IMG/VR virus record: IMGVR_UViG_3300049215_000223
Location: 1-64,000 of that record
From: a virus
Direction: 5' to 3' (one strand)
DNA length: 64,000 nucleotides
In this document: piece by piece, positions 1 to 64,000 of the stretch
How positions within the stretch are numbered: position 1 is the stretch's first letter
Layout of the letters: the number at the start of each line of letters is the position of its first letter
Notes under the pieces: generated by a model
Database searches by the model: none
Told to the model about the DNA's origin: nothing
Seen by the model: only the letters and a program-made list of their open reading frames with translations
Program-made: the position numbers and the translations under genes

Positions 1-4
1 AGAC

Positions 5-75
5 CAAATAGTATGGGAATTGAACCCATCTCGATTCTATTACAAGTAGAACTGAAGCACCAGCTTCCACTATTA
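5..75 (-). tRNA. tRNA-Thr (anticodon TGT)
   Basis: The minus strand folds into a tRNA. The acceptor is TAATAGT/ACTATTT (6 of 7 pairs) and the T-stem ATGGG/CCCAT carries the loop TTCAATT. The anticodon stem TTCTA/TAGAA carries the loop CTTGTAA, which gives anticodon TGT (reads ACA). The variable loop is TCGAG. The D-arm is odd: it can only form a short-looped hairpin (GAAGC-TGGT-GCTTC). No CCA is encoded. Folded by eye, so exact ends may shift by one base. Confidence 0.72.
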
Positions 76-96
76 TATTGCCATCACATCACTCAG

Positions 97-139
97 CGCA
101 TTGACCAGGACTCGAACCTGATTGGTTGCCATACAATGC
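97..139 (-). ncRNA. tRNA-like minihelix (acceptor plus T-arm only)
   Basis: Acceptor-like strands GCATTGT/TCAATGC (6 of 7 pairs) flank a T-arm of TCAGG, loop TTCGAGT and CCTGG. Only an 11-nt connector stands where the D-arm, anticodon arm and variable loop should be. The discriminator position is G and CCA is not encoded. The element at 12476-12521 has the same architecture and the same connector length. It may be a tRNA deletion derivative or a functional minihelix RNA. Confidence 0.5.
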
Positions 140-147
140 TTTAGATA

Positions 148-228
148 TTATTTGTTATCAATAGGATGACCGCAAGACTGACAGTTCATATGTCGATAAT
201 CAATTTGAGGAATAGAAATTAGTAACAT
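148..228 (-). CDS. 26-aa peptide with one CxxC knuckle
   Basis: A short frame whose ATG overlaps the TAA of the gene upstream (TAATG), the coupling seen across this region. The C-terminal half reads MNCQSCGHPIDNK, like the first half of a zinc ribbon. It lies between a GW-tail gene and the tRNA cluster. Function unknown; it may be a truncated Cys-ribbon protein. Confidence 0.4.
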   Translation of the reverse strand: MLLISIPQIDYRHMNCQSCGHPIDNK

Positions 229-530
229 TAGCACACCGCCGAATGTTCCCAGCCATCATAATCTTCTGGTCAAACACTAAGAACATCAGAAACAAATTCT
301 CTGTCTAGATCACCAAACTTCTCTTCAAAAGAAGCTGGCGTGTAAGTTTGACTCAAAGGAGATACTTGGGCATGAAAGGGGATTCCATATTTTTCTGAAA
401 TCTTTACAGCCTCTTTGATTGCCTTCTCTGCAATTTCTAATTGAATTCCAACTTCATCATCAAACTTATCAGCTAGAGCTTTGAACTCGTCTTCAAGTTT
501 CAGTTCTTCCTCAGTCTTGTCGTCATCCAT
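228..530 (-). pseudogene. GW-tail family gene interrupted by in-frame TGA
   Basis: Eighty-six acidic, helical residues run from ATG 530 to an in-frame TGA at 270-272. The same frame then continues for 13 codons ending in DGWEHSAVC and TAA. That tail matches the C-termini of the neighbours at 1666, 2087, 4630 and 5032 (GW[ST]xSSxxC), so the stop probably interrupts an intact family member. Alternatives are readthrough of TGA or a base-calling error. Confidence 0.6.
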
Positions 531-539
531 AATATACTC

Positions 540-1511
540 CTATAGTTGTTTTGCTTTGGCTAGGTACCAGCCACGAGCTTTATCACTCAGCGGTTTCTGG
601 ACTTGCTTCCAATCCAGATTGCTAGCTGCCATTTCGTCTTGGGTTTCTTTTTGAACATCACCAAGAACCCAGGCTACGAATTTACCAGTCAGCTTCATAT
701 CAACACCGCCGACCGCCGTAGCGCCTTGGTCTAGACGAGCCTCAGTCAATACCATCGAAACGAAGGCATCAATGCTGGCAGCGGATGCTGCGTCAACCTG
801 AGCCGGTTTAGCAGTAGCAATGTTCTTATGCTTCTCACCTTTAGCTTTGAAGACTAGATTGGCGAAATTGGTATAACCAAGATGCTCTTGGGTAGTCGGG
901 TAAAAGACTAGACCTTCACCAGTGCCTTTGATGCCGAAAATAGCTTCCACCCAGGGATCGTTTTCTTCAACCGCACTTACCCAACTATTGATGTTATCCA
1001 CATCCTTAGTCAAAGTCTCGCTAGAAGCTGACCATTCCATATCCAAACCTTCATTGTACCAGGGTAGAATGTAGGTGTCAGGAATGCCGCCTACGATATG
1101 CTTTAGGTCGCCTGGCTCAATGACCAGGGATTCAGGATTCTCCATGGAACGAACGGCAAAGACCGCAAAGCACTTCTTGGGAAGTGTAGAGACCGCAACA
1201 CCTTTTTGAATGCCGGGACCGATCCATTCGCCATAGACGATATGGTTGTTCTTAAGATTCCACTTATCTTTGTTCTCTTCAACCCACCTGGCGAAGCCCG
1301 CATTGTCGTTACCAACTGACAGTTCAGCGGTACGACTTTGGGCAATCACCCTACCATCTTGATGACATTGGATGGCAGCGTTGGTACCATGGAGTTTTAC
1401 TTTTGGTCGATAGTGTACCAGGCTCTTACCATTTAGAATCTCTGGATGAGCGGAAGTAAACTTGCGTATATTGTGAAAACTTTCAATCTCTGTCCAAGCT
1501 ACAAATGCCAT
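540..1511 (-). CDS. RNA ligase, Rnl2-like nucleotidyltransferase
   Basis: A 323-aa ATP-dependent ligase that would seal nicked RNA through a lysyl-AMP intermediate. Nucleotidyltransferase motifs are visible in order: motif I KVKLHGTNAA (Lys near residue 39), motif III VYGEWIGPGI, motif IV EGLVFYP and motif V VFKAKGEKH. A C-terminal helical extension follows. It lies just downstream of tRNA-like genes, as expected for phage tRNA repair. The TAG stop is directly before the next gene, showing that TAG acts as a true stop here. Confidence 0.85.
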   Translation of the reverse strand: MAFVAWTEIESFHNIRKFTSAHPEILNGKSLVHYRPKVKLHGTNAAIQCHQDGRVIAQSRTAELSVGNDNAGFARWVEENKDKWNLKNNHIVYGEWIGPGIQKGVAVSTLPKKCFAVFAVRSMENPESLVIEPGDLKHIVGGIPDTYILPWYNEGLDMEWSASSETLTKDVDNINSWVSAVEENDPWVEAIFGIKGTGEGLVFYPTTQEHLGYTNFANLVFKAKGEKHKNIATAKPAQVDAASAASIDAFVSMVLTEARLDQGATAVGGVDMKLTGKFVAWVLGDVQKETQDEMAASNLDWKQVQKPLSDKARGWYLAKAKQL

Positions 1512-1666
1512 TATCTTCCTCTTGATTTAGTACTCAGTCGTGATCTAAATTTTTTCTTCTTTTGTTCCTGAGGAAACTTATAGAAGAATAGATAGATCAT
1601 TAGACAGATATCAAAGATACAAATTATAATATCTACGATACTGAGTATGATATCTAACTTATCCAT
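1511..1666 (-). CDS. 51-aa membrane protein with basic tail
   Basis: The frame opens at an ATG overlapping the TAA of the gene upstream (TAATG) and ends with a TAA overlapping the ATG of the RNA ligase gene. One Ile/Leu/Val-rich segment (about residues 4-27) is followed by a Lys/Arg-rich tail ending in RSRLSTKSRGR. This suggests a single-pass inner-membrane peptide. Both overlaps support it as real. Function unknown. Confidence 0.6.
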   Translation of the reverse strand: MDKLDIILSIVDIIICIFDICLMIYLFFYKFPQEQKKKKFRSRLSTKSRGR

Positions 1667-2076
1667 TAGCAGTAGCTACTAGAAGTAGACCAGCCAGCAG
1701 AATTGATTTCGGTTTCCAAATCGGAAACATCAATCATCTCTAGCTTTTGAGCCAGATAACAATCACCTTCATCACGTAGCCATTGACTATTGAAAAGAGC
1801 AGGTAAGTTAGCTTCTTCGCGGAGCCGATTAACTTCCCTCAAAGCCTTGGTTGCTTCCCTGATCTTGCGATTAATCTGAGAGGCGGTATCACCAAACTCA
1901 GCTTCCAAGTCTTTGTAAAGGTTAACATCGTTGACGTTGACCTTCCCAAGTCCGCCCTCTTCCCATTCAATCGCAATGATCTCGGGACCATCTTTAAGTT
2001 GATTGCCAATCACGACACCAACATTACCATCCTCATCTTGGATCTTGGTGTTGATTTCCATTTCAATAGCTTTCAT
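1666..2076 (-). CDS. GW-tail family protein (136 aa)
   Basis: The start at 2076 is set by an AAAGGAG ribosome site 7 nt upstream that overlaps the preceding stop. The N-terminal 50 residues look like a small beta-barrel (VGVVIGNQ...IIAIEWEEGG), as in KOW/SH3-like proteins. A helical, charged middle follows, then the tail INSAGWSTSSSYC. Members at 2087, 4630 and 5032 share this plan. Function unknown. Confidence 0.7.
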   Translation of the reverse strand: MKAIEMEINTKIQDEDGNVGVVIGNQLKDGPEIIAIEWEEGGLGKVNVNDVNLYKDLEAEFGDTASQINRKIREATKALREVNRLREEANLPALFNSQWLRDEGDCYLAQKLEMIDVSDLETEINSAGWSTSSSYC

Positions 2077-2086
2077 GATATCTCCT

Positions 2087-2491
2087 TTAGCAATGCAACG
2101 AAGATGTAGACCAACCGGCAGCATCCATTGCTCGAAGCAAAGGACCAACAGCCTCATACATTTCGTGCAGGTCTTGACCTCCAGCTTCAGCCATCTTAAC
2201 AGCTTCAGTCAGCTTGTTAGCGGCTTCCTGAACCCTTTCACGACATGCGGTTTGTAGCTTTGAGAACTCTTCAGATAGGCGATCGTATTCAGCCTTCGCA
2301 TCAGCCTCCAACATCAAAGCCGAAGTTTTGACTTTGTTGACCGTATCGCCCGCCCAACGCTTATCCCATTTAACAACTACCACATTAGGATCATCAGTCT
2401 GAGCAATTACTTTGCCAACAGGCGGAGGATTTTCATACCTGGCATTGGTCTTGCTAACCTTTTCCGAGACACGAGTTCCGATGCTAAACAT
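2087..2491 (-). CDS. GW-tail family protein (134 aa)
   Basis: Barrel-like N-terminus (GKVIAQTDDPNVVVVKWD), coiled middle and terminal GWSTSSLHC. The start at 2491 follows a good sigma-70-type promoter at 2514-2541, so this gene probably heads a leftward transcript with the genes at 1666, 1511 and 540. Function unknown. Confidence 0.7.
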   Translation of the reverse strand: MFSIGTRVSEKVSKTNARYENPPPVGKVIAQTDDPNVVVVKWDKRWAGDTVNKVKTSALMLEADAKAEYDRLSEEFSKLQTACRERVQEAANKLTEAVKMAEAGGQDLHEMYEAVGPLLRAMDAAGWSTSSLHC

Positions 2492-2513
2492 TTTGTTTTC
2501 CTTTATTGTTGAG

Positions 2514-2541
2514 AATTTATCCACTGTTAATTTTTTGTCAA
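2514..2541 (-). promoter_or_regulatory. sigma-70-like promoter
   Basis: TTGACA at 2541-2536, a 16-nt spacer and TAAATT at 2519-2514, about 23 nt upstream of the start at 2491. It lies between the displaced gene fragment and the GW-tail gene. Confidence 0.55.
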
Positions 2542-2543
2542 GA

Positions 2544-2711
2544 CTAGTATTTGGAGCCAGTGAAGGGTTTGACCAAACCAGACTGAACGTCCTTCTGAAA
2601 TTTGTCCCAGTAACCCTCTGGATACAATTTAAGAATTTCCAAAGCGTTCTCATAGGCAAACTCTCGGAACCAACCGGAAGTAATGCTAGAACATACCTTG
2701 GAAAGTGCAAA
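2544..2711 (-). pseudogene. Displaced 3' fragment of the nucleotidyltransferase-like gene
   Basis: About 55 codons (FALSKVCSSITSGWFRE... to a stop) closely match the C-terminus of the gene at 3016-3933 at protein level, though the DNA has diverged clearly. No start exists. The fragment is cut off from its parent by the plus-strand HNH gene. This looks like the original gene end left behind when an endonuclease element with its own version of that end inserted. Confidence 0.65.
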
Positions 2712-3041
2712 TATAATCTTTCTAAAAAAGAATATCTCAATCAGAAACGACAAGAGCGTCGTCAATCAAGATATCTTTATTTATTGAATTATTTATCAAA
2801 TCATGGGTGCGTGGATTGCGGAGAAACCGATCCTATCGTATTAGATTTTGACCATGTATCAGGTGACAAAATTGACGCTCTTAGTCATATGGCACATGCT
2901 GTTAGACCAATGGATGTTATCCAACAAGAGATTGAAAAATGTCAGATTAGATGTTCAAACTGCCATAGAAGAAAAACTGCCAAGGAGCAGAATTGGTACT
3001 ACTATGTAGATTTTTCTAATATGACACTGAAGACTTCGTAA
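2712..3041 (+). CDS. HNH homing endonuclease, 5' end unclear
   Basis: A basic N-terminal region leads into CVDCGETDPIVLDFDHV (first Cys pair and catalytic DH) and CQIRCSNCHRRKTAKEQ (second Cys pair and HxxR), a classic HNH nuclease. The frame is open leftward through antisense sequence, but no ATG lies near the homology start, so a non-ATG start or 5' truncation is likely. It sits on the opposite strand between duplicated ends of a minus-strand gene and overlaps the right copy by 26 nt. Confidence 0.75.
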   Translation, partial: YNLSKKEYLNQKRQERRQSRYLYLLNYLSNHGCVDCGETDPIVLDFDHVSGDKIDALSHMAHAVRPMDVIQQEIEKCQIRCSNCHRRKTAKEQNWYYYVDFSNMTLKTS

Positions 3042-3933
3042 AGGGTTTTACTAGACCTTTCTTGATATCTTCCTGGAATTTTTCCCAGTATCCAATAGGA
3101 TATAGCTTCAAGATATCAAGAGCGTTTTCGTATGCGAAAGCTCTAAACCAACCACTGGTAATAGAGCTGCACACTTTACTCAAGGCAAACTTCCAGGCGT
3201 ATTCTGGAGTCCATACATTGGGGTGTGGTACGAGAGAACGCTCAATGGCAAGAACGGCAGCCTCTTCGATAACACCATTCATTCGCACTTCCTTGGGAAG
3301 AGCAAAGAATTTGTTCTTGTCGCACTGAACCTGCTCGCCATCCTTCATGTAATAGGTGTAAGCTGGTCGCTCACCACGAGCAACGGATTCATGAATAGTA
3401 TCATGGTCATACACGTACTGAATAGCGTCGTCAGCAAAGAACCCATCCTTGGATTGATTCAGTTTGGGGTGAGAATAGTTGTAGGTCTCTTTCTCACGGA
3501 GCTTGAAGAAGGCTTGGTACTCCGGGCGAATCTCACAACCCACATGTTTCAACACATGGTAGTCAAGTAGAGTCTTCCAGAAGTGTGGGCTGTTCTTCAA
3601 GTACTTATGTGAAGCCTTGATGGTGAACAGCATGTCCAGCGAGGGAACATCACCGAAAGGAGTCTCGATAGATTCCGGATCACCTTCTACGATATCCAAA
3701 AGCATTTCCGTGCTGGTACCAGGAACATTGATTTCGAATTCGCAGTTGGTAGAACCTTCCACGATCATCTTGTTCTTGACAGCATACACCTTGGTCGGAT
3801 TGACCTTGGCGGAATTCTTTTCCATCCAAGTATCAAACTCTTCCTTCGTGCAAACGAAGTCAAAGTCCTTAGGTTGACGCATCAAAAGCTTGGGCGCGCG
3901 AAGTGCCAAAGCACGAGAGCCAATGAGAATCAT
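3016..3933 (-). CDS. Putative nucleotidyltransferase-fold protein (305 aa)
   Basis: Begins MILIGSRALALR and continues to PKDFDFVC, matching the GS-x-AL...D-x-D pattern of minimal nucleotidyltransferases. The rest is helical with several aromatic patches. Its last 55 residues are duplicated at 2544-2711 beyond the HNH insertion. Substrate unknown. The fold call rests on the N-terminal motif only. Confidence 0.55.
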   Translation of the reverse strand: MILIGSRALALRAPKLLMRQPKDFDFVCTKEEFDTWMEKNSAKVNPTKVYAVKNKMIVEGSTNCEFEINVPGTSTEMLLDIVEGDPESIETPFGDVPSLDMLFTIKASHKYLKNSPHFWKTLLDYHVLKHVGCEIRPEYQAFFKLREKETYNYSHPKLNQSKDGFFADDAIQYVYDHDTIHESVARGERPAYTYYMKDGEQVQCDKNKFFALPKEVRMNGVIEEAAVLAIERSLVPHPNVWTPEYAWKFALSKVCSSITSGWFRAFAYENALDILKLYPIGYWEKFQEDIKKGLVKPFTKSSVSY

Positions 3934-3951
3934 TTTCTAGATTTTTCTTTC

Positions 3952-4195
3952 TTAGCATGGTGTTCCCGAAGGAGACCACCCCTCATCATCATAATCGTAT
4001 GCGCCATTGCGATAGCCTAGATTGCACTCATAGGTAGAGCTATTCCAGCCTTCATCTCTAACGCCCCGTCTTTTGGATTAATAGCTGAATCAAAGCGTCC
4101 ACATCTACTGGAGACAGCTCACCTCGCGACTCCTTGTCGCGAATCTGTTGGTAAGTTTCTTGCATCAGCTTTTCAAATTCAGCATTCAAATCCAT
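3952..4195 (-). pseudogene. GW-tail gene with +1 frameshift
   Basis: ATG 4195 opens a frame that stops after 46 residues. A one-base shift near the G4 run (4064-4067) joins it to a frame carrying two copies of the family tail, DEGWNSSTYEC and DEGWSPSGTPC, then TAA. The N-terminus resembles the next gene (EFEKLMQ). One extra G explains it, so decay, programmed shifting or a homopolymer error are all possible. Confidence 0.55.
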
Positions 4196-4209
4196 TTTGA
4201 ATTCCTTAT

Positions 4210-4407
4210 TCAACCACACCAATTAGAACGACGCCAAGCTTCATCGGGCATTGGACCAAGATGGTCCTTCATGCCTAGGCGTTCTTCCAACATTTTCTGA
4301 AGCTTCTCAGCTTCCTCCTTACTATGCTTACGTTCCCTGTAATCATAGCGTAAGTTTTCAAAAACTGACTGCATCAGCTTTTAAAACTCCCATTCTAAAT
4401 CATCCAT
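4210..4407 (-). pseudogene. GW-tail relative with nonsense codon at position 9
   Basis: Starts MDDLEWEF, then TAA (4383-4381), then KLMQ. The neighbour at 4195 reads EFEKLMQ, so TAA replaces a Glu codon. The frame continues to DEAWRRSNWCG and TGA. Translation could restart at the in-frame ATG at 4374, giving a 54-aa product. The start overlaps an upstream TAA (TAATG). Confidence 0.5.
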
Positions 4408-4478
4408 TAATGCTTCCCTCTACACCAACAGGCGCAATGTGCAATGCACAATGCACAGTTTACGAGAGCAAACTTCAT
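4407..4478 (-). CDS. 23-aa Cys/His-rich peptide
   Basis: A tiny frame (MKFALVNCALCIAHCACWC...) ends with TAATG overlap into the next gene. The underlying DNA is a run of short GTGCATT-like repeats, so the Cys pattern may be a by-product. No strong ribosome site. Confidence 0.25.
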   Translation of the reverse strand: MKFALVNCALCIAHCACWCRGKH

Positions 4479-4553
4479 CCGGTTGCCAATTGCAATTGTC
4501 ACCGTCAATTTCGTTTGCCCTGCAATAAATAGATTTTTTTTGCTTGAGGCTTC

Positions 4554-4628
4554 TTATCTCTCAGAGAGAGAGAGAGAGAGAGCTAGCAATAAGCCGCCCA
4601 CAATACCAATACAAATAGCTGTAATCAT
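4554..4628 (-). CDS. 24-aa membrane peptide containing a (CT)10 tract
   Basis: ATG lies 1 nt after the TAA of the gene at 4630. The product is hydrophobic (MITAICIGIVGGLLLA) and then LSLSLS encoded by the dinucleotide run. Any change in repeat number other than a multiple of three units alters the frame. Real expression is uncertain. Confidence 0.35.
   Translation of the reverse strand: MITAICIGIVGGLLLALSLSLSER
4563..4582. repeat. (AG)10 microsatellite
   Basis: Ten uninterrupted AG units on the plus strand, inside the 24-aa frame on the minus strand. Dinucleotide tracts this long are prone to slippage. Confidence 0.9.
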
Positions 4629-4629
4629 A

Positions 4630-5025
4630 TTAACACCAAAGAGAAGAGCTGCTCCAACCACCATGTTCGATGGTTGATTCTAGCTCCTTTACATCAATGA
4701 GTTTCAATCGATGCAAATCGTAATGACTAACCTTAGATTTATTTTCTAGATTGTGAAGCTCTTGTAATGCATGAAAGGCTACTTGAAAGGCGTCTTTGGC
4801 AGCATCTATTTTGGATTGATACTCTACAGCAGTCTTCTTAATCTCTTCTAGATCGTAGAGGTGAAGCTCCTTAATATCAAAACTATCTGCCGCCCCGGAG
4901 GAGTCATTTGCAGGTTTGACTTGTACCAAACCATCCGCATCGGGCTGGGTAGTTACAATGTAACGATACTCGATACCATCACAAGTGAAAACCTCAGCGC
5001 CAACAACACAATCTTTTGCTTTCAT
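4630..5025 (-). CDS. GW-tail family protein (131 aa)
   Basis: Barrel-like N-terminus (VGAEVFTCDGIEYRYIVTT), then a long helical region and the tail EHGGWSSSSLWC. It is 6 nt downstream of the gene at 5032. Probably co-transcribed with 5032 and 5414 from the promoter at 5868-5896. Confidence 0.7.
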   Translation of the reverse strand: MKAKDCVVGAEVFTCDGIEYRYIVTTQPDADGLVQVKPANDSSGAADSFDIKELHLYDLEEIKKTAVEYQSKIDAAKDAFQVAFHALQELHNLENKSKVSHYDLHRLKLIDVKELESTIEHGGWSSSSLWC

Positions 5026-5031
5026 GATTCC

Positions 5032-5403
5032 TCAGTAGCAGTTAGAAGAAGACCAGCCAACGTCCATGGCAATCTCCTTCAATAGGCTAGTGTCAAGGTC
5101 GTAGTCGTAAGACAGGTTGCGAATAGTCGTGCCGCGCTTTTCAGCTATGTCCCTAGCTTCTGATAGAAGCTCTGTAGCTTGTTCAAGCTTTGCTTTAATC
5201 TGTTCAAAGTCCTTCTCAAAGGACTCATCATAGGCTTCTAGACAATCGAATGCTACCCTATCTAGCTCGCCATCTTCCCATTCGACAGCAATCATATCCG
5301 GTTCGGAAACGCTACGACCAATTACCGTAGCCTTACGAGGGGGATCCCAATCGGCATGACGGGCGATTACTTTCATACCAGCTTCAAAGTCTTCAGCTTC
5401 CAT
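5032..5403 (-). CDS. GW-tail family protein (123 aa)
   Basis: The N-terminus holds ATVIGRSVSEPDMIAVEWED, close to the matching stretch of the 1666 gene (VVIGNQ...IIAIEWEEG). A coiled region of about 55 residues and the tail DVGWSSSNCY follow. A small beta-barrel tied by a coil to a Trp/Ser/Cys tail is the family plan. Function unknown. Confidence 0.7.
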   Translation of the reverse strand: MEAEDFEAGMKVIARHADWDPPRKATVIGRSVSEPDMIAVEWEDGELDRVAFDCLEAYDESFEKDFEQIKAKLEQATELLSEARDIAEKRGTTIRNLSYDYDLDTSLLKEIAMDVGWSSSNCY

Positions 5404-5413
5404 TTTATTCTCT

Positions 5414-5818
5414 TTATTGAGTTACTTGTTGTCTCATCCTGGCATAGCGGGCAAATGCTTCTGCCGCAACTACCTTAGCCCCCTCACATAGGAAGCAATT
5501 AACATGAGTTACTGTATATCCAGTAGCCGTTTCTAAACGGTTCTCAAAGTGTCCCGCGCCCGCACATGCAGGACAAGTATTCTTGGTAACATCATCATTA
5601 CCAGCCAAGTCTTCGAGCACTTCCATATCTGAAATATACTCCTGAACAAGCTCAAGTGCCTCTGGACTGAGAGTTACTTCTTTTGCTTTTACGTAAGTTT
5701 GAGAAGCATCTTTTTCTAATTCTACCGAATAGAATGTTACTTGATCATTCTCAATACAGTGTGCTACAACTTTTCCAAATCCTCTAGGTGTGTTTACCCT
5801 AGTGCCTTTATGAAACAT
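5414..5818 (-). CDS. Barrel plus DnaJ-type zinc-finger protein (134 aa)
   Basis: Residues 1-45 resemble the family barrel (RVNTPRGFGKVVAHC). A CPACAGAG...CFLCEGAK module near residues 80-115 resembles a DnaJ-type zinc finger, and the protein ends in a basic helix without the GW tail. It is the first gene after the promoter at 5868-5896. Confidence 0.65.
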   Translation of the reverse strand: MFHKGTRVNTPRGFGKVVAHCIENDQVTFYSVELEKDASQTYVKAKEVTLSPEALELVQEYISDMEVLEDLAGNDDVTKNTCPACAGAGHFENRLETATGYTVTHVNCFLCEGAKVVAAEAFARYARMRQQVTQ

Positions 5819-5867
5819 TGCTCTTTACCTTTCCAATTAAATCCTAACTGCGAATATTGAGGATGTA

Positions 5868-5896
5868 ATTATAGGCACGAACATTTCGTTAGGCAA
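5868..5896 (-). promoter_or_regulatory. sigma-70-like promoter
   Basis: TTGCCT (5896-5891), 17-nt spacer, perfect TATAAT (5873-5868), about 50 nt upstream of the gene at 5414-5818. The best sigma-70-type site seen in the left half. Confidence 0.6.
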
Positions 5897-5940
5897 GGGG
5901 TACCATTTAGAAAAAATGATTCCCCTATCGGAAGGTTGGA

Positions 5941-6081
5941 TTAGGCATCCGCAGGAGGATGTTGAAGAACATCTACCGCAGCCATCACCATATGGCTACA
6001 ATTTTCTTCTTGGTCAATCAGCCAGTAATAGGCTGCCAGAACGAACAGAGCCGTGATGTGTTCATTATGAGAACGAATCAT
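5941..6081 (-). CDS. 46-aa helical protein
   Basis: ATG overlaps the TGA of the gene at 6078 (ATGA). The product has a hydrophobic stretch (ALFVLAAYYWLI) and ends HPPADA. Coupling to the coiled-coil gene upstream supports it. Function unknown. Confidence 0.55.
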   Translation of the reverse strand: MIRSHNEHITALFVLAAYYWLIDQEENCSHMVMAAVDVLQHPPADA

Positions 6082-6389
6082 TTCTTTTCCCTTTGGGCAA
6101 GAAGAATTTCCCAAGTTTCCGGATCCAAATCAGGAAGAATCTTTCGGAAGCGTTCAATATCTTCCTCACGTTCCAATGACTTGTGGTCCAGGTTCCTGTG
6201 CCGCCAGATACGCAATTCTTCCAGAAGCCTATCTCGAATGAGATTCGTTTCGATTAGAAGCGATTCGGCATCCGTCAAGGCTTTCTTAGCTTGAGAAACC
6301 TTGCTACGAATGCCCTTCTGCTCACGTTCTACTTCTGCAATCTTGAGAAGCAACGCCTCCTCTTGGAGGCGTTGCGCTTCGGTCAACAT
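6078..6389 (-). CDS. Coiled-coil protein (103 aa)
   Basis: Almost entirely charged helix with heptad-like Leu/Ile spacing (residues 1-75), ending in LPDLDPETWEILLAQREKK. I chose the start at 6389 because longer frames would overlap the gene at 6413. Function unknown. Confidence 0.6.
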   Translation of the reverse strand: MLTEAQRLQEEALLLKIAEVEREQKGIRSKVSQAKKALTDAESLLIETNLIRDRLLEELRIWRHRNLDHKSLEREEDIERFRKILPDLDPETWEILLAQREKK

Positions 6390-6412
6390 GCGAATCTCGT
6401 TTGTGAAATTGT

Positions 6413-6685
6413 TTACAGACCCAAGTGAATGCGATCGTTCACATTCATCTTGAGGATTGACTTCTGAGCTTCGGGGCTGAGACCATTCCAAATCTCGACA
6501 CCCTTCTCCGAAGAGCTGATCTCTCGTACGATCTCCCATCCGCGCCCACACTCGACTTCGATCCACTTGTTGGTCTCTTCATCGCGAACCCATTTCGTGT
6601 AAATGCGGTCTCGGCGTTCGACCACGATCTTGTGGCACTTGTCACCCAGATTTGTCATACGACCAGTAACTTGACATTGAAACAT
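6413..6685 (-). CDS. 90-aa phage protein
   Basis: Starts MFQCQVTGRMTNLGDKCHKIV and ends in a mixed alpha/beta segment (GLSPEAQKSILKMN). There are two Cys near the N-terminus but no full zinc site. A ribosome site (AAAGGAG) precedes it. Function unknown. Confidence 0.6.
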   Translation of the reverse strand: MFQCQVTGRMTNLGDKCHKIVVERRDRIYTKWVRDEETNKWIEVECGRGWEIVREISSSEKGVEIWNGLSPEAQKSILKMNVNDRIHLGL

Positions 6686-6697
6686 TTGATTTCTCCT

Positions 6698-6913
6698 TTA
6701 CCTCTTTTGAGGCATGTGTTTTTCACAAGAACATTTGGGCATCCAAAACCTTACTGTAACAATCACGCAGACAGCCATGACCAGTAAGGATTTGAATTCA
6801 ACCCTATAGCCTTCACCAACAATCAGGTTGTTGATTGTCCATAAACATGCAAGCGTGATTACACACTTGATGGTATATGGAATAACCCAATTGGTAATGA
6901 AGAATTTAAACAT
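6698..6913 (-). CDS. Two-helix membrane protein (71 aa)
   Basis: Two hydrophobic helices, about residues 10-32 and 42-57, then a short tail with CSC. Likely an inner-membrane protein. Function unknown. Confidence 0.55.
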   Translation of the reverse strand: MFKFFITNWVIPYTIKCVITLACLWTINNLIVGEGYRVEFKSLLVMAVCVIVTVRFWMPKCSCEKHMPQKR

Positions 6914-6924
6914 GACCTACCCTA

Positions 6925-7203
6925 TCACGAATCAGATTCGTCGTCAGCCTGCGTGCGCCGACGATGTTCCGCCTTCGTGTGCTTGTTGCGATCTTCCTTC
7001 TTCTCTCGTGCCTTGAGCGCGGGATTGAAAGGAATCAGATGCTTCCATTCGTCCATGATGTAGCTGTCGCGACCAAAGTCAACGACAACTTCATTCTCGG
7101 AATTGCCCACACGCGCATAGACAACGCCCTTTGCGCCCGCGAGATCCTCCGCGAACTTTGCGCCAACGTACGAAACTTCATCATCCTTCATGAAACGAGC
7201 CAT
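6925..7203 (-). CDS. Small beta-barrel protein with basic/acidic tail (92 aa)
   Basis: AKGVVYARVGNSENEVVVDF near residues 24-43 suggests a KOW/SH3-like barrel, related in style to the GW-tail N-termini. A highly charged KEDRNKHTKAEHRRR stretch and an acidic end follow. Function unknown. Confidence 0.6.
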   Translation of the reverse strand: MARFMKDDEVSYVGAKFAEDLAGAKGVVYARVGNSENEVVVDFGRDSYIMDEWKHLIPFNPALKAREKKEDRNKHTKAEHRRRTQADDESDS

Positions 7204-7207
7204 GTAT

Positions 7208-7378
7208 TTATTCCTTATTCTTGATTACTTGTGGACGCCACAAAACCTTGAGATGTTTACGGCATCTCAAACATTCCAAATTGCCACCGCCCCAATCGTG
7301 AAATTCATGAGGCTGATGACCTACAATCCAACACCAAGGACGGAGATTTAATTTAGTGATAGTCAGACTAACAATCAT
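7208..7378 (-). CDS. 56-aa protein with CxxC
   Basis: An open frame from ATG 7378 with a His-rich middle (HQPHEFHDWGGG), then LECLRCRKH and a basic end. Its stop is 5 nt before the gene at 7203. Probably zinc-binding through C-x2-C and neighbouring His. Function unknown. Confidence 0.55.
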   Translation of the reverse strand: MIVSLTITKLNLRPWCWIVGHQPHEFHDWGGGNLECLRCRKHLKVLWRPQVIKNKE

Positions 7379-7625
7379 TCACAGGTCATCTGATGCTATC
7401 GAGTTGTTGGTTCCTGCTCCGGTTAACGGTGATTGAACCTTTTGCGTCGATTCTAAGTGCCGATCCGCTACACCTGTGTGTCTATCTATTTAATATAAAA
7501 GTCATAACCAACCTACCACACCGAGAGAGGGTTAAGCCTAGCTGTTTCATTTTCACTCATTATCCCGCTAAGCGAACAATGATATGACACGTTTTATCTT
7601 TTAACGGACAAACGTGTAAAACTTT
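7379..7625. other. Non-coding gap
   Basis: No convincing gene. An 8-bp inverted repeat (ACACGTTT/AAACGTGT, about 7590-7620) lies just beyond the gene at 7626 and may act in 3'-end formation, but it lacks a clear T-run. Confidence 0.4.
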
Positions 7626-7988
7626 TTACTTCTTGGACTTGTGCTTGGCAGCCTTGGTAGCAGCACGCTCCAAAGCAACACGCGCAACATTCGTCTCGCT
7701 GCGCTTTTGATTCAAGCTTCCGTGCTTGTGCGCAAGCCAATCCTTGGCAACCTGCTCGCCTTCGGCGGCAAGCTTGGTTGCAAAGACCTTGAGCGAAGGC
7801 GCTCCCTTGGAAGGCTTCCAGGTCTTGCGATGAGGATGAGCATCGTTGCTCGTATCTTCACGCGTGAAATGTGCTTGATGCCAACGCTGCTTGATCGTAA
7901 GCTGCGTTGTGGCAGTACCGACTTCACCACGCGGTCCACGCGCAGCCTCTTGCGGCACTTCCTCTTGAGTCTCTTTCATGTCTTCCAT
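7626..7988 (-). CDS. Basic 120-aa protein
   Basis: An acidic N-terminus (about 15 residues), then a strongly basic body ending in AATKAAKHKSKK. The KHKSKK end and high Lys/Arg/His content suggest a nucleic-acid-associated protein. No known domain recognised. Confidence 0.55.
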   Translation of the reverse strand: MEDMKETQEEVPQEAARGPRGEVGTATTQLTIKQRWHQAHFTREDTSNDAHPHRKTWKPSKGAPSLKVFATKLAAEGEQVAKDWLAHKHGSLNQKRSETNVARVALERAATKAAKHKSKK

Positions 7989-8354
7989 ATCTCTGTTCCT
8001 TTGGCACTCGCTATTGCGATTCAGGGATTGTTGATGCGGCAGAGCAGACTTACCGTATCGATTGTCAATTTCCTCGTCTGTAGGTTTCCCCTATTCATTG
8101 GGGATTCGCCCATGCACGGGAGCTAGTTCTGCGGGGAGAAAAGAGTACATTCTTTTTCCTTGCGTCGGCTTTTCACCGCGAGTGTTTATTAATTTCCCCC
8201 AATACCTGTATCCACACAACTCGTTCTATTGGGTAATTCTTCAAACCTGTTTTATAGACTCCGGTGCCTAAATTACTTAGCATGCCAGCACCATCTATGT
8301 CTCAGGCAAGAAGAAGATTTTTAGAATCTAAGCATGACCAAGTAACTGTCAAGC
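7989..8354. other. Non-coding gap
   Basis: No well-supported gene; only a doubtful 36-aa minus-strand frame near 8283. It contains short hairpins (GGGGATTCGCCC region). I see no promoter or tRNA that I can defend. Confidence 0.35.
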
Positions 8355-8561
8355 TCAGTTCAGATTTTTATTATCCAATGGCTCGAAGCCCATCATGGCA
8401 CGGATGTAAGCTTCCTCCGTCCACCCACATGCATTGATGAAATCTGCAATGAATTCGCAGTGTTGGCTGATGGAATCGTCATCATCAGGATCGATCTTCT
8501 TATCGTAAAGAAGATCAACTTGTTTGGATACATACTCGTACGGAAGTTTCGGCAGGTTCAA
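8355..8561 (-). CDS. CGWT-motif protein (68 aa)
   Basis: Starts with TTG overlapping the TGA of the gene at 8558 (TTGA); an AAGGAGAG site about 8 nt upstream supports this start. It contains FINACGWTEEAY, matching YMQACGWTWDEL of the next gene, so the two are paralogues. Function unknown. Confidence 0.6.
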   Translation of the reverse strand: MNLPKLPYEYVSKQVDLLYDKKIDPDDDDSISQHCEFIADFINACGWTEEAYIRAMMGFEPLDNKNLN

Positions 8562-8731
8562 TTTGAACTCTCCTTGTAGTTCAGTAGTTCATCCCATGTC
8601 CAACCACAGGCTTGCATATATGCTTCAATTGTAGCAGCGCATTCTTCTGCCTGCTCTATGTTCTCTAGCTTACCACCAAAGAGCAATTGGTCAAGACCCA
8701 GAACCATTTGGCTGTAAGATAAACGTTTCAT
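8558..8731 (-). CDS. CGWT-motif protein (57 aa)
   Basis: Paralogue of the gene at 8355. Start 8731 overlaps the TGA of the metalloprotease gene (ATGA). Acidic helical segment, then ACGWTWDELLNY. Function unknown. Confidence 0.6.
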   Translation of the reverse strand: MKRLSYSQMVLGLDQLLFGGKLENIEQAEECAATIEAYMQACGWTWDELLNYKESSN

Positions 8732-9267
8732 TTTTGGCACGGAGGAAAACGGCGGGCATCGCACCACCAAATCTCACAAAAGGAATACATATCCCTACAT
8801 GTGAGGTGATCAGATGAATCATCAGTGTGACTCATCATAACTGTTTGTTTTCGATGACTCATATCATCGTCGTGATCTAAACCAATAGCATGACTAATCT
8901 CATGCAAAACGGCTTGGGCAAAGTCTCTTTTAGAAACATCTGTAGCTTCAAAAAGAACATTGTCTTCACCACGATAGTTAGCTCGACCAATCACCTCATG
9001 ACCATATACCTTTTCCAACTCTTTTCGAGTTGAAGGGAAAATGGCGATGAGGGCTTGTGAATGGTCCTCTTGGTTGGCGACTTCACGAAAGGTTACAGTA
9101 TCGTTAGTAGCAGCTTCCCATTCTACCAAAGCAGAGTGGATAGCTTTCTTTTGCTCGTCAGTGAATCCAGTTGGACTAACGTATACGTTGTACTGATGAG
9201 TTGGGCTAAGCATTCGAGGTGGAACGCAGCCAGTTAGTACAACGAAGCCAAGCATTTTGAAATTCAT
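8728..9267 (-). CDS. Matrixin-like zinc metalloprotease, lipoprotein
   Basis: A 179-aa secreted protein. The lipobox VVLTGC near residue 14 predicts lipid anchoring after export. HEISHAIGLDH is the metzincin zinc site HExxHxxGxxH, followed by a Met-turn candidate (VMMSHTD). A second protease with the same zinc motif but different sequence is at 34748-35383. Possible roles are envelope remodelling or attack on neighbouring cells. Confidence 0.8.
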   Translation of the reverse strand: MNFKMLGFVVLTGCVPPRMLSPTHQYNVYVSPTGFTDEQKKAIHSALVEWEAATNDTVTFREVANQEDHSQALIAIFPSTRKELEKVYGHEVIGRANYRGEDNVLFEATDVSKRDFAQAVLHEISHAIGLDHDDDMSHRKQTVMMSHTDDSSDHLTCRDMYSFCEIWWCDARRFPPCQK

Positions 9268-9294
9268 ACTACAACCGTCTTGGTTACAAGACGC

Positions 9295-9552
9295 CTACTT
9301 TCGATCCTCGAAATCTTTTTGAGCATCTTCTAGCTTGGAGAAGTAATGTCCCCAATAGAATTCAGCATGAGTCCATTCGAAAATACCAGGCTCAATTTCT
9401 TGAACCTTTAGATTCTCACGATGGACAACGTAATGGTTGTGCAGGTTTTCTGGAATGTGACGAATCACAATGCGAGCAGGCATCATGCCCTCATCCACTT
9501 TGATGGAACCAGACTGAATGATATCAGACTCGTTGACAATCTTCATCTTCAT
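9295..9552 (-). CDS. 85-aa phage protein
   Basis: Mixed alpha/beta: MPARIVIRHIPENLHNHYVVH, then FEWTHAEFYWGHYF and a charged helix. No motif recognised. 3 nt from the next gene upstream. Confidence 0.55.
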   Translation of the reverse strand: MKMKIVNESDIIQSGSIKVDEGMMPARIVIRHIPENLHNHYVVHRENLKVQEIEPGIFEWTHAEFYWGHYFSKLEDAQKDFEDRK

Positions 9553-9555
9553 GAT

Positions 9556-9744
9556 CTATCCCTTTCTTTCCAGAATCATACTGGTCGTTGCGCTGTTGGC
9601 TTCATTGAGAACAACCAGCTGCAAGTCACGTGTATCGACTTCAGGATGCTTCTTCATGATCTCTTCCAGAGCATTGAAGACCTCATCGCCGATATCAAAC
9701 CCTTCACGAGTATAACAAGCTTTATCATCGAACAATCGTTTCAT
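9556..9744 (-). CDS. 62-aa phage protein
   Basis: Starts MKRLFDDKACYTREGF and has a central helix (DEVFNALEEIMKKHPEV). First gene downstream of a 15-bp intercistronic element (36 nt). Function unknown. Confidence 0.55.
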   Translation of the reverse strand: MKRLFDDKACYTREGFDIGDEVFNALEEIMKKHPEVDTRDLQLVVLNEANSATTSMILERKG

Positions 9745-9780
9745 GCTCTTTCGTTCCGTTCCTTATACTCTATGGTTCTA

Positions 9781-9796
9781 GCCGTTGGGCGATGGG
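9781..9796 (-). repeat. 15-bp intercistronic element, copy 1
   Basis: CCGTTGGGCGATGGG on the plus strand (minus strand CCCATCGCCCAACGG). Leftmost copy, 36 nt upstream of the gene at 9744. Confidence 0.75.
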
Positions 9797-9869
9797 CGCC
9801 GTTCAGCCACACTGTAATTGTTACTGCAACATAGCAATAACTTTTTCTATGTGCTCGTCCTGCAAACCG

Positions 9870-10229
9870 TCATTGAACTTGGTTGCCACCAATCATTTGA
9901 CCCAACCGAAGATGGGGGTGCTGAACCCAAATGCTATACAGCTTCTCTACCATCATTCGTTTTTGTTTGAGACCCAAGGCATGTCCCCATTTAGCTCCAT
10001 TCCACCAAGCTTTACCAGTTGCTTCGCGTTGCTCATACCAGGCATCATTAGCCAGTCGAGCCTTTTCTTCTGCTGCCTTAGCCTTCATAGTAATATGATT
10101 AAGGTCAGTTTCCAACTCTCTGTTTCTTTCACTCAGAGCTTGAACGAGTTTCTCCAGTTCCACTACTCGTGGTGAACAGACGGAGCAAGCACATCGAACT
10201 AACTGGCTTGTATGTTTAAACTCATCCAT
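9870..10229 (-). CDS. Coiled-coil protein with CxCxxC N-terminus (119 aa)
   Basis: CACSVC near residue 13 precedes a long coiled coil (VVELEKLVQALSERNREL onwards), then a Trp-rich segment (GKAWWNGAKWGHALG). Probably structural or regulatory. Function unknown. Confidence 0.6.
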   Translation of the reverse strand: MDEFKHTSQLVRCACSVCSPRVVELEKLVQALSERNRELETDLNHITMKAKAAEEKARLANDAWYEQREATGKAWWNGAKWGHALGLKQKRMMVEKLYSIWVQHPHLRLGQMIGGNQVQ

Positions 10230-10238
10230 TGTTATCCC

Positions 10239-10376
10239 TCACCAATACTTGGCAATGAAATGCCATGCCACGCAAATGGCTGCGATAGTTGCAGCCAAAG
10301 ACAATAGCATTGTCACAATCCACACTACTAGGAAACCACTAACAAAAGTGGCTCCTGAATTGAAACGCGCTTTCAT
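10239..10376 (-). CDS. 45-aa single-pass membrane protein
   Basis: MKARFNSGA, then a hydrophobic helix of about 30 residues (VVWIVTMLLSLAATIAAICV). ATG lies 1 nt after the TGA of the gene at 10378, supporting co-translation. Confidence 0.55.
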   Translation of the reverse strand: MKARFNSGATFVSGFLVVWIVTMLLSLAATIAAICVAWHFIAKYW

Positions 10377-10377
10377 T

Positions 10378-10590
10378 TCAGCGGCGACCGAGAATCGTGG
10401 CTACGATGGCAACCAGAAGGAACAGGAGGAGGATCGAAAGACCAATGCCCGCACTGATCCAAAGCGGCGAAAGAACCCAAAGCCAGCTCCAAGTGATCAC
10501 ATGACCCAGCTTGAGACCGATGAAGAGAAGTGTGAGCAGCCCGGCAAATCCAACACCACTCGACGAAGACGACGATGAACTATCACTCAT
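10378..10590 (-). CDS. Membrane protein with poly-Ser N-terminus (70 aa)
   Basis: MSD followed by eight serines, then two hydrophobic helices (residues 13-30 and 40-66) and GRR. Function unknown. Confidence 0.55.
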   Translation of the reverse strand: MSDSSSSSSSSGVGFAGLLTLLFIGLKLGHVITWSWLWVLSPLWISAGIGLSILLLFLLVAIVATILGRR

Positions 10591-10726
10591 GATACTTATT
10601 CCTTTTTGTTTTGTTTATGCAGATTCTGCCAGATGATTTTCTGGCGAAAAATTCTTCTTCATAACCATCTAGATGAGGTCGGTCTGTCAACCATTCTTCA
10701 TGGAAGTATTCCGACCTAACATTCAA
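10583..10726 (-). CDS. Possible 47-aa protein with TTG start
   Basis: An open frame whose end overlaps the start of the gene at 10590. Composition looks protein-like (EYFHEEWLTDRP, DGYEEEFFARK). Only a TTG start is available, and it lies inside the 3' end of the gene at 10716. Tentative. Confidence 0.3.
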   Translation of the reverse strand: MNVRSEYFHEEWLTDRPHLDGYEEEFFARKSSGRICINKTKRNKYHE

Positions 10727-10898
10727 TTCTTGTTCCCACCTGTAACGCTCCTTCAGATGAACCGAAATCTAATTCTTCAAAACCAGAATCGGTTAATTTA
10801 TTGATGAAGCGGGTGTACTTCCTATCCGGGTTATAAACCCGTTCCTTCGGCATGGAGTCCAAAAGATCTTGTGCCGAACCCATCTTCACGTGCTTCAT
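10716..10898 (-). CDS. 60-aa protein
   Basis: I chose the second of two nearby ATGs (10904 or 10898) because AGGAGAA sits at proper spacing from it. It contains MPKERVYNPDRKYTRFIN. Function unknown. Confidence 0.5.
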   Translation of the reverse strand: MKHVKMGSAQDLLDSMPKERVYNPDRKYTRFINKLTDSGFEELDFGSSEGALQVGTRIEC

Positions 10899-10938
10899 TT
10901 TCATTTCTCCTGGCTTTACGCCAATTGATTGTTTCGTT

Positions 10939-11424
10939 TCACTCGTAATGCGGGCGAGGAGTTGACTCGCCCGGATGCTCTTCAACGCAGATACTCAACT
11001 CGGCACCACCTAGTACCGAATAGATATTACCTTCCTGCACTTCACCGAAGATGTTTTGCAGGTGCTTTTTGAATTGATCAACTTGCTTCTCGTCGGGAAC
11101 CAATTGGAATCCCCACTTGCAAGCTTTGATTGGATTGCCGTCGTCATCCTTAGCGCCTTCTTTGGCGCGGTTACAGGTCCAACAGGATGAGTCGTGATGT
11201 TCGTGCGAAGTGGCTTGAACCGGAATGCTGGCAAGAGGTTCACTATGATTGAACCACCATCCACCTTCTTCGGGTCCACCATAGTGGCGAGTCACCTGAT
11301 AAGCATTGACATACATCAATGTAGATGTGCCTGGGCGAACGTAATCCTCAGGAGGATAATCACATTCATGGCATGCGCCACAGCTATCTATCTCTTGGTC
11401 ACATGTCATACATACTTGACTCAT
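10939..11424 (-). CDS. Cys-rich phage protein (161 aa)
   Basis: An N-terminal CMTCDQ...CGACHEC zinc-binding region, then YGGPEEGGWWF and an ending EEHPGESTPRPHYE. The GGPEEGGWW and PRPHYE signatures are ones I associate with a widespread phage family of unknown function. A second CxxC (CWTCNRA) lies near residue 80. Confidence 0.65.
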   Translation of the reverse strand: MSQVCMTCDQEIDSCGACHECDYPPEDYVRPGTSTLMYVNAYQVTRHYGGPEEGGWWFNHSEPLASIPVQATSHEHHDSSCWTCNRAKEGAKDDDGNPIKACKWGFQLVPDEKQVDQFKKHLQNIFGEVQEGNIYSVLGGAELSICVEEHPGESTPRPHYE

Positions 11425-11426
11425 GA

Positions 11427-11753
11427 TTATTCGTCCTTCATGTCTTTCATTCCATGATGATCAACGACTTCGCCTTGACGCTTGTCCATGTACCTGACGA
11501 CTTCATCCAGAGAAACCGGACGATACTCGTGAGTAATTTCTTTGCAGTCCACTCCAACGTCAACGCTCTTTCCATGAGGAGGAAGCGAGCCGTGAGAATG
11601 TCCATACAAATGAATTGAATCGTGATGTGACTTGTTCCAAACACGCTGCCCGTAATGGAACAGAACGATGAACTTGCCTTCGACTTTCAATTCTTTATAG
11701 TTTTGAAACACGATTGGGTATACATCTGACAATTGCGTGTCCTGTTGCCGCAC
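11427..11753 (-). pseudogene. C-terminal half of a calcineurin-like phosphoesterase
   Basis: FIVLFHYGQRVW, then HLYGHSHG and VDVGVD are the distal half of a metallophosphoesterase, with the GHxHG metal-binding loop. The proximal half that supplies the other ligands (DxH, GDxxD, GNHD) is absent. Only a GTG start is available and the upstream 84 nt encode nothing matching. Probably a truncation. Confidence 0.6.
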
Positions 11754-11837
11754 TTGTAATAGTGCAAAAGGCGAGCTAACTCTAGAAGAGTTTAGAAGTT
11801 GGGCACTTAGACTGGCGGAAAATCTAAGCTAACATTT

Positions 11838-12362
11838 TTACCCGAATACGTGTTTGAACATTTTGCATTGATAGCACAAGTATGTGCCATCACGCTTGTC
11901 TGCGTAAGCGTCTGGATTATACTCGGCGTGAGAGCCACGACAAGTAGCTCCAGGAGTTGTAGCTTGGAAAGGAGAATCATCTTCATCCTCTTCTTCCTCG
12001 ACCTCTTCTACCTCCTCCTCGTCACACAATGCCACGAAGAAGTCGGGAGCCCAAGCAGTGGGAACACAACCTACAGTAGAGATTTGGTGTTCATTTACGT
12101 AGTAGAATTGAACATGTTCTGAATCGCAATTAATATTGCACGTGTTCCAGAACTCCAAAACTTTATCAAGCTGATTTAGAAGCACAAAATTATTCAGAGC
12201 TTGTGCGTCAGTTGCTTGATCCACATCGCTCATGTCCCATTCGTTTTCGATGATGGACATGATTTCCGTACTTGCTTGCGTGAGCGCTTCGTACTCTGTA
12301 TTCCAAAGAGTAATCCTATTCTCGTCGTCATACGGATATGACATTGTGAGTACCCACACCAT
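11838..12362 (-). CDS. 174-aa protein with acidic run and C-terminal Cys ribbon
   Basis: Start 12362 is preceded by AAAGGACG. An alpha/beta body, then an uninterrupted acidic stretch (EEEVEEVEEEEDEDD) near residues 115-130, then CRGSHAEYNPDAY...CYQCKMF, a possible zinc ribbon. It is downstream of a sigma-54-like box and a 15-bp element. Function unknown. Confidence 0.6.
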   Translation of the reverse strand: MVWVLTMSYPYDDENRITLWNTEYEALTQASTEIMSIIENEWDMSDVDQATDAQALNNFVLLNQLDKVLEFWNTCNINCDSEHVQFYYVNEHQISTVGCVPTAWAPDFFVALCDEEEVEEVEEEEDEDDSPFQATTPGATCRGSHAEYNPDAYADKRDGTYLCYQCKMFKHVFG

Positions 12363-12394
12363 GATACTTCGTCCTTTCAATTACTAGGTTCATA

Positions 12395-12409
12395 CCGTTG
12401 GGCGATGGG
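12395..12409 (-). repeat. 15-bp intercistronic element, copy 2
   Basis: CCGTTGGGCGATGGG, 32 nt upstream of the gene at 12362 and 28 nt downstream of a sigma-54-like box. Confidence 0.75.
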
Positions 12410-12437
12410 CTAGTTACAGCCACAACAGAATATTGCA

Positions 12438-12453
12438 TGCAAAATCTGTGCCA
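12438..12453 (-). promoter_or_regulatory. Sigma-54-like promoter box
   Basis: TGGCACAGATTTTGCA on the minus strand matches the sigma-54 consensus TGGCAC-N5-TTGC, with GG and GC exactly 10 nt apart. The predicted start near 12427 would put the 15-bp element in the leader of the gene at 12362. No activator site identified. Confidence 0.5.
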
Positions 12454-12475
12454 ACGATTTCAGAAAAAAGATAAA

Positions 12476-12521
12476 TGGCTGTCCAGCCTGGACTCGAACC
12501 AGGGACCTGAGCTACTGAACA
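12476..12521 (-). ncRNA. tRNA-like minihelix with encoded CCA
   Basis: TGTTCAG pairs over all 7 positions (one G-U) with CTGGACA, followed by discriminator G and an encoded CCA. The T-arm is CCTGG, loop TTCGAGT, CCAGG. Between the first acceptor strand and the T-arm lies only TAGCTCAGGTC (11 nt), so D and anticodon arms are missing. The connector begins like positions 8-15 of a normal tRNA (TAGCTCAG), which suggests an internal deletion. The element at 97-139 has the same plan. Confidence 0.6.
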
Positions 12522-12526
12522 ATACT

Positions 12527-12727
12527 TCAAAGGAAAATGCGGCGAAGATATTCGCGCGCAATTACGAATGGAATGAAAGGCAATGCAAAGACTGCTAGCC
12601 CACCATCACCACTATGATCGCTCTTGTGACCAGAAATTGCATACCACGCCCAAACAACAGCGCATAATGCTAACCACAAAAACAGTAAGGCTAGTGGGAC
12701 ACCCACCACCCAATAAATGACATGCAT
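12527..12727 (-). CDS. Membrane protein (66 aa)
   Basis: One long hydrophobic N-terminal helix (VVGVPLALLFLWLALCAVVW), a polar loop, a second hydrophobic segment and a basic end (REYLRRIFL). Function unknown. Confidence 0.55.
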   Translation of the reverse strand: MHVIYWVVGVPLALLFLWLALCAVVWAWYAISGHKSDHSGDGGLAVFALPFIPFVIAREYLRRIFL

Positions 12728-12940
12728 TTAGTTTTTCCAATTCTCCCAAAGTCTTAGAGCCCGTTCCTTATTCGGAGTACAACGCTCACGAACGTATACA
12801 TCAAGAGGCTCTTTGAATGTGCGCCCGCATACAAGGCAGTCTGCACTAGACTGCATCCCTAAACGATTAGTGTTTTGATGGTGAGCCAATGCATGACCAA
12901 ACCTATCAAACACAATCTTGGGATCGTATGGGGAACTCAT
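12728..12940 (-). CDS. 70-aa protein with His pair and CxxC
   Basis: HALAHHQNTNRLGM followed by ADCLVCGRTF suggests one zinc site. A basic helical end follows (RCTPNKERALRLWENWKN). Start 12940 overlaps the TGA of the frame upstream (ATGA). Confidence 0.6.
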   Translation of the reverse strand: MSSPYDPKIVFDRFGHALAHHQNTNRLGMQSSADCLVCGRTFKEPLDVYVRERCTPNKERALRLWENWKN

Positions 12941-13044
12941 GGCTTCTTGAGGAAGAGACGTAGTAGTTGATACACTAGACCAACCAGAAAGCCTGTAGCA
13001 AAAATTGCCCAGCTATATTTCCAACCAAACCCAGCCCAGCCCAT
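12937..13044 (-). CDS. 35-aa membrane peptide
   Basis: Starts inside the 3' part of the frame at 12975-13115 in another phase and ends in an ATGA overlap with the gene at 12728. Trp/Phe/Gly-rich and hydrophobic (WAIFATGFLVGLVYQLL). With the overlapping frame it may be one frameshifted gene; a GGGCT duplication lies at the junction. Confidence 0.4.
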   Translation of the reverse strand: MGWAGFGWKYSWAIFATGFLVGLVYQLLRLFLKKP

Positions 13045-13115
13045 GCAATGAATCCCACAACTAGCAGGATTGGTTGGAGTAGCCAGCAGATAGCAATAAT
13101 GATATCGCTTTTCAT
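12975..13115 (-). CDS. 46-aa membrane protein
   Basis: ATG overlaps the TGA of the gene at 13112 (ATGA). Two hydrophobic stretches (IIIAICWLLQPILLVVGFIA), ending in TAG. It may continue in the overlapping frame at 12937 if the duplicated GGGCT is an error. Confidence 0.45.
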   Translation of the reverse strand: MKSDIIIAICWLLQPILLVVGFIAWAGLGLVGNIAGQFLLQAFWLV

Positions 13116-13285
13116 TTCTCCAACTCTGCTTTCAGTTCGGTTGAGTCACTGCTTTCTAGAAGAGCAACGATCCACTGTGTAAGCACATGCTCTATGCCTT
13201 GACGAGGCATTCCGCTACGCTCCATATTCAGATGGAATTGAACTTGCTCCAAAATAGCTTTCTTGCCTTCGGGTCCGATTTTCAT
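13112..13285 (-). CDS. 57-aa helical protein
   Basis: ATG 13285 follows a structured leader (13294-13400) and a GGAG site. MKIGPEGKKAILEQVQFH, then a long helix ending AELEK. Ends in ATGA overlap with the next gene. Function unknown. Confidence 0.55.
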   Translation of the reverse strand: MKIGPEGKKAILEQVQFHLNMERSGMPRQGIEHVLTQWIVALLESSDSTELKAELEK

Positions 13286-13293
13286 ATTCGCTC

Positions 13294-13400
13294 CAAAAAA
13301 TTGTCCGGGTTTGTTTTATGAGAGAAGGTGTCGTCTGTAAGCAGCTTGTCCGACAGACTACCCGGAACCCTGGTCAGCCACACATCCCTATGCCCTGACC
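13294..13400 (-). promoter_or_regulatory. Structured RNA leader with terminator-like end
   Basis: In minus-strand order: hairpin GGTCAG/CTGACC (13400-13395 with 13377-13372), then a long-range stem ACCCGG/CCGGGT (13365-13360 with 13310-13305) enclosing GTCTGT/ACAGAC, then a T6 run, then the ribosome site of the gene at 13285. This resembles an attenuator or riboswitch-like leader. No known class recognised. Confidence 0.4.
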
Positions 13401-13486
13401 ATTTACTCTTGGATGCTTATGGTTGTTCTTAGATTTAGCCGCCCTTCATAGAGGGTAACCTAAGAGCCATTGGGGATTACATCTTG

Positions 13487-14197
13487 TTACTTTAGAAGTC
13501 CACGTACACCTGAACCCAAACCAGGTTTGGATTGCAAAGTGGATCCAGCTTGGTGACCTGTTCGCCACGCATCGGCATCAATGTTAGACTTGAAGCTAAC
13601 TGATCTAGATGAAGGATACTTGTGCTTCATAAGAGCGGCTGCATCATCCGCATGTTTATCCACAATTGCCAAAGCACTTGAAGATGCTTGCGCACGAACT
13701 TCTTTCTTGGCGGCAGCTAGCGATTCACCAATCGCTTGCACTGCGCCGAGGTAGAAACTGTTGTGCCAATGCTTGCCTTCACCACGATTGAGATCGCGAG
13801 GAGCAAGTAGATTGGCAAGACGAACCAGCTCTACCGCGAAGTAGGCATACTGATATCGCACCGTAGCAATATCAGACGGACGACCAATGCAATAGAATCC
13901 AAGCTTGCGATCCGCATTGTATCTGAGAACACCCTCGCACGCATATGCTTGCGTCAAGTATGTTAGCATTACATTCTGCCAACGCGTTTGCCGTTGATTC
14001 CAATCGGTAACTGCAATGCCATCTTCGATGGTTACTTCATTGCTACCTTCGGTGATTTCCAATTCAGCTTCTGCCAGGCAGTGTTCCTGAATTAGCTTCT
14101 CAGCCAAACGCGCAGCCGTAGCCGCTTCGTTCAGATTGCTGGATGTAGAAAGGTTCCGTAGTTTACGAACCTTATCGATCACAGATTCTCGTTCCAT
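13487..14197 (-). CDS. DUF2786-type protein (236 aa)
   Basis: Residues 1-45 (VIDKVRKLRNLST...NEAATAARLAEKLIQEH) match the DUF2786 helical repeat pattern found in many phage and bacterial proteins. The longer body (residues 60-236) follows the usual partner-domain layout. Molecular role unknown. Confidence 0.65.
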   Translation of the reverse strand: MERESVIDKVRKLRNLSTSSNLNEAATAARLAEKLIQEHCLAEAELEITEGSNEVTIEDGIAVTDWNQRQTRWQNVMLTYLTQAYACEGVLRYNADRKLGFYCIGRPSDIATVRYQYAYFAVELVRLANLLAPRDLNRGEGKHWHNSFYLGAVQAIGESLAAAKKEVRAQASSSALAIVDKHADDAAALMKHKYPSSRSVSFKSNIDADAWRTGHQAGSTLQSKPGLGSGVRGLLK

Positions 14198-14206
14198 TGT
14201 TTCCTC

Positions 14207-14923
14207 TTAGGGACAGCAGTATACGTGATTGGTTGAATCTACCAATGTACAAGGTGAACTCATACTTCCACCGAAATGACACTGATATGCAGAGTTTAGT
14301 CCGCTACAATCAGAGTCGAAGCCAGCAGCCTTGCCGCACGCGCAGACTTCTCCGTACACACAAGAACCATAATTGCAATTTCCGCAAGCAATGGTTCCTC
14401 CACACTGATCGCTTTGCGTATCGCAAAGCTCGTAGCCTTCCCAATTGCAGCTGCCCGTATGACCACACACCTGAGTGGTCAAGCAGGATTCACCGCTGCT
14501 GCAAGTGGTACCACATTGGGCGGGCGTTCCGCAATTGATATTGCCACCGCAGTTGTCGGAATGATTTCCACAATAGGGCAGACCACCATCCGCAGGATTG
14601 GTGCACGCTGCACTCTTGGTCAAAGGCACACACGAGTCTTGCCCGGATGAAGAATCCAAGGAAGAGTCATTGACTGGATTGATAGAAACATCTTGGCTCC
14701 CACCATCCAGCCCAACGCTTCCATCCACATCATTGCACTGACATGGATCGTATCCACTCTCATCCTTGGAACAAGTCTGAAAACTGCTGGTCCCATTGGG
14801 ACACACGCATGAGAGTGCTTGTCCAGACGTGCACTTGATATTGGAGACAACAGAATCTCCAACGCAAGCAGCGATGGCGAGACCAGCCATCATACTCATG
14901 ATTATGTAGCTATGACGGGTCAT
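14207..14923 (-). CDS. Cys/Gly-rich lipoprotein (238 aa)
   Basis: Start 14923 gives a signal peptide with lipobox AIAAC. A Ser/Asp-rich linker leads to repeated Cys/Gly motifs (DNCGGNINCG, DQCGGTIACGNC). This composition is typical of surface lipoproteins of Myxococcota, so it may be host-derived. It is 9 nt upstream of the DUF2786 gene. Function unknown. Confidence 0.7.
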   Translation of the reverse strand: MTRHSYIIMSMMAGLAIAACVGDSVVSNIKCTSGQALSCVCPNGTSSFQTCSKDESGYDPCQCNDVDGSVGLDGGSQDVSINPVNDSSLDSSSGQDSCVPLTKSAACTNPADGGLPYCGNHSDNCGGNINCGTPAQCGTTCSSGESCLTTQVCGHTGSCNWEGYELCDTQSDQCGGTIACGNCNYGSCVYGEVCACGKAAGFDSDCSGLNSAYQCHFGGSMSSPCTLVDSTNHVYCCP

Positions 14924-15012
14924 GGTTTCTCCTGAAAACAACTGCACTCAGTGGGTCGCCCACCACCATGGTAGCTCGTTCTAACACCGGATTCTGCGTG
15001 CAGGAACTTTTA

Positions 15013-15102
15013 GGTTAGGATTGACGTGGGCTAGATCCGGCGCTTCATCAGCAAGCTGATCGAATTGCCTGGGGATTGCCTCGTCGCCTTATTAGCCTAA
15101 CC
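15013..15102 (-). ncRNA. Candidate structured RNA
   Basis: GGTTAGG (15013-15019) and CCTAACC (15096-15102) can close a domain containing the perfect hairpin ATCAGC/GCTGAT and a GGCG/CGCC helix. No ORF overlaps convincingly. Orientation assumed from neighbours. Not matched to a known family. Confidence 0.35.
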
Positions 15103-15178
15103 AAAAGAAATGCGGGCGCTAATACGGAGCAGCTATGCCGGAAAGGAGGACTTGTTGCCTATCCATATCGGCGCCCAG

Positions 15179-15236
15179 CGCAATATAGGGGAGTCGAACC
15201 ACCCACAACAGGTTCCGGTGAACGGATTACCATTGC
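15179..15236 (-). ncRNA. Degenerate tRNA-like element
   Basis: Acceptor-like GCAATGG/ATATTGC (5 pairs plus G-U) and a T-arm with loop TTCGACT (stem 3 pairs plus one wobble). A 26-nt interior can form a 4-bp GTTC/GAAC hairpin. Discriminator G, no CCA. Weaker than the two minihelices. Confidence 0.35.
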
Positions 15237-15264
15237 CCTCTTTCCGGAGGAATTGCAATTGCTC

Positions 15265-15375
15265 TCAGCCTTTGAGACGAAAGAGCTTAGTAAGAAGATA
15301 CGCTATGAGATATAGCACTAGCAGTGCCATACCAATTACACACAACGTACCAACGATGTCGTATAGAGTTTTCAT
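15265..15375 (-). CDS. 36-aa membrane peptide
   Basis: ATG overlaps the TGA of the gene at 15372 (ATGA). One hydrophobic helix (TLCVIGMALLVLYLIAYLL) and a basic end (KLFRLKG). Function unknown. Confidence 0.5.
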   Translation of the reverse strand: MKTLYDIVGTLCVIGMALLVLYLIAYLLTKLFRLKG

Positions 15376-15713
15376 TCGCTTGGGAGCAAGTCCCGAATCT
15401 TGGCGAGACGTGCAATCATGTAATCGACTATCTCACGATTGTGAAAGTCTGATCGTTTTGTGTTGGTGATTGCTTCTGCCGCCTCTAACCAAGCATCACT
15501 CATTTGGCAAATCATATTGCCTGTAGAGTCGCATTGCCTAACTGCGACTGCTAGAAGCTCCTCAGCAGTAACAATGGTGCCTGTATCTGGATTGCGGTAA
15601 GTGGTCATGAGATCCGGATAGAGATTTCGCATGCGCTTGCCTTGCTCGGCATACGCTCGAAGACTCGCGCGAAAAACGGTCCAGTCGTCTTCTGACATGA
15701 GATTTGTAGTCAC
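15372..15713 (-). CDS. Helical protein (113 aa)
   Basis: Helical throughout: WTVFRASLRAYAEQGKRMR near the start and MIARLAKIRDLLPSE at the end. A second ATG at 15698 is possible. Function unknown. Confidence 0.55.
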   Translation of the reverse strand: MTTNLMSEDDWTVFRASLRAYAEQGKRMRNLYPDLMTTYRNPDTGTIVTAEELLAVAVRQCDSTGNMICQMSDAWLEAAEAITNTKRSDFHNREIVDYMIARLAKIRDLLPSE

Positions 15714-15790
15714 GACTCCACCTGCTTATGCCGAGCACGACCTCGTGTTACCTCACACACCCTCGAGCGATTCACTAAAATCGCTTCCCC

Positions 15791-16468
15791 CTATGGGATC
15801 TCGATCGTCCCGCGGTAAATCTCAACGTTGGCACGCACCCCAATCGTCATACGCAGTGCGCGATCTAGAGTGTCCTCATCCACGTCACGCACAGGAATAA
15901 CCTGGAGTCGTGACCCATCACGACGATACGAGCGCACCCAACTCGCGCGTTCCAATATGTCTTCAATCGGCTCAAGAATCTCCGCCGCGAGGATCTTGGC
16001 TACCTCGGCAGCATAGCGACCCTCTTCATATTCAACGGTAGTGTACCCCTGCTCACCGGTTTCCGGATTCTGCGCCCATGAGTCTGTCACGCGCGCGCAA
16101 CCGCAACGCATGCAACACTCTGTCACGATGACGCCGCCGCCGTTCCCATGTACGCCCGGATTCTCTTCGAGACCGCCAAGGATCTCGTACGGGCTCTGCC
16201 AATCGTGACTGCGAGCTGAGCACTCGGGCTCCTCCGCATCGAGTACCACGGTACGCGAGCCTAGCTCCTCGTAGTAGTCCTCATCTTCCGGCGCGCGCAC
16301 CTCGACGTGCACAAACAGCGCGCCCTCGCCGTCGTAGTTTGCGCGATCGACATTCGACTCTGCGATATCGAGCGCGTCATCCACGCTATCAGCCTCACAC
16401 GTGCCGTACTCTTCGCCCTCCTCGTATAGCGTCCACGTCCTCTCAGCGATTAACCGAGTTTTTGTCAT
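15791..16468 (-). CDS. GC-rich 225-aa protein with CCxxCGC
   Basis: Start 16468. An acidic N-terminal half with a helical array (DSVDDALDIAESNVDRANYDG), then TECCMRCGC and DSWAQNPETGEQGYTTVEY, then a basic helix. Codons are strikingly GC-rich compared with genes on either side, suggesting a different origin. No function recognised. Confidence 0.6.
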   Translation of the reverse strand: MTKTRLIAERTWTLYEEGEEYGTCEADSVDDALDIAESNVDRANYDGEGALFVHVEVRAPEDEDYYEELGSRTVVLDAEEPECSARSHDWQSPYEILGGLEENPGVHGNGGGVIVTECCMRCGCARVTDSWAQNPETGEQGYTTVEYEEGRYAAEVAKILAAEILEPIEDILERASWVRSYRRDGSRLQVIPVRDVDEDTLDRALRMTIGVRANVEIYRGTIEIP

Positions 16469-16700
16469 GTCTGTATCTGCCCTTGCGCATGGTTGAATGT
16501 AGCCGAATATCAAGCAATCGGATCTTTTTGCCGTTGGTCCCCGCACGATTGACTCGTCGCAATAGACACATGTGCCAACCCACGTGTCACGGATATTTAG
16601 AAGTAGATCATAGTACTAGGCAGCTCTCTTCCTCTTGATCCTTTACTGCTGCTCAACTTCTAGTGCTATGCGATTGATATGTAATCTCACGCACAGCTAT

Positions 16701-16737
16701 GAAAAGAATAAGGGGATAGGTTTGCACCCTATCCCCT
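16701..16737 (-). terminator. Rho-independent terminator
   Basis: Minus strand: GGGGATAGG, 7-nt loop, CCTATCCCC, then TTATTCTTTTC. It ends the gene at 16747. Confidence 0.75.
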
Positions 16738-16746
16738 CAGACTAGT

Positions 16747-17106
16747 TCACTTCGCGGGCTGATCGGCGCGGCGCGTGACGCCGCCCTTCTTGCCCTTCGC
16801 GATCACGAAGAGGCTCGAATCGCCCTTCGCGTTTTCGCGGACGTACTCCATGACGCGCGTTTCGAGCGTCTTGTAGTTTTCCGGCTGAGCATTGAGCTGC
16901 TGAAGCGCAAAGCCAGCGACGGCGGGCATGTTGATCGAAAGACCCTTGTGCGAGTCGAACACGGTGCGGACCGCATCCGCAATCGCCGAAAGCTCCGTCT
17001 CGCGTTCCGCGACGTACTTGACGAGAGCCGCATCGAACGCAAGGCGCGAAGCCTTCTCGTCGATCTTGCCATCCTTCGTAGCGAGTGTAATCGTAAGTGT
17101 ACTCAT
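16747..17106 (-). CDS. 119-aa protein, paralogue of 26131 gene
   Basis: Helical protein with INMPAVAGFALQQL and an ending AKGKKGGVTRRADQPAK. The 26131 gene reads LNVPALEGFVMQAL and AKGKNGGIWRWKDAK at the same positions, so they are paralogues. The basic Gly-rich tail suggests nucleic-acid contact. Start overlaps the TGA of the frame upstream. Confidence 0.65.
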   Translation of the reverse strand: MSTLTITLATKDGKIDEKASRLAFDAALVKYVAERETELSAIADAVRTVFDSHKGLSINMPAVAGFALQQLNAQPENYKTLETRVMEYVRENAKGDSSLFVIAKGKKGGVTRRADQPAK

Positions 17107-17285
17107 GATTTCGTATCTCCAATTTGATTTTCTGTGTTTGTATTTACTATGCCGATTTCACGAAATTGTGAATAGATCGTTAGCTCATACAACGAAGCAA
17201 AGTAAGTGCTAAGATTGCGCGGCGTGGTGCCACGCTTGGACTTGCGCCCAGCACCTACCGATTCATGCCGTTTGGCGATGGGCAC
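17103..17285 (-). CDS. Possible 60-aa protein starting in a repeat
   Basis: The frame ends in ATGA overlap with the gene at 17106. Its only good start is a GTG inside 15-bp element copy 3, so the first residues (PIAKR) are repeat-encoded. The body is basic, then helical (NLSTYFASLYELTIYSQF). Either real or leader sequence. Confidence 0.35.
   Translation of the reverse strand: MPIAKRHESVGAGRKSKRGTTPRNLSTYFASLYELTIYSQFREIGIVNTNTENQIGDTKS
17268..17282 (-). repeat. 15-bp intercistronic element, copy 3
   Basis: CCGTTTGGCGATGGG; lies at the 5' end of the doubtful frame at 17103-17285, otherwise 161 nt from the gene at 17106. Confidence 0.75.
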
Positions 17286-17451
17286 CGTTACAGTGTCCCT
17301 GAAATTAGAAGTACATGTTATTATGCTCGCTCAACACGAGACACATATATAATTTCCTTGGTACATGTACTAAAACCAAGGTTCATATCCTATATGGCGG
17401 CGGGTGCGGGCTGCTTAAAATTTTCTTTTTGGTTCAAAGTTAGAAATTGTT
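17286..17451. other. Non-coding gap with hairpin
   Basis: A 7-bp inverted repeat (CCTTGGT/ACCAAGG, about 17364-17389) without T-run. No credible gene. Confidence 0.4.
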
Positions 17452-17958
17452 TCAAGCGGCGAAGCTGCGAAGCCCCTTGAGAGCATCTTCAGCTGATTCT
17501 TGAGCATTTTGGTGCCCGTAGAAGCCCCAACAGGAGTCTACCTCCGCACCATCGTCATCCAGAATCCGATAACCAAAGACTTCACCAGCCAGGTAGTCGG
17601 AAAACTCTTGAACTTCACTTTGGAGACAGTTCAAGATAGTGGCATGAAGCTTGGGGCTAATGCGTTTGACCTTCCAATCCTCACGAACTTTGTACTTACT
17701 GACGTAGATGATTCCGCACTGCCCACTATCCCATGGACATGTGAACGGTCCCGTGCTAAGCACCACACCCGAATGGATGTAAGCATAAACAGGAAGCGTA
17801 ATCATGGAAGGATCTTTTACAGCCTCTTCGATCTCTGAAGCGGAGACACATTTGTCACCCAAGAGATAACGAGAAGAAGTGTAGAGCATTGTTCCAAGAT
17901 GATCAAACTCTTTTCGAGGATTGATCGGATCAATGTCGTGAACGATTTCGATTTTCAT
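17452..17958 (-). CDS. Conserved phage protein, WDSG type (168 aa)
   Basis: NPRKEFDHLGTMLYTSSRYLLGD near the start and TCPWDSGQCGIIYVS in the middle are a pattern I associate with a common phage family of unknown function. Full-length by that pattern. Confidence 0.6.
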   Translation of the reverse strand: MKIEIVHDIDPINPRKEFDHLGTMLYTSSRYLLGDKCVSASEIEEAVKDPSMITLPVYAYIHSGVVLSTGPFTCPWDSGQCGIIYVSKYKVREDWKVKRISPKLHATILNCLQSEVQEFSDYLAGEVFGYRILDDDGAEVDSCWGFYGHQNAQESAEDALKGLRSFAA

Positions 17959-17964
17959 GAATCC

Positions 17965-18381
17965 TCAGAGAGAGGTGAAGTTTGGTTGCGCCATGAACGG
18001 CGCGAAGAATTGCGGATTGTTGTAAGAGTAAACGCAAAGAACCGAATCCTTCGCAAGCTCTTCCGCTTTACGAATCAGCTTCGCACCAATGCCGCGCCGA
18101 CGATATTTCCATGACACGTAAATCTGAACGCAAGCATGACCGTCCTTGTTCAGGAAGTTGTAGGCATCAGACTCGTAAGTGAATAGAGCCCAACCAACTT
18201 TCAAATCATTGACGCAGGCATAAATGCCTTTGGCTTTGATCGAACGCTCGTGCCGGATTCTTGTATAGAAGTCCAGAGCTTGATTCATTCCGGAGAATCC
18301 ACCCAACGTCAATGAGCGAGTGATCGCCATGAGATCGGGATTGTCAACAATGTCATCCATCTCGATCACTTGGATCGTCAT
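17965..18381 (-). CDS. GNAT-family N-acetyltransferase
   Basis: A 138-aa acetyl-CoA-dependent transferase. VSWKYRRRGIGAKLIRKAEEL is the acetyl-CoA-binding motif A (R/QxxGxG/A), near residues 95-115. The substrate-side N-terminal half is variable. Substrate unknown. Confidence 0.75.
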   Translation of the reverse strand: MTIQVIEMDDIVDNPDLMAITRSLTLGGFSGMNQALDFYTRIRHERSIKAKGIYACVNDLKVGWALFTYESDAYNFLNKDGHACVQIYVSWKYRRRGIGAKLIRKAEELAKDSVLCVYSYNNPQFFAPFMAQPNFTSL

Positions 18382-18506
18382 GGTTTCTTGAAGAGATTTT
18401 TTTGAGGTGATCATCTTCTTTACTAAACATCAGGTAAAGTATTATGAGACATATTCCACCACAAACACAATAGATGGAGGTTTCATCGCAATACATGGTT
18501 ACTTCT

Positions 18507-18731
18507 TTAGGTCATTTGACCTTTGACAATTTTCAGAATCTCACGCGAAGAAACAAGCGTACACTTAGACATAATCTCAGCGATGCGTCGCTTCGGGATA
18601 TCATAGTGCGCATACGACTCATTGTGAAACCAACAACGCTTTATATTCAGCGTTTGTGCCATTGCATGCAGGTTCTCTATCGAATAGGGAAGGCACACTA
18701 GATGGCATTGATTGTCACAAAAGTATTGCAC
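18507..18731 (-). CDS. DUF4031-like protein (74 aa)
   Basis: CHLVCLP near the start, then LHAMAQTLNIKRCWFHN and HYDIPKRR, then SSREIL. This matches the DUF4031 pattern of small phage/bacterial proteins. Role unknown. Confidence 0.6.
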   Translation of the reverse strand: MQYFCDNQCHLVCLPYSIENLHAMAQTLNIKRCWFHNESYAHYDIPKRRIAEIMSKCTLVSSREILKIVKGQMT

Positions 18732-18733
18732 GT

Positions 18734-18910
18734 TCAGTAATGCCTGGTATTATCCGGGCACTGGCGAGCCAGACCCTTGATTTCCCACTTGCCACCGCTA
18801 TCTTTGTGATAGCAATACAAGCTGTCTTGGTAGTAGTTGGCAGGCGGCGCATAAGGATCATGCAAGCAACCTGCACACACGAGAATGAAAACGATGAGAG
18901 AGAGTTTCAT
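18734..18910 (-). CDS. Small lipoprotein (58 aa)
   Basis: Start 18910 gives MKLSLIVFILVCAGC, a signal peptide with lipobox VCAGC. The mature part is short with two further Cys. Probably lipid-anchored. Function unknown. Confidence 0.6.
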   Translation of the reverse strand: MKLSLIVFILVCAGCLHDPYAPPANYYQDSLYCYHKDSGGKWEIKGLARQCPDNTRHY

Positions 18911-18929
18911 GTTTTGAACTTTCAACTAA

Positions 18930-19397
18930 AAAGGGAGATGTGGGTGTCTTCAACGAGAACAATCTCGTACTGTTGCGAAGCGCATTGGTCTTGGAATCAA
19001 GAGCAGAAAATGTCCTGCTCATATAGCAACTGCAAAAGTTGTTTGGAAGCGCTATAAAGATGGGTGTTCGTTTGAAAAGTTCTTTGAACTATCTCAAAGC
19101 AATTGTTATTACTGTGATGCTCCACCATCAAATAAAGCTAATGCGTATAACTCTCAAAAGAAAACTACTGAAGAGCGGCGCGCTCAAGCTTGGTTTATTT
19201 ACAATGGATTGGATCGAGTAGATAGCTCAAAACCACATATAGAGGATAATATTGTACCATGTTGTAAGTTTTGTAACGCAGCTAAGATGGCTATGACTCA
19301 AAAAGAGTTTTATGATTGGATCAATCGTGCCCATTCTAATCTAGTTAGTAAGGGCAGGATTAACAATCCAAGTTCCATCGGAACCAACAATCTTTGA
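18930..19397 (+). CDS. HNH endonuclease without a visible start
   Basis: An open frame from after a TAA (18927-18929) to 19397. CYYCDAPP, then YNGLDRVDSSKPHIEDNIVPC and CKFCNAAKMAM form an HNH zinc-nuclease core of a type common in phage mobile genes. No ATG or GTG exists upstream of the core, so it is 5'-truncated or uses a rare start. It is on the opposite strand to all neighbours and its 3' end overlaps the gene at 19341. Confidence 0.65.
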   Translation, partial: KGRCGCLQREQSRTVAKRIGLGIKSRKCPAHIATAKVVWKRYKDGCSFEKFFELSQSNCYYCDAPPSNKANAYNSQKKTTEERRAQAWFIYNGLDRVDSSKPHIEDNIVPCCKFCNAAKMAMTQKEFYDWINRAHSNLVSKGRINNPSSIGTNNL

Positions 19398-19487
19398 CCA
19401 AGAGCGTAATTCAAGAAACGCATATAACCACGCATCCAGAAAGCAACCAAACTCAATCGCTTTGCTTTGATGGATAACGCGGTACAT
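19341..19487 (-). CDS. 48-aa protein
   Basis: MYRVIHQSKAIEFGCFLDAW, then a hydrophobic helix and SDGTWIVNPALTN. The last 57 nt overlap the HNH gene in antisense, so its end may have been replaced by the insertion. Confidence 0.45.
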   Translation of the reverse strand: MYRVIHQSKAIEFGCFLDAWLYAFLELRSWSKIVGSDGTWIVNPALTN

Positions 19488-19490
19488 GTT

Positions 19491-19667
19491 TTACTCCTCT
19501 GGCTCTAACCAACAGGGATCAGACCAAAACTCTTCTTGAAACTCTTCTTGAAACTTTTGTTTCTTCTCGTTGCGCTTTCGATCGCGAAAGGAATCCTTGG
19601 GAAGCATGTCGCGTGTGCCGAATCGCTTGGGAAGTTTCTGCTGACGGTGTTTGATTTTCTGTCCCAT
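19491..19667 (-). CDS. 58-aa basic/acidic protein with FQEE repeat
   Basis: A basic N-terminus (MGQKIKHRQQKLPKR), then a tandem FQEEFQEEF from an exact 12-nt duplication, ending SDPCWLEPEE. It starts 1 nt after the stop of the gene at 19669. Confidence 0.5.
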   Translation of the reverse strand: MGQKIKHRQQKLPKRFGTRDMLPKDSFRDRKRNEKKQKFQEEFQEEFWSDPCWLEPEE

Positions 19668-19668
19668 T

Positions 19669-19845
19669 TTACTTTGTCACTTCGATGGTACCAACGGTGT
19701 TGCCATTGGTATCCAGAATCTTGCCAGAAACGTCTAGCCAAGAAAGATGTAGGAATTTGTCGCTCAGCTTTTCCAAAGCTTTCGCCACATCGCCGCGCGT
19801 ACAGAAAGCAGCGTTACCAGTTTCCAGTTTGATGATGATGTTCAT
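19669..19845 (-). CDS. 58-aa phage protein
   Basis: MNIIIKLETGNAAF followed by VAKALEKLSDKFL and ILDTNGNTVGTIEVTK resembles a small phage family with KxxTxNAAF and DxNGNxVG. Start chosen at 19845. Function unknown. Confidence 0.55.
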   Translation of the reverse strand: MNIIIKLETGNAAFCTRGDVAKALEKLSDKFLHLSWLDVSGKILDTNGNTVGTIEVTK

Positions 19846-19849
19846 TGAC

Positions 19850-20065
19850 TCACCTATACAGGTAGAGAAACACAATTACTGACACCGATATGACTCTGAG
19901 TGTCCAGTGCGTTGACATTGCCATATCAGGATCGACGATCTTTCCTTCACCGCCACAATTATCACACAATTCCAACTTGGCAGGGAGCGAATGCTCTACC
20001 TCTTCACCATCATCGTCTTCGAGAGTGAAGGTGAACGGAGTGATAGCTGTTTTATTCTGAGTCAT
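19850..20065 (-). CDS. CxxCxGxG protein, C-terminus possibly frameshifted
   Basis: An N-terminus with a beta segment (TPFTFTLEDDDGEEVEHSLP), then LCDNCGGEGKI, half of a DnaJ-like zinc finger. The annotated end is hydrophobic and unlike a zinc protein. The +1 frame instead reads WQCQRTGHSESYRCQ, which would supply the second Cys pair. A frameshift near 19930 is suspected. Confidence 0.45.
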   Translation of the reverse strand: MTQNKTAITPFTFTLEDDDGEEVEHSLPAKLELCDNCGGEGKIVDPDMAMSTHWTLRVISVSVIVFLYLYR

Positions 20066-20289
20066 TTGCTAGCCATTTCTTCGGCAGTGTCTACGATCTT
20101 TTCTTTGACTGCGCTCATGTCGCCATTGTGCGCAATACAGTGTATCACCAACAACACATTGCAGAGGCAAAGACAAAAGACAAAGAAAGACAGACCCACA
20201 AGCATGAATCCGGTCAAGACATCTTTCCAATCAGGAAGAATCGCATCCGGTTCTGGCGGCGGTGGTGTGAAAATGTCTTGTGAATTCAT
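20062..20289 (-). CDS. Single-pass membrane protein (75 aa)
   Basis: Pro-rich N-terminus (FTPPPPEPD), one hydrophobic helix near residues 25-50 and a charged helical tail. Overlaps the next gene by ATGA. Confidence 0.55.
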   Translation of the reverse strand: MNSQDIFTPPPPEPDAILPDWKDVLTGFMLVGLSFFVFCLCLCNVLLVIHCIAHNGDMSAVKEKIVDTAEEMASK

Positions 20290-20293
20290 GTAC

Positions 20294-20638
20294 TTATTGA
20301 ACGGTGAGAGTCAACTTGTTGGAGATACTGCCCTTGTTCACAACCACGAGGACGAATACACTCGTAGTGCTAGGAGTATATTCCATGTGACAGGAATCTT
20401 TGGCGTTGATATCTTCGGCAACTGCGTCTGCATCCTTGTACAATACGCAATCGATATTGCCGCCGACATTCGTACCATGCGCATCGATGGTGGTCTTTTC
20501 TCCACCCTTCAATTCCACACTGTACATGACGCCTTGGCGCGGATCCAATTCACGAGAAACGACCAGCGTTCCACGAGTCGGACTGGCAAGCGCAATGCTG
20601 GAAAAGCAAAGCGCGCTAACGATGAGGCTGAGTTTCAT
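20294..20638 (-). CDS. Exported protein (114 aa)
   Basis: Signal peptide MKLSLIVSALCFSSIALASP with a likely cleavage after ALA. The mature part is beta-rich (GTLVVSRELDPRQGVMYSVEL) with two Cys. Probably periplasmic. Function unknown. Confidence 0.6.
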   Translation of the reverse strand: MKLSLIVSALCFSSIALASPTRGTLVVSRELDPRQGVMYSVELKGGEKTTIDAHGTNVGGNIDCVLYKDADAVAEDINAKDSCHMEYTPSTTSVFVLVVVNKGSISNKLTLTVQ

Positions 20639-20639
20639 A

Positions 20640-20831
20640 TCAACCGTTGTTGATTTTCTTGTCCAGCTCTTTGCGGACTTCGTGAACGTTCTCGCGAAGC
20701 TTGTTCACCTTTTGGGTCAAGCTCTTGTCTTTCACGTCTATGGAGCATTCCTCTGCCGCAATGAGTTTCTCTTCGGCTTTGCGCAGATAGTATTCCGTAT
20801 CTTGCGCGTTCCTCTTGGTCTCTTCGCTCAT
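20640..20831 (-). CDS. Coiled-coil protein (63 aa)
   Basis: Start 20831 (MSEETK). Two heptad-like helices, ending VRKELDKKINNG. Function unknown. Confidence 0.5.
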   Translation of the reverse strand: MSEETKRNAQDTEYYLRKAEEKLIAAEECSIDVKDKSLTQKVNKLRENVHEVRKELDKKINNG

Positions 20832-20848
20832 GATCTTCTCAATTCTTG

Positions 20849-21112
20849 TCAATCAGAATGACAGGCTTTTTGCTCAATCTCGAAATCGGACCAGTCATAA
20901 AATGACTCGTCCCATGAATCGAAACATAAGTAAGTGAATCCGTCAGTTGTATCAGTAGAGTCTCTGATCCACTCTTCGAAGAAGGGTCCGAATTTTTGAT
21001 TCGCATCCTCACTCATTTTTCCTAGAAGAGAAGAGGGCATCAGGTTATGATCGTCATCCTCTACATCAAAGCCCCAAAGAAGACAGAACTCTTTCAACTG
21101 ATCTTTAGTCAT
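20849..21112 (-). CDS. Acidic 87-aa protein
   Basis: LKEFCLLWGFDVEDDDHN, then FGPFFEEWIRD and a Tyr/Trp/Asp-rich end (SWDESFYDWSDFE). Function unknown. Confidence 0.5.
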   Translation of the reverse strand: MTKDQLKEFCLLWGFDVEDDDHNLMPSSLLGKMSEDANQKFGPFFEEWIRDSTDTTDGFTYLCFDSWDESFYDWSDFEIEQKACHSD

Positions 21113-21119
21113 GGCTCTC

Positions 21120-21317
21120 TCAGTTCTTTCGAATCGTTTGAACGAAAGACACGATTGCGTCTTTCATGTCGCGCCCTTCTGCGCGTGCCTTCTTGGCAAC
21201 ATCGAATACCTTAGAGATATCCATGATATCGATCTGGATGCCAGAACAGTTCTCGCAGTAAAGCTTGTTGATCTCTGCATCCAATTTCTTGGCTGCAATC
21301 TTTTCCGCTCGGGTCAT
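21120..21317 (-). CDS. 65-aa protein with CENC
   Basis: MTRAEKIAAKKLDAEINKLYC, then ENCSGIQID and a charged helix. I separate it from the upstream frame because the shifted frame there ends in an ATGA overlap exactly at this ATG. Confidence 0.5.
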   Translation of the reverse strand: MTRAEKIAAKKLDAEINKLYCENCSGIQIDIMDISKVFDVAKKARAEGRDMKDAIVSFVQTIRKN

Positions 21318-21491
21318 TTGAAATTCTCCCAATCGTATTCCTGATTCTCTTCTTCTGGCTTCTCCAGAAGCTAGGTTGACGTTGACAGTTTGAAGTTTGA
21401 AAAGCAAGACACCAATGGGATCATCTTTGGAATGTTTGCCATAGGCAAGAGCATTACCTACGAATGCCCGCGCTACTTCGAGATTGGTCAT
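21314..21491 (-). pseudogene. 59-codon gene with apparent frameshift
   Basis: MTNLEVARAFVGNALAYGK opens in one frame. After about 40 codons the +1 frame reads LLEKPEEENQEYDWENFK and stops with ATGA overlap, more natural than the in-frame continuation, which would fuse it to the next gene. The shift site is not at a long homopolymer. The alternative is a 123-aa fused gene (21120-21491). Confidence 0.4.
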
Positions 21492-21835
21492 GGTGCAAAG
21501 GCTCCCCATTCATTGTCAGAGATAGTATAGAAAACCATTTCTACACCTTGCGCACGCAGGGAAGCGCGGCAATAATCACAAGGCTTTGCTAATGCAAGCT
21601 GTCCGTTTCGCAACACTCGTGCTACGTAAACCTCAGCGCCATGCCCACACTTGCGAAGCAATCGCCTTTCCGCATGTACACTTGGGATCTTCTCGCTATT
21701 AGCAGCAGTCGAACCGTTACGACTGTAGACCAGAACTCGGTCTCTACGTAATGCTACTGCTCCGACAAAAGCTTTACGTACACGATCCGTATCAGGTCGT
21801 GCTACTTCGGCTGCTGTCAATAACAGTTTGAGCAT
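21488..21835 (-). CDS. Cytidine/deoxycytidylate deaminase-like protein (115 aa)
   Basis: HAERRLLRKCG (zinc His and catalytic Glu) and PCDYCRASL (two zinc Cys) are the CDA-fold signature HAE...PCxxC. This is short for a dCMP deaminase, so the substrate is uncertain (free nucleotide or RNA base). It would act on zinc-activated water to deaminate cytosine. Start M 21835. Confidence 0.65.
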   Translation of the reverse strand: MLKLLLTAAEVARPDTDRVRKAFVGAVALRRDRVLVYSRNGSTAANSEKIPSVHAERRLLRKCGHGAEVYVARVLRNGQLALAKPCDYCRASLRAQGVEMVFYTISDNEWGAFAP

Positions 21836-21839
21836 TGTA

Positions 21840-22049
21840 TTACTCGACGATGATCTCGATGCTTGCTAGTTTGCCCTTCACGTACTTCCAAGAAACGTGA
21901 CTGACGATTGCACCATACATATCATCACCACAATCGATGTAAATGAAATCACCCGAACGCGGAAGATCGATGGTGGGAATTTCCAGAGTAGTAAGCTCTT
22001 CTTCGTCGTCAGAATTGACTTGGCTTACTCGAAAGACTTTGACTTTCAT
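21840..22049 (-). CDS. Small beta protein (69 aa)
   Basis: Start 22049. MKVKVFRVSQVNSDDEEEL, then GDFIYIDCGDDMYGAIVSHVSW, a likely small beta-barrel. Function unknown. Confidence 0.5.
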   Translation of the reverse strand: MKVKVFRVSQVNSDDEEELTTLEIPTIDLPRSGDFIYIDCGDDMYGAIVSHVSWKYVKGKLASIEIIVE

Positions 22050-22270
22050 TTTGAGAACTCCTTCACGGAAACATCCGCGAACTTCCAATCGTCATGAGGC
22101 AGATTGATCTTGAGGCAATCGCCAATGGCATTCACCGTCAAGACAACAAAGGTTGGACGAAAGGGAGTTTCTTGAGCCTCCATCCAAGCCGCAATGATGA
22201 TTCTGCGATTGCACTCATCGTCTTCCAGGACGGAGCCACAAAGCTTTTGATGAATGAGCAGTTGATCCAT
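22046..22270 (-). CDS. 74-aa protein
   Basis: A short helix, then beta segments (PTFVVLTVNAIGDCLKIN) ending DVSVKEFSK. ATGA overlap with the next gene. Function unknown. Confidence 0.5.
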   Translation of the reverse strand: MDQLLIHQKLCGSVLEDDECNRRIIIAAWMEAQETPFRPTFVVLTVNAIGDCLKINLPHDDWKFADVSVKEFSK

Positions 22271-22271
22271 G

Positions 22272-22538
22272 TTAGCTTACCGCCTTCGTGCTGATACGAA
22301 TACCGAACTTCTTCTTGCCGTATTGCACGTGGTACGGATACCAATTGGTATCGCCTTTGCCCCACACACGTCCGAGCGAATCCGTAAAGAGTCCTTCGCC
22401 CAATAGCATCTTCAACCACTTCTTGGTCAAAGCAGGATCGTCATCCACTTCCAGGAAACGCTCCGATCCCAATTCCACCCAGCCGTCAAGCTGAATGGTG
22501 CATTGCGCATCTAGCTCTTTGTGGGTGAGGGTGAGCAT
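22272..22538 (-). CDS. 88-aa protein
   Basis: LDGWVELGSERFLEVDDD, then a helix and GDTNWYPYHVQYGKKKFGIRI. Mixed alpha/beta. Function unknown. Confidence 0.5.
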   Translation of the reverse strand: MLTLTHKELDAQCTIQLDGWVELGSERFLEVDDDPALTKKWLKMLLGEGLFTDSLGRVWGKGDTNWYPYHVQYGKKKFGIRISTKAVS

Positions 22539-22643
22539 TTACAGCCAGCGATCGATCTTGGGAGAATGCCGAGTCTTGCTCGGATCCGAAGGCTGAGGCG
22601 TACATGCCGTCAGCAAAAGACAGATGAGGAGAATCGTTTTCAT
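22539..22643 (-). CDS. 34-aa lipopeptide
   Basis: MKTILLICLLLTAC is a signal peptide with lipobox LLTAC; only about 20 mature residues follow. Stop TAA directly precedes the next ATG. A very small predicted lipoprotein. Confidence 0.5.
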   Translation of the reverse strand: MKTILLICLLLTACTPQPSDPSKTRHSPKIDRWL

Positions 22644-22644
22644 T

Positions 22645-22934
22645 TCATTTTCTGAAGGTGTAATTGGCTTCGTAGCTTTCGCAGTAGCCAGGTTTGTCGT
22701 ACGTAACTTTCCAACAGGCTTTCCGGTAGTGAGACTCCACATCCATCCATTGATGATTGAAGATGTGGTTCCTGGAAACATCTAGCTTTGCAGCAATGAG
22801 TCCAACCGCTTCACTTTGAAGAACGACGGCATACTTACCCGTACAATTCTCTTTGATGAGCTGGTTGAAAACCTCGAAGACTTCGTTGGGAATGCTTCGG
22901 CAGCTTCCAAAAGCCTTTGCTGCTGGATATTCAT
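22645..22934 (-). pseudogene. Conserved phage protein with one-base deletion
   Basis: MNIQQQRLLEAAEAF opens in one frame. The shifted frame carries IPNEVFEVFNQLIKEN, a helix, then DVESHYRKACWKVTYDKPGY and YTFRK. Together they form one continuous family-like protein of about 96 aa. One extra C in the run at 22888-22890 (GGG on plus) would restore it. Decay or homopolymer sequencing error. Confidence 0.6.
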
Positions 22935-23119
22935 CGCTTCCGCCTGTTGACTAGAGGGAAAGCATATCCTTGTTGCTCACTTGGTTGCCACTTCTCTTGC
23001 CAGCTAGGACGTAACCAGTCTTCTGACCAGCACTTACCAGTATAAAGAACGAGCCCCATAATGAACACCGCATAGATTCTGCTAAGCAGATCAATGTTGT
23101 CCACGATGAAGTGACTCAT
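22931..23119 (-). CDS. Membrane-associated protein (62 aa)
   Basis: A hydrophobic helix near residues 12-28 (IYAVFIMGLVLYTG), then a Trp-rich amphipathic stretch and NRRKR. ATGA overlap with the next gene. Confidence 0.5.
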   Translation of the reverse strand: MSHFIVDNIDLLSRIYAVFIMGLVLYTGKCWSEDWLRPSWQEKWQPSEQQGYAFPLVNRRKR

Positions 23120-23131
23120 GTCTTTATCCCT

Positions 23132-23383
23132 TTAGTCTACGAGAGCTTGTTTCACGAACAAGGCATGATCTTTTTTCTGATCGCCTCTCAGCCCAAGAGA
23201 GAACGCTTCTCCATATAGGACAATCGTTCCATCCATCAGCCGAAAGAATCCGCCTCGAACAGCTTTCCACTGTTTGGGCATTCGTGCGGCGAAGTCTGCA
23301 TGCTTCTCCGTCTCTGGAAAGAGATACAGAGTTTCGATTCCGTTATCCTCGTATTGGAATACCAAGTACTTCATCCCATTCAT
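23132..23383 (-). CDS. 83-aa protein
   Basis: MKYLVFQYEDNGIETLYLFPE, then HADFAARMPKQWKAVRGGFF. Alpha/beta, phage-like, no motif. ATG overlaps the TGA of the gene upstream. Confidence 0.5.
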   Translation of the reverse strand: MNGMKYLVFQYEDNGIETLYLFPETEKHADFAARMPKQWKAVRGGFFRLMDGTIVLYGEAFSLGLRGDQKKDHALFVKQALVD

Positions 23384-23634
23384 GATTGATCTTTGGGAGC
23401 GTTGTAGAATATCTCTACCGCGAATCCAAACTTCTCACGAGCACGCATCGCCGCGAGAATGGTTTCGTTCCTGGTCTTCTGATTCATTCGACCAAAGGGC
23501 ATGTATCCACCTCCATATCGACCAAACCAAAAGAACGACATTGCACTGTTTGAAATGTCATCGGGCAGAATCCAACAGCGAGATACCCCGCCGTCTTTCT
23601 GTTTCCAGACGTGTAGCTTTGCTTTCTCATTCAT
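23380..23634 (-). CDS. 84-aa protein
   Basis: Start 23634. Basic, then Gly/Phe-rich (FFWFGRYGGGYMPFGRMN) and a helix. Function unknown. Confidence 0.5.
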   Translation of the reverse strand: MNEKAKLHVWKQKDGGVSRCWILPDDISNSAMSFFWFGRYGGGYMPFGRMNQKTRNETILAAMRAREKFGFAVEIFYNAPKDQS

Positions 23635-23670
23635 GCCGCAACCTCGCATGATTCGGGCATCTTGACCCAT

Positions 23671-23789
23671 GCAGGAATTGAATGCCCACTTCGGGCAACC
23701 AAATTGAACTCACACCCGCATGGTTGTGCATGAGCAATCAATCGGGATAGAACCCGCTGCTCGAAACACTCTTGACAGAAGCTTGCACC
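23671..23789. other. Non-coding gap with nested hairpins
   Basis: GAGCA/TGCTC (23732-23736 with 23758-23762) encloses CGGG/CCCG. Several T-loop-like strings occur but no tRNA fold is satisfied. No gene seen. Confidence 0.35.
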
Positions 23790-24212
23790 TCAGTTGAAAC
23801 AGTTGCCGTTCAATGCAGGCGGTCCCGCATCAGCTCCCAAGCAAACCGCATTGGGGTGACCAGGATCCACGCAATCGGAATCCTGCAAACACGAATGCGT
23901 GCAAAGCGGAGGAACTCCCGGAATCGGTTGTTCGCATGTGTCCCTTGCCGGAAGAGCACAAGGCTGAACCGGACTGCACGTCCAGTAAAGACAAGGCTCC
24001 AAGTAGCCAGCAGGTTGATCGCATGCCGATGAATCCTCATCCGACGCATCCGAAACCACATCAGCCATGACTACATCGACCGTAACCACATCGGCAACGG
24101 ACGAATCAGAAGCGCCTGCTTCGGTCGGATTGCAATCGGAGGGAATGTAAACGTTCCCCGTTCCGCCGCATGCTAGCAACGCGCTGCATACCAGAAGTGA
24201 AATGACTTTCAT
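23790..24212 (-). CDS. Asp/Val/Ser-rich lipoprotein (140 aa)
   Basis: Start 24212. Signal peptide MKVISLLVCSALLACGG with lipobox. A low-complexity linker built from V-D-V-V-x-A-D units, then a Cys-rich domain (CSPVQPCALPARDTCEQP) with 12 or more Cys. The layout is typical of Myxococcota surface lipoproteins. Ligand unknown. Confidence 0.7.
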   Translation of the reverse strand: MKVISLLVCSALLACGGTGNVYIPSDCNPTEAGASDSSVADVVTVDVVMADVVSDASDEDSSACDQPAGYLEPCLYWTCSPVQPCALPARDTCEQPIPGVPPLCTHSCLQDSDCVDPGHPNAVCLGADAGPPALNGNCFN

Positions 24213-24349
24213 ATTACTCTGTACTTTCCTTTGGGTCCAACCAAGTTGTATCCTTCGATACCACAATAGGACATGCCACACCAGAAAGGAATGGCTTCCA
24301 AGTTTGCGGTTGGAATGTCGTACTTACGACCACGCACAAACTTCTTCAT
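24209..24349 (-). CDS. 46-aa protein
   Basis: MKKFVRGRKYDIPTANLEAI, then FWCGMSYCGIEGYNLVG and a basic end. ATGA overlap with the lipoprotein gene downstream; compact basic N-terminus. Function unknown. Confidence 0.5.
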   Translation of the reverse strand: MKKFVRGRKYDIPTANLEAIPFWCGMSYCGIEGYNLVGPKGKYRVI

Positions 24350-24816
24350 GTGAATTGATCTTCGGTTCCTTGGTTCCAATCACGAACGATTCGCCCGTAA
24401 TTGTCAATGCGTTCGTTCCAGCTGTATTGGATTCGAGCCTTGGTGCCCTTGCGAATCCACATCTTGCCTTTGACGTCATAGGGCAAGGTCCAAACATCCG
24501 CATGCGTGCGGTATCGGTTCAATGCCTTGTTGACGATGGAATGAAACTTGACCCAATCTTCCCATTCCAAAAGACTGGACACGGGTTTGGGCTTGGAGGA
24601 AATCGGGCATTCGCCAGGATGGTTTCCGCAATACGCCTTCTTCTTGGTCAAGCGAACCTTACGCAACCAAGCGCAGGAAAAACCCTTGGACGTTCGCCCA
24701 ATGGTCAGCTCCGCGCGAAAGCGTCCGTCCTTTTCGATTCGGGCTTTCAGATGGTTGACAATGATGCTAACCTTTTCGTCCGTGTACGCGCTATGAAACT
24801 GAATCGTGTATGCCAT
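24346..24816 (-). CDS. 156-aa basic protein
   Basis: MAYTIQFHSAYTDEKVSIIV, a Cys/Lys-rich centre (WLRKVRLTKKKAYCGN) and ...RIVRDWNQGTEDQFT. No domain recognised. 17 nt downstream of 15-bp element copy 4. Confidence 0.5.
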   Translation of the reverse strand: MAYTIQFHSAYTDEKVSIIVNHLKARIEKDGRFRAELTIGRTSKGFSCAWLRKVRLTKKKAYCGNHPGECPISSKPKPVSSLLEWEDWVKFHSIVNKALNRYRTHADVWTLPYDVKGKMWIRKGTKARIQYSWNERIDNYGRIVRDWNQGTEDQFT

Positions 24817-24833
24817 GATATCCTCGCTTCATG

Positions 24834-24848
24834 CCGTTGGACGATGGG
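24834..24848 (-). repeat. 15-bp intercistronic element, copy 4 (variant)
   Basis: CCGTTGGACGATGGG; one base differs in the core. 17 nt upstream of the gene at 24816. Confidence 0.7.
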
Positions 24849-24874
24849 TTCCTAGGTTTCGCCTTGAAAGAATC

Positions 24875-25186
24875 TTATAAATTGTTACAGTAGACCCACG
24901 CTTGATTCTTATCGTTCACCCCGCACACGTAGTAATACGTATGCACCTGGTCTTGAAAGCAAACGGTTCCAATGTAATTGTACCCCAATGCTTCCACCAC
25001 CATCCATTGACTGTCACCGTCTTTGCAAGTGAAGTGAATCGCATTCCTGCAATCCGTCTCACTCACAATCGGTGTGTAATCCATCTCGCAAGTGTTGAAC
25101 CATTCTTGCGCTTGTGTTCCTGTATCTTCGGGTGCAGACGATCCGCAACCCATGAGAATCATTGCAAGAATTGAAAGCTTGACCAT
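24875..25186 (-). CDS. Lipoprotein (103 aa)
   Basis: Start 25186. MVKLSILAMILMGCGSS is a signal peptide with lipobox. The mature part has six Cys, probably disulfide-bonded (DYTPIVSETDCRNAIHFTC). Function unknown. Confidence 0.6.
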   Translation of the reverse strand: MVKLSILAMILMGCGSSAPEDTGTQAQEWFNTCEMDYTPIVSETDCRNAIHFTCKDGDSQWMVVEALGYNYIGTVCFQDQVHTYYYVCGVNDKNQAWVYCNNL

Positions 25187-25307
25187 ATCCAAACGCTCCT
25201 GTTTACTTGTCTTGGAACTGGCGCACCACTAGGGCGCGGGAGTGGATTATACCAAGCCCGAAGTCAAGCGGTTTATAGATTCCCGTCAAGCTAAAGTAAC
25301 CAGTACA

Positions 25308-25370
25308 TTAGCCATCTTAGGATTGAACCTAGGGAGCGTCATACGCCATGTGCGTTTGGGTATATGGTCA
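25308..25370 (-). ncRNA. Degenerate tRNA-like element
   Basis: Acceptor-like TGACCAT/ATGGCTA (6 of 7 with one wobble), T-arm CTAGG, loop TTCAATC, CTAAG (4 of 5), and a 31-nt interior with a 4-bp ACGC/GCGT hairpin. No CCA. No ORF competes. Confidence 0.35.
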
Positions 25371-25402
25371 CAATCAAAGCACCTTCCACGTTTATCCTAT
25401 GC

Positions 25403-25567
25403 TTAGATTGCGCTTTCAGTCTTACAGTCAAGACACATGAATAAACGTAGCCATGTGTCGTTTCCGCTTTGATGCCATGTGCCTTTGGCAAGATTCTCGC
25501 CCGCACACTTGCATCCCTCTTGGCTCAATTCCTCTTTGGGATCTTGAGGCTTTCCAAACACTTGCAT
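25403..25567 (-). CDS. 54-aa protein with two CxC/CxxC pairs
   Basis: GCKCAGENL and CLDCKTESA flank a WHQSGNDTWLRLF segment, a possible small zinc ribbon. ATG is 1 nt from the stop of the gene at 25569. Confidence 0.5.
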   Translation of the reverse strand: MQVFGKPQDPKEELSQEGCKCAGENLAKGTWHQSGNDTWLRLFMCLDCKTESAI

Positions 25568-25568
25568 G

Positions 25569-25805
25569 TCAGTGACTCAGTTTGGGCATGAGCGCGAGAG
25601 AGAACTCTCGCATAATCTCTTTATCCACCTTAGCCTTTAGGACTTCCAGCTTGGATAGAGCTTCGGCATATTCGCCAGGTGCGAATACTTCCTTACACTT
25701 GTCAATGCTCACTAACAAGGATAGCTGAACCGTAATCAGCTCATCCAATGTCAGTGTCATCGTTGGCTCGCTTACAGACGCAAGCAGTTTCTTTTTGCGT
25801 CTCAT
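25569..25805 (-). CDS. Helical protein (78 aa)
   Basis: Start 25805, 15 nt after 15-bp element copy 5. Basic N-terminus (MRRKKKLLAS), then amphipathic helices. Function unknown. Confidence 0.5.
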   Translation of the reverse strand: MRRKKKLLASVSEPTMTLTLDELITVQLSLLVSIDKCKEVFAPGEYAEALSKLEVLKAKVDKEIMREFSLALMPKLSH

Positions 25806-25820
25806 GCTTATTCCTTCTAG

Positions 25821-25835
25821 CCGTTTGGCGATGGG
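25821..25835 (-). repeat. 15-bp intercistronic element, copy 5
   Basis: CCGTTTGGCGATGGG, 15 nt upstream of the gene at 25805. Confidence 0.75.
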
Positions 25836-25960
25836 AAAAGATTCGTCTCTACACCATTGCAATGGCTACTCATCCCTCATCACCTTGGGTTGCAGCCCGC
25901 TGGTAAGTAGACTTTGGATATTCCCACTAATATGCAGAGACGAACATTCTCGTAAGCACT

Positions 25961-26057
25961 GTTCTACAGACGTCCCAATAACCGATCTCAGAGGCGATCG
26001 AATCTCTTACTCTCGATTAGAGGTTAGTGGCGATCATCCCACGACTATCTGTAGAAC
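25961..26057 (-). ncRNA. Candidate structured RNA
   Basis: A perfect 10-bp stem GTTCTACAGA (25961-25970) with TCTGTAGAAC (26048-26057) encloses about 77 nt that can form further hairpins (ATCGA/TCGAT, GTGG/CCAC). It lies in a 268-nt gap with no gene. Transcribed strand unknown; minus assumed. Confidence 0.4.
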
Positions 26058-26089
26058 GGTACCTACGAAGATACCGTGTGTTGGGAATT

Positions 26090-26113
26090 GGGGCATATGT
26101 TTCCACATGCCCC
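26090..26113 (-). terminator. Possible terminator stem-loop
   Basis: GGGGCAT...ATGCCCC immediately past the gene at 26131, but without a following T-run, so it may be only a stabilising hairpin. Confidence 0.35.
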
Positions 26114-26130
26114 CATGTTCCCTTTGCGGA

Positions 26131-26487
26131 TTACTTGGCGTCCTTCCAACGCCAGATGCCGCCGTTCTTTCCCTTCGCCGTGCCGAGGAGCTTGCCCGAA
26201 GCCTTCTCCGCGTGACGGTTCTCTTCGAGAAACGCCTTGACGCGTTCCGAAAGGCGCGAATACGTCGCGGGAGTCGCCTGCAACGCCTGCATGACGAAAC
26301 CTTCGAGCGCAGGAACGTTCAGACGAGCACCCGGATAGCGATCGAAGATCGCATTCACCGCGTTGCTGATTGCTTCCTGATCCGCCGATTGCTCCGCCAC
26401 GTAGACGTCGAATGCATCCGACGCCGCCTGAAGAAACGCCGCCTTGTCCGAAAGGCTCTTGACCTCGATCTCGATTGACTTGCTCAT
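26131..26487 (-). CDS. 118-aa protein, paralogue of 16747 gene
   Basis: Start 26487. Helical, with RLNVPALEGFVMQALQA and AKGKNGGIWRWKDAK aligning with the 16747 protein. GC-rich. The basic Gly/Lys end may bind nucleic acid. 58 nt downstream of element copy 6. Confidence 0.6.
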   Translation of the reverse strand: MSKSIEIEVKSLSDKAAFLQAASDAFDVYVAEQSADQEAISNAVNAIFDRYPGARLNVPALEGFVMQALQATPATYSRLSERVKAFLEENRHAEKASGKLLGTAKGKNGGIWRWKDAK

Positions 26488-26545
26488 GATGTTTTTCCCT
26501 TTTTCCTTTTCCTTGTTTCGTGACCCTTGTACCCTCATCTTCATG

Positions 26546-26560
26546 CCGTTTGGCGATGGG
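26546..26560 (-). repeat. 15-bp intercistronic element, copy 6
   Basis: CCGTTTGGCGATGGG, between the genes at 26581 and 26487. Confidence 0.75.
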
Positions 26561-26580
26561 GCTTAGACTTGACCGAACGG

Positions 26581-26790
26581 TCAGTAATCGTCTTCGATCT
26601 GCTCTTCGACTACATCCTCGTAATTGCCCCGCTCGCCCAATACCTCAGGCGCATAGGTGCTCTTGACTACGTGAATGCATTCGTCGCAAACCCTAGAAAG
26701 CGGAATCCCTCGCGCATCATTCATCCACCAAGAATTCATCTTGTCATGGGTTTGCTTGTGCGCTTGCAGATTGTCTCGATTGACGCTCAT
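26581..26790 (-). CDS. 69-aa protein with CDEC
   Basis: Start 26790, 9 nt past element copy 7. MSVNRDNLQAHKQTHDKM, then LSRVCDECIHVVKS and an acidic end. Possible zinc site. Function unknown. Confidence 0.5.
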   Translation of the reverse strand: MSVNRDNLQAHKQTHDKMNSWWMNDARGIPLSRVCDECIHVVKSTYAPEVLGERGNYEDVVEEQIEDDY

Positions 26791-26799
26791 GCTCTCTAA

Positions 26800-26814
26800 C
26801 CGTTGGGCGATGGG
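26800..26814 (-). repeat. 15-bp intercistronic element, copy 7
   Basis: CCGTTGGGCGATGGG, 9 nt upstream of the gene at 26790 and 14 nt left of a GG-N10-GC palindrome. Confidence 0.75.
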
Positions 26815-26828
26815 AGGTTTTGAGAATT

Positions 26829-26861
26829 GGTATAGGGACTGCACATAGCAATCCCCATACC
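26829..26861. promoter_or_regulatory. GG-N10-GC palindrome (sigma-54-like boxes)
   Basis: Plus GG(26829)-N10-GC and minus GG(26861)-N10-GC face each other with 5 nt between the GC pairs. The minus box reads TTGGTATGGGGATTGCTA. Lies upstream of the gene at 26790. Confidence 0.55.
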
Positions 26862-26880
26862 AAGTTACGCGAAAGCCCTT

Positions 26881-27300
26881 TCAGGCTTTCAGCACCCGCT
26901 TTGCAGCGCTGATCATTGCGGCAAGCACCGCATCGCTCTTGCTCACCAATTCGGGATACTCTTGACGCAAAGCGTCGTATCCAGCTTTGCCAGGAGCAAT
27001 GCCGTTGTTCTTCTGCACGTAGGTGCGAATCTTGCCCGACATGCTGTTGGGCTGATTGCCACGCCCCTTTTTGCCCTTGCCCTTGTTGACTTCCTTTTCC
27101 AGGGAAGCCAGGGAGATCGCATCTTGGCTCTGCTCGTCGATGCTCTTTTGATCCTTGAGCGTCAAGCATGCCGCCAGCATCTTTCGATGATTGTCGGTCA
27201 TGGGTTCCTTGACGTTCGGCTTCAAACCGAGAAGGTTTGCATGCGTGCCGACGATGGCGACCAGGGATTGAAGCTGCTCGCGACTGTTGATCTGAATCAT
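26881..27300 (-). CDS. 139-aa protein
   Basis: Helical N-terminus, a Lys/Gly-rich hinge (NKGKGKKGRGNQP) and a C-terminal helical region. Possibly nucleic-acid-binding through the hinge. ATGA overlap with the gene at 27297. Confidence 0.5.
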   Translation of the reverse strand: MIQINSREQLQSLVAIVGTHANLLGLKPNVKEPMTDNHRKMLAACLTLKDQKSIDEQSQDAISLASLEKEVNKGKGKKGRGNQPNSMSGKIRTYVQKNNGIAPGKAGYDALRQEYPELVSKSDAVLAAMISAAKRVLKA

Positions 27301-27647
27301 CGAACCACCTTACCTTTGAAACCGCACTTCTTGGCGACGTGCGGGAAGTGACGACGAAGCGTCTTCACACGAGACGGATTGACCCTGTAGGACATGCTGC
27401 CTTCGATCTTCATGATGGCACCATGCTCGCATGCACGACTCAGATCGTGCAGGATGTGATTCAGGTTGTAGGTTCGGTCCACCTTGAGAAAGTGAACCAG
27501 GGCTTCACCTGCCGTGAACGTTCCACCCGATTCCAGACGGGTCCAGAAGAGAAGGTGTCGAACGCGCGAAGGCACGTTGTGATGCACCGCATTCCCTTTG
27601 ATCGTGGTGAACTCTGCCGGAAACACACTCGCATTCAAGTAACGCAT
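27297..27647 (-). CDS. 116-aa protein, winged-helix-like
   Basis: Start 27647. TTIKGNAVHHNVPSRVRHLLFW, then ALVHFLKVDRTYNLNHILHDL and MSYRVNPSRVKTLRRHF. Helix, helix, beta-turn order suggests a small DNA-binding domain, but I do not recognise the family. Confidence 0.45.
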   Translation of the reverse strand: MRYLNASVFPAEFTTIKGNAVHHNVPSRVRHLLFWTRLESGGTFTAGEALVHFLKVDRTYNLNHILHDLSRACEHGAIMKIEGSMSYRVNPSRVKTLRRHFPHVAKKCGFKGKVVR

Positions 27648-27667
27648 TCTCGTTCTCTTGTTTCTCG

Positions 27668-27682
27668 CCGTTGGGCGATGGG
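27668..27682 (-). repeat. 15-bp intercistronic element, copy 8
   Basis: CCGTTGGGCGATGGG, 6 nt after the stop of the gene at 27689 and 20 nt before the start at 27647. Confidence 0.75.
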
Positions 27683-27688
27683 TTGTGG

Positions 27689-28225
27689 TTACTTCGGAAT
27701 CACTGTCAGACCACGACTCGATTGCATGTACTCCCCCGCATAGAAGCGCTTGAGGAGATCCCACAATGCCGCACGTGGTATCGGAAAGTTTGGAACCTGA
27801 TTGATCTTCTCTTCCCTATTGAACTTGCGTCCAGGGATATTGCGCCAAGCTTGCAAGGTCTCTTCCTTGTAGGGCGCACGAATGTGCAGGTAATCACCAT
27901 GGTCTTCTACCATGACAGTCACCTTGCGATCGATGAGAACGTTTGCGAGCATATCGAAACCGATCTCGCGCAGACGAACGATTGCCGCCATTAGATGCTC
28001 ACCGGGCAATCCACACGCAATGCTGTAGACGATTCGATTGCCTTCCTTGCGGGCGTCTTCTGAAACGTTGGGCGCTTTCTTGCCCATGAAGCCATGCTTG
28101 CTTCGACATGAAGGACCCATGCCATATTCGATAGACTTGGAATCCAGTAAGGCTTCCCCGCAGATTGCGCAGGTTACCTTCAACATCTTGGTTGCGGGCG
28201 CGTCATGATAATCTGTCATGCTCAT
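27689..28225 (-). CDS. DUF6011-like zinc motif plus HARP-like protein (178 aa)
   Basis: CAICGEALLDSKSIEYGMGP and a later Cys resemble the DUF6011 zinc motif. Residues 105-150 (DYLHIRAPYKEE...WRNIPGRKFNREEK...NFPI) resemble the HARP repeat of SMARCAL1-type proteins. Suggests a nucleic-acid-related role. Domain calls are by eye. Confidence 0.55.
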   Translation of the reverse strand: MSMTDYHDAPATKMLKVTCAICGEALLDSKSIEYGMGPSCRSKHGFMGKKAPNVSEDARKEGNRIVYSIACGLPGEHLMAAIVRLREIGFDMLANVLIDRKVTVMVEDHGDYLHIRAPYKEETLQAWRNIPGRKFNREEKINQVPNFPIPRAALWDLLKRFYAGEYMQSSRGLTVIPK

Positions 28226-28240
28226 ACCCTCACATTCAAA

Positions 28241-28255
28241 CCGTTTGGCGATGGG
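28241..28255 (-). repeat. 15-bp intercistronic element, copy 9
   Basis: CCGTTTGGCGATGGG; begins directly after the TAA of the gene at 28256 and ends 15 nt before the start at 28225. Confidence 0.75.
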
Positions 28256-28408
28256 TTACTTACACCTACGCTTGTAGTCAGAACGATAGGTTCTGGCGCT
28301 TGTGTTGAAGTGTACCATGCCCATTGCCGCAAGCGCAGGCATGCTGATGTACTTAGCATCGCGATACTTTTTGAGTACCGTATCCAATGCTCGCTTCATG
28401 GAAGCCAT
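28256..28408 (-). CDS. 50-aa basic protein
   Basis: MKRALDTVLKKYRDAKYISMP, then AALAAMGMVHF and a basic end (SDYKRRCK). ISMPALAA resembles the NMPAVAG stretch of the 16747 family. ATG directly follows the TAG of the gene at 28409. Confidence 0.5.
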   Translation of the reverse strand: MASMKRALDTVLKKYRDAKYISMPALAAMGMVHFNTSARTYRSDYKRRCK

Positions 28409-28630
28409 CTACTTTGGTCCCGTCCAAGTCAGCACATGGTTATCCTCAGACACCATGCCCGTGCGCTTGAGAAGATCGATGACCTTGTTGTAGGATTCCT
28501 GGGATAGCTGTCCCATGAGTTCGGCATACAGTCTGCCGTTGGGAACACTTCCCAAGTCACGGATAGCAGATCCTACTGCCATGACTGCGCTCAATCCCGC
28601 TTTGACTTCTTCCTTGGTGACCGTGTTCAT
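28409..28630 (-). CDS. 73-aa helical protein
   Basis: VTKEEVKAGLSAVMAVGSAIRD, then a helix and LTWTGPK. Ends in TAG immediately before ATG. 15 nt downstream of element copy 10. Confidence 0.5.
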   Translation of the reverse strand: MNTVTKEEVKAGLSAVMAVGSAIRDLGSVPNGRLYAELMGQLSQESYNKVIDLLKRTGMVSEDNHVLTWTGPK

Positions 28631-28645
28631 GCATTCACCTTCTAA

Positions 28646-28660
28646 CCGTTATGCGATGGG
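28646..28660 (-). repeat. 15-bp intercistronic element, copy 10 (variant)
   Basis: CCGTTATGCGATGGG; 15 nt upstream of the start at 28630. Confidence 0.7.
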
Positions 28661-28683
28661 TAGCACACACTCCCGATTGAGAG

Positions 28684-28734
28684 GGTATCAGGGAATACAA
28701 GGGATTCTAACCCCGCATGCGTATCCCTGATACC
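28684..28734. ncRNA. Strong hairpin between two element copies
   Basis: GGTATCAGGG pairs perfectly with CCCTGATACC (10 bp), then ATAC/GTAT extends the stem; the loop holds GGG/CCC. Bracketed by copies 10 and 11 with no gene. Terminator, processing site or small RNA. Confidence 0.5.
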
Positions 28735-28746
28735 TTGTCGTTTCTC

Positions 28747-28761
28747 CCGTTATGCGATGGG
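28747..28761 (-). repeat. 15-bp intercistronic element, copy 11 (variant)
   Basis: CCGTTATGCGATGGG; 6 nt after the stop of the gene at 28768. Same variant as copy 10. Confidence 0.7.
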
Positions 28762-28767
28762 TTTCTC

Positions 28768-29403
28768 TCAGCCGTGAGAGAAGCTTGCTCGCGTGGTAAC
28801 TGCGGCTTTCATTCCGAAGGTAAGCTTGCCAGTTGATCCGCCTGTCTTACGGCATGCTGGACCCTTGGGCTGAGCTAGAATCCTAGCAATGGCATCTTGG
28901 CGAAGGATGACGGTAGAGATCGGTTGACCGTCCTTGCCAAACATCTTGGTTGACACGACCGTGCCAAACCAATCGGGCGCACCATCGAAGAGACGACGAT
29001 CACACCATCGATCCGCATCCGAACACGAATCGAACCCTTGACGCAAGGTGATATCGTCACCCGCCGCGTTGAAGATACAAGCGATCCACGCCTTTTCCTC
29101 TCGCGGTTCTTTGATCGGTTTGGTCGCAGGTTCACCCTTGGCGCTCGTGTCGGCATTGGCGATGTTTTCCGCCAACATGTGACCCAGCACGACCGCAGAG
29201 ATTGCTTGCAGTGCAGGCGTAGGATACAATTCCTTCGCATCCAATTGCGTGAGAATGGGAGTCACGAATTGCGCCAACGTTCCCGTCAGAAGCCATTCGC
29301 GATGTTGGGCGATGAAACCTTCTGCACTACGTGCGCCCTGCTTGGCAGCCTTATTCAGGAAGCCCTTGGCAGTCATCTTGCGCTCTTTCTTTTCGGTGCT
29401 CAT
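28768..29403 (-). CDS. 211-aa protein of unknown function
   Basis: Basic N-terminus (MSTEKKERKMTAKGFLNKAAK), two helical stretches, a middle with FDSCSDADRWCDRRLFDGAPD and a Gly/Ser-rich end. GC-rich. No domain recognised. Confidence 0.55.
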   Translation of the reverse strand: MSTEKKERKMTAKGFLNKAAKQGARSAEGFIAQHREWLLTGTLAQFVTPILTQLDAKELYPTPALQAISAVVLGHMLAENIANADTSAKGEPATKPIKEPREEKAWIACIFNAAGDDITLRQGFDSCSDADRWCDRRLFDGAPDWFGTVVSTKMFGKDGQPISTVILRQDAIARILAQPKGPACRKTGGSTGKLTFGMKAAVTTRASFSHG

Positions 29404-29418
29404 GACTTACCTTTCATA

Positions 29419-29433
29419 CCGTTGGGCGATGGG
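29419..29433 (-). repeat. 15-bp intercistronic element, copy 12
   Basis: CCGTTGGGCGATGGG, 15 nt upstream of the start at 29403. Confidence 0.75.
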
Positions 29434-29447
29434 TTGACGTTGCGAAT

Positions 29448-29586
29448 TAGCTAAGAGCATCCCCTTGGGGCATTACGCTTTTATGCTTAGCTATAGAGAG
29501 TAAAGAGCGGAGCACTATAGCATGGTTCAGTAACTAATTACAGCACGCAGCGCGCCTGTATAACACACTATAGTCGGTCTGCTCTT
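29448..29586 (-). ncRNA. Candidate structured RNA, two stem-loops
   Basis: Stem 1: TAGCTAA + GCAT with ATGC + TTAGCTA (29448-29493), apex CCCC/GGGG. Stem 2: AAGAGC/GCTCTT (29503-29508 with 29581-29586) plus ACTATAG/CTATAGT, with an internal loop. No gene in 29434-29701. Strand unknown; minus assumed. Confidence 0.4.
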
Positions 29587-29588
29587 AG

Positions 29589-29669
29589 TTGTGGATTAGG
29601 GAATCGAACCCAATGCGACACCAACCTTGGAAGGCGCAACGTCCCGTTGCCTTTTCAGTGTCATTCACA
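29589..29669 (-). ncRNA. tRNA-like element with enlarged middle arm
   Basis: TGTGAAT/ATCCACA acceptor-like stem (6 of 7), T-arm with loop TTCGATT, and a central arm closed by GACAC/GTGTC that contains a strong CAACG/CGTTG hairpin where D and anticodon arms would be. No CCA. Abuts the structured RNA on its left. Confidence 0.35.
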
Positions 29670-29684
29670 ATTCATTGATTCACG

Positions 29685-29699
29685 CCGTTTGGCGATGGG
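29685..29699 (-). repeat. 15-bp intercistronic element, copy 13
   Basis: CCGTTTGGCGATGGG; 2 nt after the stop of the gene at 29702, with structured RNAs rather than a gene downstream. Confidence 0.75.
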
Positions 29700-29701
29700 C
29701 T

Positions 29702-29875
29702 TCACTTCCCAGTCAATCGATGGTAGCCGTAGAAGACGACACCACCGATCAAGAAGTACCACGGCACGCCGTGATCGGAAACATGAAACGCCGTTTGACC
29801 CGTTCCCGGAATCATCGAGATCACGATCGCCATGGTGAAAACCGTGGCGAGAAGAATGACGAACAATCGACCCAT
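29702..29875 (-). CDS. 57-aa membrane protein
   Basis: MGRLFVILLATVFTMAIVIS is a hydrophobic helix, then a loop and a second hydrophobic stretch ending GYHRLTGK. ATG is preceded by AAGGGAG. Function unknown. Confidence 0.55.
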   Translation of the reverse strand: MGRLFVILLATVFTMAIVISMIPGTGQTAFHVSDHGVPWYFLIGGVVFYGYHRLTGK

Positions 29876-29904
29876 TGTCTTGCTCCCTTGCCCTTCGCTT
29901 CATG

Positions 29905-29919
29905 CCGTTTGGCGATGGG
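29905..29919 (-). repeat. 15-bp intercistronic element, copy 14
   Basis: CCGTTTGGCGATGGG; 29 nt upstream of the start at 29875 and just downstream of a terminator hairpin. Confidence 0.75.
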
Positions 29920-29923
29920 AAAA

Positions 29924-29966
29924 GCTACGGCAAAGTAAAAACGACCACGCCCTACTTTGCCGTAGC
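29924..29966 (-). terminator. Long terminator-like hairpin
   Basis: A 14-bp perfect stem (29924-29937 with 29953-29966), followed on the minus strand by TTTTCCC. No gene precedes it within 400 nt, so it may end a non-coding transcript from the palindrome-bearing region to the right. Confidence 0.55.
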
Positions 29967-30005
29967 ATGTTTTGGTTTTACGCAGCTTGTCTCAGGTACT
30001 TCGCG

Positions 30006-30020
30006 CCGTTTGGCGATGGG
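30006..30020 (-). repeat. 15-bp intercistronic element, copy 15
   Basis: CCGTTTGGCGATGGG; no gene directly downstream. Confidence 0.75.
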
Positions 30021-30054
30021 TATGTTTCATTGTTCACATACCTTTGGTTATTAG
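30021..30054. other. Hairpin between copies 15 and 16
   Basis: GGTATGT/ACATACC (7 bp) fills most of the 34 nt between two element copies. No coding frame. Confidence 0.4.
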
Positions 30055-30069
30055 CCGTTTGGCGATGGG
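30055..30069 (-). repeat. 15-bp intercistronic element, copy 16
   Basis: CCGTTTGGCGATGGG, 34 nt from copy 15. Confidence 0.75.
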
Positions 30070-30080
30070 CTAGCTTCCCT

Positions 30081-30096
30081 TGGCACCATTCTTGCA
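30081..30096 (+). promoter_or_regulatory. Sigma-54-like box
   Basis: TGGCACCATTCTTGCA, a full match to TGGCAC-N5-TTGC with 10 nt between GG and GC. No plus-strand gene follows, so it may be a lone box of the palindrome family or a promoter for a non-coding RNA. Confidence 0.4.
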
Positions 30097-30134
30097 ACGC
30101 GTGCGCGCGTCGCGCGTTATGAGGCGGCGACTTT

Positions 30135-30167
30135 GGCACGCACCCTGCACATTGCAACGACCATGCC
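30135..30167. promoter_or_regulatory. GG-N10-GC palindrome
   Basis: Plus box TGGCACGCACCCTGCA and minus box TGGCATGGTCGTTGCA facing each other with 5 nt between GC pairs. Beside an alternating GC-rich stretch (30100-30120). Confidence 0.55.
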
Positions 30168-30294
30168 ATATCCCGTTTGACATTATGTGAAGGCGTAGCC
30201 CGCTGCGCTGACCATACATTGCCCTATATGACACTACATGTATGGTGGGCAAGTGCGTTCGCTATAAAATTTCAGCCACACTGGAATCCCGCTT

Positions 30295-30327
30295 GGCATG
30301 TAAACTGCATATAGCAACAAGCATGCC
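30295..30327. promoter_or_regulatory. GG-N10-GC palindrome
   Basis: Plus box TGGCATGTAAACTGCA and minus box TGGCATGCTTGTTGCT, with the 33-bp geometry of the other copies. Located just left of the terminator at 30341. Confidence 0.55.
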
Positions 30328-30340
30328 AGCCCGAAAGCGG

Positions 30341-30387
30341 AAAAAGAAAAAGCCCTACCACCTTTCCGCCAAGAAGGTGATAGGGCT
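30341..30387 (-). terminator. Rho-independent terminator
   Basis: A 14-bp stem (30351-30364 with 30374-30387, one mismatch), then TTTTTCTTTTT on the minus strand. Ends the operon carrying the genes at 30395-30943. Confidence 0.75.
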
Positions 30388-30394
30388 AAGAAGT

Positions 30395-30451
30395 TTAGTA
30401 GCCCGAGCAGGGCATGATGAACAGCTCGACGAGACACTCGATCTTGATCAT
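30395..30451 (-). CDS. 18-aa peptide with perfect ribosome site
   Basis: MIKIECLVELFIMPCSGY, preceded by AAGGAGG at ideal spacing, directly after the stop of the gene at 30462 and directly before a terminator. The ribosome site is the best in the window, which supports translation despite the length. Confidence 0.45.
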   Translation of the reverse strand: MIKIECLVELFIMPCSGY

Positions 30452-30461
30452 GACTCCTCCT

Positions 30462-30713
30462 TCAGAAGAGATCGGTTCGTTCGCTGGGCAGAGCCACACG
30501 CGTGCATTGCGGGTAACTCTGAATCAGACACATCCCCTTGAGGTCGCACCAATCCTCCAAGGACAGATGCGACACCACCGTGCCATACAGCACGTCGCGT
30601 GGATTGTGACGCTTGCAGACCATCACGTGATACTGCATCGCGATAGCTTCCGCTTCGACGACACGGATCTCGAATGTCTTGGACGTGAGAAGACTTTGAA
30701 CGACAGTCATCAT
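30462..30713 (-). CDS. 83-aa protein
   Basis: Tandem ATGs at 30713 and 30710. A beta/alpha start (TVVQSLLTSKTFEIRVVEAE), then LEDWCDLKGMC. Function unknown. Confidence 0.5.
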   Translation of the reverse strand: MMTVVQSLLTSKTFEIRVVEAEAIAMQYHVMVCKRHNPRDVLYGTVVSHLSLEDWCDLKGMCLIQSYPQCTRVALPSERTDLF

Positions 30714-30943
30714 ACACCTTCCTTCAAGAGACGGGAGAAGTACACTTCCCATTCGCGGGAAGCGATACCAGCAAAGTCGAGAGGAGAACCCTCCTCGTGG
30801 TCTGACTCTTCGGGCAACATGCCCACGAAGGGACAAGTGCTTTCGCAGTCGTCGTCACACGGACCCTCGCGTCGCTCCGATTCACGAAAGCGATCGATTG
30901 CCGTGTAGTCGTCACCTGCAACGATGTCGAGATAGAAACTCAT
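30710..30943 (-). CDS. Acidic 77-aa protein
   Basis: MSFYLDIVAGDDYTAIDRF, a Cys-containing acidic middle (GPCDDDCESTCPF) and a helix (WEVYFSRLLKEGV). Overlaps the next gene start. Confidence 0.5.
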   Translation of the reverse strand: MSFYLDIVAGDDYTAIDRFRESERREGPCDDDCESTCPFVGMLPEESDHEEGSPLDFAGIASREWEVYFSRLLKEGV

Positions 30944-30972
30944 GTCATCCTCCGATATGATGGCGGTTCATG

Positions 30973-30987
30973 CCGTTGGGCGATGGG
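30973..30987 (-). repeat. 15-bp intercistronic element, copy 17
   Basis: CCGTTGGGCGATGGG; 2 nt after the stop of the gene at 30990, 29 nt before the start at 30943. Confidence 0.75.
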
Positions 30988-30989
30988 AC

Positions 30990-31322
30990 TCAGGGGAAGC
31001 ACTTGTTATACTTGTCGCGCCAATCCTGAATTGCTGCGTCAGCGCTCGTACCTTTTCCGATGATAGAGTATCCCGGATGATGAGCCGTCCAATCGAATCG
31101 ACTCCACTTCGTGCAGACGATCTGATAGTCCGGTATGTGTGCAGACTTGGGACGTTCCGGTTTCGCAATCAAAGGGATCTTGCGATCTCCCTCGCGAAAC
31201 TCTAGGGAATCGCTATGGGAATTGGGAAACACACAATCCCCTTGTTTGACGTGTTTGATGATACGGGTTAGAGGTATGGCTTTACCATCCGTATCTAGAC
31301 GTGCTTTGGTTGCTTTAGCCAT
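30990..31322 (-). CDS. 110-aa basic protein
   Basis: Start 31322 inside the end of the upstream gene (8-nt overlap). LTRIIKHVKQGDCVFPNSH, then FDWTAHHPGYSIIGKGTSA and a helix. Function unknown. Confidence 0.5.
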   Translation of the reverse strand: MAKATKARLDTDGKAIPLTRIIKHVKQGDCVFPNSHSDSLEFREGDRKIPLIAKPERPKSAHIPDYQIVCTKWSRFDWTAHHPGYSIIGKGTSADAAIQDWRDKYNKCFP

Positions 31323-31473
31323 CGAGCCATTCTCGCTTTCGACGAGCATCGTTGGCACGGCGATCCTGCTTGGATCGCATCTTGCCTGCTTTGCGGTGCA
31401 TGGCTGCAACTGCAACCCCCGAACGCTTGGGACGATGATCCTCTTCTTTGATGTGAATCAAAGTCTTGCTCAT
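31315..31473 (-). CDS. Basic 52-aa protein
   Basis: MSKTLIHIKEEDHRPKRSG, then a Lys/Arg-rich helix (RRANDARRKREWLDG). Likely nucleic-acid-associated. 15 nt after element copy 18. Confidence 0.5.
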   Translation of the reverse strand: MSKTLIHIKEEDHRPKRSGVAVAAMHRKAGKMRSKQDRRANDARRKREWLDG

Positions 31474-31488
31474 GTCTACACCTTCAAG

Positions 31489-31503
31489 CCGTTTGGCGAT
31501 GGG
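31489..31503 (-). repeat. 15-bp intercistronic element, copy 18
   Basis: CCGTTTGGCGATGGG; 1 nt after the stop of the 27-aa frame and 15 nt before the start at 31473. Confidence 0.75.
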
Positions 31504-31504
31504 T

Positions 31505-31588
31505 TTAGGTACGAATCTCGACGATACACAGATAGGCGAGAATACCCACTACCGCCCAACCTGCAAGTGTCATGCCAATGATGACCAT
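31505..31588 (-). CDS. 27-aa membrane peptide
   Basis: MVIIGMTLAGWAVVGILAYL, then IVEIRT. The ATG is buried in an 11-bp hairpin stem. No clear ribosome site. Confidence 0.35.
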   Translation of the reverse strand: MVIIGMTLAGWAVVGILAYLCIVEIRT

Positions 31589-31596
31589 GACACTTG
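31564..31596. repeat. 11-bp perfect inverted repeat over a start codon
   Basis: CAAGTGTCATG (31564-31574) and its complement (31586-31596) around an 11-nt loop. In RNA it would hide the ATG of the 27-aa frame, or act as a 3' hairpin of the gene at 31612. Confidence 0.7.
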
Positions 31597-31611
31597 TGAG
31601 AGGGGTGGCTT

Positions 31612-31938
31612 TCAATCCCGCCCCATTGCTTCATTGTAGCCATCGCAACCAAACGCCATGCCAGCTTGCATAGCATTCTCGCGCTTCCAATCGGAATCGT
31701 CGTCGCGAGTTTTGCGGTAGTTCGGATTCTTGCGGTACCTGGAAGAGATCCCGTGCTTTGATAGCTCGGAATCCTCCAATCCGTCAAGCTCGATGTACTT
31801 CACGCTTGAATCCCCAGGATCCGCGTGGAATGCTTCGATCGCTTCTTCGAGTGAATCGAAGTCTTCGCCCGTGAAGCAATCGTCGTTTTCCTCGTCAGGG
31901 TGCGAACCCCAATGCGAGACACTGAACGGCTTACTCAT
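31612..31938 (-). CDS. 108-aa protein
   Basis: VSHWGSHPDEENDDCFTGED, a helix, YIELDGLED, then RKNPNYRKTRDDDSDWKREN and a Gly-rich end (GMAFGCDGYNEAMG). The RNPxYR...DDDSxWKRE stretch looks like a conserved phage pattern. Function unknown. Confidence 0.55.
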   Translation of the reverse strand: MSKPFSVSHWGSHPDEENDDCFTGEDFDSLEEAIEAFHADPGDSSVKYIELDGLEDSELSKHGISSRYRKNPNYRKTRDDDSDWKRENAMQAGMAFGCDGYNEAMGRD

Positions 31939-31961
31939 CCGTCACCTCACATCAACCTGTT

Positions 31962-32081
31962 TCACACCGTTTGGCGATGGGCGTCGCAGTAACGACATTG
32001 TGAGCGAATGCACATGGCATACTTATTGCTCACGTAGTCCGCGCATGAGTACATGCACCTTGGATACCGCAACAATTGCAC
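31962..32081 (-). CDS. Cys-rich ~39-aa peptide running into a repeat
   Basis: CMYSCADYVSNKYAMC, then SQCRYCDAHR gives three CxxC-like pairs. The stop lies beyond element copy 19, so the last residues come from the repeat. Start uncertain (GTG 32081 or ATG 32054). Confidence 0.4.
   Translation of the reverse strand: MQLLRYPRCMYSCADYVSNKYAMCIRSQCRYCDAHRQTV
31967..31981 (-). repeat. 15-bp intercistronic element, copy 19
   Basis: CCGTTTGGCGATGGG, 28 nt upstream of the start at 31938. Confidence 0.75.
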
Positions 32082-32128
32082 GACAACCGTTTTACCGTAT
32101 CGCCGCGACTGACAACCTACCTTTCATA

Positions 32129-32143
32129 CCGTTTGGCGATGGG
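32129..32143 (-). repeat. 15-bp intercistronic element, copy 20
   Basis: CCGTTTGGCGATGGG, 25 nt left of a GG-N10-GC palindrome. Confidence 0.75.
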
Positions 32144-32168
32144 ACATTCATCCAGCTGCAATTGACTT

Positions 32169-32201
32169 GGCTCGAACATTGCACATTGCAAAACCAATGC
32201 C
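32169..32201. promoter_or_regulatory. GG-N10-GC palindrome
   Basis: Plus box TGGCTCGAACATTGCA, minus box TGGCATTGGTTTTGCA, 5 nt between GC pairs. It follows the terminator of the gene at 32273, so a promoter for the leftward operon is plausible. Confidence 0.6.
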
Positions 32202-32220
32202 AACCAAAAAGCAGAACGCA

Positions 32221-32253
32221 AAAAAGCCCGACACCCTTTCGGGCATCGGGCTC
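32221..32253 (-). terminator. Rho-independent terminator
   Basis: AGCCCGA/TCGGGCT with an inner GCCCG/AGGGT-like stem, followed by a T6 run on the minus strand; 20 nt past the gene at 32273. Confidence 0.75.
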
Positions 32254-32272
32254 TTTCTGCTGCGGCTGGAAA

Positions 32273-33055
32273 TCAGCTTTCCAGTGCGGCGCGAATCTCG
32301 GCGAGGCGATCTTCTTCGAGCTTGATCGTCTGCGCGTAGGTCAGCGCTTGCGTCGCACTGAGCACCGCGAAGCACTCCGCTGCTGGCATGGCGAGCGCTT
32401 GATCGAGCAAGCGCATCTCGTTTTCGCTGAGCGCTTCCCTCGCCGCTTCGCGAGTCTCGCAGATCGTATCAGCCGCGAGACGTTCGCGAGCGATCAGATC
32501 GCGCATCCGTCGCGCCTCGTAATCGGGCATTCCTGCGACGTAACCCTTACCCGTGGCGCGACGTTCGACCGTTTGGACGGGGCGAGGGTCGAGCGCACGG
32601 ATCGCTGTCATGTTGGCGCGCAATTCTTGCGCCCCGAACGTGAGGACGTTGTGCTCGTGAACGTTGCCCGAATCATCTACGACGCGCGGACCTTGCGCAT
32701 CGTAGCCAGTGAACGCGGCGATGGCACGGATCTTGTCGTTCAGGATCTCCTTGTCCAGCGTGAACGGAATTCCGTTCTCGGTGTAACGAGTGCCAGCGGC
32801 GCGCATGGCGAGCACGAAACCCTTGGCATCGATCGTGCCTTTCGGCTCGACGGGAAAGGCGAGACGCGGGGCGGCGAGCTCGATGGGTGCGCTCTCTTCT
32901 TTCTTGGCACGGAGCTTGCGCATCGTGGGTTTCACGACGGGCGACGCAGGGCGGTCGATCGCCTCGACGATGGCATGGCTCTTGCTATCGTCCGTGACGG
33001 GCGAGGCGTAGGACGCGGCGAGGGAAGCGAGAAACGTTGCGGTCAGATCAGTCAT
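32273..33055 (-). CDS. GC-rich 260-aa protein
   Basis: Disordered Ala/Pro/Lys-rich N-terminal third, a middle beta/alpha part (DAKGFVLAMRAAGTRYTENGI) and a long charged helix (ARRMRDLIARERLAADTI onwards). First gene left of the divergent region. Its GC-rich codons contrast with the AT-rich DNA to its right. No domain recognised. Confidence 0.6.
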   Translation of the reverse strand: MTDLTATFLASLAASYASPVTDDSKSHAIVEAIDRPASPVVKPTMRKLRAKKEESAPIELAAPRLAFPVEPKGTIDAKGFVLAMRAAGTRYTENGIPFTLDKEILNDKIRAIAAFTGYDAQGPRVVDDSGNVHEHNVLTFGAQELRANMTAIRALDPRPVQTVERRATGKGYVAGMPDYEARRMRDLIARERLAADTICETREAAREALSENEMRLLDQALAMPAAECFAVLSATQALTYAQTIKLEEDRLAEIRAALES

Positions 33056-33084
33056 GGCGGGAACCTCCTAACCCTAGGTGCTAG

Positions 33085-33099
33085 CCGTTTGGCGATGGG
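33085..33099 (-). repeat. 15-bp intercistronic element, copy 21
   Basis: CCGTTTGGCGATGGG, 29 nt upstream of the start at 33055. Rightmost copy. Confidence 0.75.
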
Positions 33100-33120
33100 G
33101 CGACCGCCCTGTTTTGCCTT

Positions 33121-33153
33121 GGCTCGGGCTTTGCATAGTGCAAAAGGTATGCC
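33121..33153. promoter_or_regulatory. GG-N10-GC palindrome
   Basis: Plus box GGCTCGGGCTTTGC, minus box TGGCATACCTTTTGCA, 5 nt between GC pairs. Its minus box could drive the gene at 33055. Confidence 0.6.
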
Positions 33154-33200
33154 AAAGTAGGGAAAACTCCCACCATGTAGGCAAAACTCTTATCCTTCGT

Positions 33201-33233
33201 GGTACCGACCTTGCTTATTGCAAAAACAATACC
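33201..33233. promoter_or_regulatory. GG-N10-GC palindrome
   Basis: Plus box TGGTACCGACCTTGCT, minus box TGGTATTGTTTTTGCA. Second of three palindromes in 220 bp. Confidence 0.55.
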
Positions 33234-33311
33234 AATGATCAATAAGAAAAGAAAAAACTATTATGTTATCATTGTAAAAGAATAATTACTATCTAATTGT
33301 AATTGATCGAT

Positions 33312-33344
33312 GGTATGATCATTGCTTAGAGCAATAACAGTGCC
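33312..33344. promoter_or_regulatory. GG-N10-GC palindrome
   Basis: Plus box TGGTATGATCATTGCT, minus box TGGCACTGTTATTGCT; the minus box is a perfect sigma-54 consensus. Confidence 0.6.
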
Positions 33345-33389
33345 ACCCCCAATTCCACAGCCAGAGTAAACCTGGGGGATGACCGGCAT

Positions 33390-33405
33390 TGGCACGCTTC
33401 TTGCC
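33390..33405 (+). promoter_or_regulatory. Sigma-54-like promoter box
   Basis: TGGCACGCTTCTTGCC matches TGGCACG-N4-TTGC exactly, without a partner box. It points to the two protease genes 560 nt to the right, so a long leader or another RNA would lie between. Confidence 0.5.
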
Positions 33406-33966
33406 TCCCAAACGGGGGTCTAACTGCCAATTGAACCACCAAACTAGATACAAACAGATACAAACTAACCCCAAACAAACATAATTACCATATCTGTATC
33501 GCCATTACCATATAAAACCATACAAATATCGTCACATATGGTCATTTTACAATTCCATATTCCTTAAAGCATCTTATCACATTATAAACAATATAATATC
33601 AACCATACATGAACATATATGACCATATGTTGCCATACATATATGACCATATGTTGCCATACATATAGTATCACATATAGTCATTCAATAGATTAGGGTA
33701 GCCAGTCAACACCAGGCGAGGATAACCTACCTGACACCCAATTGCTGGCACGAGAATCAATTTAAAACTATCTTCCCACCCCAAACAACCCCATGACGCC
33801 AGAAGAGAGACCAAGAGTCTTATAAATAGATTTAAGGGCAAAGCTCATCCATAAATATTAATGAGTAAAATGCAAATAGATCAAAAGGTTCTGGGGTTAA
33901 TAAGGCATTTTTCTTTTAACCTTCTCACACGCAAGCCACCTGCAGGGTTAGAAGATCGGAATTTAC
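33406..33966. other. AT-rich non-coding divergent region
   Basis: No gene supported. Many CCATAT/ATATGG motifs at 33485-33690 around a 24-bp tandem repeat. Gene direction changes here and base composition shifts. A replication origin, partition site or regulatory hub is possible. Confidence 0.4.
33613..33660. repeat. 24-bp tandem repeat, two perfect copies
   Basis: Units 33613-33636 and 33637-33660 are identical (each starts ACATATATGACC), followed by a partial third unit. Confidence 0.9.
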
Positions 33967-34743
33967 ATGAAGAACGCTTCAAGATTGCTCGCTCTTTTCA
34001 CATTGGCATTAGTAATAACCTCATGCGGAGGGATGATAACCAACAGGCAACCCAGTTCATTAGTAAGGCACATGGGAAGTAGTACGGTAGCATTAGTATT
34101 CCAGGTAGAGGGAGAATACAGACCATTTTGCACAGGTGTATGGGTAGAAGACAAGAAGATACTAACAGCCAATCACTGTATTAATGCGGTAGCCAAGGCG
34201 ATAGCTCAGAAGGAATCAGGCGATGAGGAAGCGCTTGTACCAGACGATACGGTAGGCACACCAATTCATTATATTTTAGAGAACGAAGTCCAAGCGGTAG
34301 GACAAGAGCCATATGCCATTCACTTAGGCAAAGCGGTCAAGGTAGATGAGGATCATGACTTAGCATTAGTGGAAGCATTAGGACCGGTACCATCGCATGA
34401 CGTAGCGAAGTTAGTAAGTACCTCACCAGCGATTGGAGAGAAGCTACATTTTGTGGGACATGTTAGAGGTTTGTATTGGACATATGTTGATGGAATAGTT
34501 GCAGCATATCGTGAGGATTTGGTACATAAGGGACCAATCATGCAAGTATCAGCACCAGTTTACTTTGGTAATTCTGGAGGCGGAGCCTTTACAGAAAGTG
34601 GCGAGTTATGTGGCATTGCATCTTATTTGATGCCAGCACCAATTACAGCGGGATACATTCACGCAGAGAGCATTCGCAAGTTTTTAATGCCATCGGACGA
34701 TGTTAAGGCACCATTCCGTGGCAAGATCATCAACAAGGAGTGA
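33967..34743 (+). CDS. Trypsin-like serine protease, lipoprotein
   Basis: A 258-aa exported protease. Signal peptide with lipobox VITSCGG near residue 20. The catalytic triad is visible: His in LTANHCIN, Asp in DHDLALVE, Ser in GNSGGGAF. Lipid-anchored in the envelope or secreted. It overlaps the ribosome site of the metalloprotease gene, so both are co-expressed. Confidence 0.85.
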   Translation: MKNASRLLALFTLALVITSCGGMITNRQPSSLVRHMGSSTVALVFQVEGEYRPFCTGVWVEDKKILTANHCINAVAKAIAQKESGDEEALVPDDTVGTPIHYILENEVQAVGQEPYAIHLGKAVKVDEDHDLALVEALGPVPSHDVAKLVSTSPAIGEKLHFVGHVRGLYWTYVDGIVAAYREDLVHKGPIMQVSAPVYFGNSGGGAFTESGELCGIASYLMPAPITAGYIHAESIRKFLMPSDDVKAPFRGKIINKE

Positions 34744-34747
34744 AAGT

Positions 34748-35383
34748 ATGTTTAAACGCTTTTGCTTATTCGTTATGGTTATCATTCTTAGTTTAGTTGG
34801 AGTAGATTGTGGACCGCCACCGGTTCGCCCATTTGCTTATACGCATCACGGACATGCAGCTTATGCACCCATTAAGATCATTCCAATATGGATTGACAAG
34901 GAATTTAGTGAGGGAGATAAGCTAGCGATAGACGATGCGATTAACCAATGGAATTTTGCATTGAACAACTACATAGTGTTGAGGGTAGTGAACGACAACT
35001 TTGATATGGAGCCGAGTGTAATTAATCGGGTTATGTTAAAGGGCGAGGGATGGTTGATACTCAAGATTAACAGTGGCAGTGAGTTTGTGCATGATGAAGG
35101 GTGTATGTTGACACTTGCCTTTGTGAACGAGATAGGTGGAAACAGGGCATACTTTATTAGGGACAGGCTTGGGAGTGATCAGATGATAGGGGTAGCGATG
35201 CATGAGATTGGGCATTTGCTAGGTGCAAAGCATGATCATGCTCATTTGATGAGACCTGTATTTAATTGGGCGACTTATCGATGTGTAGATGAGGAAGCTA
35301 TCAAGAAGGTAGCGGCATATCAGCATTTAGAGTTCAAGTACATGAATTACTGTGAATATGGACCAGAGCTTCAGGACAAGTGA
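34748..35383 (+). CDS. Matrixin-like zinc metalloprotease, exported
   Basis: Start 34748 follows GGAGTGAAAG. N-terminal hydrophobic signal with VDCGPPP (possible lipobox). MHEIGHLLGAKHDH is HExxHxxGxxH; a later Met (HLMRPVF) may form the Met-turn. 211 aa. Similar plan to the 8728 protease. Confidence 0.8.
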   Translation: MFKRFCLFVMVIILSLVGVDCGPPPVRPFAYTHHGHAAYAPIKIIPIWIDKEFSEGDKLAIDDAINQWNFALNNYIVLRVVNDNFDMEPSVINRVMLKGEGWLILKINSGSEFVHDEGCMLTLAFVNEIGGNRAYFIRDRLGSDQMIGVAMHEIGHLLGAKHDHAHLMRPVFNWATYRCVDEEAIKKVAAYQHLEFKYMNYCEYGPELQDK

Positions 35384-35442
35384 TTTAGGAGAACAAAGAA
35401 TAGGAGAGGAACTTATCTTTGACGTTCATTGGATTGATATTA

Positions 35443-35634
35443 TTAGGACTCATCGGCTTCGATGAGAGTTTTATTTTCCACTGTATCTAGGGCGATGGCA
35501 TAGCTATTTTCAAGGAAGATATCTCGCCATCTAGAATAGATTTGAACTCTAGTAACGCCTGGATGTTTGGCATTGGAGCAGGTAGAACAATAGCCAATGT
35601 TTACTAGGGTATTTTGGCAGAATGGGCAGATCAT
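35443..35634 (-). CDS. Cys-ribbon array, last member, truncated (63 aa)
   Basis: MICPFCQNTLV...CSTCSNA is the family ribbon (CxxC...CxxC), but the usual C-terminal ITPxNV...TFS part is missing. Translation is coupled to the 35631 gene by ATGA. Confidence 0.6.
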   Translation of the reverse strand: MICPFCQNTLVNIGYCSTCSNAKHPGVTRVQIYSRWRDIFLENSYAIALDTVENKTLIEADES

Positions 35635-35984
35635 GAGAAGGTTAGGATGGTTGCTAGTTTTTGCTCGGCATTTTGGGGAGTGACATTTTGGATGAGATAA
35701 GGGATGTCAAGGATTTTTTTAGCGAAGAACCAGGTTAGTTTTGAGTTATTAGTTTCTGGATTTTTGGTACGAAAGATGATGGTACGATTGCCAGTGAGCC
35801 GCAGATTGAGTTCATACTCGAAGTCTTCCTTTTGGATTTTGAATACAATCTCTTGGAGGTCTTTGTCATGGTAGAATCTAGCTTTGCAAGGTTCGCAATT
35901 CCACCAAGGGGACATGACAGTAGAACAGGCTCCATGGCAGAAGGGACAATAGAATTGGGGCGTTTTGAAGATATTGGGGTCCAT
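35631..35984 (-). CDS. Cys-ribbon array protein (117 aa)
   Basis: CPFCHGAC...WWNCEPC ribbon, beta-rich middle, end NVTPQNAEQKLATILTFS. A complete member that shows the family signature well. Preceded by a 46-nt gap, so it may have its own start signals. Confidence 0.7.
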   Translation of the reverse strand: MDPNIFKTPQFYCPFCHGACSTVMSPWWNCEPCKARFYHDKDLQEIVFKIQKEDFEYELNLRLTGNRTIIFRTKNPETNNSKLTWFFAKKILDIPYLIQNVTPQNAEQKLATILTFS

Positions 35985-36030
35985 GAGGGAGGGTCCGGGC
36001 GAGATCGGAAATTTATGTCGCGTAAATTTA

Positions 36031-36369
36031 TTAAATAAAGGTTCTTAGTTTATAGAATCTATCTGCCCAATCCTTGGCGTTATTTGGATTGATATTTGGA
36101 AGATAGTCTAAGGAGATGAGATGGTCATCTTTGGATCTAGATTTGTTGAGGATGTAAGAAGCGAAGGTATGTTCTTGGATAGCGAGGCAGAGAAGGATAT
36201 TATATTCTGGAGTTTGGACTTCGAATTGAATTAGCCAAGGTTCGATGCCTTCATTTTCGGATGGATCCTTTTTGAACATATACATTATTCTTGAGACAGG
36301 GCAGGCATCACAGACCCAAATGAGTCTGGTAAGTCTATCTGCTTCACACTGACAATATCTGCATTTCAT
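36031..36369 (-). CDS. Cys-ribbon array protein (112 aa)
   Basis: CRYCQCEA...WVCDACP ribbon. The C-terminal signature is degenerate (INPNNAKDWADRFYKLRTFI). Confidence 0.65.
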   Translation of the reverse strand: MKCRYCQCEADRLTRLIWVCDACPVSRIMYMFKKDPSENEGIEPWLIQFEVQTPEYNILLCLAIQEHTFASYILNKSRSKDDHLISLDYLPNINPNNAKDWADRFYKLRTFI

Positions 36370-36692
36370 GAGAATACTGCCAGCTTGAGGAGTTTCAATG
36401 CCAATGCTTCAACTTGTTTAAGATTAATTTCGGCTGGCATTTTGTTAACATTCATTATATGACTTCCAGAATTGGAGTATCTTCCGTCATGAAGAGGTCT
36501 GAAATTATCTTTCAATCCACTTAAACTAGTTGTATTCTTTGCTAGATCGATATCAATTTCATATTATTTATCTTTAAGAATCATATAAAAAGTAATACGA
36601 TTAGGTCTAAACCAAACGCGACATGGGGTGCAGTATTGCGTATCGTGGGTACCAGAGGTAATTTTAGAACAGAATTTGCAAAAAGATATCAT
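36366..36692 (-). pseudogene. Cys-ribbon array gene with in-frame TAA
   Basis: MISFCKFCSKI...CTPCRVWFR runs 42 codons to TAA (36566-36564), then the same frame continues 65 codons to KLLKLAVFS and TGA, overlapping the next ATG. Every family landmark is intact apart from the stop. A recent nonsense mutation, readthrough, or a miscalled base. Confidence 0.75.
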
Positions 36693-36958
36693 GAGAATAA
36701 CACGTAGGTTTTAACTTTTTCAATCATATTTTCGGGCGTGAAGTTTGGCAAGGAATCCATCTGGAACAGCAGCTCTCCATTTGTATATATTTCGCACTTT
36801 TGATCTTCAAAGTTAAGATAAACTTCATATTTGCCTGTAGCTAAAACAACGCCATTGAGTTTGTCTTTTTTACCAAACTGATGGACGACCACGACAGAAT
36901 GGTAATCGCAACAATTACTTACTGGAATGGGAGACTGGCAGTAGTAACATTTTTTCAT
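36689..36958 (-). CDS. Cys-ribbon array protein, short (89 aa)
   Basis: CYYCQSPIPVSNCC ribbon with unusual second pair, end NFTPENMIEKVKTYVLFS. Shortest member with a full signature. Confidence 0.65.
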   Translation of the reverse strand: MKKCYYCQSPIPVSNCCDYHSVVVVHQFGKKDKLNGVVLATGKYEVYLNFEDQKCEIYTNGELLFQMDSLPNFTPENMIEKVKTYVLFS

Positions 36959-37269
36959 GAAAAGGTAACAATAGTTTTAAGTTTGGCGTACAATTTTTCT
37001 GGGGAGTCTAGTTTGAGTTCTTCATTAAGAACTATTGGCATATCTCCAAAATTTTTGGTTTCTTTATTATAATAAAATATATAAGACTTACCATTGTACA
37101 AGTGTAATCTAAAGGGAGGGATGCTACATACTTGTAATTGATTGGTAGTATGTAGAGAATAATGAGATTGCTTGATGAAGGTGTCAGCATCAAAACTAAT
37201 ATGAGTAGGACAGATAAAATCCTCAAGGGCGGCAGGAGTTAGTTCACGTTGGCATAATGGACATTTCAT
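36955..37269 (-). CDS. Cys-ribbon array protein (104 aa)
   Basis: CPLCQREL...FICPTHI: the second half has C and H rather than CxxC. End DSPEKLYAKLKTIVTFS. Confidence 0.65.
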   Translation of the reverse strand: MKCPLCQRELTPAALEDFICPTHISFDADTFIKQSHYSLHTTNQLQVCSIPPFRLHLYNGKSYIFYYNKETKNFGDMPIVLNEELKLDSPEKLYAKLKTIVTFS

Positions 37270-37637
37270 AGGAAGATTAGATAGGTTTTGAGTTTGTGCT
37301 TAGCATTCTCGGGAGTGATTGGAAGGATTTCGTTAGCAATCATTAGAACGTCTACCAGTTTAGCACGGACACGTTGACGTTCAGGAGTATATGGAACTTT
37401 ATAAATCAATAGAGTTTGAGTCGTTTCGAAATCAAATTGAAAATGATAAGTTCCATCCTTAGTAGGATCATTTGTATGAAGGGTGAATTCCACATAAACC
37501 AATTTACCATTATTGTATCTTATAAGCGTGGTACAATGTTTAGTACAAGTTTCACAATACCAAGACTCTGGCTGACGATCCTTAAACATAGGTAAAGGAA
37601 CTGTATGATCAGGGGTTTGGCAGAATGGACAATTCAT
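37266..37637 (-). CDS. Cys-ribbon array protein (123 aa)
   Basis: CPFCQTPD...SWYCETCTKHC, beta-rich middle, end PITPENAKHKLKTYLIFL. ATGA coupling on both sides. Confidence 0.7.
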   Translation of the reverse strand: MNCPFCQTPDHTVPLPMFKDRQPESWYCETCTKHCTTLIRYNNGKLVYVEFTLHTNDPTKDGTYHFQFDFETTQTLLIYKVPYTPERQRVRAKLVDVLMIANEILPITPENAKHKLKTYLIFL

Positions 37638-37935
37638 GAAAAAGTTAGTAGAGTTGGAAGTTTCTTTTCAAAGTTTTGGGGTGATACTCTAGCTCTAAAA
37701 TGATATTATTAATTTTGACATCAGTACTATTGGTAGTTAGTCTAAAGAAAGGCTGATCAAAATAGAAGAAAGAAGCAGTATAGTTCTTATAGTAAAATGA
37801 ATAAGAAGCTATATCATTCATCACTATAGAGAACCAATAGTTAACATTATACTTGGAACAGTGATATCGTATGTATGCTCCATCATTGGTACTGAACATT
37901 TCAGTAATCATTCTTACACAGAAATAGCACTTCAT
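37634..37935 (-). pseudogene. Cys-ribbon array gene with frameshift near its end
   Basis: CYFCVRMI...YHCSKYN opens normally. At the C4 run (37678-37681, GGGG on plus) the frame leaves the family signature. The neighbouring frame reads PQNFEKKLPTLLTFS and overlaps the next ATG. One missing C restores it. Decay or homopolymer miscall. Confidence 0.7.
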
Positions 37936-38270
37936 GCGAATGTTAACAAGGTTTGGAGTTTTTCTTTTACATTTTGCGGATTGACTCCCTGGATTAGTTC
38001 TGAGATTTCCAAGATAGGAGGCTTATACATGTCGAGCCCATTGAAGAGTCCAGTCTCACTATGTAATGCTCTGACTCTAGTTTTATTTTGGGTAAACAGT
38101 AGTTCTATAATATACATGGTGTTGGGTTTTCTGACAGAGAACGACATAGCCTCTAGTGATTCGGGACCTTCTTTAAACTCGACGCAGCATACGGCACATC
38201 TCCACCAATCACCAGGTTGGATGGTTATTTTAATACAGCGCCCGGAGCAGAAATAGCAATAGTAGTTCAT
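37932..38270 (-). CDS. Cys-ribbon array protein (112 aa)
   Basis: CYFCSGRC...WWRCAVCC, end GVNPQNVKEKLQTLLTFA. Typical length and signature. Confidence 0.7.
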   Translation of the reverse strand: MNYYCYFCSGRCIKITIQPGDWWRCAVCCVEFKEGPESLEAMSFSVRKPNTMYIIELLFTQNKTRVRALHSETGLFNGLDMYKPPILEISELIQGVNPQNVKEKLQTLLTFA

Positions 38271-38629
38271 GAAAATGTAATTATTGTTTTGATTCTTTTA
38301 GGAGAGATTAATGTGGAAGTAAGATTATCAAACTGTTGCAGTGGCATATCATAAATCTTGCTATACCCCGAGGCGTCTCGTCTTTCCAACCAAACAGCTG
38401 TATAGTCCATTTCGAAAAAAGAAGTTAACGAAATTATTCTATCATCATAGAAATATGCAACTTCAGCATAAGACATTCCTGTTTTAGGACGAAACTCAAA
38501 CCAAGACTCAGGAATTGAATGTTCTCTAAGTTTACTAACTATTTCTTTATTACAGTAGTATATTTGTTTCTGAGCATCTGAATGATGAAGTTGTAATATA
38601 CTTTGACAGATGGGGCACTTATAACTCAT
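38267..38629 (-). CDS. Cys-ribbon array protein (120 aa)
   Basis: CPICQSIL...YYCNKEI: second Cys pair reduced to one Cys. End STLISPKRIKTIITFS. Confidence 0.65.
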   Translation of the reverse strand: MSYKCPICQSILQLHHSDAQKQIYYCNKEIVSKLREHSIPESWFEFRPKTGMSYAEVAYFYDDRIISLTSFFEMDYTAVWLERRDASGYSKIYDMPLQQFDNLTSTLISPKRIKTIITFS

Positions 38630-38943
38630 AGGAATGTTAGGATAGTTGTGATTTTAGATTCAATATTTTTAGGATTAATATTGGGGGCTGGATTAAAATG
38701 ATGGATGTTCTGACCCTTTTCATCTATCAAATCAGCTTTATCAGCTTCGGGGAAAATATGAAGTATATATTTTTTACCTCTAATAAGAGTCCACAGTTCA
38801 ATAGTATATGCTGTAATTTGTCTATTAACACGAAATGTAGATCGGCAAGACGTACAACCCCAATATATATTATTACCTGACATTTTACCTATTTGGCATC
38901 GGCGCTTACAAAAATAACAAATATAAAATAATGATTCGCTCAT
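38626..38943 (-). CDS. Cys-ribbon array protein (105 aa)
   Basis: CYFCKRRC...WGCTSCRSTF, end NINPKNIESKITTILTFL. Confidence 0.7.
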   Translation of the reverse strand: MSESLFYICYFCKRRCQIGKMSGNNIYWGCTSCRSTFRVNRQITAYTIELWTLIRGKKYILHIFPEADKADLIDEKGQNIHHFNPAPNINPKNIESKITTILTFL

Positions 38944-39251
38944 AGGAAAGTTAAGTACAGTTTAATTTTTTCTTCTACATTGCTTGGAGTAATATTGGGT
39001 GGAATAAATGGAAGACGAACAACCGAATCATGAATATATCCGGGACCACATATTTCAGAGCATTTATACTCTAAGTCTATAACAAAAGAATATCCAGGCT
39101 GATTGCCTTTCTTACCAAGTTTACAATCCATGAATACCCATTTAATAACATCCTGTTCAAGTTGGTATTCTACATTGCAATCGAAGCATTTACGACGAAT
39201 AGCGGAGCCGTAAAACTGTGGGAGCATGTTATTGCAATATAAGCAGTTCAT
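38940..39251 (-). CDS. Cys-ribbon array protein (103 aa)
   Basis: CLYCNNML...RKCFDCNVEY, end NITPSNVEEKIKLYLTFL; a textbook copy of the family ending. Confidence 0.7.
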   Translation of the reverse strand: MNCLYCNNMLPQFYGSAIRRKCFDCNVEYQLEQDVIKWVFMDCKLGKKGNQPGYSFVIDLEYKCSEICGPGYIHDSVVRLPFIPPNITPSNVEEKIKLYLTFL

Positions 39252-39607
39252 AGGAAATAAGCTAGTGTTTGTAGCTTCCTATCTAAATCTTCTAAATTAA
39301 AAATATCTATTTTCTTAGTTGGCAGTTTAATGAGTGTGGAAGCAACGCCGCCATAGCGCTTTAATATTTGTCTGGAATAGATATGAGCTTCGTTAGGGAA
39401 CGAGGAATTTTGGAAGTAAGTGTATACATTAAAATTTTTAGTAGAGAACCGCAAATAACTTAATTCTGGCTCATCAAAAGCATCCTTGAAATACTGCGAG
39501 TATTCAGTTGCACAATACCCACTACAATATTCATAATACAATCTGCCCTGCAAAGGTGGACGATGGATAGCTCCATTACAATAGGGGCAATGAATAAATG
39601 GTTTCAT
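39248..39607 (-). CDS. Cys-ribbon array protein (119 aa)
   Basis: CPYCNGAI...YEYCSGYC, end DIFNLEDLDRKLQTLAYFL; the ITPxN core is replaced by NLED. Confidence 0.65.
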   Translation of the reverse strand: MKPFIHCPYCNGAIHRPPLQGRLYYEYCSGYCATEYSQYFKDAFDEPELSYLRFSTKNFNVYTYFQNSSFPNEAHIYSRQILKRYGGVASTLIKLPTKKIDIFNLEDLDRKLQTLAYFL

Positions 39608-39972
39608 GAGAACGTTAGATAGACAGGTAATTTAGACTCTACATTTTCTGGTGTAATATCGGGGTGAAAGTCTAAGGTAAAAATAGTTTCGCTGGGTTTC
39701 CTATTATCGAATGGAATCTTAGCGATGGAAAATTTGGGGTGAGTTGGATCTAACTTGCCGTGGTAGAAGTTGACACGGTAATTTGTTTCTTTGAAGCGGC
39801 AGATCAAAGATGTCCATGTATAGCTAGTAACATCGCCAAGAGCCATCGCAATAAATTGTACCCTTACTGAACCATGATAATCGCACTGATAGGCAGGAAA
39901 ATTCATTCTTCCCCCAGGTCTATCGTTGGTTGCAGTTTTACGACACTCAGTTTGGCAATATGTACATTTCAT
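39604..39972 (-). CDS. Cys-ribbon array protein (122 aa)
   Basis: CTYCQTEC...YQCDYHG (C and H in the second half), end DITPENVESKLPVYLTFS. Its start lies 1 nt after the stop of 39974, a rare spaced junction. Confidence 0.7.
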   Translation of the reverse strand: MKCTYCQTECRKTATNDRPGGRMNFPAYQCDYHGSVRVQFIAMALGDVTSYTWTSLICRFKETNYRVNFYHGKLDPTHPKFSIAKIPFDNRKPSETIFTLDFHPDITPENVESKLPVYLTFS

Positions 39973-39973
39973 G

Positions 39974-40303
39974 TTAGCTAAATATTAGATAGGTTTTAAT
40001 TTTGTTTTCTATATTTTGAGGAGTGATATGATCTGGTATAAAATTTAGTGAGAAGATTAAATCTCCAAACCACATAGACATAAAATCATCTCTTATCCAT
40101 TCTAGGATTTCAAACTTATTACTTACAATATGTAATCTGGCATCGTAATCTTTATTATTAATAGTTCTTCTAAATAGAATTAAATCATAAACATTATCTT
40201 TCTTTCGAAAGTAACAATTACAAGATTGGCACGTCCAATGTTCTTCCTGAGAAATATTCCACTCATACTGTGTACAAGATGTATTACAATAACTACAGAT
40301 CAT
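39974..40303 (-). CDS. Cys-ribbon array protein (109 aa)
   Basis: CSYCNTSC...HWTCQSCNCYF, end HITPQNIENKIKTYLIFS. Confidence 0.7.
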   Translation of the reverse strand: MICSYCNTSCTQYEWNISQEEHWTCQSCNCYFRKKDNVYDLILFRRTINNKDYDARLHIVSNKFEILEWIRDDFMSMWFGDLIFSLNFIPDHITPQNIENKIKTYLIFS

Positions 40304-40632
40304 GAGAAGTTGATATACGTTCTTATTTTATCGGCAACATTTTGTGGAGTAACACCAATTAAAATATATGGGAATGACACTACAATAATAAGGGTTCCCT
40401 CGGGATCTTCTGGGTAAGCAACTATTCTAGATTCACCACTATCGTACATTAGTTGTAGACTATAAAGATGATTCTTTACCCGTGCATCTAAACAAACAAC
40501 ATTCACGTCGCCATTATAGTGAATTTGATAATGAGCCATACAATCTTCACAATACCACCAATCATCAACTAAATCAGCCTCATCTCTGTCCATGCAGTTT
40601 TTATTGCAAAAACTGCAAATTGGTGTAGTCAT
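40300..40632 (-). CDS. Cys-ribbon array protein (110 aa)
   Basis: CSFCNKNC...WWYCEDCMAHY, end GVTPQNVADKIRTYINFS. Confidence 0.7.
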   Translation of the reverse strand: MTTPICSFCNKNCMDRDEADLVDDWWYCEDCMAHYQIHYNGDVNVVCLDARVKNHLYSLQLMYDSGESRIVAYPEDPEGTLIIVVSFPYILIGVTPQNVADKIRTYINFS

Positions 40633-41069
40633 GTGAACACCGTCAGATTCATAAGACGGTTGAATAGTTTCTGCGCTTCTGTGTGCATATCATTGTCAGT
40701 TGAGATTGGTATAAATTTGACGCTAATAATAGGGGATACGAGATTTTTAGCCGTCCAGCTTGAAGGGATCATGTACCCATCCATCGTACTGAACGAAGGG
40801 CTAGCTTTCCCTGTAAGTTGATGTATTCTAGTACATTGTTTGCCTTCCATAGCAAACCAATTATTTTTAACTTTGAAAGGCAGATGGTAATTCCAGCACT
40901 GCCACCTTTCACTCTCACGGACCAAGACTCCCATATGAGGAGTGTACGCTACTTTACGGGCTGGGCAATCAATGTTCCAGCAATGCAAGTCCATGCGTTT
41001 AGTTGTTTCATTAAACTTATTTATCTCACTGCGATTATACATTACTGAGAAACAAGATGGACAGTTCAT
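40629..41069 (-). CDS. Cys-ribbon array protein, longer (146 aa)
   Basis: CPSCFSVM...LHCWNIDC, a larger middle, end AQKLFNRLMNLTVFT. Longest of the short subfamily, with a divergent tail. Confidence 0.65.
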   Translation of the reverse strand: MNCPSCFSVMYNRSEINKFNETTKRMDLHCWNIDCPARKVAYTPHMGVLVRESERWQCWNYHLPFKVKNNWFAMEGKQCTRIHQLTGKASPSFSTMDGYMIPSSWTAKNLVSPIISVKFIPISTDNDMHTEAQKLFNRLMNLTVFT

Positions 41070-41434
41070 AGGAAGACCTTTAGATTCAAAATTCTTCTAA
41101 CCAAATTCTCATAGAAAGAAATGTCATCGGCAACTGGGTAAAATTGATTATCAAGTGTTATGCATTGATTTGCGCTCTGCCCTGGTTGCCATATTTCTGA
41201 ATAAGACCAACCATCATTATAACTAGTGAAATCATAGCTTTTGCCATCTACTACAATATTAATTTCATAGTCATTAATACGCTGGCTAGGATATTCTGCA
41301 AATCCCCAGAATCTAGTATTCTCTCCATCATCTAGACAGTAAGGGTTTTGACATTCCACTTCATAATACCTAGGACCTCCCTTAGGCTCTCGTTCTTTGA
41401 ATGTAAGTGGAGTTAGGCAGACGGGGCAGTTCAT
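41066..41434 (-). CDS. Cys-ribbon array protein (122 aa)
   Basis: CPVCLTPL...VECQNPYC, end ISFYENLVRRILNLKVFL. Ending resembles that of the 40629 gene, so these two may be recent sisters. Confidence 0.65.
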   Translation of the reverse strand: MNCPVCLTPLTFKEREPKGGPRYYEVECQNPYCLDDGENTRFWGFAEYPSQRINDYEINIVVDGKSYDFTSYNDGWSYSEIWQPGQSANQCITLDNQFYPVADDISFYENLVRRILNLKVFL

Positions 41435-41775
41435 AGGAAAGTTAGTATAGTTGATAGTTTATGTACGACGTTGGATGGAGTGACGTTGGGAATGGTAGGC
41501 AACTCAAGCACGACTCTTTGAGTAAATTGTGCATCATCTGCTTGTAAAATTTCAGTGATACGACATTCCTGACCAGGATATAACAATTGAACTGAATATC
41601 TATTGTTACTTATTGATACTGCCAAACAAATCATACTTAGTTCTTGAGTCTTAACATCTACAGTATGACGAACCATAACTGGACATTTATGACATTTCCA
41701 AACCTCAAGAAATTGGGACAGATTGTCTTCTAGTTGTGCCAGCTCGCATGGTTGTTGGCAGAAGTGACAGTTCAC
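41431..41775 (-). CDS. Cys-ribbon array protein (114 aa)
   Basis: CHFCQQPC...WKCHKCPVMV, end NVTPSNVVHKLSTILTFL. The start may be GTG/ATG at the overlap with the 41772 stop. Confidence 0.7.
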   Translation of the reverse strand: MNCHFCQQPCELAQLEDNLSQFLEVWKCHKCPVMVRHTVDVKTQELSMICLAVSISNNRYSVQLLYPGQECRITEILQADDAQFTQRVVLELPTIPNVTPSNVVHKLSTILTFL

Positions 41776-42173
41776 GAGAACACCAGTAGCATTCTTATTT
41801 TAGCCTCAACATTCTGTGGCGTCATCTCAGGAAAGATATCTCCCTTGTCAGCATCAAACTGCCTAATGCACTGTAAGTCCTTATTGACTTTCTCACCAGG
41901 AATACCGGGATCTCCGATATACCAGAGCGAAGCAATCTTCCTATCAGGAGTGCAGCTCCATCGATACGTCTCTCCATTAATTTTGGTATAGAGATTGATT
42001 CCGCTTATATTTCCGCTTTGATAATGTAGATATTCAGATTGACAATGATGACAAAAATAAACGCTCATACCATATCTACTTACTTCTTCTAATGGAGCAT
42101 ATGGCGCGGGGCGTCCGCAGAACTTACATGGTTTAGGTAAATGATGCTTTTGAAACTGATTATCATCACTCAT
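41772..42173 (-). CDS. Cys-ribbon array protein (133 aa)
   Basis: A polar N-terminal extension of about 15 residues, then CKFCGRPA...YFCHHCQSEY, end EMTPQNVEAKIRMLLVFS. Confidence 0.7.
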   Translation of the reverse strand: MSDDNQFQKHHLPKPCKFCGRPAPYAPLEEVSRYGMSVYFCHHCQSEYLHYQSGNISGINLYTKINGETYRWSCTPDRKIASLWYIGDPGIPGEKVNKDLQCIRQFDADKGDIFPEMTPQNVEAKIRMLLVFS

Positions 42174-42538
42174 AGGAATATCATTAATTTTTGAAGTCTG
42201 TCCAATAGATTTTCAGAAGTATCAGCTTTAATCCGAGAGGTTTGTATCACAAACTTCCAGGCATTCATCATGGTCTTGTTTGCATATTGGTCATGAATTT
42301 TATAAACTCTAGATTTTGATTCATTTCCAAAATTATCTATTGCATATGGAAGGACATACATATGCTGGATAGCCGCGCGATTATCCGACTCCACTTCATA
42401 GTGATTGATTTCGTGAACGTTGGTAGCCCCTTGCAACTCAACTTTGGTAGGACAAAAGTATACGTTGACTTTTGCCACCTGACGGTACTGTAATACTTTA
42501 CCGCACAGTGGACAGGTCCTAATTTCAAAATTAATCAT
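42170..42538 (-). CDS. Cys-ribbon array protein (122 aa)
   Basis: CPLCGKVL...YFCPTKV, end SENLLDRLQKLMIFL. I prefer ATG 42538 over 42556 because the promoter at 42562-42590 would start transcription near 42555. Confidence 0.6.
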   Translation of the reverse strand: MINFEIRTCPLCGKVLQYRQVAKVNVYFCPTKVELQGATNVHEINHYEVESDNRAAIQHMYVLPYAIDNFGNESKSRVYKIHDQYANKTMMNAWKFVIQTSRIKADTSENLLDRLQKLMIFL

Positions 42539-42561
42539 AGCTGGGGAGGGCTCCATCCTAT

Positions 42562-42590
42562 ATTGTATGTCTTTTGAGGCGCAGAGTCAA
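42562..42590 (-). promoter_or_regulatory. Sigma-70-like promoter inside the array
   Basis: TTGACT (42590-42585), 17-nt spacer, TACAAT (42567-42562), in the largest gap between short array genes (after 42594). Confidence 0.6.
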
Positions 42591-42593
42591 GGA

Positions 42594-42965
42594 TCACGAG
42601 AACACTAAGTACATCTTTATGCGGTTAACAACCTCTTGTGTATCGTGCCAAGGCAAATAGAGTGCCTTCTCCAACGTTATAAGATGTTTTTCAAATTGAT
42701 TGGGTCCTTCTAACCCATCTCTCCAGTCTGTAGTGCAAATTCTTGTTTTCTTGGCATCTTCAGTATCCCACATGGTTATGTCATATGGTCCAACTTCTAG
42801 AGAGAATATCTCTGGATTATTATTATATGGATTAACCCAAACAGAAGCATGACTAATGTTAACCATAATTTCCAAATCTTCTATCCAAGTTTGTTTTTTA
42901 GGGCATTGGAGAATTTCTTTATTGAAAGTAACTTCCATTAAATTATTACAAATAGGACAATTCAT
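42594..42965 (-). CDS. Cys-ribbon array protein (123 aa)
   Basis: CPICNNLM...LQCPKKQ, end HDTQEVVNRIKMYLVFS. Its stop is followed by the internal promoter rather than an overlapping gene. Confidence 0.7.
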   Translation of the reverse strand: MNCPICNNLMEVTFNKEILQCPKKQTWIEDLEIMVNISHASVWVNPYNNNPEIFSLEVGPYDITMWDTEDAKKTRICTTDWRDGLEGPNQFEKHLITLEKALYLPWHDTQEVVNRIKMYLVFS

Positions 42966-43291
42966 GAGAACAACATTAGGGTATCTAGTTTATCTTCCAT
43001 CAAATCAAGATTCTTAAAATCAGTTTTAAGAACTCTGTCAATTTTAACTGCATCGTATAACAAACAATAATCTAATTTATAAACAATAGTGTGTAAATCA
43101 TCATAGTTTATTCTAACGTAATACTTACCCAACATAAATTCTTGTCTAGATATTGTGGTTGGATAGTTATTATAGATTGCTATAAAGCGAGCCATATCAC
43201 TCACAGCACAGCCTGATGCCGTACACCAATACGCAGTGTCATTTAGGGCTTGATGAGACATCAGCTTTGCAGCGCAGAAGGGACAATTCAT
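42962..43291 (-). CDS. Cys-ribbon array protein (109 aa)
   Basis: Start 43291 overlaps the TGA of the GIY-YIG gene (ATGA). CPFCAAKL...YWCTASGC, end LDLMEDKLDTLMLFS. Confidence 0.7.
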   Translation of the reverse strand: MNCPFCAAKLMSHQALNDTAYWCTASGCAVSDMARFIAIYNNYPTTISRQEFMLGKYYVRINYDDLHTIVYKLDYCLLYDAVKIDRVLKTDFKNLDLMEDKLDTLMLFS

Positions 43292-43914
43292 TTCCAAATT
43301 TTGCCAGCGACAATAAGACCAATTGTTCTGTGAGATACTCCGTATTTCTCTCCCAATAATCTGTGAGATTGACCACCATTTTTATAATCTAATCTTATGA
43401 AGTTAACAATTTCATAAGTAAGCTTTGCATTTGGGTTATTTTCACCCTGAACTTTTAGAGCAACTGATTTAGATATCTTTTTGGAAGTTTCGATAGATAT
43501 TGTTTTCCCAAAATTTGCATTATTAGCACCAGAATGTGCGAGAGACATTTTTAATTTAGTATCTTTAGATGCGCATTTGCCACGCTTTATCACAGACATT
43601 TTCTTTTTACTTTCTTCTGAATGTTTGCCGTGTGAACCGCCTTCTTTGATATTATAACCAAATTTATTATTTCTGGTTTCTAAAAGATTTATCCAAAAAA
43701 TCTCAGCAATGTCTACCTCCTCCTGAGTTGTAAAATTTTCGATGGGCACAAACTGAAATTTATCTATTCCATATTTTTGCATTGCTAGATAAATGGGATA
43801 TTTGTATCTAGTTGAATTATACTTGTGCCTGCTCCATCTACCAAATGGATTATCTGTCTGACCGACATATAATTTACCGTTTATAATATTTTTGATTATA
43901 TAAATAAAGTGCAT
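43288..43914 (-). CDS. GIY-YIG homing endonuclease
   Basis: A 208-aa nuclease. FIYIIKNIINGKLYVGQTD is the GIY-YIG core, RWSRH supplies the catalytic Arg, and a Glu (VPIENF) follows. A NUMOD3-like DNA-binding stretch (GGSHGKHSEESKKKMS) and a C-terminal helix-turn-helix (LLGEKYGVSHRTIGLI) follow. It is inserted between two array genes with TAATG and ATGA overlaps, so coupling along the array is kept. Confidence 0.88.
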   Translation of the reverse strand: MHFIYIIKNIINGKLYVGQTDNPFGRWSRHKYNSTRYKYPIYLAMQKYGIDKFQFVPIENFTTQEEVDIAEIFWINLLETRNNKFGYNIKEGGSHGKHSEESKKKMSVIKRGKCASKDTKLKMSLAHSGANNANFGKTISIETSKKISKSVALKVQGENNPNAKLTYEIVNFIRLDYKNGGQSHRLLGEKYGVSHRTIGLIVAGKIWK

Positions 43915-44279
43915 TAGCTAAAAATTATATAAAGAGATACTACTTCTTTTAATTTGGTTAAATCAGGGAAATCTGGAATTAGCATTTTTGGTATGTCAAT
44001 ATACGATGACTTGCCTTCTTTCATACAATTAATTCTACATTTCTGTAGAACAAAATCTATCTCTAAAAATCTTGAATATTTTGGATTCAAAGATAGCTTC
44101 ATAAAATCTACTTTACCAGTTTCTTCATTAACTTTTAGTTGTAGAGTATGATTCATTCCCCTATTACAGGTACGCTCTTTACAATAGGTTAAAGTTGCTG
44201 AATTTGGTGCTACGGGCTCTAATTTTCTTAAATTACGAAGCTTATTGCCACAGATTGGGCAGGTCAGAGTATCGTCCAT
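43914..44279 (-). CDS. Cys-ribbon array protein (121 aa)
   Basis: CPICGNKL...TYCKERTC, end PDLTKLKEVVSLYIIFS. First gene left of the plus-strand gene at 44352, so it probably has its own start of transcription in 44280-44351. Confidence 0.7.
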   Translation of the reverse strand: MDDTLTCPICGNKLRNLRKLEPVAPNSATLTYCKERTCNRGMNHTLQLKVNEETGKVDFMKLSLNPKYSRFLEIDFVLQKCRINCMKEGKSSYIDIPKMLIPDFPDLTKLKEVVSLYIIFS

Positions 44280-44351
44280 GTATCAGTATATAACCCACGA
44301 AATCGAGTAATAATGTCGCATCCTTACAATAAAAGAAAAGATAAGGAAAAT

Positions 44352-44747
44352 ATGAAATTATTTGACAGAGTTGAATGGTACTACAAACTGGCACAAGAAA
44401 CCACTTCACCACATCAAATACTTAAATCTGTTATTCAGAATATTATTAAAACCGTCGAGTCACGCCCACATGCTTCTGCAGAAGAGAAGGGCGACCTACT
44501 TAAAGTACTTAAAGAAGCTACCAGTAATGGAGAACCTGATGGTAATGTTGATGCTACCTGGTCTGCAAAATTAGCCAAACTAATGGATCAAGTTAATTCA
44601 TTAAGAGGGGATGAAGATCAAAAGGATCAAGATAAAGTGGGACACGATGTGTTTCATACTTTAGAATACGCCTGGAAACATATAGAGAGTTGTGGGCACA
44701 AAGCACACGTGCAAAAGCCAGTAGGAACCAGTAAGTTAGGAAAATAA
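44352..44747 (+). CDS. 131-aa protein with LA-type N-terminus
   Basis: AAGGA 5 nt upstream of ATG 44352 supports this start over 44313. MKLFDRVEWYYKLAQ resembles the N-termini of the proteins at 50156 and 53656. Charged helical body, His/Lys-rich end. Convergent 3' overlap with 44736. Confidence 0.55.
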   Translation: MKLFDRVEWYYKLAQETTSPHQILKSVIQNIIKTVESRPHASAEEKGDLLKVLKEATSNGEPDGNVDATWSAKLAKLMDQVNSLRGDEDQKDQDKVGHDVFHTLEYAWKHIESCGHKAHVQKPVGTSKLGK

Positions 44748-45125
44748 CGTATAGGTATCTAATTTCTTTTTAAGCAATTCAAGATCATAGAATGGAAGTT
44801 CCAGCAGACTATCTATCTCACATACTGGTTTAGATAATGACATTGGTTCCATATCTGGAGAGTTCTCAAAAATTCCAATCACGTTCTTAAAAATCATTGT
44901 ATAATTACACTTACTACTTATCAAGCTTCTGCGATAGAACAAATTAATATAGTACTCATCAATCCTAAAAGAGTCAGCCAACATATTATTAGAAGCATCA
45001 TACAATCTTCTGTGTAGGGTATTATATTTTGGAAACTGACAGTTTCTACATTCCCTTAATGTGAGCAAATCAGAATTGGTATGACTAGCCCAAACTAATG
45101 GTTGATGGCAAAAAGAGCAGTTCAT
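44736..45125 (-). CDS. Cys-ribbon array protein (129 aa)
   Basis: CSFCHQPL...RECRNCQ, end YDLELLKKKLDTYTLFS. Confidence 0.7.
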   Translation of the reverse strand: MNCSFCHQPLVWASHTNSDLLTLRECRNCQFPKYNTLHRRLYDASNNMLADSFRIDEYYINLFYRRSLISSKCNYTMIFKNVIGIFENSPDMEPMSLSKPVCEIDSLLELPFYDLELLKKKLDTYTLFS

Positions 45126-45454
45126 GAAAATGTTATGTAAGTTTTTAACTTTTTAATCAAATGTTTATAATCAGAGAAATCAGGTTCAAAATATGGCAAG
45201 TGCTGACCTTCTGTCTTACTAGTATTTCTAATCTCTAGATCTTTAATAAGCGGAGACCATATTACTATTACTCCATGTGTTAATGGAATTGATACCAATG
45301 ATAATTCATCATATGAGTCCATCAGAGAAATATAGTATATTTTGTGATCTAATTTATTGGTACATTCTTTCTGTAAGCAATTACTTTTTTCGGAACCTAA
45401 AAATGAATTGCACAATGGTTCTTTACAGATTGGACAGTTGATTGGCATTTTCAT
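45122..45454 (-). CDS. Cys-ribbon array protein (110 aa)
   Basis: CPICKEPLC...CLQKEC, end SDYKHLIKKLKTYITFS. Possible second start at 45448. Divergent from the plus gene at 45518 across a 63-bp gap containing a TATACAT/ATGTATA inverted repeat. Confidence 0.7.
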   Translation of the reverse strand: MKMPINCPICKEPLCNSFLGSEKSNCLQKECTNKLDHKIYYISLMDSYDELSLVSIPLTHGVIVIWSPLIKDLEIRNTSKTEGQHLPYFEPDFSDYKHLIKKLKTYITFS

Positions 45455-45517
45455 GATGAATGGATTCCGTATATTTTTTATACATAAGCATGTATAGATT
45501 CAAGAGAAGTTAAGAAG

Positions 45518-45943
45518 ATGAGTGTAGTTAGAAGTAAATTAGAACATAGAACGATACTAGATTTTAGCAAGGGCAAGTTATCCAAGAATTTAGTTAAGAA
45601 CTCGCTGCGACAAGTGGATGTACTAGATTGTGTGTCAGCTCCTGGAGTTCATAAACTGATTGTCAACAGAATAAAAGTTGGCATGTATATGATTCAATTA
45701 TGGTTTTCAGATAGAGACACTTCTAGAAATAGAAGAAAATTAAAAGAGTATGGGAAGTTCAATATTCATATTTATGAAGAATGCGCTTCTGGAGATTACA
45801 GATTGATTAGATTAAACCGTGATGTTAGATTTAATAACCAGTACTGGGCATCACTTAATAAAAAGTCAGGCTTAATGGCTAACTCTCTCACTGATGCAAT
45901 TGTTCATTGTAATAGACTCAGTCGTTTAAAAGCATTCTTATGA
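45518..45943 (+). CDS. AFL-tail protein (141 aa)
   Basis: A beta-rich middle (KVGMYMIQLWFSDRD), then SGDYRLIRLNRDVRFNNQYW and an end NRLSRLKAFL. The 50199 protein has the same order (VGEFIIRIEEY, MTYRKNFHQD, LKRMTAFL), so the two are related. Function unknown. Overlaps the converging array gene by 6 nt. Confidence 0.55.
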   Translation: MSVVRSKLEHRTILDFSKGKLSKNLVKNSLRQVDVLDCVSAPGVHKLIVNRIKVGMYMIQLWFSDRDTSRNRRKLKEYGKFNIHIYEECASGDYRLIRLNRDVRFNNQYWASLNKKSGLMANSLTDAIVHCNRLSRLKAFL

Positions 45944-46591
45944 AAACATATTGTATATTTTTATCTTATTGATTAGCTGCTCTTTATTGTGAGTATTGGT
46001 TAGATTAACGGCAGGAACACTCAAGTCCATGAGGTCCTCTAGTTTCTGTGTAAAATCAGCGCGGAATATTCTAGATGTGCCAGTGGTAAAGTCCGTGTTA
46101 ATATGGAAGAAAGAGTTATCTAAGCTGAACCCAGCAAACTCACGAAACATCCAACAATTGTAAGTACCATCATCATTAATATTCAGTGCAAATGAATAGA
46201 AGCAAATCTTCTTCTTCAAATTATCAATAGAAGAAAAAACAGATGGCGTATGACTCGTTGCTGCCATAGTCATATTGCTGCTACTGAGACTAGGAGCTGG
46301 AGTACTTGGTTTTATAAGTCGAGTGTCTATATCGTAATTGCAAACGGGACAAGTTTTGCACACAATAAATGGTTTGGCATAAATAGACCAAAATCGGTCA
46401 CCAAGTTCATAGGTGCCATCAAACTTGAAGTTAGCATATACTCTACCCTTAGGTTTGTCTTTGAGGCGGATGCGTAGTTCGTCTGGACTAACGGACAAGC
46501 TCATTCCCACTAACTCTGCACTACCAACAATCATTGGTCGTTGACAGATCAGACACTTATTACGATAGTTTAATAGCTCTTGTAAATTCAT
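45938..46591 (-). CDS. Long Cys-ribbon array protein (217 aa)
   Basis: LQELLNYRNKCLICQRPM...CKTCPVCNYD, then a second beta domain, end KEQLINKIKIYNMFS. Twice the length of the short members, with an LxxLLxYRxxC lead shared by the other long ones. Confidence 0.65.
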   Translation of the reverse strand: MNLQELLNYRNKCLICQRPMIVGSAELVGMSLSVSPDELRIRLKDKPKGRVYANFKFDGTYELGDRFWSIYAKPFIVCKTCPVCNYDIDTRLIKPSTPAPSLSSSNMTMAATSHTPSVFSSIDNLKKKICFYSFALNINDDGTYNCWMFREFAGFSLDNSFFHINTDFTTGTSRIFRADFTQKLEDLMDLSVPAVNLTNTHNKEQLINKIKIYNMFS

Positions 46592-47202
46592 GAAAATATC
46601 AAGTAAGTTTTCATCTTGGTGAGAAAATGTTCCTTGTTCCTAAACCTATATCGTGGTAGCAACGGAAGTACGATTGAACCAATAGAATCAGCTCCCCAAT
46701 TATTTTCTAGACTATAATCTTTTTTACCATATGTCAAGGCGCTTTTATTTTCTTTAAAACTAGATGCCATCACATACCAATTGATATTATCACTACAAGA
46801 TAATACTTCATTCTCAATAGGGAATGAGTAAATAAATTCTTTAGTTAAATCAAATCGTAAACACTCACTTTTAATATAAGTAAGACAGCTGCAAAAAGAT
46901 TCTATCCAAATATCATTCTCTGTTAAAAATTTTAATAATCTGGGCTCATCATTTGTTTTAAACTTATTGGTCTTATGAAATATTTTAAGTTTGAGAGTCT
47001 TTTTGTAAGTAATTCTTAAATTCATTTCTACATACTCTGGTGTTACCAGAGGAGTTATCTCTACATTTTTTTCTTCATCAGATTTAGATCCTCTTCCTGT
47101 AGTAATTGATTTTCTAGTTACTATTTTAATAGTAACCGCTTCGCCACAACTGAAACAGGGATTATTATAAGTAATAAAATCTTTAACAGTAAATTTTTTC
47201 AT
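46588..47202 (-). CDS. Long Cys-ribbon array protein (204 aa)
   Basis: VKDFITYNNPCFSCGEA...SFCSCLTYI, end KEHFLTKMKTYLIFS. TAATG overlap with prfB upstream: the release-factor gene sits inside the array transcript. Confidence 0.65.
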   Translation of the reverse strand: MKKFTVKDFITYNNPCFSCGEAVTIKIVTRKSITTGRGSKSDEEKNVEITPLVTPEYVEMNLRITYKKTLKLKIFHKTNKFKTNDEPRLLKFLTENDIWIESFCSCLTYIKSECLRFDLTKEFIYSFPIENEVLSCSDNINWYVMASSFKENKSALTYGKKDYSLENNWGADSIGSIVLPLLPRYRFRNKEHFLTKMKTYLIFS

Positions 47203-48296
47203 TATTCTAATTTACTCTTTGTATGAAGAAACGAAACAATGAACCCATGTAAGTTCCCATTAAGCACATCATCGGCATCCCTAATCTCATGTTCAGTACG
47301 ATGATCTTTAACAAGTTGATAAGGAGAAAGCGTGTATGTACGCATTTGATTACCAAAAGCATTTTCTGATTGTGATAAGAAGTATTTTTCTTTTTCGGAC
47401 ATTTGCTTCTTCAGTTCTATGTCATACAACTTAGCTTTAAGCATTTTTAGAGCCGTTCGTTTGTTAGCGTGAAAGTCTCTTTCCGTTCTAACGAAGATAT
47501 GTATACCACTAGGAAAATGCTTTAATCTAACTGCCGAACTTACCTTGTTCTGGTTTTGACCTCCAGGTCCACCAGAAGTTTGAGCTGTTATTTCCATATC
47601 TTTATCATTTATCTTTATGTCAATTGTGTCTTCAATGTCAGGCACAACAGCCACAGCGGCAAAAGAGGTATGTCGAGCGTCGCCAGAGTTAAAAGGAGAG
47701 TTACGGATCAGTCTATGAACTCCAGCTTCTCCCTTAAAGAAACCATATGCATAAGGACCATCTATCCTTAGAGATACAGAATCGGTACAGATGCCGCCAT
47801 GCTCTTCAGATGGCTTCATGTCTAATATCTCTAGTTTGAATTTATAACTATCTGCATAGCGAGAATACATACGGAGCAGCATAGTAACCCAATTGGCTGC
47901 CTCCAAGCCTCCTGCGCCTGCGCTGATGGTCAAAATGGCAGGGTTGTTATCTGTAGGATCATTCATCATTTCTTGAAACTCAATTCTGGACAGAATCTCT
48001 TCTACCAAACTGATTTCAGGAATCATAGCCTCTGTTTCTTTAGGCATGGTATTCAGGCACTCTTGAAAGAAAGATACCTGCTCTTTGAGGTATGCCAACT
48101 GCTCTAACAAATCGGATAGCTTCTGCCTTTCCTTCATAAGATCGGCAGCTTCTTTAGGATTGTCCCAAAAGTTAGGGTTGTTGACGAGACTATCTATTTG
48201 TTCCAATCGCAATGTGTGCTGATTGACTGGAACCATTTTTTCCAGGGATTTTATTTTGCCCTGGCAGGATTCAATTAATTGTATTATAGTTTTCAT
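47202..48296 (-). CDS. prfB: Peptide chain release factor 2
   Basis: A 364-aa, full-length class-1 release factor that terminates translation at UGA and UAA. N-terminal helical domain; the SPF codon-recognition tripeptide is in LIRNSPFNSGDARHTSF; the catalytic GGQ is in SGGPGGQNQNK. The C-terminal YQLVKDHRT stretch is typical. SPF, rather than PxT, marks RF2. Unlike most bacterial prfB there is no internal UGA frameshift. It is coupled by overlaps to array genes on both sides, whose stop codons are mostly UGA. Confidence 0.93.
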   Translation of the reverse strand: MKTIIQLIESCQGKIKSLEKMVPVNQHTLRLEQIDSLVNNPNFWDNPKEAADLMKERQKLSDLLEQLAYLKEQVSFFQECLNTMPKETEAMIPEISLVEEILSRIEFQEMMNDPTDNNPAILTISAGAGGLEAANWVTMLLRMYSRYADSYKFKLEILDMKPSEEHGGICTDSVSLRIDGPYAYGFFKGEAGVHRLIRNSPFNSGDARHTSFAAVAVVPDIEDTIDIKINDKDMEITAQTSGGPGGQNQNKVSSAVRLKHFPSGIHIFVRTERDFHANKRTALKMLKAKLYDIELKKQMSEKEKYFLSQSENAFGNQMRTYTLSPYQLVKDHRTEHEIRDADDVLNGNLHGFIVSFLHTKSKLE

Positions 48297-48916
48297 GAGA
48301 AGGTAACCAAAGTTTTTATGCGTGTAATTATCTTATCTCTACCCATACCCTCTAGATTCATAATCTTTGTTCTAAGGGGTTCGGTGTTCGCATTATCGCG
48401 GAGGTAAATGTTGGTAGAGTTAAAGATCCAGTCATTCTGAACCCAGAGATTGTCTACCACAAAACTCTCCATATATAGTCGAACACTTCTAATTTTCCAA
48501 ACTGAAGGTTCGTTCGGTACTGAGTCACATCTAAAGTTATCGCTAGAGATACAGTAATTTAAACCACATGATCTACTGGGGCAGTATAGCTCAATGTGTG
48601 GTCCCAAATTTTCGAATGTCTCTTGTACCAAAAAGCAATCTAGTATTTCAGTACTGCGATCTTCTTTATTTAAAAGATCGAACTTAACGAGATTAGTTCT
48701 AATGTCTATTTCTACATTAGCCTCTAACTCAAAGCCCGGCGTCGTATGCTTCATGTGAAATTGGAATTTACCATCTTTTTCCTTGGACTTTATAATAGGA
48801 ACATCATTGGAAGAACGGCTGAAATTGATGAATATTATTTCCAATTTGCCACCACAGAAGACGCAACTTTCTTTTATCTTAAAGAAGTCTTCTATGCTGT
48901 CAAAATAACATTTCAT
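48293..48916 (-). CDS. Long Cys-ribbon array protein (207 aa)
   Basis: IEDFFKIKESCVFCGGKL with a later LYCPSRSCGLNYC pair, end GRDKIITRIKTLVTFS. ATGA-coupled to prfB. Confidence 0.65.
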   Translation of the reverse strand: MKCYFDSIEDFFKIKESCVFCGGKLEIIFINFSRSSNDVPIIKSKEKDGKFQFHMKHTTPGFELEANVEIDIRTNLVKFDLLNKEDRSTEILDCFLVQETFENLGPHIELYCPSRSCGLNYCISSDNFRCDSVPNEPSVWKIRSVRLYMESFVVDNLWVQNDWIFNSTNIYLRDNANTEPLRTKIMNLEGMGRDKIITRIKTLVTFS

Positions 48917-49518
48917 ACAAAAACTAATAGCCTCTTTATCCTACTCAATGCTTCTTGTGGATTTTTGAGATCCATAGGAATCAATGGAATATATTCGTCA
49001 TTAATGGATCCGTCAACTAAGTGTGCAGTGTAATGAGTTTGTTTGGTTGAATAAATACTAGTGATTTCATACAAGATTCCGTTTTCTTCTAAACTAACTC
49101 TTTCTGAGTTTAATAAAACTTTAGTTAATTTCTTATCAGTTAAATCAATACATATTTGCCAAGTACATGAAAATAAGAAACACTGTTCACATTCTGCTCT
49201 TAGACCCTGATATAAAGTCCCAGAGCGGGGAAGAGGGTTAGGATTAGATGCTATAATTCCCTTAACCCTCCCGCCTGTATACATATGCCGTGTAACTTCC
49301 CTACCGTAAACCTCTATTTTAATTTCGTTGGTATGTGGGTCGATAGTTAAAATATCCTCATTGTTTCCGCCAGACAAGTAAAAAGATATTTTTTGTTTGC
49401 CTCCCTGCCACACAAAATCTTCTACCATAAACTCATTGTTAAAAGTAAGCGTGGAGTCACAGAATGGGCAGTATTTGTGATATTCTAGCGCTTGCTTGAT
49501 GTCAGTGAAAGATATCAT
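48913..49518 (-). CDS. Long Cys-ribbon array protein (201 aa)
   Basis: ITDIKQAL-type lead, CPFCDSTL...ECEQCFLFSC, end PQEALSRIKRLLVFV. ATGA overlap with the kinase-like gene upstream. Confidence 0.65.
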   Translation of the reverse strand: MISFTDIKQALEYHKYCPFCDSTLTFNNEFMVEDFVWQGGKQKISFYLSGGNNEDILTIDPHTNEIKIEVYGREVTRHMYTGGRVKGIIASNPNPLPRSGTLYQGLRAECEQCFLFSCTWQICIDLTDKKLTKVLLNSERVSLEENGILYEITSIYSTKQTHYTAHLVDGSINDEYIPLIPMDLKNPQEALSRIKRLLVFV

Positions 49519-50156
49519 GAGGATGACGAGTCGTAATATTCATCGAACACTTCTTCGGTAAGTCCTGCGTCAATCAAAATAGGACGACCATCTTTGGTTC
49601 CCCAGGAAGATATCCTAGCAATGTCTCCTGCCAGTAAATCAAATTTTTCGCCTAGACGTTTCATTTCTTTATAAACCTCTGAGTCGGCAACCTTATCAAA
49701 TCCTTTAGGCTTTTCTGAGGTGGACTTCAAACCATATCTAAGAGCCTCACCAAAATCATCAAAATCTAGCCCAGTCATCTCTTTGAAATCTTTGGTAGTT
49801 ATCTTGTCTAAATAGTGTGTTTCTAGCCAGGAGTGATTCTTTGCGCAACTGATGATTTCATTGATGAACTTGGACTTCATCTTAGGGTTGCATTCCACTT
49901 CGTTTTGAGCAATTCCTTTGTCATTCTTAGCCATTTTAACAACTGTCTTATCAGGTGTCAAATACACAATTCTGGAGGAGCCAGAGGATAAGTGCTCTAA
50001 GTTTTTCTCAGCATATTCCTTGCGGGCGGTATACGTTTCCAGCCCTTCCAAGTTCTTTAGGATTGTCTTTAGATCCTTAGAATCGGCAGGCAGCTCTTCG
50101 CTTTCGGCTAGCGATTGGAAGAAATGGGCTAATTTGAGCAACTTATTGATATCCAT
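49515..50156 (-). CDS. Protein kinase-like protein
   Basis: Start 50156. HLSSGSSRIVYLTPDKTVVKMA looks like kinase strands 1-3 with the Lys, AQNEVE like the helix-C Glu, and GRPILIDAGLTEEV like the DxG metal loop. The HRD loop is not clear, so catalysis is uncertain. The N-terminus INKLLKLAHFFQSLA is shared in style with 44352 and 53656. About 213 aa. Confidence 0.55.
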   Translation of the reverse strand: MDINKLLKLAHFFQSLAESEELPADSKDLKTILKNLEGLETYTARKEYAEKNLEHLSSGSSRIVYLTPDKTVVKMAKNDKGIAQNEVECNPKMKSKFINEIISCAKNHSWLETHYLDKITTKDFKEMTGLDFDDFGEALRYGLKSTSEKPKGFDKVADSEVYKEMKRLGEKFDLLAGDIARISSWGTKDGRPILIDAGLTEEVFDEYYDSSSS

Positions 50157-50198
50157 ACGATAATGCAAACTTAGTAATATTACGTTATATTTTAGAAT

Positions 50199-50741
50199 AT
50201 GAACAATGTATCTAAGGAAGAATACCTAAGACTTATTGAAGAATATGTCAATGACCAATATGGTGATAATGATGGCGATGAAACAACCTTAGACGTTGGA
50301 GCATTTGAAGGGGGATGGATCCCCGCCGATCCACCTGCCAAAGAAAGAATGAAAAATGCTCTAGGTGGGGGCAGTAGCTGCATTGATTTAACCACCGCTA
50401 AGAAAGATAAGATTTCAGACGCACTTTACAAATATCACAATATAAAGGTTGGGGAATTCATTATTAGAATTGAAGAATATCACGGCAGACCTGGTAAAAC
50501 TGGTAAGACTGTTAACCTAACAATGGACGTTTCAGTATGGGAAGAAGTATACAGGACCCCATCTGGTACCCCTTGTAAAATGACATATCGTAAGAATTTC
50601 CACCAAGATAATAAATTTGACAAACGACCTTGGCTAAACTACTTTAGTAATAGTGGAGATGCTCATAACATCCCAGCAGATACAGTAGTTGATGTTATTA
50701 GATGGATGCAAGCTCTTAAGAGAATGACTGCGTTTCTTTAA
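50199..50741 (+). CDS. AFL-tail protein (180 aa)
   Basis: Acidic N-terminal third, Gly-rich turn (NALGGGSSCID), then the same beta-rich order as the 45518 protein and an end LKRMTAFL. Convergent 4-nt overlap with the array gene at 50738. Confidence 0.55.
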   Translation: MNNVSKEEYLRLIEEYVNDQYGDNDGDETTLDVGAFEGGWIPADPPAKERMKNALGGGSSCIDLTTAKKDKISDALYKYHNIKVGEFIIRIEEYHGRPGKTGKTVNLTMDVSVWEEVYRTPSGTPCKMTYRKNFHQDNKFDKRPWLNYFSNSGDAHNIPADTVVDVIRWMQALKRMTAFL

Positions 50742-51379
50742 GAGAACAATATTAATTTTTCTAATCTTTTCAAAGTCTCATCATGAGATGTAAATGGAAT
50801 TAAACCTGTATGCAAATGATTAGTTAATTCATCAGTTATATATTTATTTTCTCTCAAAGATTTAACTTTACCATAATTAATAAAAGTTTCCTTGGATTTA
50901 TAGTATGTTACCATGCTGTATACTTTATAGCCACCTAACATTGCTGGCTTAATTAGCCAACATTGTTCAGTGTGAACTGATAATTCTCCAATAGAGCAAT
51001 TTTTATAATCAAAATTCAAAGGGTTAGTTGCATAATTATATCTTTCACAACTATTACAGTGTTTGTAAATCTTATAACCAGCCAAATTTTCATCTAAACT
51101 TTTGAATCGATCCATTAGAAATCGTGGAGATACATCCTCATATCTAATTTCATCGTGAGTAAAAAATTCTATTCTAAGAGAGTTGTCATCGAATCCAAAA
51201 GAATAACCAACCTTGTAGTGCTTCTGCTTTTTGGTCAAACCATCTAACGGAAACAGAATCAACATACGATTATCTTCAAACCTAATTTTTTGTCTTCTGT
51301 TAGAGTGAAATGCAATGTTCAATGGGTTTTGACAGATAGGGCACTCTTTTTTATAATCAAGGAATTCGCGTAGTTTCAT
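50738..51379 (-). CDS. Long Cys-ribbon array protein (213 aa)
   Basis: LREFLDYKKECPICQNPL...KHCNSCERYNYAT, end DETLKRLEKLILFS. ATGA overlap with the lipoprotein gene upstream. Confidence 0.7.
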   Translation of the reverse strand: MKLREFLDYKKECPICQNPLNIAFHSNRRQKIRFEDNRMLILFPLDGLTKKQKHYKVGYSFGFDDNSLRIEFFTHDEIRYEDVSPRFLMDRFKSLDENLAGYKIYKHCNSCERYNYATNPLNFDYKNCSIGELSVHTEQCWLIKPAMLGGYKVYSMVTYYKSKETFINYGKVKSLRENKYITDELTNHLHTGLIPFTSHDETLKRLEKLILFS

Positions 51380-52206
51380 GGGATAGTCTTACAGCATCTA
51401 AAACCGGTATCATAATAGGAAAATGTGGGTCCATGACCATCTGTTCGGGGGCTGCAACGATTTCTAACGCCATGTGGGTGTCCACCCTTAAATACAGATA
51501 CATAAGGTGTGCCGCCTGATGAAACTGCCCACTCATCGGCATTCCCCGTCATATCATATACTCCATATGGTGAGATACAGTTTGGCATTGAACCGGAAGG
51601 AACAGTTTTATCTAGTTGCTCAAAGGTATGTGTTGCTGGGTCTTGCCAAGGTAAATCTATACGGCAAGCATTGGTATCACGAACATACCCATAAGGGTAT
51701 GGAAGATCACTTGGACCTCGACAAGCTTGCGTCCATTCTGTATCTACACAGAGACGTTTACCTTCTGATTCACAAGTCGCTTTAGCTTGATTCCAAGTAG
51801 TTTGCAATTGAGGTTTACTTCCTAATTTATTTGGATATTCGTATTTATCAATACAAAAATTCATGTGTCTAGTCTGACCTTTACAGACCGTTGGCTTCTG
51901 GAACTCCCCGCACCTCATCGGAGAACTCCACTCTTCACAAGTACCAGCATCGTCTTTCTTTACACAAAGAGGAGCATCTAGCCATTTGAGGCAAATCTCT
52001 TCTAGATTTATGCAATATTCTCCGGTTATTTGAACCATATCAGATGGGCAGGTAGATACTGGTTGCACCACAACATCATCTAATGTCAGATCTATAGGGC
52101 TAGAATCTTTTGTTATTGTCTGTGCTCCAATCCGAGATGAAAATTTCTCCGTAGCACAACTCGTTAAAACCAACAAAACTAAAATACAAATACTACTGCG
52201 TCTCAT
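51376..52206 (-). CDS. FGE/SUMF1-like lipoprotein
   Basis: Start 52206 after GAGG. Signal peptide with lipobox VLTSC, then a 240-aa formylglycine-generating-enzyme-type domain: CIDKYEYPN near the start, GKRLCVDTEWTQACRG, PYGVYDMTGNADEW, KGGHPHGVRNRC and GFRCC at the end. These are the family landmarks; whether it oxidises a Cys or only keeps the fold is unknown. Lipid-anchored outside the cytoplasm. Shares the array transcript. Confidence 0.75.
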   Translation of the reverse strand: MRRSSICILVLLVLTSCATEKFSSRIGAQTITKDSSPIDLTLDDVVVQPVSTCPSDMVQITGEYCINLEEICLKWLDAPLCVKKDDAGTCEEWSSPMRCGEFQKPTVCKGQTRHMNFCIDKYEYPNKLGSKPQLQTTWNQAKATCESEGKRLCVDTEWTQACRGPSDLPYPYGYVRDTNACRIDLPWQDPATHTFEQLDKTVPSGSMPNCISPYGVYDMTGNADEWAVSSGGTPYVSVFKGGHPHGVRNRCSPRTDGHGPTFSYYDTGFRCCKTIP

Positions 52207-52252
52207 GCAACCTCGCACCCATATAATATAGCCACAGTGGGGCGAAGTGCAA

Positions 52253-52951
52253 CTAAGAAAACAATAACAGCGTCTTGAGTTTATTCAGTAAAAATTCATG
52301 CTCCAGAGGATACCTTAAAAATTTCTCCGAATTCATTTGTATAACTTGCTGCGTCCCCAAGATGTAGGGTGGCATTGGCATATTGTAAGTAATGCTAGTA
52401 GTCTCTGTTGCAAAATCAGTTTTGAAATAATACTTCATTCTCATACCATTGAGAATGAAGTATTCCGATATAAGAGTAATTGGTTTTAGCTGCATCATGT
52501 CCATGTCAAAAATAATAGGTCCTGTAGATAATTGGTATCTGTACTGACAGCTGGAATGATGGGAGCACTGCAATCTTAGATTGATATTGAATCCAGTTTG
52601 TAACTGTTGAGTAAAGTGTCTCTTAACAAAATCATCCGGTGATGTACTGTATTCCGTGACTGTAGAGACTCCACCCGTTTCATAATATTCAGACTTAATA
52701 CTACAGGACGGATCTTTTAAGTTAGCAAGTATAAGAAAATATACCTGTCCTGATGGAGAAAGACGAGATTCCAAACAGCATGGGAAGGCTACCTGATCTC
52801 CCCCTTTAACTAACTTATAAGCACTCATTGGCTTGATAACAGTATAATCATCATCCATATGAATACCATGATTGAATACGATGGATAAAGGATTACCGCA
52901 TAGACAATTAGTCCTGAAGTTGAAGAGCTGCTCAAATGTCGCAAGTTGCAT
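52253..52951 (-). CDS. Long Cys-ribbon array protein, first of the array (232 aa)
   Basis: FEQLFNFRTNCLCGNPL (one Cys of the first pair shifted), later LQCSHHSSCQY, end HEFLLNKLKTLLLFS. No array gene lies upstream; a terminator at 53016-53060 separates it from the next gene. Confidence 0.65.
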   Translation of the reverse strand: MQLATFEQLFNFRTNCLCGNPLSIVFNHGIHMDDDYTVIKPMSAYKLVKGGDQVAFPCCLESRLSPSGQVYFLILANLKDPSCSIKSEYYETGGVSTVTEYSTSPDDFVKRHFTQQLQTGFNINLRLQCSHHSSCQYRYQLSTGPIIFDMDMMQLKPITLISEYFILNGMRMKYYFKTDFATETTSITYNMPMPPYILGTQQVIQMNSEKFLRYPLEHEFLLNKLKTLLLFS

Positions 52952-53143
52952 GATCGTCTATATAACTCCCTCCCCCTATAAGATCCCCCATGCGAATGTC
53001 GAGATCGGGTTGGGCAAAAAGAAAAAATAAAGAGCGGCAAACTTTGACATTTGCCGCTCTAAGATTAAGCTATGGGTTGTGTACGCTACCGAACTAACAG
53101 ACCTGGTAGTGGGTCATTACATAACTACCCGACACTCGGATTA
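52952..53143. other. Intergenic region
   Basis: Holds the terminator at 53016-53060, a GGTAGT/ACTACC hairpin near 53105-53130 and, on the minus strand before 52951, AT-rich TATATA-like sequence that may be the array promoter. Confidence 0.4.
53016..53060 (-). terminator. Rho-independent terminator
   Basis: An 11-bp perfect stem AGAGCGGCAAA/TTTGCCGCTCT, then TTATTTTTTC on the minus strand. Confidence 0.8.
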
Positions 53144-53656
53144 TTAAAATGGTGCTTTGGTTACTAAGCCTGGATTTTTAACTTGTAGGTAAACTTCTTT
53201 AATAGCGTCGGCAGTTCCTGGTTTGCTATAAGTCTTTTTGAACTCACTAATGGCTTTTTGGGTCTCTGGACCTAATATGCCGTCTACTTTTATTGGAAGT
53301 ATTTTACCGTATGGTACTAATATTTGGTTTAATTGATCTTGAGTTTCTTTTGAAACAGATGGTGCGGTCGGAGCAACAGTTGCGGGAGGAGCAGGTGCAT
53401 CCTCTTTGGTTACCATATCTTTCCAGCTTTTTAATGGCTTATCTTCTACTCCGGACAATTGCTCACGCAAAGTAAGCTTCCTACCACCAGGCGTTCCTGG
53501 TGAACCTGGAGTTTTAACGGTTGGTCCAGTCAATGTTGCTTGTGGTACTGGTATTTGTCCTTGTGCTATTGCTTGTAAGAATGTAGCGCGGTCGCCATAA
53601 ACGGCAAGTTTCTCAAATTCTTCAGCTCTTTTTAACAATGAATCATATTTCTTCAT
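53144..53656 (-). CDS. Peptidoglycan-binding-domain protein (170 aa)
   Basis: An N-terminal helix (LLKRAEEFEKLA), a Pro/Ala-rich linker, and a C-terminal PG_binding_1-like module (LPIKVDGILGPETQKAISEF), near residues 115-155. Suggests a cell-wall-associated or virion protein. No catalytic domain visible. Confidence 0.6.
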   Translation of the reverse strand: MKKYDSLLKRAEEFEKLAVYGDRATFLQAIAQGQIPVPQATLTGPTVKTPGSPGTPGGRKLTLREQLSGVEDKPLKSWKDMVTKEDAPAPPATVAPTAPSVSKETQDQLNQILVPYGKILPIKVDGILGPETQKAISEFKKTYSKPGTADAIKEVYLQVKNPGLVTKAPF

Positions 53657-53707
53657 ATTTAAGCACCTTCTGAAAATACTACAAAATATATGTTGTTATG
53701 CCTAGCA

Positions 53708-54400
53708 TTATTCATCATCATCGTCATCTTCTTCTTCATTTTCAGGGAGAGGGTAACAATGATCATCGTCATGGTTAATGGGTATTTCTTCTAATAATTC
53801 TCCCAATCCCTCTGATTCGGGTCTGAGTTTATCCCCAAATACACCTTCATCAATACCATTTCCCTCTAGATTTTCTACTCCAAATAGTTCTAATGCACCT
53901 AATCCTTCAGGGCGCCTTGGACTCAAATGGAAATGTGGCTTTGGATTCTCTGGGGTCTGAGTTTGAGGCGGGGCAAGAGGGTGTGGGAATGGTGAACAGG
54001 CTGAATTGGAGCCTTTGATGCCATTTATCAAATTCCAAATATTGAGTCGCATAACTGGCAAAGTTAGTCCAGGAGGACCGAAGTTATTTTTTTCTACACT
54101 GGCAAGACCCGCCTTGGCAAAAATAACAATATCAGCCAGGTTTCGGTTGGTATAATCCCTGAAGTCAGGTAGCACCACCAAAATTCTCAGACGCTGGAGG
54201 TGCACATTACTTGGATAATTTGGATCTGCCGCCACTCTAGCATTGAATTCAATTAGACTCATAGCCTCATTGATTTCTAATTGCTTTGCTAAAGTAGATT
54301 CAATACTTTGGTTTTGGCTGGTATCAGTTTGCAACAAACCCAAAACACTTGAGTTAATGGTGTCGTTGACAAAGATGATAATTCCTGGCATTTGACTCAT
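53708..54400 (-). CDS. 230-aa protein with Pro-rich and acidic tail
   Basis: An ordered N-terminal half (MPGIIIFVNDTINSSVLGLL), a Pro/His-rich middle and a run of acidic residues at the end (ENEEEDDDDDE). No domain recognised. May be a virion or scaffold-type protein. Confidence 0.5.
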   Translation of the reverse strand: MSQMPGIIIFVNDTINSSVLGLLQTDTSQNQSIESTLAKQLEINEAMSLIEFNARVAADPNYPSNVHLQRLRILVVLPDFRDYTNRNLADIVIFAKAGLASVEKNNFGPPGLTLPVMRLNIWNLINGIKGSNSACSPFPHPLAPPQTQTPENPKPHFHLSPRRPEGLGALELFGVENLEGNGIDEGVFGDKLRPESEGLGELLEEIPINHDDDHCYPLPENEEEDDDDDE

Positions 54401-54475
54401 AATTGTATGATATTTTATCCCATTGACAATTTAAAGGATCGTGATTAAGTTGTCATGACATATTTTGGAGAAACC

Positions 54476-54976
54476 ATGATTGATAATCCTACTTTTCGTT
54501 TTGCTATTAGAGAAGACTTATCAGACCAAGAAGATAAGTTTGTACCGTCACGTGGCACTGAACGTGCGACTGGCTGGGATGTGCGAGCCGCAATGAAAGA
54601 CCATCAAAATCTAGTAATACGTGCAGGTTTCTATTACAAAATTCCGCTGGGGTTTCGCGTTTTTGCGCCTGAAGGCTGGTGGTTAGAACTACGTCCCCGT
54701 TCCTCAACCTTTGGCAAAAAGCAATTACATTCTTTATATGGTGTTATAGATGAGGACTACGAAGGCGAGTGCCTATTTGCCTGCCAATATCTACCGGATA
54801 TTAGAAGCATGGGCGCGGACCTCACAATTGAATTTGGAGAAGCCATTGGTCAGATTCTTCCCGTCAAAAGACAAGAAATGCAAGTCGAGAAAATCTCGAA
54901 CGAAGATTACCAACGTGCATGTCAGGCAAGAAATGCCAAAAGAGGAGCTGGGGGCTTTGGCTCAACAGGAAAGTAA
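54476..54976 (+). CDS. dut: dUTP diphosphatase (dUTPase)
   Basis: A 166-aa trimeric-type enzyme that splits dUTP to dUMP and PPi, keeping uracil out of DNA and supplying ThyA. All five motifs are present: GWDVRA, RPRSST, GVIDEDYEGE, GEAIGQILPV and RGAGGFGSTG. Start 54476 has TTGGAG at proper spacing, better than 54455. It leads the plus-strand nucleotide cluster. Confidence 0.9.
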   Translation: MIDNPTFRFAIREDLSDQEDKFVPSRGTERATGWDVRAAMKDHQNLVIRAGFYYKIPLGFRVFAPEGWWLELRPRSSTFGKKQLHSLYGVIDEDYEGECLFACQYLPDIRSMGADLTIEFGEAIGQILPVKRQEMQVEKISNEDYQRACQARNAKRGAGGFGSTGK

Positions 54977-54977
54977 T

Positions 54978-55904
54978 ATGATAGATTTATTTGATAACAG
55001 CAAACATTACGAATTGGATCCAGAGAGCTTGAAAAAGAAAGATAATCCAACCGCTCACAAAGAACACGCCCGCACACTATTGGGAGCTAGTGGAAGCACT
55101 GGTCCTATGGGAGCGACAGGGTATATGCCACCCACGGTGGTGGGAGTTACTGGACCCACAGGATCTGCAGGGCATACATTCAGACCCATCGTAACTCCAG
55201 AGGAAGAGGATGTTATTAAAAAGTTCTTTGATGCGAACCCTCAACTCAAGGCTGACAAAGAAAGTATAGATAATTCACGCTATGTAACTAGCGTTTTTGT
55301 TGAAGGAAATGATAGAACTTATAAATATGATCCAGATGTTGAGTGGATTCAAACCTATTCGGGCAGACGTTTTTGTCCAACCAATCCTAATCCAGACGCT
55401 ATTGTCATTCAAGATATTGCTCACTCACTAGCCATGCAGTGCCGCTTTAGCGGGCATGTAAAGAAGTTTTATTCAGTAGCTCAGCATAGCGTATTAGTTA
55501 GTTACATCTGTGACTCTGCTGATGCTCTATGGGGATTGATGCATGACGCTTCAGAAGCTTACCTAGTAGATGTGCCGCGACCGCTAAAGCGCTCCGGTAA
55601 GTTTGATGCTTATTTAAGGTTTGAGGCAGAAATGCAAAGAGCCGTTTGTACCAGATTTGGATTGCCAGAAAAAGAACCGCCTTCAGTCAAGAGGGCTGAT
55701 ACCATATTACTAGCCACAGAAGCTAGAGACTTAATGTCGCCACTACATCCAGATTGGACTCAGGCATGTGATCCATTACCATTCAAGATTGATCCATTGC
55801 CACCAGATAAGGCTAAAGATCTATTCATGAAGAGATTCTTTGAATTGACTGGAATGCCTGGAGCCTATGAACATTATCTGGATTATGAATACAATAACTC
55901 TTGA
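54978..55904 (+). CDS. HD-domain phosphohydrolase with collagen-like insert
   Basis: About 308 aa. The C-terminal part carries YSVAQHSVLVS (His) and GLMHDASEAYLVDVPRPLK (HD pair and later Asp), as in YfbR-type 5'-deoxynucleotidases, which fits the dNTP genes around it. The N-terminal 100 residues contain GXY-like repeats (GASGSTGPMGATG, GVTGPTGSAG), unusual for this enzyme. Starts 1 nt after the dut stop. Confidence 0.75.
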   Translation: MIDLFDNSKHYELDPESLKKKDNPTAHKEHARTLLGASGSTGPMGATGYMPPTVVGVTGPTGSAGHTFRPIVTPEEEDVIKKFFDANPQLKADKESIDNSRYVTSVFVEGNDRTYKYDPDVEWIQTYSGRRFCPTNPNPDAIVIQDIAHSLAMQCRFSGHVKKFYSVAQHSVLVSYICDSADALWGLMHDASEAYLVDVPRPLKRSGKFDAYLRFEAEMQRAVCTRFGLPEKEPPSVKRADTILLATEARDLMSPLHPDWTQACDPLPFKIDPLPPDKAKDLFMKRFFELTGMPGAYEHYLDYEYNNS

Positions 55905-55917
55905 TATAGATATATTT

Positions 55918-56307
55918 ATGAAAAATCCTCAATTTGATAAAGCTAAAGCTCAGATAGAAGCTCTCTTTAAAGTAAAGATGGCTGAAGCTGAAACAAAAGA
56001 GCAAGAGACAGAAAAGAAAAATTTAGTTGCCAAGGCAAAAGCTGAGCGTACCCACGCACTTAAAGAATTGACAGCAGCTTTACCTAAACCCAAATACTAC
56101 TACGATGTTAAAGTAGAGTGTATGTTGCCTGCCACTTTGACCTATAGAGTTCTAGCTGAAGATGCTCAGCAAGCGGCTGAACTGATTAAAGGCAAAAGTC
56201 CAAACTCTGTCCAACATAAGTTGATTGGTAGGAAAGAGATGGTTCTTAGAGTTTACGATGCTAGTAGTACGATGATGAGATTTATGAAAAAGCTATTGGG
56301 GGGCTAA
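55918..56307 (+). CDS. 129-aa protein
   Basis: Start 55918 (MKNPQF). A charged N-terminal helix (residues 10-50), then a small alpha/beta part. Function unknown. Directly abuts the SET gene. Confidence 0.5.
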   Translation: MKNPQFDKAKAQIEALFKVKMAEAETKEQETEKKNLVAKAKAERTHALKELTAALPKPKYYYDVKVECMLPATLTYRVLAEDAQQAAELIKGKSPNSVQHKLIGRKEMVLRVYDASSTMMRFMKKLLGG

Positions 56308-56799
56308 ATGTATAAGGATTATCTTAGAAGACTTCCTACAGCAAAAGGTTTTGGAGTTTTCACAACAGTAGTTATTCCTGCCAAAGTACCTATTGTAGAA
56401 TTTAAAGGTGATTTGTTTTTAACAGATCAAGTTAAACATGATAGTGAATATATTCTTCAGATTGGTATCAATACCTTTTTAGGTCCATCCGGAGAAATAG
56501 ACGACTATATTAATCATAGCTGTAATCCGAATTGCTTAGTTCATATTGTTGGTAATAGAGCTATACTTTATTCCATGTATCTCATTCCAGCTAATATAGA
56601 ATTAACCTTTGATTATTCAACAACTGCTACCGACACTCCAGAAGAGTGGAGCATGTCTTGTCAGTGTGGATCTTCCAATTGCCGAAGAACAATTAGCGGA
56701 TATAATACATTAGATCGGCAGGCAAAGGATAGTTATAAGAATGCTAATGCGCTTCCGTTGTACATAACTAATCCAAGTATGGTTCAAAAGAAATTCTAA
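56308..56799 (+). CDS. SET-domain protein (putative lysine methyltransferase)
   Basis: A 163-aa compact SET fold. KGFGVFTTVVIPAK at the start, YINHSCNPNC (NHSCxPN signature), ELTFDYS, and post-SET CQCGSSNCR. It would transfer methyl from SAM to a protein Lys. SET proteins are uncommon in phages; the target is unknown (host or phage protein). Confidence 0.8.
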   Translation: MYKDYLRRLPTAKGFGVFTTVVIPAKVPIVEFKGDLFLTDQVKHDSEYILQIGINTFLGPSGEIDDYINHSCNPNCLVHIVGNRAILYSMYLIPANIELTFDYSTTATDTPEEWSMSCQCGSSNCRRTISGYNTLDRQAKDSYKNANALPLYITNPSMVQKKF

Positions 56800-56814
56800 T
56801 ATTTAAGAGGAAAG

Positions 56815-57468
56815 ATGAGTTTATTATATTATGTAATCGATACAGAAACTACTGGATTAAAAGCTGGCTATAATGAAATGACCGAAATAGGTATCATACG
56901 TTGTACAGATCGTGTGCAACTATGGCGACAAATCAGATGTGAATATCCTGAAAGAGCAAACTTCGATGCTCTTGCCATTACCAAAAAGACTATGGCAGAT
57001 TTGGATAAAGGGTTTAACAAAGAAGCAGTAGTTGGAGAGTGTAATAAGTTCTTTGCAGAAGATGGGGCAACTTCGGCTCATCGATGCATCGTCGCACACA
57101 ATGCACCCTTTGATAGGCGCTTTTTGCATGCTCTTTGGGAATCATGTGGTTTAGAATTTCCAGCCAACTTATGGCTAGATACCATCGCCCTAACTAAGGA
57201 CTACGCCAAGAAAGTAGGGCTGGTTGCACCAAATGTCAAGCAATCTTTTGCCTTACACCCAGCTTGTGACTTGGTGGGAATCAAAAAAATCTCTGAAGCT
57301 CACAATGCTAAAGTCGATAGTAGAAACACTTTCTTACTGCATCGCCATCTTGTGGAAGAGAAGAAATGGGATTACCTTCCTTTCGTCAAGACAGCTGTTC
57401 ATACTGTAACGACACAGCCAGTTGCAGATGATGATGAGGGATTAGATCCATCATTACTTGATTTATGA
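56815..57468 (+). CDS. DnaQ-like 3'-5' exonuclease
   Basis: A 217-aa DEDDh-type nuclease. YYVIDTETTGL (DxE), HNAPFDRRFLHALW (Asp of ExoII), HNAKVDSRNTFLLHRHL (HxxxxD). Could proofread or trim DNA or RNA. Starts after AAGAGGAAAG. Overlaps the next gene by ATGA. Confidence 0.85.
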   Translation: MSLLYYVIDTETTGLKAGYNEMTEIGIIRCTDRVQLWRQIRCEYPERANFDALAITKKTMADLDKGFNKEAVVGECNKFFAEDGATSAHRCIVAHNAPFDRRFLHALWESCGLEFPANLWLDTIALTKDYAKKVGLVAPNVKQSFALHPACDLVGIKKISEAHNAKVDSRNTFLLHRHLVEEKKWDYLPFVKTAVHTVTTQPVADDDEGLDPSLLDL

Positions 57469-58115
57469 AAAGCCCTAGCCTCGATAAACTGTACGCCATA
57501 TTAAATAAGCATATATTATTAGCTCAGTCTTATACTGAGATTGATGGATTAGAGTTTATCATTAAGTCTTGCAGATTAAAACCATATTCATACTTCTTTG
57601 AAGATAGAGATGAGAGAATAATTCTACATCGTCATTGGTTTGATGAGTTCGGAAATTCTATCAAAATAGATAAGAACAAAAGAGTTAGAATAGTCTATGG
57701 AGATCTTTCCTTGGATCAAAATAAGGCTGTGTGTACAGATTTGTACCATGGTCTGTCTATGGAGAAGGTTGCTAAGATGAGCAAGCTGGCTTATCTATTG
57801 GCGGGTAAAGATGAGGATTTGTACGAGGACTGTTTCTTTTTAACTTTCCTAGGGATTGACAATTATCTCAGGTGCTACACCTATCTGTATAATGAATGGC
57901 ATCAGGTTTCGCCATTGATACTAGGAATGAAGCATTTAAAAAACATCAGTAAAAACGCGGATATCAAGCATTTTCTGGAATTAAAAAACAAAGATAATAT
58001 GCCGGTACCTTGCATTTCGGTAAATGAATGGATAACATTGATGCCACCCAATGCCGAATTCACGGCAATTATCGAGAAGCAGCATGAAGTTGTCTCTCAA
58101 TTTTTTAGAAAGTAA
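57465..58115 (+). CDS. 216-aa protein
   Basis: Helical start (LDKLYAILNKHILLAQSY), a mixed middle (RIVYGDLSLDQNKAVC) and a helical end. No domain recognised. Between the exonuclease and IF-1 genes. Confidence 0.5.
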   Translation: MKSPSLDKLYAILNKHILLAQSYTEIDGLEFIIKSCRLKPYSYFFEDRDERIILHRHWFDEFGNSIKIDKNKRVRIVYGDLSLDQNKAVCTDLYHGLSMEKVAKMSKLAYLLAGKDEDLYEDCFFLTFLGIDNYLRCYTYLYNEWHQVSPLILGMKHLKNISKNADIKHFLELKNKDNMPVPCISVNEWITLMPPNAEFTAIIEKQHEVVSQFFRK

Positions 58116-58118
58116 CGT

Positions 58119-58337
58119 ATGAATAACAGAGATAGACTGGAATTTGAAGGTGAAGTGCTCGATGCGAACAAAGGAAAATTTAAGGTCAAGGTTCATGAGA
58201 ACATGATCGTCCTTTGTACTTTGAGCGGAAAAATCCGCATGAACTCCGTTAAGATTTTAATCGGAGACAAAGTTAAAATTGAAGTTTCAGAGTATGATAC
58301 TACGCAGGGTAGAATAATTTACCGCATCAAAGCCTAA
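58119..58337 (+). CDS. infA: Translation initiation factor IF-1
   Basis: A 72-aa OB-fold protein. DRLEFEGEVLDANKGKFKV, LCTLSGKIRMNSVKILIGD and VSEYDTTQGRIIYR line up with bacterial IF-1 over its whole length. IF-1 binds the 30S A site during initiation. Rare in phages; suggests control of initiation. Stands 3 nt after the gene upstream. Confidence 0.88.
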   Translation: MNNRDRLEFEGEVLDANKGKFKVKVHENMIVLCTLSGKIRMNSVKILIGDKVKIEVSEYDTTQGRIIYRIKA

Positions 58338-58461
58338 GCTTCTTTTCTAGGCGCGACAAAAAGCTAACCAACCTTTGCAAAAGCGAAGGGGCGGCGGCTG
58401 TCTGTGCAGAAACATGGGATGGCTCAACTAGAATACTATGTATATCTATACTCATGTGCTC

Positions 58462-58734
58462 TCAGGCGTCATCAAATTCTAATTTCTCTAAAGTTACCTT
58501 GATGTTAGGCAACTCCTTCAAAAGGTCCATATTTTCTTTTAGATCCTTAAGAAGGTAAGAGTCGTAGTCCTGTATCGAAAATAGATCAGGAAAGACTATT
58601 TCAACTTGTGGTAACAGGTAATCGACACTGGCGTGAAACCTAATGTCTTGAATTAAACCAATTTGGCGATCACCTACGAAAACTTTGGTGGTCCCAGTAG
58701 TTGGTCCTACAATTATCTTTAATTCTTTATCCAT
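58462..58734 (-). CDS. 90-aa protein
   Basis: Start 58734. ELKIIVGPTTGTTKVFVGDR, then a beta segment and a charged helix ending EKLEFDDA. Divergent from the IMPDH-like gene. Function unknown. Confidence 0.5.
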   Translation of the reverse strand: MDKELKIIVGPTTGTTKVFVGDRQIGLIQDIRFHASVDYLLPQVEIVFPDLFSIQDYDSYLLKDLKENMDLLKELPNIKVTLEKLEFDDA

Positions 58735-58831
58735 CTTAAAACTCCTGATAGGTGGCAAAATAAACCACCATATATATACGATAATATGAGGGATGATATA
58801 GGTTGCGCGGTGCTCAAATTGCGGAGGCAAA

Positions 58832-59875
58832 ATGATTCGTGAAGGCTTAACATTTGATGATGTGCTACTTGTTCCTCAACACTCCACCGTAGAAAGTCGC
58901 TCCAAAGTAGACCTTTCTGTTACTTGGGGAGATTTACACTATAATCATCCCATTATTCCTGCCAATATGAAAACCGTAACTGGTTTAGAAATGGCAACAA
59001 AAGTAATTGAGAGTACTGGTCTAGCCATACTACACCGCTTCATGCCTATTGAAGAGCAAATACAGGCAGCAAAATTTTTAAACGATAAGTTCAAAAATAA
59101 GCATTTCGCAATGTCTGTAGGTGTAAAATCATCTGACCGTGAAGCAGTCAAACGCTTCATGGAAGTGGGTGTTAGGATGTTTTGCATCGATATTGCCCAT
59201 GGCGATTCCAAACATTGCCTGGATATGATTTCCTGGATTAAAAATAACAGCATGATGGGCGCCTTTGTAATTGCTGGAAACGTGGCTACAGGTCATGGAG
59301 CTAGACTATTGTGGGAAGCTGGCGCTGATGTAGTTAAAGTAGGCGTTGGTCCAGGCAGTTTGTGCACCACTAGGATTGAGACAGGTAATGGTGTTCCTCA
59401 GCTAACCGCCCTAATGGATGTAGCAGAGACTCAAAGACAATTACGAGAGCGTGAACGAGCTTCTAAATATCCAAATGAAAAACAGCGTACATTTCCATTC
59501 ATTGCTGATGGTGGCATCAAGAGTCCTGGCGATGTAGTCAAGGCTCTTTGCTTTGCTGATATGGTTATGGTGGGTAACATGTTCGCTGGTTGTGCAGAAA
59601 CACCAGGTCAAGTATTGTCAATAGATGGGCGCTCTTTCAAAGAATATGTTGGAAGCTCTACTCATAAAACAAACCGAGTGGAAGGTGTAGCTGCTATCGT
59701 TCCTATCAAAGGAACATTCCAAAGCGTCTTGAACAAGCTTATAGAAGGATTACAATCAGGCTGCTCATATCAAGGTGCCCATAATTTGGCTGAACTTAGG
59801 GATAATCCCGAATTTATTAGAATCACTGTAGCGGGATTAAAAGAATCCCACCCACATGATGTAATTTTAAAATGA
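58832..59875 (+). CDS. IMP dehydrogenase/GMP reductase family enzyme
   Basis: A 347-aa TIM barrel without CBS domains. GLTFDDVLLVPQ at the start, GVGPGSLCTTRIETG with the catalytic Cys, and GCSYQGAHNLAEL near the end. Length and the last motif fit GMP reductase; the N-terminal motif is shared with IMPDH. Either would alter guanine nucleotide pools. The IMPDH Arg-Tyr flap is not clear. Confidence 0.8.
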   Translation: MIREGLTFDDVLLVPQHSTVESRSKVDLSVTWGDLHYNHPIIPANMKTVTGLEMATKVIESTGLAILHRFMPIEEQIQAAKFLNDKFKNKHFAMSVGVKSSDREAVKRFMEVGVRMFCIDIAHGDSKHCLDMISWIKNNSMMGAFVIAGNVATGHGARLLWEAGADVVKVGVGPGSLCTTRIETGNGVPQLTALMDVAETQRQLRERERASKYPNEKQRTFPFIADGGIKSPGDVVKALCFADMVMVGNMFAGCAETPGQVLSIDGRSFKEYVGSSTHKTNRVEGVAAIVPIKGTFQSVLNKLIEGLQSGCSYQGAHNLAELRDNPEFIRITVAGLKESHPHDVILK

Positions 59876-59882
59876 GGATAAC

Positions 59883-60098
59883 ATGCCAATCGCACTTAGA
59901 ATTGTATTAGCTATCGCCACTTTGCTTACTACTTTATTCCTATTGGGATTAGGTGTGTATGGATTAGTTACAGGATCAATAGGGCTAGCTATCACCTGCC
60001 TGTTTATGGGAGCAGGTTTCGGTTATTTTGATTACATAGATTACAGATTCTTTTTCATGAAAAAGACTGTTGCAACGACACCTCCACCTAAAGAGTAA
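59883..60098 (+). CDS. Membrane protein (71 aa)
   Basis: Two hydrophobic helices (residues 6-30 and 34-50), aromatic loop (YFDYIDYRFFF) and a short polar tail. Between the IMPDH-like and ThyA genes. Confidence 0.5.
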   Translation: MPIALRIVLAIATLLTTLFLLGLGVYGLVTGSIGLAITCLFMGAGFGYFDYIDYRFFFMKKTVATTPPPKE

Positions 60099-60103
60099 GT
60101 AAT

Positions 60104-61000
60104 ATGAATGGGGAAGAATTAAGTTATTTACAACTACTGGGAGAGATCTTACATAAAGGCTCTCAGCGCGAGGATAGAACTGGTGTTGGTACCATTGGAT
60201 TATTTGGAACTCAGCTAAGATTCTCTTTGGAGAATAGTAAAGTTCCCATGCTAACTACCAAAAAGATGTTTACCAAAGGTGTAATTGAAGAATTGTTATT
60301 CTTCCTACGCGGTGAGACAGACACAAAGAAACTAGAAGCCAAAGGTGTTAACATTTGGAAAGGTAATACGAGCCGAGAATTCCTTGACAAAAGAGGACTT
60401 CAGCATCTACCCGAAGGTAGCATGGGTAAAGGTTATGGCTTTCAGTGGAGAAACTTTGGCGGATATGTCGATCAGGTAAGTGATGGCGGCATTGGATATG
60501 AACTATATGATATTCCAGGTATCGATCAATTAAAGAGTGTTATTAATACCTTAAAGTATAATCCAACCGATAGGCGCATAATCATGTCAGCCTGGAATCC
60601 ACAACAGCTACCAGAAATGGCACTGCCACCATGCCACATGATGGTTCAATTCTATGCTGATGCTGGTAAGTTGTCAGCCCAATTCTACATGCGCTCCGTA
60701 GATACCTTCCTAGGGCTCCCATTCAATTTATTAAGTTATGCCATCCTGACCCACATCATTGCCCATACCGTGGGCATGGAAGCGAAGGAGCTGGTGTTTG
60801 TGGGCGGCGATACCCATATTTATCAGAACCACATCCAGCAGGTAGTTCAGCAGATTAGCCGAGAGCCTTATCCATTCCCAACTATGAAAATAAATAAGAG
60901 CTTGACTTGCGTTGAAGACATAGAAGCCTTACAATTATCAGACTTTGAATTTATTGATTATCAATGCCACCCTGCAATTAAAGCAGAAATGGCAGTATGA
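60104..61000 (+). CDS. thyA: Thymidylate synthase
   Basis: A 298-aa enzyme making dTMP from dUMP with methylene-THF. REDRTGVGTIGLFG near the start, nucleophile Cys in LPPCHMM, then LPFNLLSYA and GDTHIYQNH. Full length. Works with dut upstream and the DHFR gene downstream, which regenerates THF. Confidence 0.93.
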   Translation: MNGEELSYLQLLGEILHKGSQREDRTGVGTIGLFGTQLRFSLENSKVPMLTTKKMFTKGVIEELLFFLRGETDTKKLEAKGVNIWKGNTSREFLDKRGLQHLPEGSMGKGYGFQWRNFGGYVDQVSDGGIGYELYDIPGIDQLKSVINTLKYNPTDRRIIMSAWNPQQLPEMALPPCHMMVQFYADAGKLSAQFYMRSVDTFLGLPFNLLSYAILTHIIAHTVGMEAKELVFVGGDTHIYQNHIQQVVQQISREPYPFPTMKINKSLTCVEDIEALQLSDFEFIDYQCHPAIKAEMAV

Positions 61001-61332
61001 TTACTAGAAAATTGAAATCTATGTCTAATACTCCTATGATTGTTACCAGCGGATTTACCAGCACTCACTTGTTCTTCTATCATGAAGGTGCTGCTGTGAA
61101 GATTTATCGTAATAGATTAGTAGTCACTGGAAGCCTTAAGAATGCCGCATTTGCACTTGCTAGAGATGTGTTGAATGATAAAGCAGTTTCCACAAGCTGG
61201 AATAACATACTTGAAGCTAATCGTAGTTCTGGCAAATATGTATTGAAATATTTAAAAAATAATAAACCAGATTTTTTTGATGAGCTTAATCAACATTTTC
61301 AAAGAATTTGTAACATGAAAGCATTTTGGTGA
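60997..61332 (+). CDS. 111-aa protein
   Basis: ATG overlaps the thyA stop (ATGA). TSTHLFFYHEGAAVKIYRNRL, helical end with ICNMKAFW. The end resembles the AFL-tail proteins at 45518 and 50199 but similarity is weak. Function unknown. Confidence 0.5.
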   Translation: MITRKLKSMSNTPMIVTSGFTSTHLFFYHEGAAVKIYRNRLVVTGSLKNAAFALARDVLNDKAVSTSWNNILEANRSSGKYVLKYLKNNKPDFFDELNQHFQRICNMKAFW

Positions 61333-61336
61333 AACT

Positions 61337-61774
61337 ATGCGTGTTAATGGAAGTTTTACAGATAATTATAATAGACTGTTAGAGATGAATAAGCAATTGG
61401 GTGATGATGTTGAAGAGCATCTATTAGTATGGGCGCGCGATGTAGTGGACACTTTAAAAGCGCTTAATAAAAAAGCTACCTATAAAGTAGTTATTACTTT
61501 AGAGCCCAACCCTTCTGATGAAAAGGGTACCGATAATGCTAAAATAGAAGTATGGCAAACTGATCAAAGTGAAATGGAAGTTACTCTCCAGGACCACTAT
61601 TGGGTTGGCGCTCAACACAAACCATTCATTAAAGTAATGTCTGGCAGGCGCGATAATTTAGCGACTTGTATTAAAGAAGTTAATGAACGCATGGACAATA
61701 TTGCTAAAAGATTAGCAAGCTCCGACATCATTGAAAAAGATGGCAAGAAATATAGATTGGTGGAAATCAAATGA
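61337..61774 (+). CDS. 145-aa protein
   Basis: Helical first half, beta segments with HYWVGAQHKPFIKVMSGR, and a helix (NERMDNIAKRLA). ATGA overlap with the DHFR gene. Function unknown. Confidence 0.5.
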   Translation: MRVNGSFTDNYNRLLEMNKQLGDDVEEHLLVWARDVVDTLKALNKKATYKVVITLEPNPSDEKGTDNAKIEVWQTDQSEMEVTLQDHYWVGAQHKPFIKVMSGRRDNLATCIKEVNERMDNIAKRLASSDIIEKDGKKYRLVEIK

Positions 61775-62307
61775 TTGGAATTATAGCTGCAGTAACACAA
61801 AATGGCGTAATCGGTGTCGAAAACAAATTGCCCTTCGACTATCCTGAAGACATGAAACACTTTAGAACTACGACAGCAAACTCTACTATTATCATGGGAC
61901 GTAAGACTTTTGAAGGTATCGGAAAGCCATTACCAAAGAGACGCAATATTGTCATCAGCCGAACAAAAGTAGATGTGCCGGGTGTTGAAACTTTTCCAAG
62001 TATTTCTGCTGCCGGGGATGCTGGTGCATTCCATGCTTTAGAAGTACAATTTACAAATGAAAAAACTGGTGAGGTAAAGATTATCCCTCAACCCAATACT
62101 TGGTTTATTGGTGGAGCCTCAATATATGAAGAGGGCATGCAACATGCTCACAAGATTGTTCTCACCCTAACGCCTGATGTAGAGCTACGTACCCCTGCCA
62201 TTAAGTTTCCCTGGATCAATCCAATGAAGTTTTCGCTCGACAGCGTGATGCCACTTTCCGAAGGTAGTGTTTTACGACTAGCCACTTATACGGCAGTTAG
62301 TGTGTAA
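61771..62307 (+). CDS. folA: Dihydrofolate reductase
   Basis: A 178-aa enzyme reducing DHF to THF with NADPH. MIGIIAAVTQNGVIGVENKL, PEDMKHFR (acidic catalytic region), IIMGRKTFEGIG, NTWFIGGASIYE. An insert near residues 80-110 makes it a little longer than usual. Complements ThyA. Confidence 0.9.
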   Translation: MIGIIAAVTQNGVIGVENKLPFDYPEDMKHFRTTTANSTIIMGRKTFEGIGKPLPKRRNIVISRTKVDVPGVETFPSISAAGDAGAFHALEVQFTNEKTGEVKIIPQPNTWFIGGASIYEEGMQHAHKIVLTLTPDVELRTPAIKFPWINPMKFSLDSVMPLSEGSVLRLATYTAVSV

Positions 62308-62785
62308 AAGTAGAAACAACTGTAATATTAATCAGAGTGTGACCACTTGGAGGATTGGTATTTGGTGATCCGATCCCAACCCAAGTTTCATAAACAGCGC
62401 CCGCAACATAGTAGCCTTGCATCTTGTAGTAAGTAATCTCTACTATTCCAGTAATGGAACCAATACTCGCTATACGACCAGAGATAACAGCTCCTTCTGG
62501 CACATCAGCTGCACTTTGCGTCGTACTAAACTCAGCATATACCTGACCTTGGCTAGTTCCAATGTTATTATTAATACGTCCAGCTGGTGTCAGTTTAGAT
62601 GTTAAACCAACTTGAGCATCTGATTGCAGATTGGGCTGTAGCTGTCCAATAAGTATTTGATCATTATAAGAATCACCTTGCGCTCCAGAAGAGGATAGTG
62701 CTGGAAAGGCAGTGCCAGACCTTCCCAAAGGTGAAATTGGGCTGCTTAATCCAGTATGTGCTATATTCCAATCAGTTGATGCCAT
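62297..62785 (-). CDS. 162-aa probable virion protein
   Basis: Ser/Gly/Thr-rich and beta-predicted (GAVISGRIASIGSITGIVEI), like tail or fibre-associated proteins. 4 nt after the larger structural gene. Overlaps the folA 3' end by 11 nt. Confidence 0.5.
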   Translation of the reverse strand: MASTDWNIAHTGLSSPISPLGRSGTAFPALSSSGAQGDSYNDQILIGQLQPNLQSDAQVGLTSKLTPAGRINNNIGTSQGQVYAEFSTTQSAADVPEGAVISGRIASIGSITGIVEITYYKMQGYYVAGAVYETWVGIGSPNTNPPSGHTLINITVVSTFTH

Positions 62786-62789
62786 TTAT

Positions 62790-64000
62790 TTATGCCTGTA
62801 CTTGTACTGATACTCCGTCCCAAGGACCGATTACGAAAGCATAGGTTTGTGTGGTGTTAGCATTAGCTAGCTGTAACCAAAGTTTACCACCATATAGATC
62901 GCCACCAACTCCACCCTGAACAGCTTTCAGCCAACGACAACTTCCCTTACGAATTTTGCCTACAGGTGTAGCTCCAGTTAAAAGTGCTTGGTACGAAATA
63001 CACCATACATCTTCTAAAACGTAAGTATCATTATATGTATTTGCCAGTTTTTCTCTATCATAGTTATTTTGTGAGATAACTACAGTAGCCGAGGCTTGAG
63101 CAGTCATTAGACCAAATGTTCCATTTTGAAACGAATCATTGACTCCACCCCAACCACGCCTTCTCCAGAATCTAAAGTAATTATTTCCAATTGAAACATT
63201 TTGTGGTTGCCACAAATCTTGGCTTGCTGTTGTAAAGGTTGTAGTTTGAGCGGTTCTACTTGGGGTGAATATCGCATCAGCAGTTGGGCAATACCAAACA
63301 TATGGATCCACGTCGCCATCTTCTTGGTTATCAACTCGTGTAAATGCAAATCCCATGTACGAGCCAGCATTCACAAATGGCGTTCCAATTGCCAGAGTAA
63401 AAGAGCCGTCAGCTGATACTCCAGTACCATAAACATTGTTTACTGCAACAATAGCAGCTTTTCCTATATTATTAATGCTAGTTGAGTTACCAAACCAGTT
63501 AGAGGGCGTGTTTACACCACCGGTACCTTCAATTACAAATGTTCCGGCAGTTGGAAATCCATTATTAGTACCTCCGCCCGCAGGTGCGATGATTCCCGTA
63601 CATCCGGTACTTGTAGATAAACTAGAGAATCTAGAAGTAGATTCTGCATAACCATCTACGCACTGATAATATACTGTGCCCGATGTGGTAGTATTTTGTT
63701 TCCAGATAACAATTTCCCTGAAAAATTCAATTGCTGTTGCACTTGGCGTCACTGAAGCGCCCGATAAATCTCCAGTGATAACGTGAGTGTGATCCCAGCC
63801 ATGAGGGTCTGCTCCATATCCATCTACACGAGGTTGTACTACCAAATAACCTTGTCCTTGCGCAACTGAACCGCCTGTGGACATAGTTCCTGTACCACCA
63901 GAACATCCAGTAAAGCTGATTCCATTTGTTCCAGTATAGGTAACGGTCTGAACTCCAGCATTTGTAGTTACTAAAATAGTTCCTGAAGAGTAAAATCCAG
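62790..64000 (-). CDS. Large probable tail/structural protein, cut by window edge
   Basis: The frame stays open to the right edge; a Met at 63884 is internal, and upstream codons read GVQTVTYTGTNGISFTG. Gly/Thr/Ser/Asn-rich beta-type sequence throughout (STGGSVAQGQGYLVV, VTPSATAIEFFREIV) without Cys clusters. Typical of phage tail-fibre or base-plate proteins. At least 403 codons present. Confidence 0.6.
   Translation of the reverse strand, partial: GFYSSGTILVTTNAGVQTVTYTGTNGISFTGCSGGTGTMSTGGSVAQGQGYLVVQPRVDGYGADPHGWDHTHVITGDLSGASVTPSATAIEFFREIVIWKQNTTTSGTVYYQCVDGYAESTSRFSSLSTSTGCTGIIAPAGGGTNNGFPTAGTFVIEGTGGVNTPSNWFGNSTSINNIGKAAIVAVNNVYGTGVSADGSFTLAIGTPFVNAGSYMGFAFTRVDNQEDGDVDPYVWYCPTADAIFTPSRTAQTTTFTTASQDLWQPQNVSIGNNYFRFWRRRGWGGVNDSFQNGTFGLMTAQASATVVISQNNYDREKLANTYNDTYVLEDVWCISYQALLTGATPVGKIRKGSCRWLKAVQGGVGGDLYGGKLWLQLANANTTQTYAFVIGPWDGVSVQVQA

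Follow-up and report, generated by a model that had tools for sequence, protein, structure and literature searches.

Seven facing sites in the phage sequence

The locus analysed here raises the question of what reads a palindrome of two facing boxes, GG-N10-GC-N5-GC-N10-CC, that a first-pass annotation had placed at 26829, 30135, 30295, 32169, 33121, 33201 and 33312 of a 64,000-nt stretch of viral DNA (the window). A pattern scan of the window gave exactly seven matches and reproduced all seven coordinates. The annotation had proposed a search beyond the window and a comparison with shuffled DNA. Scanning of the whole 178,722-bp virus record returned the same seven sites only, the remaining sequence adding none, and the reversed pattern had no match in the record. 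Shuffling the window 100 times gave a mean of 0.36 matches and a maximum of 2, against 7 in the real sequence, and order-1 random copies of 26001-34500 (n = 2,000) gave a mean of 0.16 and a maximum of 3. The rarity expected in random DNA is therefore borne out. Other centre spacings (0-12) never yielded more than one match each in the window, and other half-site spacings (6-14) never more than two each.

The GG and GC blocks of the proposed 33-bp unit are conserved, but the conserved unit is wider, namely a 35-bp site of the form TGGYAY-N5-YTGC-N5-GCAR-N5-RTRCCA. The outer T and A (TGG...CCA) are present in 7/7 pairs and YTGC in all 14 half-sites. The core is symmetric, and the two halves of each pair face each other as mirror-image -24/-12 signals. 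The claim of a fixed spacing holds for this phage, where the centre is 5 bp in all seven pairs, but across phages centres of 3-7 bp dominate (counts from viral loci only).

A palindrome of this kind could also form a hairpin, or serve as a recombination or packaging site, but we regard such explanations as very improbable. Among relatives, the inter-box bases of one half agree with those of the other less often than chance predicts, so that they avoid pairing, and stem position 5 is without covariation. These patterns suggest that the annotation was right in favouring protein binding over an RNA hairpin. A hairpin or attC-like site was likewise rejected, as the arms lack compensatory pairing.

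Similarity to sigma-54 promoters

Each half had been read as a match to the sigma-54 -24/-12 promoter, and this reading agrees with the comparison of 870 phage half-sites with 29 published sigma-54 sites of Salmonella (PMC3844500, in the portion available). The base frequencies agree, including at positions left free by the scan, where the mean distance between phage and Salmonella is 0.114 and none of 5,000 permutations was equally close. The phage sites share with sigma-54 (RpoN) promoters the half-site YTGGCAYR-N4-TTGCW, the exact GG-N10-GC spacing and near-equal base frequencies, but differ from them in being face-to-face pairs with a centre of 3-7 bp. Two of the seven pairs, at 26829 and 33201, have low scores whichever strand is read: 5-9 when rated with the Salmonella matrix, on which Salmonella's own sites reach 15-21.

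We see about an even chance that the sites are bidirectional sigma-54-type promoters, which would be used by the host sigma-54 RNA polymerase. A reader encoded by the phage itself was dropped from consideration: a domain search of its own record found neither a sigma-54 DNA-binding domain nor an activator domain, and 50 other virus records contained no such DNA-binding domain and only one activator domain, a weak one. No enhancer site was identified, which counts against the sigma-54 reading.

Distribution among viruses

The facing design with a centre of 5 occurs in at least 119 viral stretches (pattern scan of viral contigs), and the element is common to many unrelated uncultured phages. The exact GG-N10-GC spacing is required: half-site spacings of N9 and N11 were found in only 1 and 4 viral stretches, respectively, against the at least 119 with N10. 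The facing pair is not the sole arrangement, as half-sites stand back to back in at least 120 stretches and in tandem in 65. In some arrays half-sites alternate, with a short spacer to either side of each. The number of exact sites is no more than 1-4 in most phages, and up to about 18 sites are found in one phage.

A stricter scan (centres 3-8) of 257 Gb of bacterial and archaeal genomes gave 34 stretches, which are a mixture of several perfect hairpins, coding matches and a group with centre 8. No isolated phage with the element was found by DNA and tblastn searches. Facing pairs were also absent from 11 scanned GenBank phages, but all of these are distant relatives, so that their negative result weighs little.

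Gene context and direction

In this large phage the pairs stand before small genes without an assigned role. Divergent gene junctions account for 110 of the 174 classed sites, whereas in the background 81 of 508 gaps are divergent (Fisher p = 7e-31). This enrichment speaks for two-way promoters, but it is weighted by many related terminase-linked contigs and based on classes from a simple custom gene caller, with window genes assigned by hand. Only 4 of the 174 lie at convergent junctions. The terminase link could point to packaging sites: copies in small phages lie ahead of terminase genes, the nearest site is upstream in 117 of 120 terminase ORF rows (mostly 0.4-1.5 kb off), and terminase small subunits are among the neighbours. 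However, in large phages each gene or group of genes has a single site, over a span of 6-16 kb, and the link can simply reflect an early/late divergent junction, as which this lead was reread. A role in replication or partition, also raised in the annotation, fits poorly because each gene group has a single site, placed immediately upstream of the start codons.

The gene groups headed by the sites share a leader motif, CCCATCGCCNAACGG, of which about 20 copies are found in the window. The first pair (26828..26862; 35 bp, centre 5) is followed on the minus strand by a leader at 26800..26814, 48 bases from the T of the minus half. Pairs 2 and 3 (30134..30168 and 30294..30328) precede the minus-strand leader at 30055..30069, 99 bases from pair 2, and a gene group that includes a minus-strand gene with no assigned function (28768..29403; relatives in L122, L148, L053, L003 and L216). 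Pair 4 (32168..32202) lies 59 bases from its minus-strand leader (32129..32143), and a terminator-like hairpin with a T run (32226..32244, minus strand) separates it from the gene at 32273..33055. This minus-strand gene, also with no assigned function, starts at 33055 behind pairs 5 to 7, and its relatives in L122, L080, L028, L053 and L106 all come from stretches that hold facing sites. Pair 5 (33120..33154) is 55 bases from the minus-strand leader at 33085..33099, which follows pairs 5-7, while pairs 6 (33200..33234) and 7 (33311..33345) are within the divergent gap. To the right of this gap the first larger ORF is a plus-strand gene for a trypsin-like protease (33967..34743). A single sigma-54-like half-site, TGGCACGCTTCTTGC(C), at 33390..33404 on the plus strand points to the plus-strand genes at 33967; its 16 letters recur unchanged in the relative L123, at 3398. 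Another single sigma-54-like half-site (12439..12453, minus strand) has a leader copy 44 bases downstream and no facing -24 box.

A minus-strand half-site is present 25-130 bases upstream of 6 of 21 leaders in the window and 3 of 11 in L123. The distance between half-site and leader is 44-61 in 7 of these 9 cases, the remaining two being 74 and 99. This layout is repeated in one relative and in one unrelated 335-kb phage. In the unrelated L508, which has a different leader, the distances are 51-94 (median 66.5, 18 sites). These distances, like the half-site shared with L123, favour the sigma-54 promoter reading.

The sites themselves appear indifferent to gene orientation. Where the neighbouring genes all run one way, the downstream-pointing half is the better one in 31 of 60 sites, and in L508 in 8 of 18. 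The site is thus not shaped by the direction in which transcription runs, and this weighs against the promoter reading. Nor did single half-sites close to pairs show an orientation bias, and a start-base (purine) test for direction gave no signal. A perfect single half-site at 30081..30095 on the plus strand points against the local genes; it is a misfit for a directional promoter and is counted against the promoter reading.

Such indifference would also be expected if the sites capture the sigma-54 holoenzyme without firing, either as decoys depleting host sigma-54 or as stable closed-complex roadblocks to polymerase before gene groups. The figure of up to about 18 sites per phage, together with dense arrays, agrees with this idea, and repression of some genes by the RpoN holoenzyme has been reported (PMC8743547, as far as the available text goes). 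Capture nevertheless seems improbable to us, given the near-constant distance to leaders and start codons, the lack of a single dense bank and the small number of exact sites in most phages.

Regulator sites as an alternative

The sites may instead be operators of a symmetric phage or host regulator, with a likeness to sigma-54 promoters that arose by convergence. Each monomer would contact the major groove at two successive places, TGGCAYR and TTGCW, and the link within the dimer would be flexible. The dimeric regulator suggested in the annotation keeps some weight because both halves are retained even where the neighbouring genes all run one way, and the arrays with short spacers on both sides also suit it. 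Moreover, cluster K mycobacteriophages have the same layout in their ESAS and SAS, i.e. paired inverted elements before a start-linked leader and small non-structural genes (PMC3203893, in the part available; Pixie sequence). However, the sequences are unrelated: Pixie has TGTTGA-N4-TCAACA and no facing pair of the type described here. The sites of this phage are therefore not ESAS/SAS, which consist of imperfect inverted repeats of 17 bp beside GGGATAGGAGCCC; both the elements and the leader of Pixie differ from those of this phage. The ESAS of Adephagia is described with SigA-like promoters (PMC11373665, available section). The 17-bp dyads of cluster O mycobacteriophages are similarly present in many copies per genome with no assigned function, but their sequence, TGTTCGG-N3-CCGAACA, is without -24/-12 likeness (PMC4351075, from the text at hand).

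We consider a regulator rather unlikely. It does not account for the match with sigma-54 base frequencies at scan-free positions, and the centre spacings cover almost half a turn of the helix. The motif stays the same in phages that differ widely, unlike the ESAS repeats, which vary between subclusters (PMC3203893, same part). No regulator family is common to the site neighbours (150 proteins scanned of 340 listed); the hits comprise terminase small subunits, a few HTH proteins, sigma-70 region 4, GcrA and KorA-like proteins, with 1-4 members each. The absence of a common phage regulator is expected if the reader is a conserved host protein. Furthermore, sigma-70 promoters on which an operator could act are not in excess around the window sites (5 found versus 10.3 expected). 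Overlapping sigma-70 promoters were rejected as well, since no fixed -35/-10 elements occur over 825 flanks.

A possible mode of action

We infer sigma-54 as the reader, and with it the start points, the activation and the use of both directions. Two face-to-face -24/-12 promoters would share one short centre, on which the host sigma-54 RNA polymerase could dock in either orientation; a host enhancer-binding ATPase would then open the complex and transcription would leave both ways. For a centre of length d, the predicted distance between the start points is 23 - d bases, i.e. 18 bp in this phage. When d is between 3 and 7, each of them would lie within the unconstrained 5-base spacer of the half that faces it, and we propose, in an account devised after the data were seen, that centres of 3-7 bp dominate for this reason.

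The value of 18 bp is also the commonest start-site distance of bidirectional sigma-70 promoters (PMC12825309, in its available part). These are likewise pseudo-symmetric with two polymerase orientations. Their symmetry, however, resides in the -10 elements, while the phage sites have complete -24/-12 pairs with start points that are only predicted.

In this phage the leftward half would drive the minus-strand gene groups, with putative minus-strand start points near 26836, 30142, 30302, 32176 and 33128 for pairs 1 to 5, and mRNAs beginning about 20-35 bases upstream of the leader motif. The rightmost sites may also serve the plus-strand genes.

Implications for phage gene expression

The triggers for the many small genes of unassigned role in large phages are rarely known, and the element points to an overlooked mode of phage gene activation. 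Somewhat short of an even chance, in our estimate, is the wider possibility that symmetric two-way sigma-54 promoters form a class in many unrelated uncultured phages, tying cassettes of small accessory genes, each phage with its own leader, to host control by sigma-54 (for instance in nitrogen use or envelope stress). If the sites are sigma-54 promoters, a group of uncultured phages would rely on the only bacterial polymerase that awaits an ATP-driven activator, and phage gene expression would hence depend on host signals. Gene cassettes of this sort could then be searched for by means of the sites, and the idea of the bidirectional promoter would be extended to the second class of sigma factors. 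Should the reader be another protein, its specificity would equal that of sigma-54, which would be equally odd.

Facing half-sites form a conserved 35-bp unit

The first-pass annotation described seven palindromes of the form GG-N10-GC-N5-GC-N10-CC, beginning at 26829, 30135, 30295, 32169, 33121, 33201 and 33312 (pairs 1 to 7). All seven positions are exact and the window holds no others, whereas 100 shuffled windows average 0.36 matches and never hold more than 2; a scan of the whole 178,722-bp virus record adds none outside the window. The proposed 33-bp geometry is thus present seven times, but the conserved unit proved wider, spanning 35 bp (TGGYAY-N5-YTGC-N5-GCAR-N5-RTRCCA). With up to three mismatches allowed, this pattern recovers only the same seven sites in the window, five exactly and two with one mismatch. 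The G+C content of the site region (26.0-33.4 kb) is above that of most of the window.

Spread and spacing in other genomes

The 35-bp pattern was found in at least 119 stretches of IMG/VR viral contigs, and a one-base change of the spacing within the half-site removes almost all matches (one stretch for N9 and four for N11). The length of the centre between the two halves, d, is more variable. Centre 6 occurs in 113 viral stretches, while a free-centre scan (0-30) of further viral loci gave at least 11 distinct pairs with a centre of 3, 46 with 4, 20 with 7 and 3 with 8, and at most five at any larger value among the matches listed (the loci already known to have centres 5 and 6 are left out of these counts). 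Of the fixed spacing suggested at first, GG-N10-GC is therefore exact, but the centre varies across phages, with 3, 4, 6 and 7 also found. The facing pair was seen in none of 11 GenBank phages sampled as terminase relatives.

Viral contigs also hold an excess of half-sites in other arrangements: these stand back to back (gap 3-8) in at least 120 viral stretches and in tandem in 65, mostly with a gap of 3 (18 of 56 lie inside ORFs of at least 120 aa). The unit is thus the half-site; it is arranged in several ways, of which the facing pair is one, and the spacing limits are sharp. Some tandem viral loci, for instance L378, are direct repeats with an 18-bp period (TGGCACGAATTTTGCTAG-like).

Bacterial and archaeal genomes (257 Gb) yielded 34 stretches with a stricter pattern at centres 3-8. 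Eight of their 35 sites are perfect 15-of-15 palindromes, and many lie in coding DNA according to our own gene caller. Centre 8 is the commonest class (15 of 35; e.g. the stretches L325, L328, L333 and L348, one deltaproteobacterial MAG). Two stretches of Bifidobacterium jacchi (L330 and L347) are perfect long inverted repeats in which the pattern is met as full hairpins, and represent a different thing.

Where the sequence between the boxes varies, the two halves share a letter more rarely than expected (e.g. 19 of 182 versus 47.9 at position 8 for centre 5; 29 of 126 versus 62.9 at position 5 for centre 4). This speaks against a hairpin and supports the initial view of a protein-binding pattern rather than RNA structure; it is consistent with perfect palindromes being avoided and with a protein that reads double-stranded DNA.

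Likeness to sigma-54 promoters

The halves had been likened to the sigma-54 -24/-12 promoter, and the likeness extends to positions left free by the scan. At these positions, 453 distinct pairs with centres of 3-8 (logos given for centres 4-7) have Y ahead of TGG, R directly behind TGGCAY and W directly behind TTGC. As a reference we used 29 intergenic Salmonella sigma-54 sites from a ChIP-chip table (PMC3844500). The mean distance between these and 870 phage half-sites is 0.114 over six scan-free positions, and none of 5,000 random permutations came as close (minimum 0.169). After TGGCAY, the frequencies are A 0.34 and G 0.64 in this Salmonella set and A 0.34 and G 0.60 in the phages; after TTGC, A 0.47 and T 0.44 against A 0.48 and T 0.45. 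On a Salmonella-based score, the minus-strand half exceeds the plus-strand half in six of the seven window pairs, and the pairs at 26829 and 33201, both with TGGT instead of TGGC, score low on both strands.

In the standard sigma-54 geometry, +1 is found 12 bases beyond the C in the -12 box. The two start points of a facing pair would then diverge, 23 minus d bases apart, or 18 for d = 5. Only when d is 3-7 would each predicted +1 land among the five free spacer bases of the other half; this rule, noticed after the fact, matches the observed centre range. The predicted 18 bp is also the commonest start-site distance at bidirectional sigma-70 promoters (PMC12825309).

Location and gene orientation

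The window sites lie ahead of minus-strand genes. The leader CCCATCGCCNAACGG (15 bases), often followed by NNNGAA, has about 20 window copies (9782-33099), all on the minus strand and shortly ahead of start codons; its 21-base form matches exactly in five viral stretches, including 327-kb and 199-kb phage records. A minus-strand half-site lies 25-130 bases upstream of 6 of 21 window leaders (at 44, 48, 55, 59, 74 and 99 bases, the 74-base stretch reading as coding), and of 3 of 11 leaders (at 52, 53 and 61) in L123, a relative that forms part of a 118-kb phage record and shares the leader. A tool-called terminator-like hairpin (32226-32244) adjoins pair 4, while hairpins next to pairs 1 and 3 were recognised by eye from sequence only.

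L508, from an unrelated 335-kb phage record, has 18 sites within 16 kb. Almost every one precedes a plus-strand gene and a leader of another kind (TAACTCTAAAAAGATATC-like), whose distance from the half-site is 51-94 bases, with a median of 66.5. Positions 1-17.8 kb of L508 comprise about 18 gene cassettes, in which a facing pair, in many cases preceded by a hairpin, is followed by the TAACTCTAAAAAGATATC-like leader, often GGCGGCAAAA, a Shine-Dalgarno sequence and a gene. The position of CCCATCGCCNAACGG is comparable to the SAS of cluster K mycobacteriophages, where paired inverted elements (ESAS) are followed by this start-linked leader (PMC3203893); the layout is alike, but the sequences in phage Pixie differ from ours.

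Large multi-site records confine their sites to one region per genome (38 records searched, 35 of which matched a stricter pattern). Smaller phages carry them, often arrayed, in gaps between divergent gene blocks ahead of the terminase genes, as mapped for five loci. Of 120 terminase ORF rows, 117 have their nearest site upstream; many of these contigs are related, the family spanning 44 contig groups.

Other window genes include a full-length peptide chain release factor (PCRF and RF-1 domains; 47202-48296, minus strand) and, on the plus strand at 33967-35383, a trypsin-like protease whose start resembles that of a lipoprotein, beside a metalloprotease-like protein; the two have relatives in the contig stretches L080 and L122. 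Low-G+C DNA at 35631-45454 holds a long minus-strand series of ORFs, about 100-130 aa in length, of which those at 35631 and 37932 match one and the same L080 protein.

With unclear sites dropped and genes taken from our own simple caller, the 174 classed sites comprise 110 divergent, 60 one-way and 4 convergent cases, against 81 divergent among 508 background gaps of at least 80 bases in the loci (Fisher p = 7e-31). The half that points downstream is the better of the two in only 31 of 60 one-way contexts and in 8 of 18 L508 sites; both halves are thus kept whatever the gene direction, and this finding weighs most against a plain directional promoter.

Candidate readers of the sites

Neither a sigma-54 DNA-binding domain nor an activator domain was found in the virus's own record, and 50 other virus records gave none and one, respectively. 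No regulator family is common to the site neighbours (150 proteins), and no excess of sigma-70 promoters was detected near the sites. A faint hint of the host may come from a small minus-strand protein at 26131-26487 (paralogue at 16747-17106), which weakly matches Gmx_para_CXXCG (E 0.006, below the cut-off), a family we take to be myxobacterial.

Facing sigma-54-type boxes are a real class of phage elements, for which we found no description among the open-access papers listed by searches on sigma-54, phages and promoters of a bidirectional or palindromic kind. A reader shared by such different phages is most simply sought among the conserved proteins of the host, and the specificity is that of sigma-54. 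Bidirectional sigma-54 promoters are our preferred explanation of the facing pairs, at roughly even odds of being correct; its main rival is a symmetric regulator of sigma-54-like specificity.

Follow-up and report, generated by a model that had tools for sequence, protein, structure and literature searches.

What might a phage do with dozens of small, cysteine-knuckled paralogs encoded side by side? The question is raised by a large uncultured phage (IMG/VR record IMGVR_UViG_3300049215_000223), in which an array of such genes occupies positions 35443-52951 on the minus strand of the 64,000-nt window, that is, the whole stretch of DNA that was analysed. The initial annotation had placed about 32 paralogous genes here, and this is borne out by ORF coordinates, by all-against-all BLASTP between members (E values down to 8e-18) and by an iterated profile that recovers 31 members in the window. 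Its split into 26 short and six long genes was correct for the long genes, but the readable short genes number 25. The remaining copy, recognized on translation by the family profile, is absent from the ORF list and carries an in-frame stop codon, and its inclusion brings the array to 32. Among the 25 short members, one is truncated and one is frameshifted. Four-base ATGA-type overlaps are present at 22 of 34 array junctions. The array is interrupted by genes outside the family, which encode a GIY-YIG homing endonuclease, release factor 2 (RF2), a PHROG-4301 protein and an FGE-like lipoprotein, and by three plus-strand genes. Read from its upstream end, the region is arranged as follows ('profile' denotes the iterated profile).

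53031-53060, minus: terminator-like intrinsic hairpin of 12 pairs with a T-tail, immediately before the array
52253-52951, minus: long member, 232 aa, most upstream array gene (long profile, E 4e-39)
51376-52218, minus: lipoprotein with FGE-sulfatase-like domain, in the operon, non-member (Pfam PF03781, E 7.7e-16)
50738-51379, minus: long member, 213 aa, its ortholog group spanning 9 phages (profile, ortholog groups)
50199-50741, plus: non-ribbon protein of a second family, with tail ..LKRMTAFL and with orthologs from at least 9 phages
49515-50168, minus: conserved PHROG-4301 protein (E 1.6e-12), kinase-like N-lobe by eye, N-terminal motif NKLLKLAxFFxSLA
48913-49518, minus: long member, 201 aa (profile, ortholog groups)
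48293-48916, minus: long member, 207 aa (profile, ortholog groups)
47202-48296, minus: peptide chain release factor 2, inside the array (PF03462, E 8.6e-47; PF00472, E 3.9e-30)
46588-47202, minus: long member, 204 aa, its orthologs occurring in 11 phages (AlphaFold pLDDT 84.5)
45938-46591, minus: long member, 217 aa (profile, ortholog groups)
45518-45943, plus: non-ribbon protein with tail ..LSRLKAFL, homologous to 50199-50741
45122-45454, minus: short member, 110 aa, its ortholog group spanning 11 phages (profile)
44736-45125, minus: short member, 129 aa (profile)
44313-44747, plus: gene with no confident family
43914-44279, minus: short member, 121 aa, with orthologs (42-64% identity) in at least 9 phages
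43288-43914, minus: GIY-YIG/NUMOD3 homing endonuclease, array insertion (PF01541, E 8.8e-13; PF07460)
42962-43297, minus: short member, methionine start probably 43291 (profile)
42594-42965, minus: short member, 123 aa (profile)
42170-42556, minus: short member, 128 aa (profile)
41772-42173, minus: short member, 133 aa (profile)
41431-41775, minus: short member, 114 aa (profile; AlphaFold pLDDT 89.3)
41066-41434, minus: short member, 122 aa (profile)
40629-41069, minus: short member, 146 aa (profile)
40300-40632, minus: short member, 110 aa (profile)
39974-40303, minus: short member, 109 aa, stop non-overlapping, tail kept (profile)
39604-39972, minus: short member, 122 aa (profile)
39248-39607, minus: short member, 119 aa (profile)
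38940-39251, minus: short member, 103 aa (profile)
38626-38943, minus: short member, 105 aa (profile)
38267-38629, minus: short member, 120 aa (profile)
37932-38270, minus: short member, 112 aa (profile)
37645-37935, minus: short member, frameshifted near its 3' end, tail motif in another frame
37266-37637, minus: short member, 123 aa (profile)
36955-37269, minus: short member, 104 aa (profile)
36689-36958, minus: short member, 89 aa (profile)
about 36370-36688, minus: broken member, one in-frame TAA (family profile, E 6.7e-12)
36031-36369, minus: short member, 112 aa (profile)
35631-35984, minus: short member, 117 aa (profile)
35443-35634, minus: last member, truncated before the sheet and reduced to the ribbon (63 aa), with a terminator-like hairpin (35449-35466) overlapping its end

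The most upstream member and the first gene of the array in phage V77 are reciprocal best hits in the same ortholog group. Within the array, the stop codon of the plus-strand gene at 50199-50741 overlaps the convergent stop of the long member at 50738-51379. Sigma-70-like sites and terminators occur in the region at chance level, with the 12-pair hairpin before the array standing out, and k-mers upstream of the genes gave no clear promoter. The locus represents an undescribed family whose genes multiplied by tandem duplication, within a lineage of large phages, to form a single operon with translational coupling.

All members combine CxxC..CxxC/H-type knuckles with a C-terminal helix ending in F-x-COOH, and residues C3, C6, C28 and F113 are invariant among 23 aligned short members. 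The N-terminal CxxC...CxxC ribbon of the initial annotation stands as far as the knuckles are concerned, but the second is often not a plain CxxC: a regular-expression search of 179 short proteins returned CxxC in 78, CxxH in 18, other Cys/His spacings in 26 and one Cys only in 56. AlphaFold models of one short and one long member (pLDDT 89 and 84.5, respectively) consist of the ribbon, a four-stranded antiparallel sheet and the C-terminal helix, with confidence holding to the last residue (pLDDT about 96). Long members match short ones by profile (E 1.1e-8) and correspond to a short protein with an insertion of about 80 aa between the knuckles and an added N-terminal helix. The same predicted core in both lengths, instead of unrelated folds, supports the early suggestion of one shared scaffold. 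Inspected by eye, the members showed neither signal peptides nor membrane segments.

Searches of Pfam, PHROGs, NCBIfam, PADLOC, the PDB and cultured phages yielded no convincing match for the members; PHROGs v4 gave isolated weak matches of single members, with no family reached by several at E below 1e-3. The impression that neither the family nor a phage counterpart of the tandem array had been described thus held, as none was found. Proteins of 'uncultured Caudovirales phage' in BFVD (A0A6J5RHY3, A0A6J5RGY3 and others) adopt the same predicted fold, with TM scores of 0.66-0.80 and a probability of 1.00 for the best four, and many of them have neighbouring accessions, as if from one source. 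Judging by these models they very probably belong to the same family; they carry no annotation or description, and no report of an array was found for them.

The fold leaves room for a set of proteins that bind nucleic acid or ribosomes, in which ribbon and PUR-like domains would contact RNA or single-stranded DNA with their own sequence preferences and, with the phage RF2, redirect translation or transcription. With the short member as query, the one family to recur among the leading matches of the PDB fold search was the PUR-alpha repeat, in which four antiparallel strands are likewise followed by a helix in the same order. The ribbon half weakly resembles Elf1, RPB9, L37Ae and L44e-type ribbons, and the RF2 gene lies inside the proximal half of the array, at the same position in relatives. 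However, the PUR match falls short of significance (Foldseek E 0.085 at best, TM 0.28-0.34) and is absent from the top matches of the long member; the listed Pfam matches and the profile search of the PDB included no PUR family. We know of no PUR protein that carries a ribbon. Furthermore, the ribbon similarities are weak and scattered, the presence of RF2 is no proof of shared function, and we regard this explanation as rather unlikely. No phage-encoded RNA polymerase, a possible target, was found in five records searched.

In the RF2 itself, both the PCRF and the RF-1 domain are present, as are the GGQ and SPF motifs. Lak megaphages are also large phages with RF2 (best Lak match 35% identity), and are described as using an alternative genetic code (PMC8346664), whereas the array phage fits the standard code. 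An alternative code as the reason for its RF2 is not indicated, since genes end in TAA, in TGA and, rarely, in TAG.

A different use for so many proteins would be packaging into the virion and injection, with the constant C-terminal end as a head-targeting signal and the variable part acting in the host. The T4 internal proteins IPI, IPII and IPIII, together with Alt, follow this logic of several small divergent proteins with one short constant end; their first 10 residues suffice for capsid targeting, and IPI inhibits a restriction enzyme (PMC9026906). Yet the three T4 internal proteins carry an N-terminal signal that is proteolytically removed, whereas the more than 30 array members have zinc-ribbon knuckles and a fixed C-terminal end within a confidently predicted helix. 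No N-terminal cleaved targeting sequence was seen, the members starting with a CxxC knuckle or with a short helix before it. The array, moreover, lies not among virion genes but next to genes of nucleotide metabolism, namely a dUTPase and an exonuclease (by Pfam) and thymidylate synthase and dihydrofolate reductase (by sequence). A better head-targeting candidate is the N-terminal amphipathic motif [DN]xLLKxAxxFExLA of other proteins in these phages, and injection of the array products appears quite unlikely. One of the proteins with this motif has a possible peptidoglycan-binding domain.

Relatives were collected by DNA junction patterns and ortholog alignments. Arrays or array fragments are present in about 15 IMG/VR contigs of 8-481 kb, and in the stretches that were read the operon has from about 10 to 36 members in this phage and at least 12 relatives. 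No such array was found in the 84,980 prokaryote genomes searched. Most contigs found by a second junction pattern alone were without a family member, and a single-protein scan with the gene at 41431-41775 as query gave no match. The proximal half of the array is collinear in 11 phages, with ortholog groups in the same order, and the distal half is lineage-specific and decaying. Proximal members are ancient, collinear and individually conserved paralogs, and the distal end is a zone of birth and decay. Individual conservation in fixed order, along with the constant helix and its fixed end, is what might be seen if each paralog filled its own place in a large heteromeric structure inside the cell, joined through that helix. 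A copy number that ranges this widely and the distal turnover fit fixed places badly, however, and such an assembly seems, if anything, slightly less probable than injection.

The middles of the proteins, described at first as hardly resembling each other, are indeed only 21% identical between paralogs, but between orthologs from different phages they are conserved about as well as the ribbons (57% versus 58% identity, and 46% versus 50%). Ortholog comparisons gave dN of 0.13-0.76, with dS of 1.6 or, mostly, saturated; the close phage pairs L083/L085 and L105/L106 are 99.96-99.99% identical. Because ortholog middles are conserved and dN is low with dS mostly saturated, the members look like ancient specialised paralogs under purifying selection. 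By these sequence comparisons, the divergence of the paralogs is old and held by purifying selection, not the product of ongoing positive selection. The proposal of strong diversification of a binding surface is hence not supported between phages.

An arms race, in which decoy or anti-defence proteins diversify their middle surface by positive selection, would agree with the dissimilar paralog middles and with the lineage-specific distal copies, the broken copies and one recent duplicate pair (73% identity). It would also accord with a weak likeness to the Lar/RalR restriction-alleviation ribbons (Pfam PF14354), small phage-type proteins that start with a CPxC knuckle; Lar is the named family that the most ribbons match in an alignment scan, weakly and in 4 of 78 members (best E 0.0023). 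This match can involve the ribbon only, and to our knowledge Lar proteins have no sheet and C-terminal helix. Single PADLOC or Lar matches with E values near 1e-3 among 78 proteins are close to chance. With ortholog middles conserved about as well as ribbons and dN well below dS, an arms race is unlikely in the proximal half, and as an account of the whole array we consider it improbable. Paralogs that look very unlike each other need not imply an arms race, which marks a limit of reading such loci by eye.

The sharpest common feature of the family is its C terminus. Where F occurs in the last eight residues, exactly one residue follows it in 211 of 214 members. Cross-phage family pairs at 20-40% identity end flush in 98% of cases, versus 14% (3/22) of other orthologs of these phages; at 40-60% identity, 49% of those other orthologs end flush. 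That the motif merely reflects constraint on the DNA where stop and start sites overlap can hardly be true, even with frequent four-base overlaps and a last codon NNA shared with the next start: F is kept at position -2 in 43 of 51 non-overlapping members, tail codons vary, and convergent and isolated genes also bear the tail. The refuting case raised in the initial annotation, a motif arising only from overlap DNA, does not apply. Overlap can fix the last base at most. An origin of F and the helix in it is refuted, although it may contribute to the preference for Ser or Leu as last residue.

The tail extends beyond the ribbon proteins. Scores of at least 8 bits were obtained for 18 of 1338 other small proteins of the same phages, a few of them missed ribbons, versus 0.24 expected from internal 9-mers. 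Two tail-bearing families without ribbons have no profile match to the ribbons. The plus-strand tail proteins were rejected as ribbon homologs when hhalign gave no match, but homology does link the two plus-strand families. Judged by sequence, these non-ribbon proteins may have a similar sheet-plus-helix fold, in which case sharing of the tail would be less surprising. The models, confident to the last residue, would allow the C-terminal helix to be a plain part of the fold core, and the tail may then be no docking signal. In phage L105, distal ribbons end LKAFL or MKAFI. The pattern [LM]-x-[AVLT]-F had suggested binding to a sliding clamp, an idea that was dropped: a search for a beta-clamp C-terminal domain found none, and in the 481-kb relative the Pol III alpha subunit lacks the family tail, ending DLDDENEDD. 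Separately, in a 642-kb phage (LR756502) many dissimilar small proteins end in a tail of another kind, RDxKLxxLGI.

Our preferred, still tentative, interpretation is that the phage makes these proteins for host takeover, as soluble adaptors inside the cell whose faces are target-specific and whose docking helix is common to all. Each member's own sheet and knuckle surface would bind a different host or phage target, and the constant C-terminal helix, its end fixed to the residue, would dock all members onto one common partner or onto each other. One machine would thereby receive many target specificities, with takeover functions that stay constant assigned to the proximal set and those specific to a host assigned to the distal set. 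Middles conserved in orthologs and not in paralogs are as expected if each paralog's target is fixed but different; they also fit enzymes or structural subunits. It is the genomic context alone that suggests host takeover.

A broader version of the adaptor interpretation, which we put forward as possible but doubtful, is a modular system in which zinc-ribbon proteins by the dozen, along with certain small proteins unrelated to them, use a common F-x-COOH tail to dock on a single hub of phage or host origin. Many targets would thus be brought to one machine, and the tail in LR756502 would have arisen independently on the same principle.

Many short proteins encoded by large phages are of obscure purpose, and this locus offers a family with a defined predicted fold, a conserved order and a sharp terminal feature. 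It makes the reader of F-x-COOH, if there is one, and the targets of individual members directly testable. If such tails, of which LR756502 has a second, different one, are a general device, obscure proteins of huge phages could be sorted into working groups from sequence alone.

The window covers the opening 64 kb of a viral record of 178,722 bases, and its minus-strand open reading frames between positions 35443 and 52951 are as the initial annotation described. The annotated total of 32 members also holds, although the readable genes number 25 short and 6 long rather than 26 and 6, the remaining copy carrying an in-frame stop. Paralogy was borne out by BLASTP between pairs (down to 8e-18) and by an iterated profile that recovered all members. 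Four-base stop/start overlaps occur at 22 of the 34 operon junctions. Shine-Dalgarno-like sequences are nearly absent before array members (10/169) and uncommon before other genes with an upstream gap (80/447, four phages). The irregular members, and the hairpin ahead of the array, are as follows.

36370-36688, minus strand: member with an in-frame stop (translation matches the family profile at E 6.7e-12)
37645-37935, minus strand: short member with a frameshift close to the end, the tail SPQNFEKKLPTLLTFS being encoded in a different frame
35443-35634, minus strand: last short gene, truncated
53060-53031, minus strand: terminator hairpin of 12 pairs preceding the array

The left 34 kb of the window (1-34000) is richer in G+C (0.43-0.53) than the array (about 0.35-0.38), and its GC skew is steadily negative. 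There is an abrupt shift in composition at the distal array end (the 35443 side), and a similar change in gene style after the array was seen by eye in three other phage contigs (L021, L082 and L087).

The family has no convincing match in Pfam, PHROGs, NCBIfam, PADLOC, PDB sequences or a cultured-phage collection. A DNA junction pattern (K-[LI]...F-[SL]-stop/ATG-[KN]-C..C), which never matched when the window was shuffled 100 times, picked out IMG/VR contigs as long as 481 kb in which profile searches revealed arrays, and further contigs were gained through ortholog searches. Arrays or array fragments were found on about 15 contigs besides the window, including two pairs of near-identical copies; one contig, of 62,556 bases, carries a more distant array of 7-9 members. 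Two ortholog queries found no relatives in 84,980 prokaryote genomes, in a scan that needs conserved stretches and could miss distant ones. In open-access full text, searched with narrow terms, no phage was described as having tandem paralogs in such numbers at one locus.

At the upstream, proximal end of the operon, reciprocal best hits place ortholog groups in the same order across 11 phages: long genes, a release factor 2 (RF2) gene, a long gene and then short genes. RF2 lies between long genes in relatives also, and a full reading frame with GGQ was confirmed by motif in contigs L024 and L028. Distal genes mostly lack orthologs; among them are a recent duplicate pair in contig L084 (73% identical) and broken copies in the window. 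The array is thus an old core with a turnover zone at one end. Copy number is about 10 to 36 per stretch read, some stretches being cut.

The initial annotation saw the dissimilar middles as fitting strong diversification of a binding surface. Window paralogs share 28% identity in the ribbon, 21% in the middle and 34% in the tail, the alignments being rough at this level. Between orthologs, the corresponding values are 58%, 57% and 67% in one phage pair and 50%, 46% and 65% in another. In these pairs dN is 0.13-0.76 and dS is 1.6 or more, so that dN/dS is well below 1, its exact value not obtainable because dS is mostly saturated. Since ortholog middles are conserved and dN/dS is low, only old divergence among paralogs survives of the proposed diversification in these comparisons between phages.

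An AlphaFold2 model of the short member at 41431-41775 (78 aligned members, pLDDT 89.3) places the paired-cysteine knuckles before four long antiparallel strands (48-55, 58-65, 70-80 and 83-92), after which the C-terminal signature forms a helix (103-113). The model of the long member at 46588-47202 (32 sequences, pLDDT 84.5) ends likewise in four strands (129-180) and a helix (190-203), with its second knuckle about 85 residues past the first, and the short and long group profiles match at E 1.1e-8 from the final strands through to the helix. A PDB fold search with both models returned nothing significant; PUR-alpha repeats turn up repeatedly, though weakly (E 0.085, TM about 0.3), among the leading hits of the short member but not of the long one. 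BFVD holds uncharacterised metagenomic phage proteins with the same fold, five of them at E 3.5e-5 to 6.3e-4. The knuckles suggest that the members bind zinc; by regular expression, about half of the short members lack a complete second knuckle (CxxC or CxxH) and have different spacing or one Cys instead.

The tail is fixed in position. Phenylalanine occupies position -2 in 91% of 167 members scored, and exactly one residue follows it in 211 of the 214 members with F in the last eight residues. Of 541 cross-phage family pairs at 20-40% identity, which are not independent, 529 end flush (direct window-paralog alignments are too rough for this measure); for non-family orthologs from four of the phages the figures are 3/22 at the same identity and 59/121 at 40-60%. 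That the end motif is a product of the overlap DNA is contradicted by the 43 of 51 members with a non-overlapping stop that keep F, and by their varied codons. Similar ends occur on non-ribbon proteins from the same phages, including two families beside the array.

50199-50741, plus strand: tail-bearing non-ribbon family, aligned from 9 phages
45518-45943, plus strand: tail-bearing non-ribbon family, aligned from 7 phages

These two families are homologous to each other (E 1.8e-8), with no detectable homology to the ribbons. MORN-like repeat proteins and others of these phages end in [NK][LM]KAF[WL], and distal ribbons of phage L105 end in LKAFL, MKAFI and similar; the ribbon and non-ribbon tail forms therefore grade into each other. 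The fixed end position favours a docking end, and the helix, predicted with high confidence, would also allow the tail to be part of a fold common to all tail-bearing proteins.

A 642-kb uncultured phage (L097; LR756502.1, 592000-641900) offers an independent case of common terminal motifs. At least 33 of 100 called reading frames, mostly small and unlike one another, end in approximately [RK][DN]xKLxx[LI]GI/IL, mainly at 30400-49600 on the minus strand, and other proteins start with MKYLKxFxE-like ends. Constraint at the DNA level, from ribosome-binding sites or gene overlaps, could also account for these tails.

Other genes in and around the arrays, in the window and in other contigs (L-numbers), are listed here.

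47202-48296: complete RF2 gene, conserved within relatives' arrays
43288-43914: GIY-YIG-type homing endonuclease, Pfam-confirmed
L028:13237-14013; L029:1-617; L081:6221-6958 and 13700-14461: GIY-YIG-type homing endonucleases, by sequence
33967-34743, 34700-35383, 51376-52218; L028:8789-9457; L084:14042-16211: lipoprotein-like genes
53144-53656, 49515-50168, and orthologs in relatives: carriers of an N-terminal amphipathic motif

Homing endonuclease genes of this type have entered the arrays repeatedly. The lipoprotein-like genes, with trypsin-like, metalloprotease, FGE-like or (by eye) papain-like domains, sit at the end of or within arrays in several phages. The amphipathic motif, [DN]xLLKxAxxFExLA(xYGDRxxFLxALAQ), is common to proteins of different kinds and recalls the T4 capsid targeting sequence. 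TGA is the stop of 120 of 169 array members across phages, and other genes favour TAA more. A TubZ/PhuZ-like tubulin (PF00091, E 2.9e-14) is phage-encoded, and the 481-kb relative has a gene for a DNA polymerase III alpha subunit of its own (loci L032:15795-17159 and G003:209057-209812).

The analysis establishes a protein family with a predicted fold, overlapping genes, a kept gene order, conserved members and a fixed end. We tentatively favour a role for the members as soluble adaptors serving host takeover. Each would hold its own target, and the C-terminal helix would dock members on a shared partner or on one another. Binding of nucleic acid or the ribosome, together with the RF2 encoded among the long genes, is an unlikely though serious alternative to such adaptors. 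It is doubtful that the members are injected with the virion, and about as doubtful that they form one heteromeric assembly; arms-race decoys are the least probable. Although the biochemical function could still prove to be of a known kind, we rate the family and its genetic organisation as categorically new.
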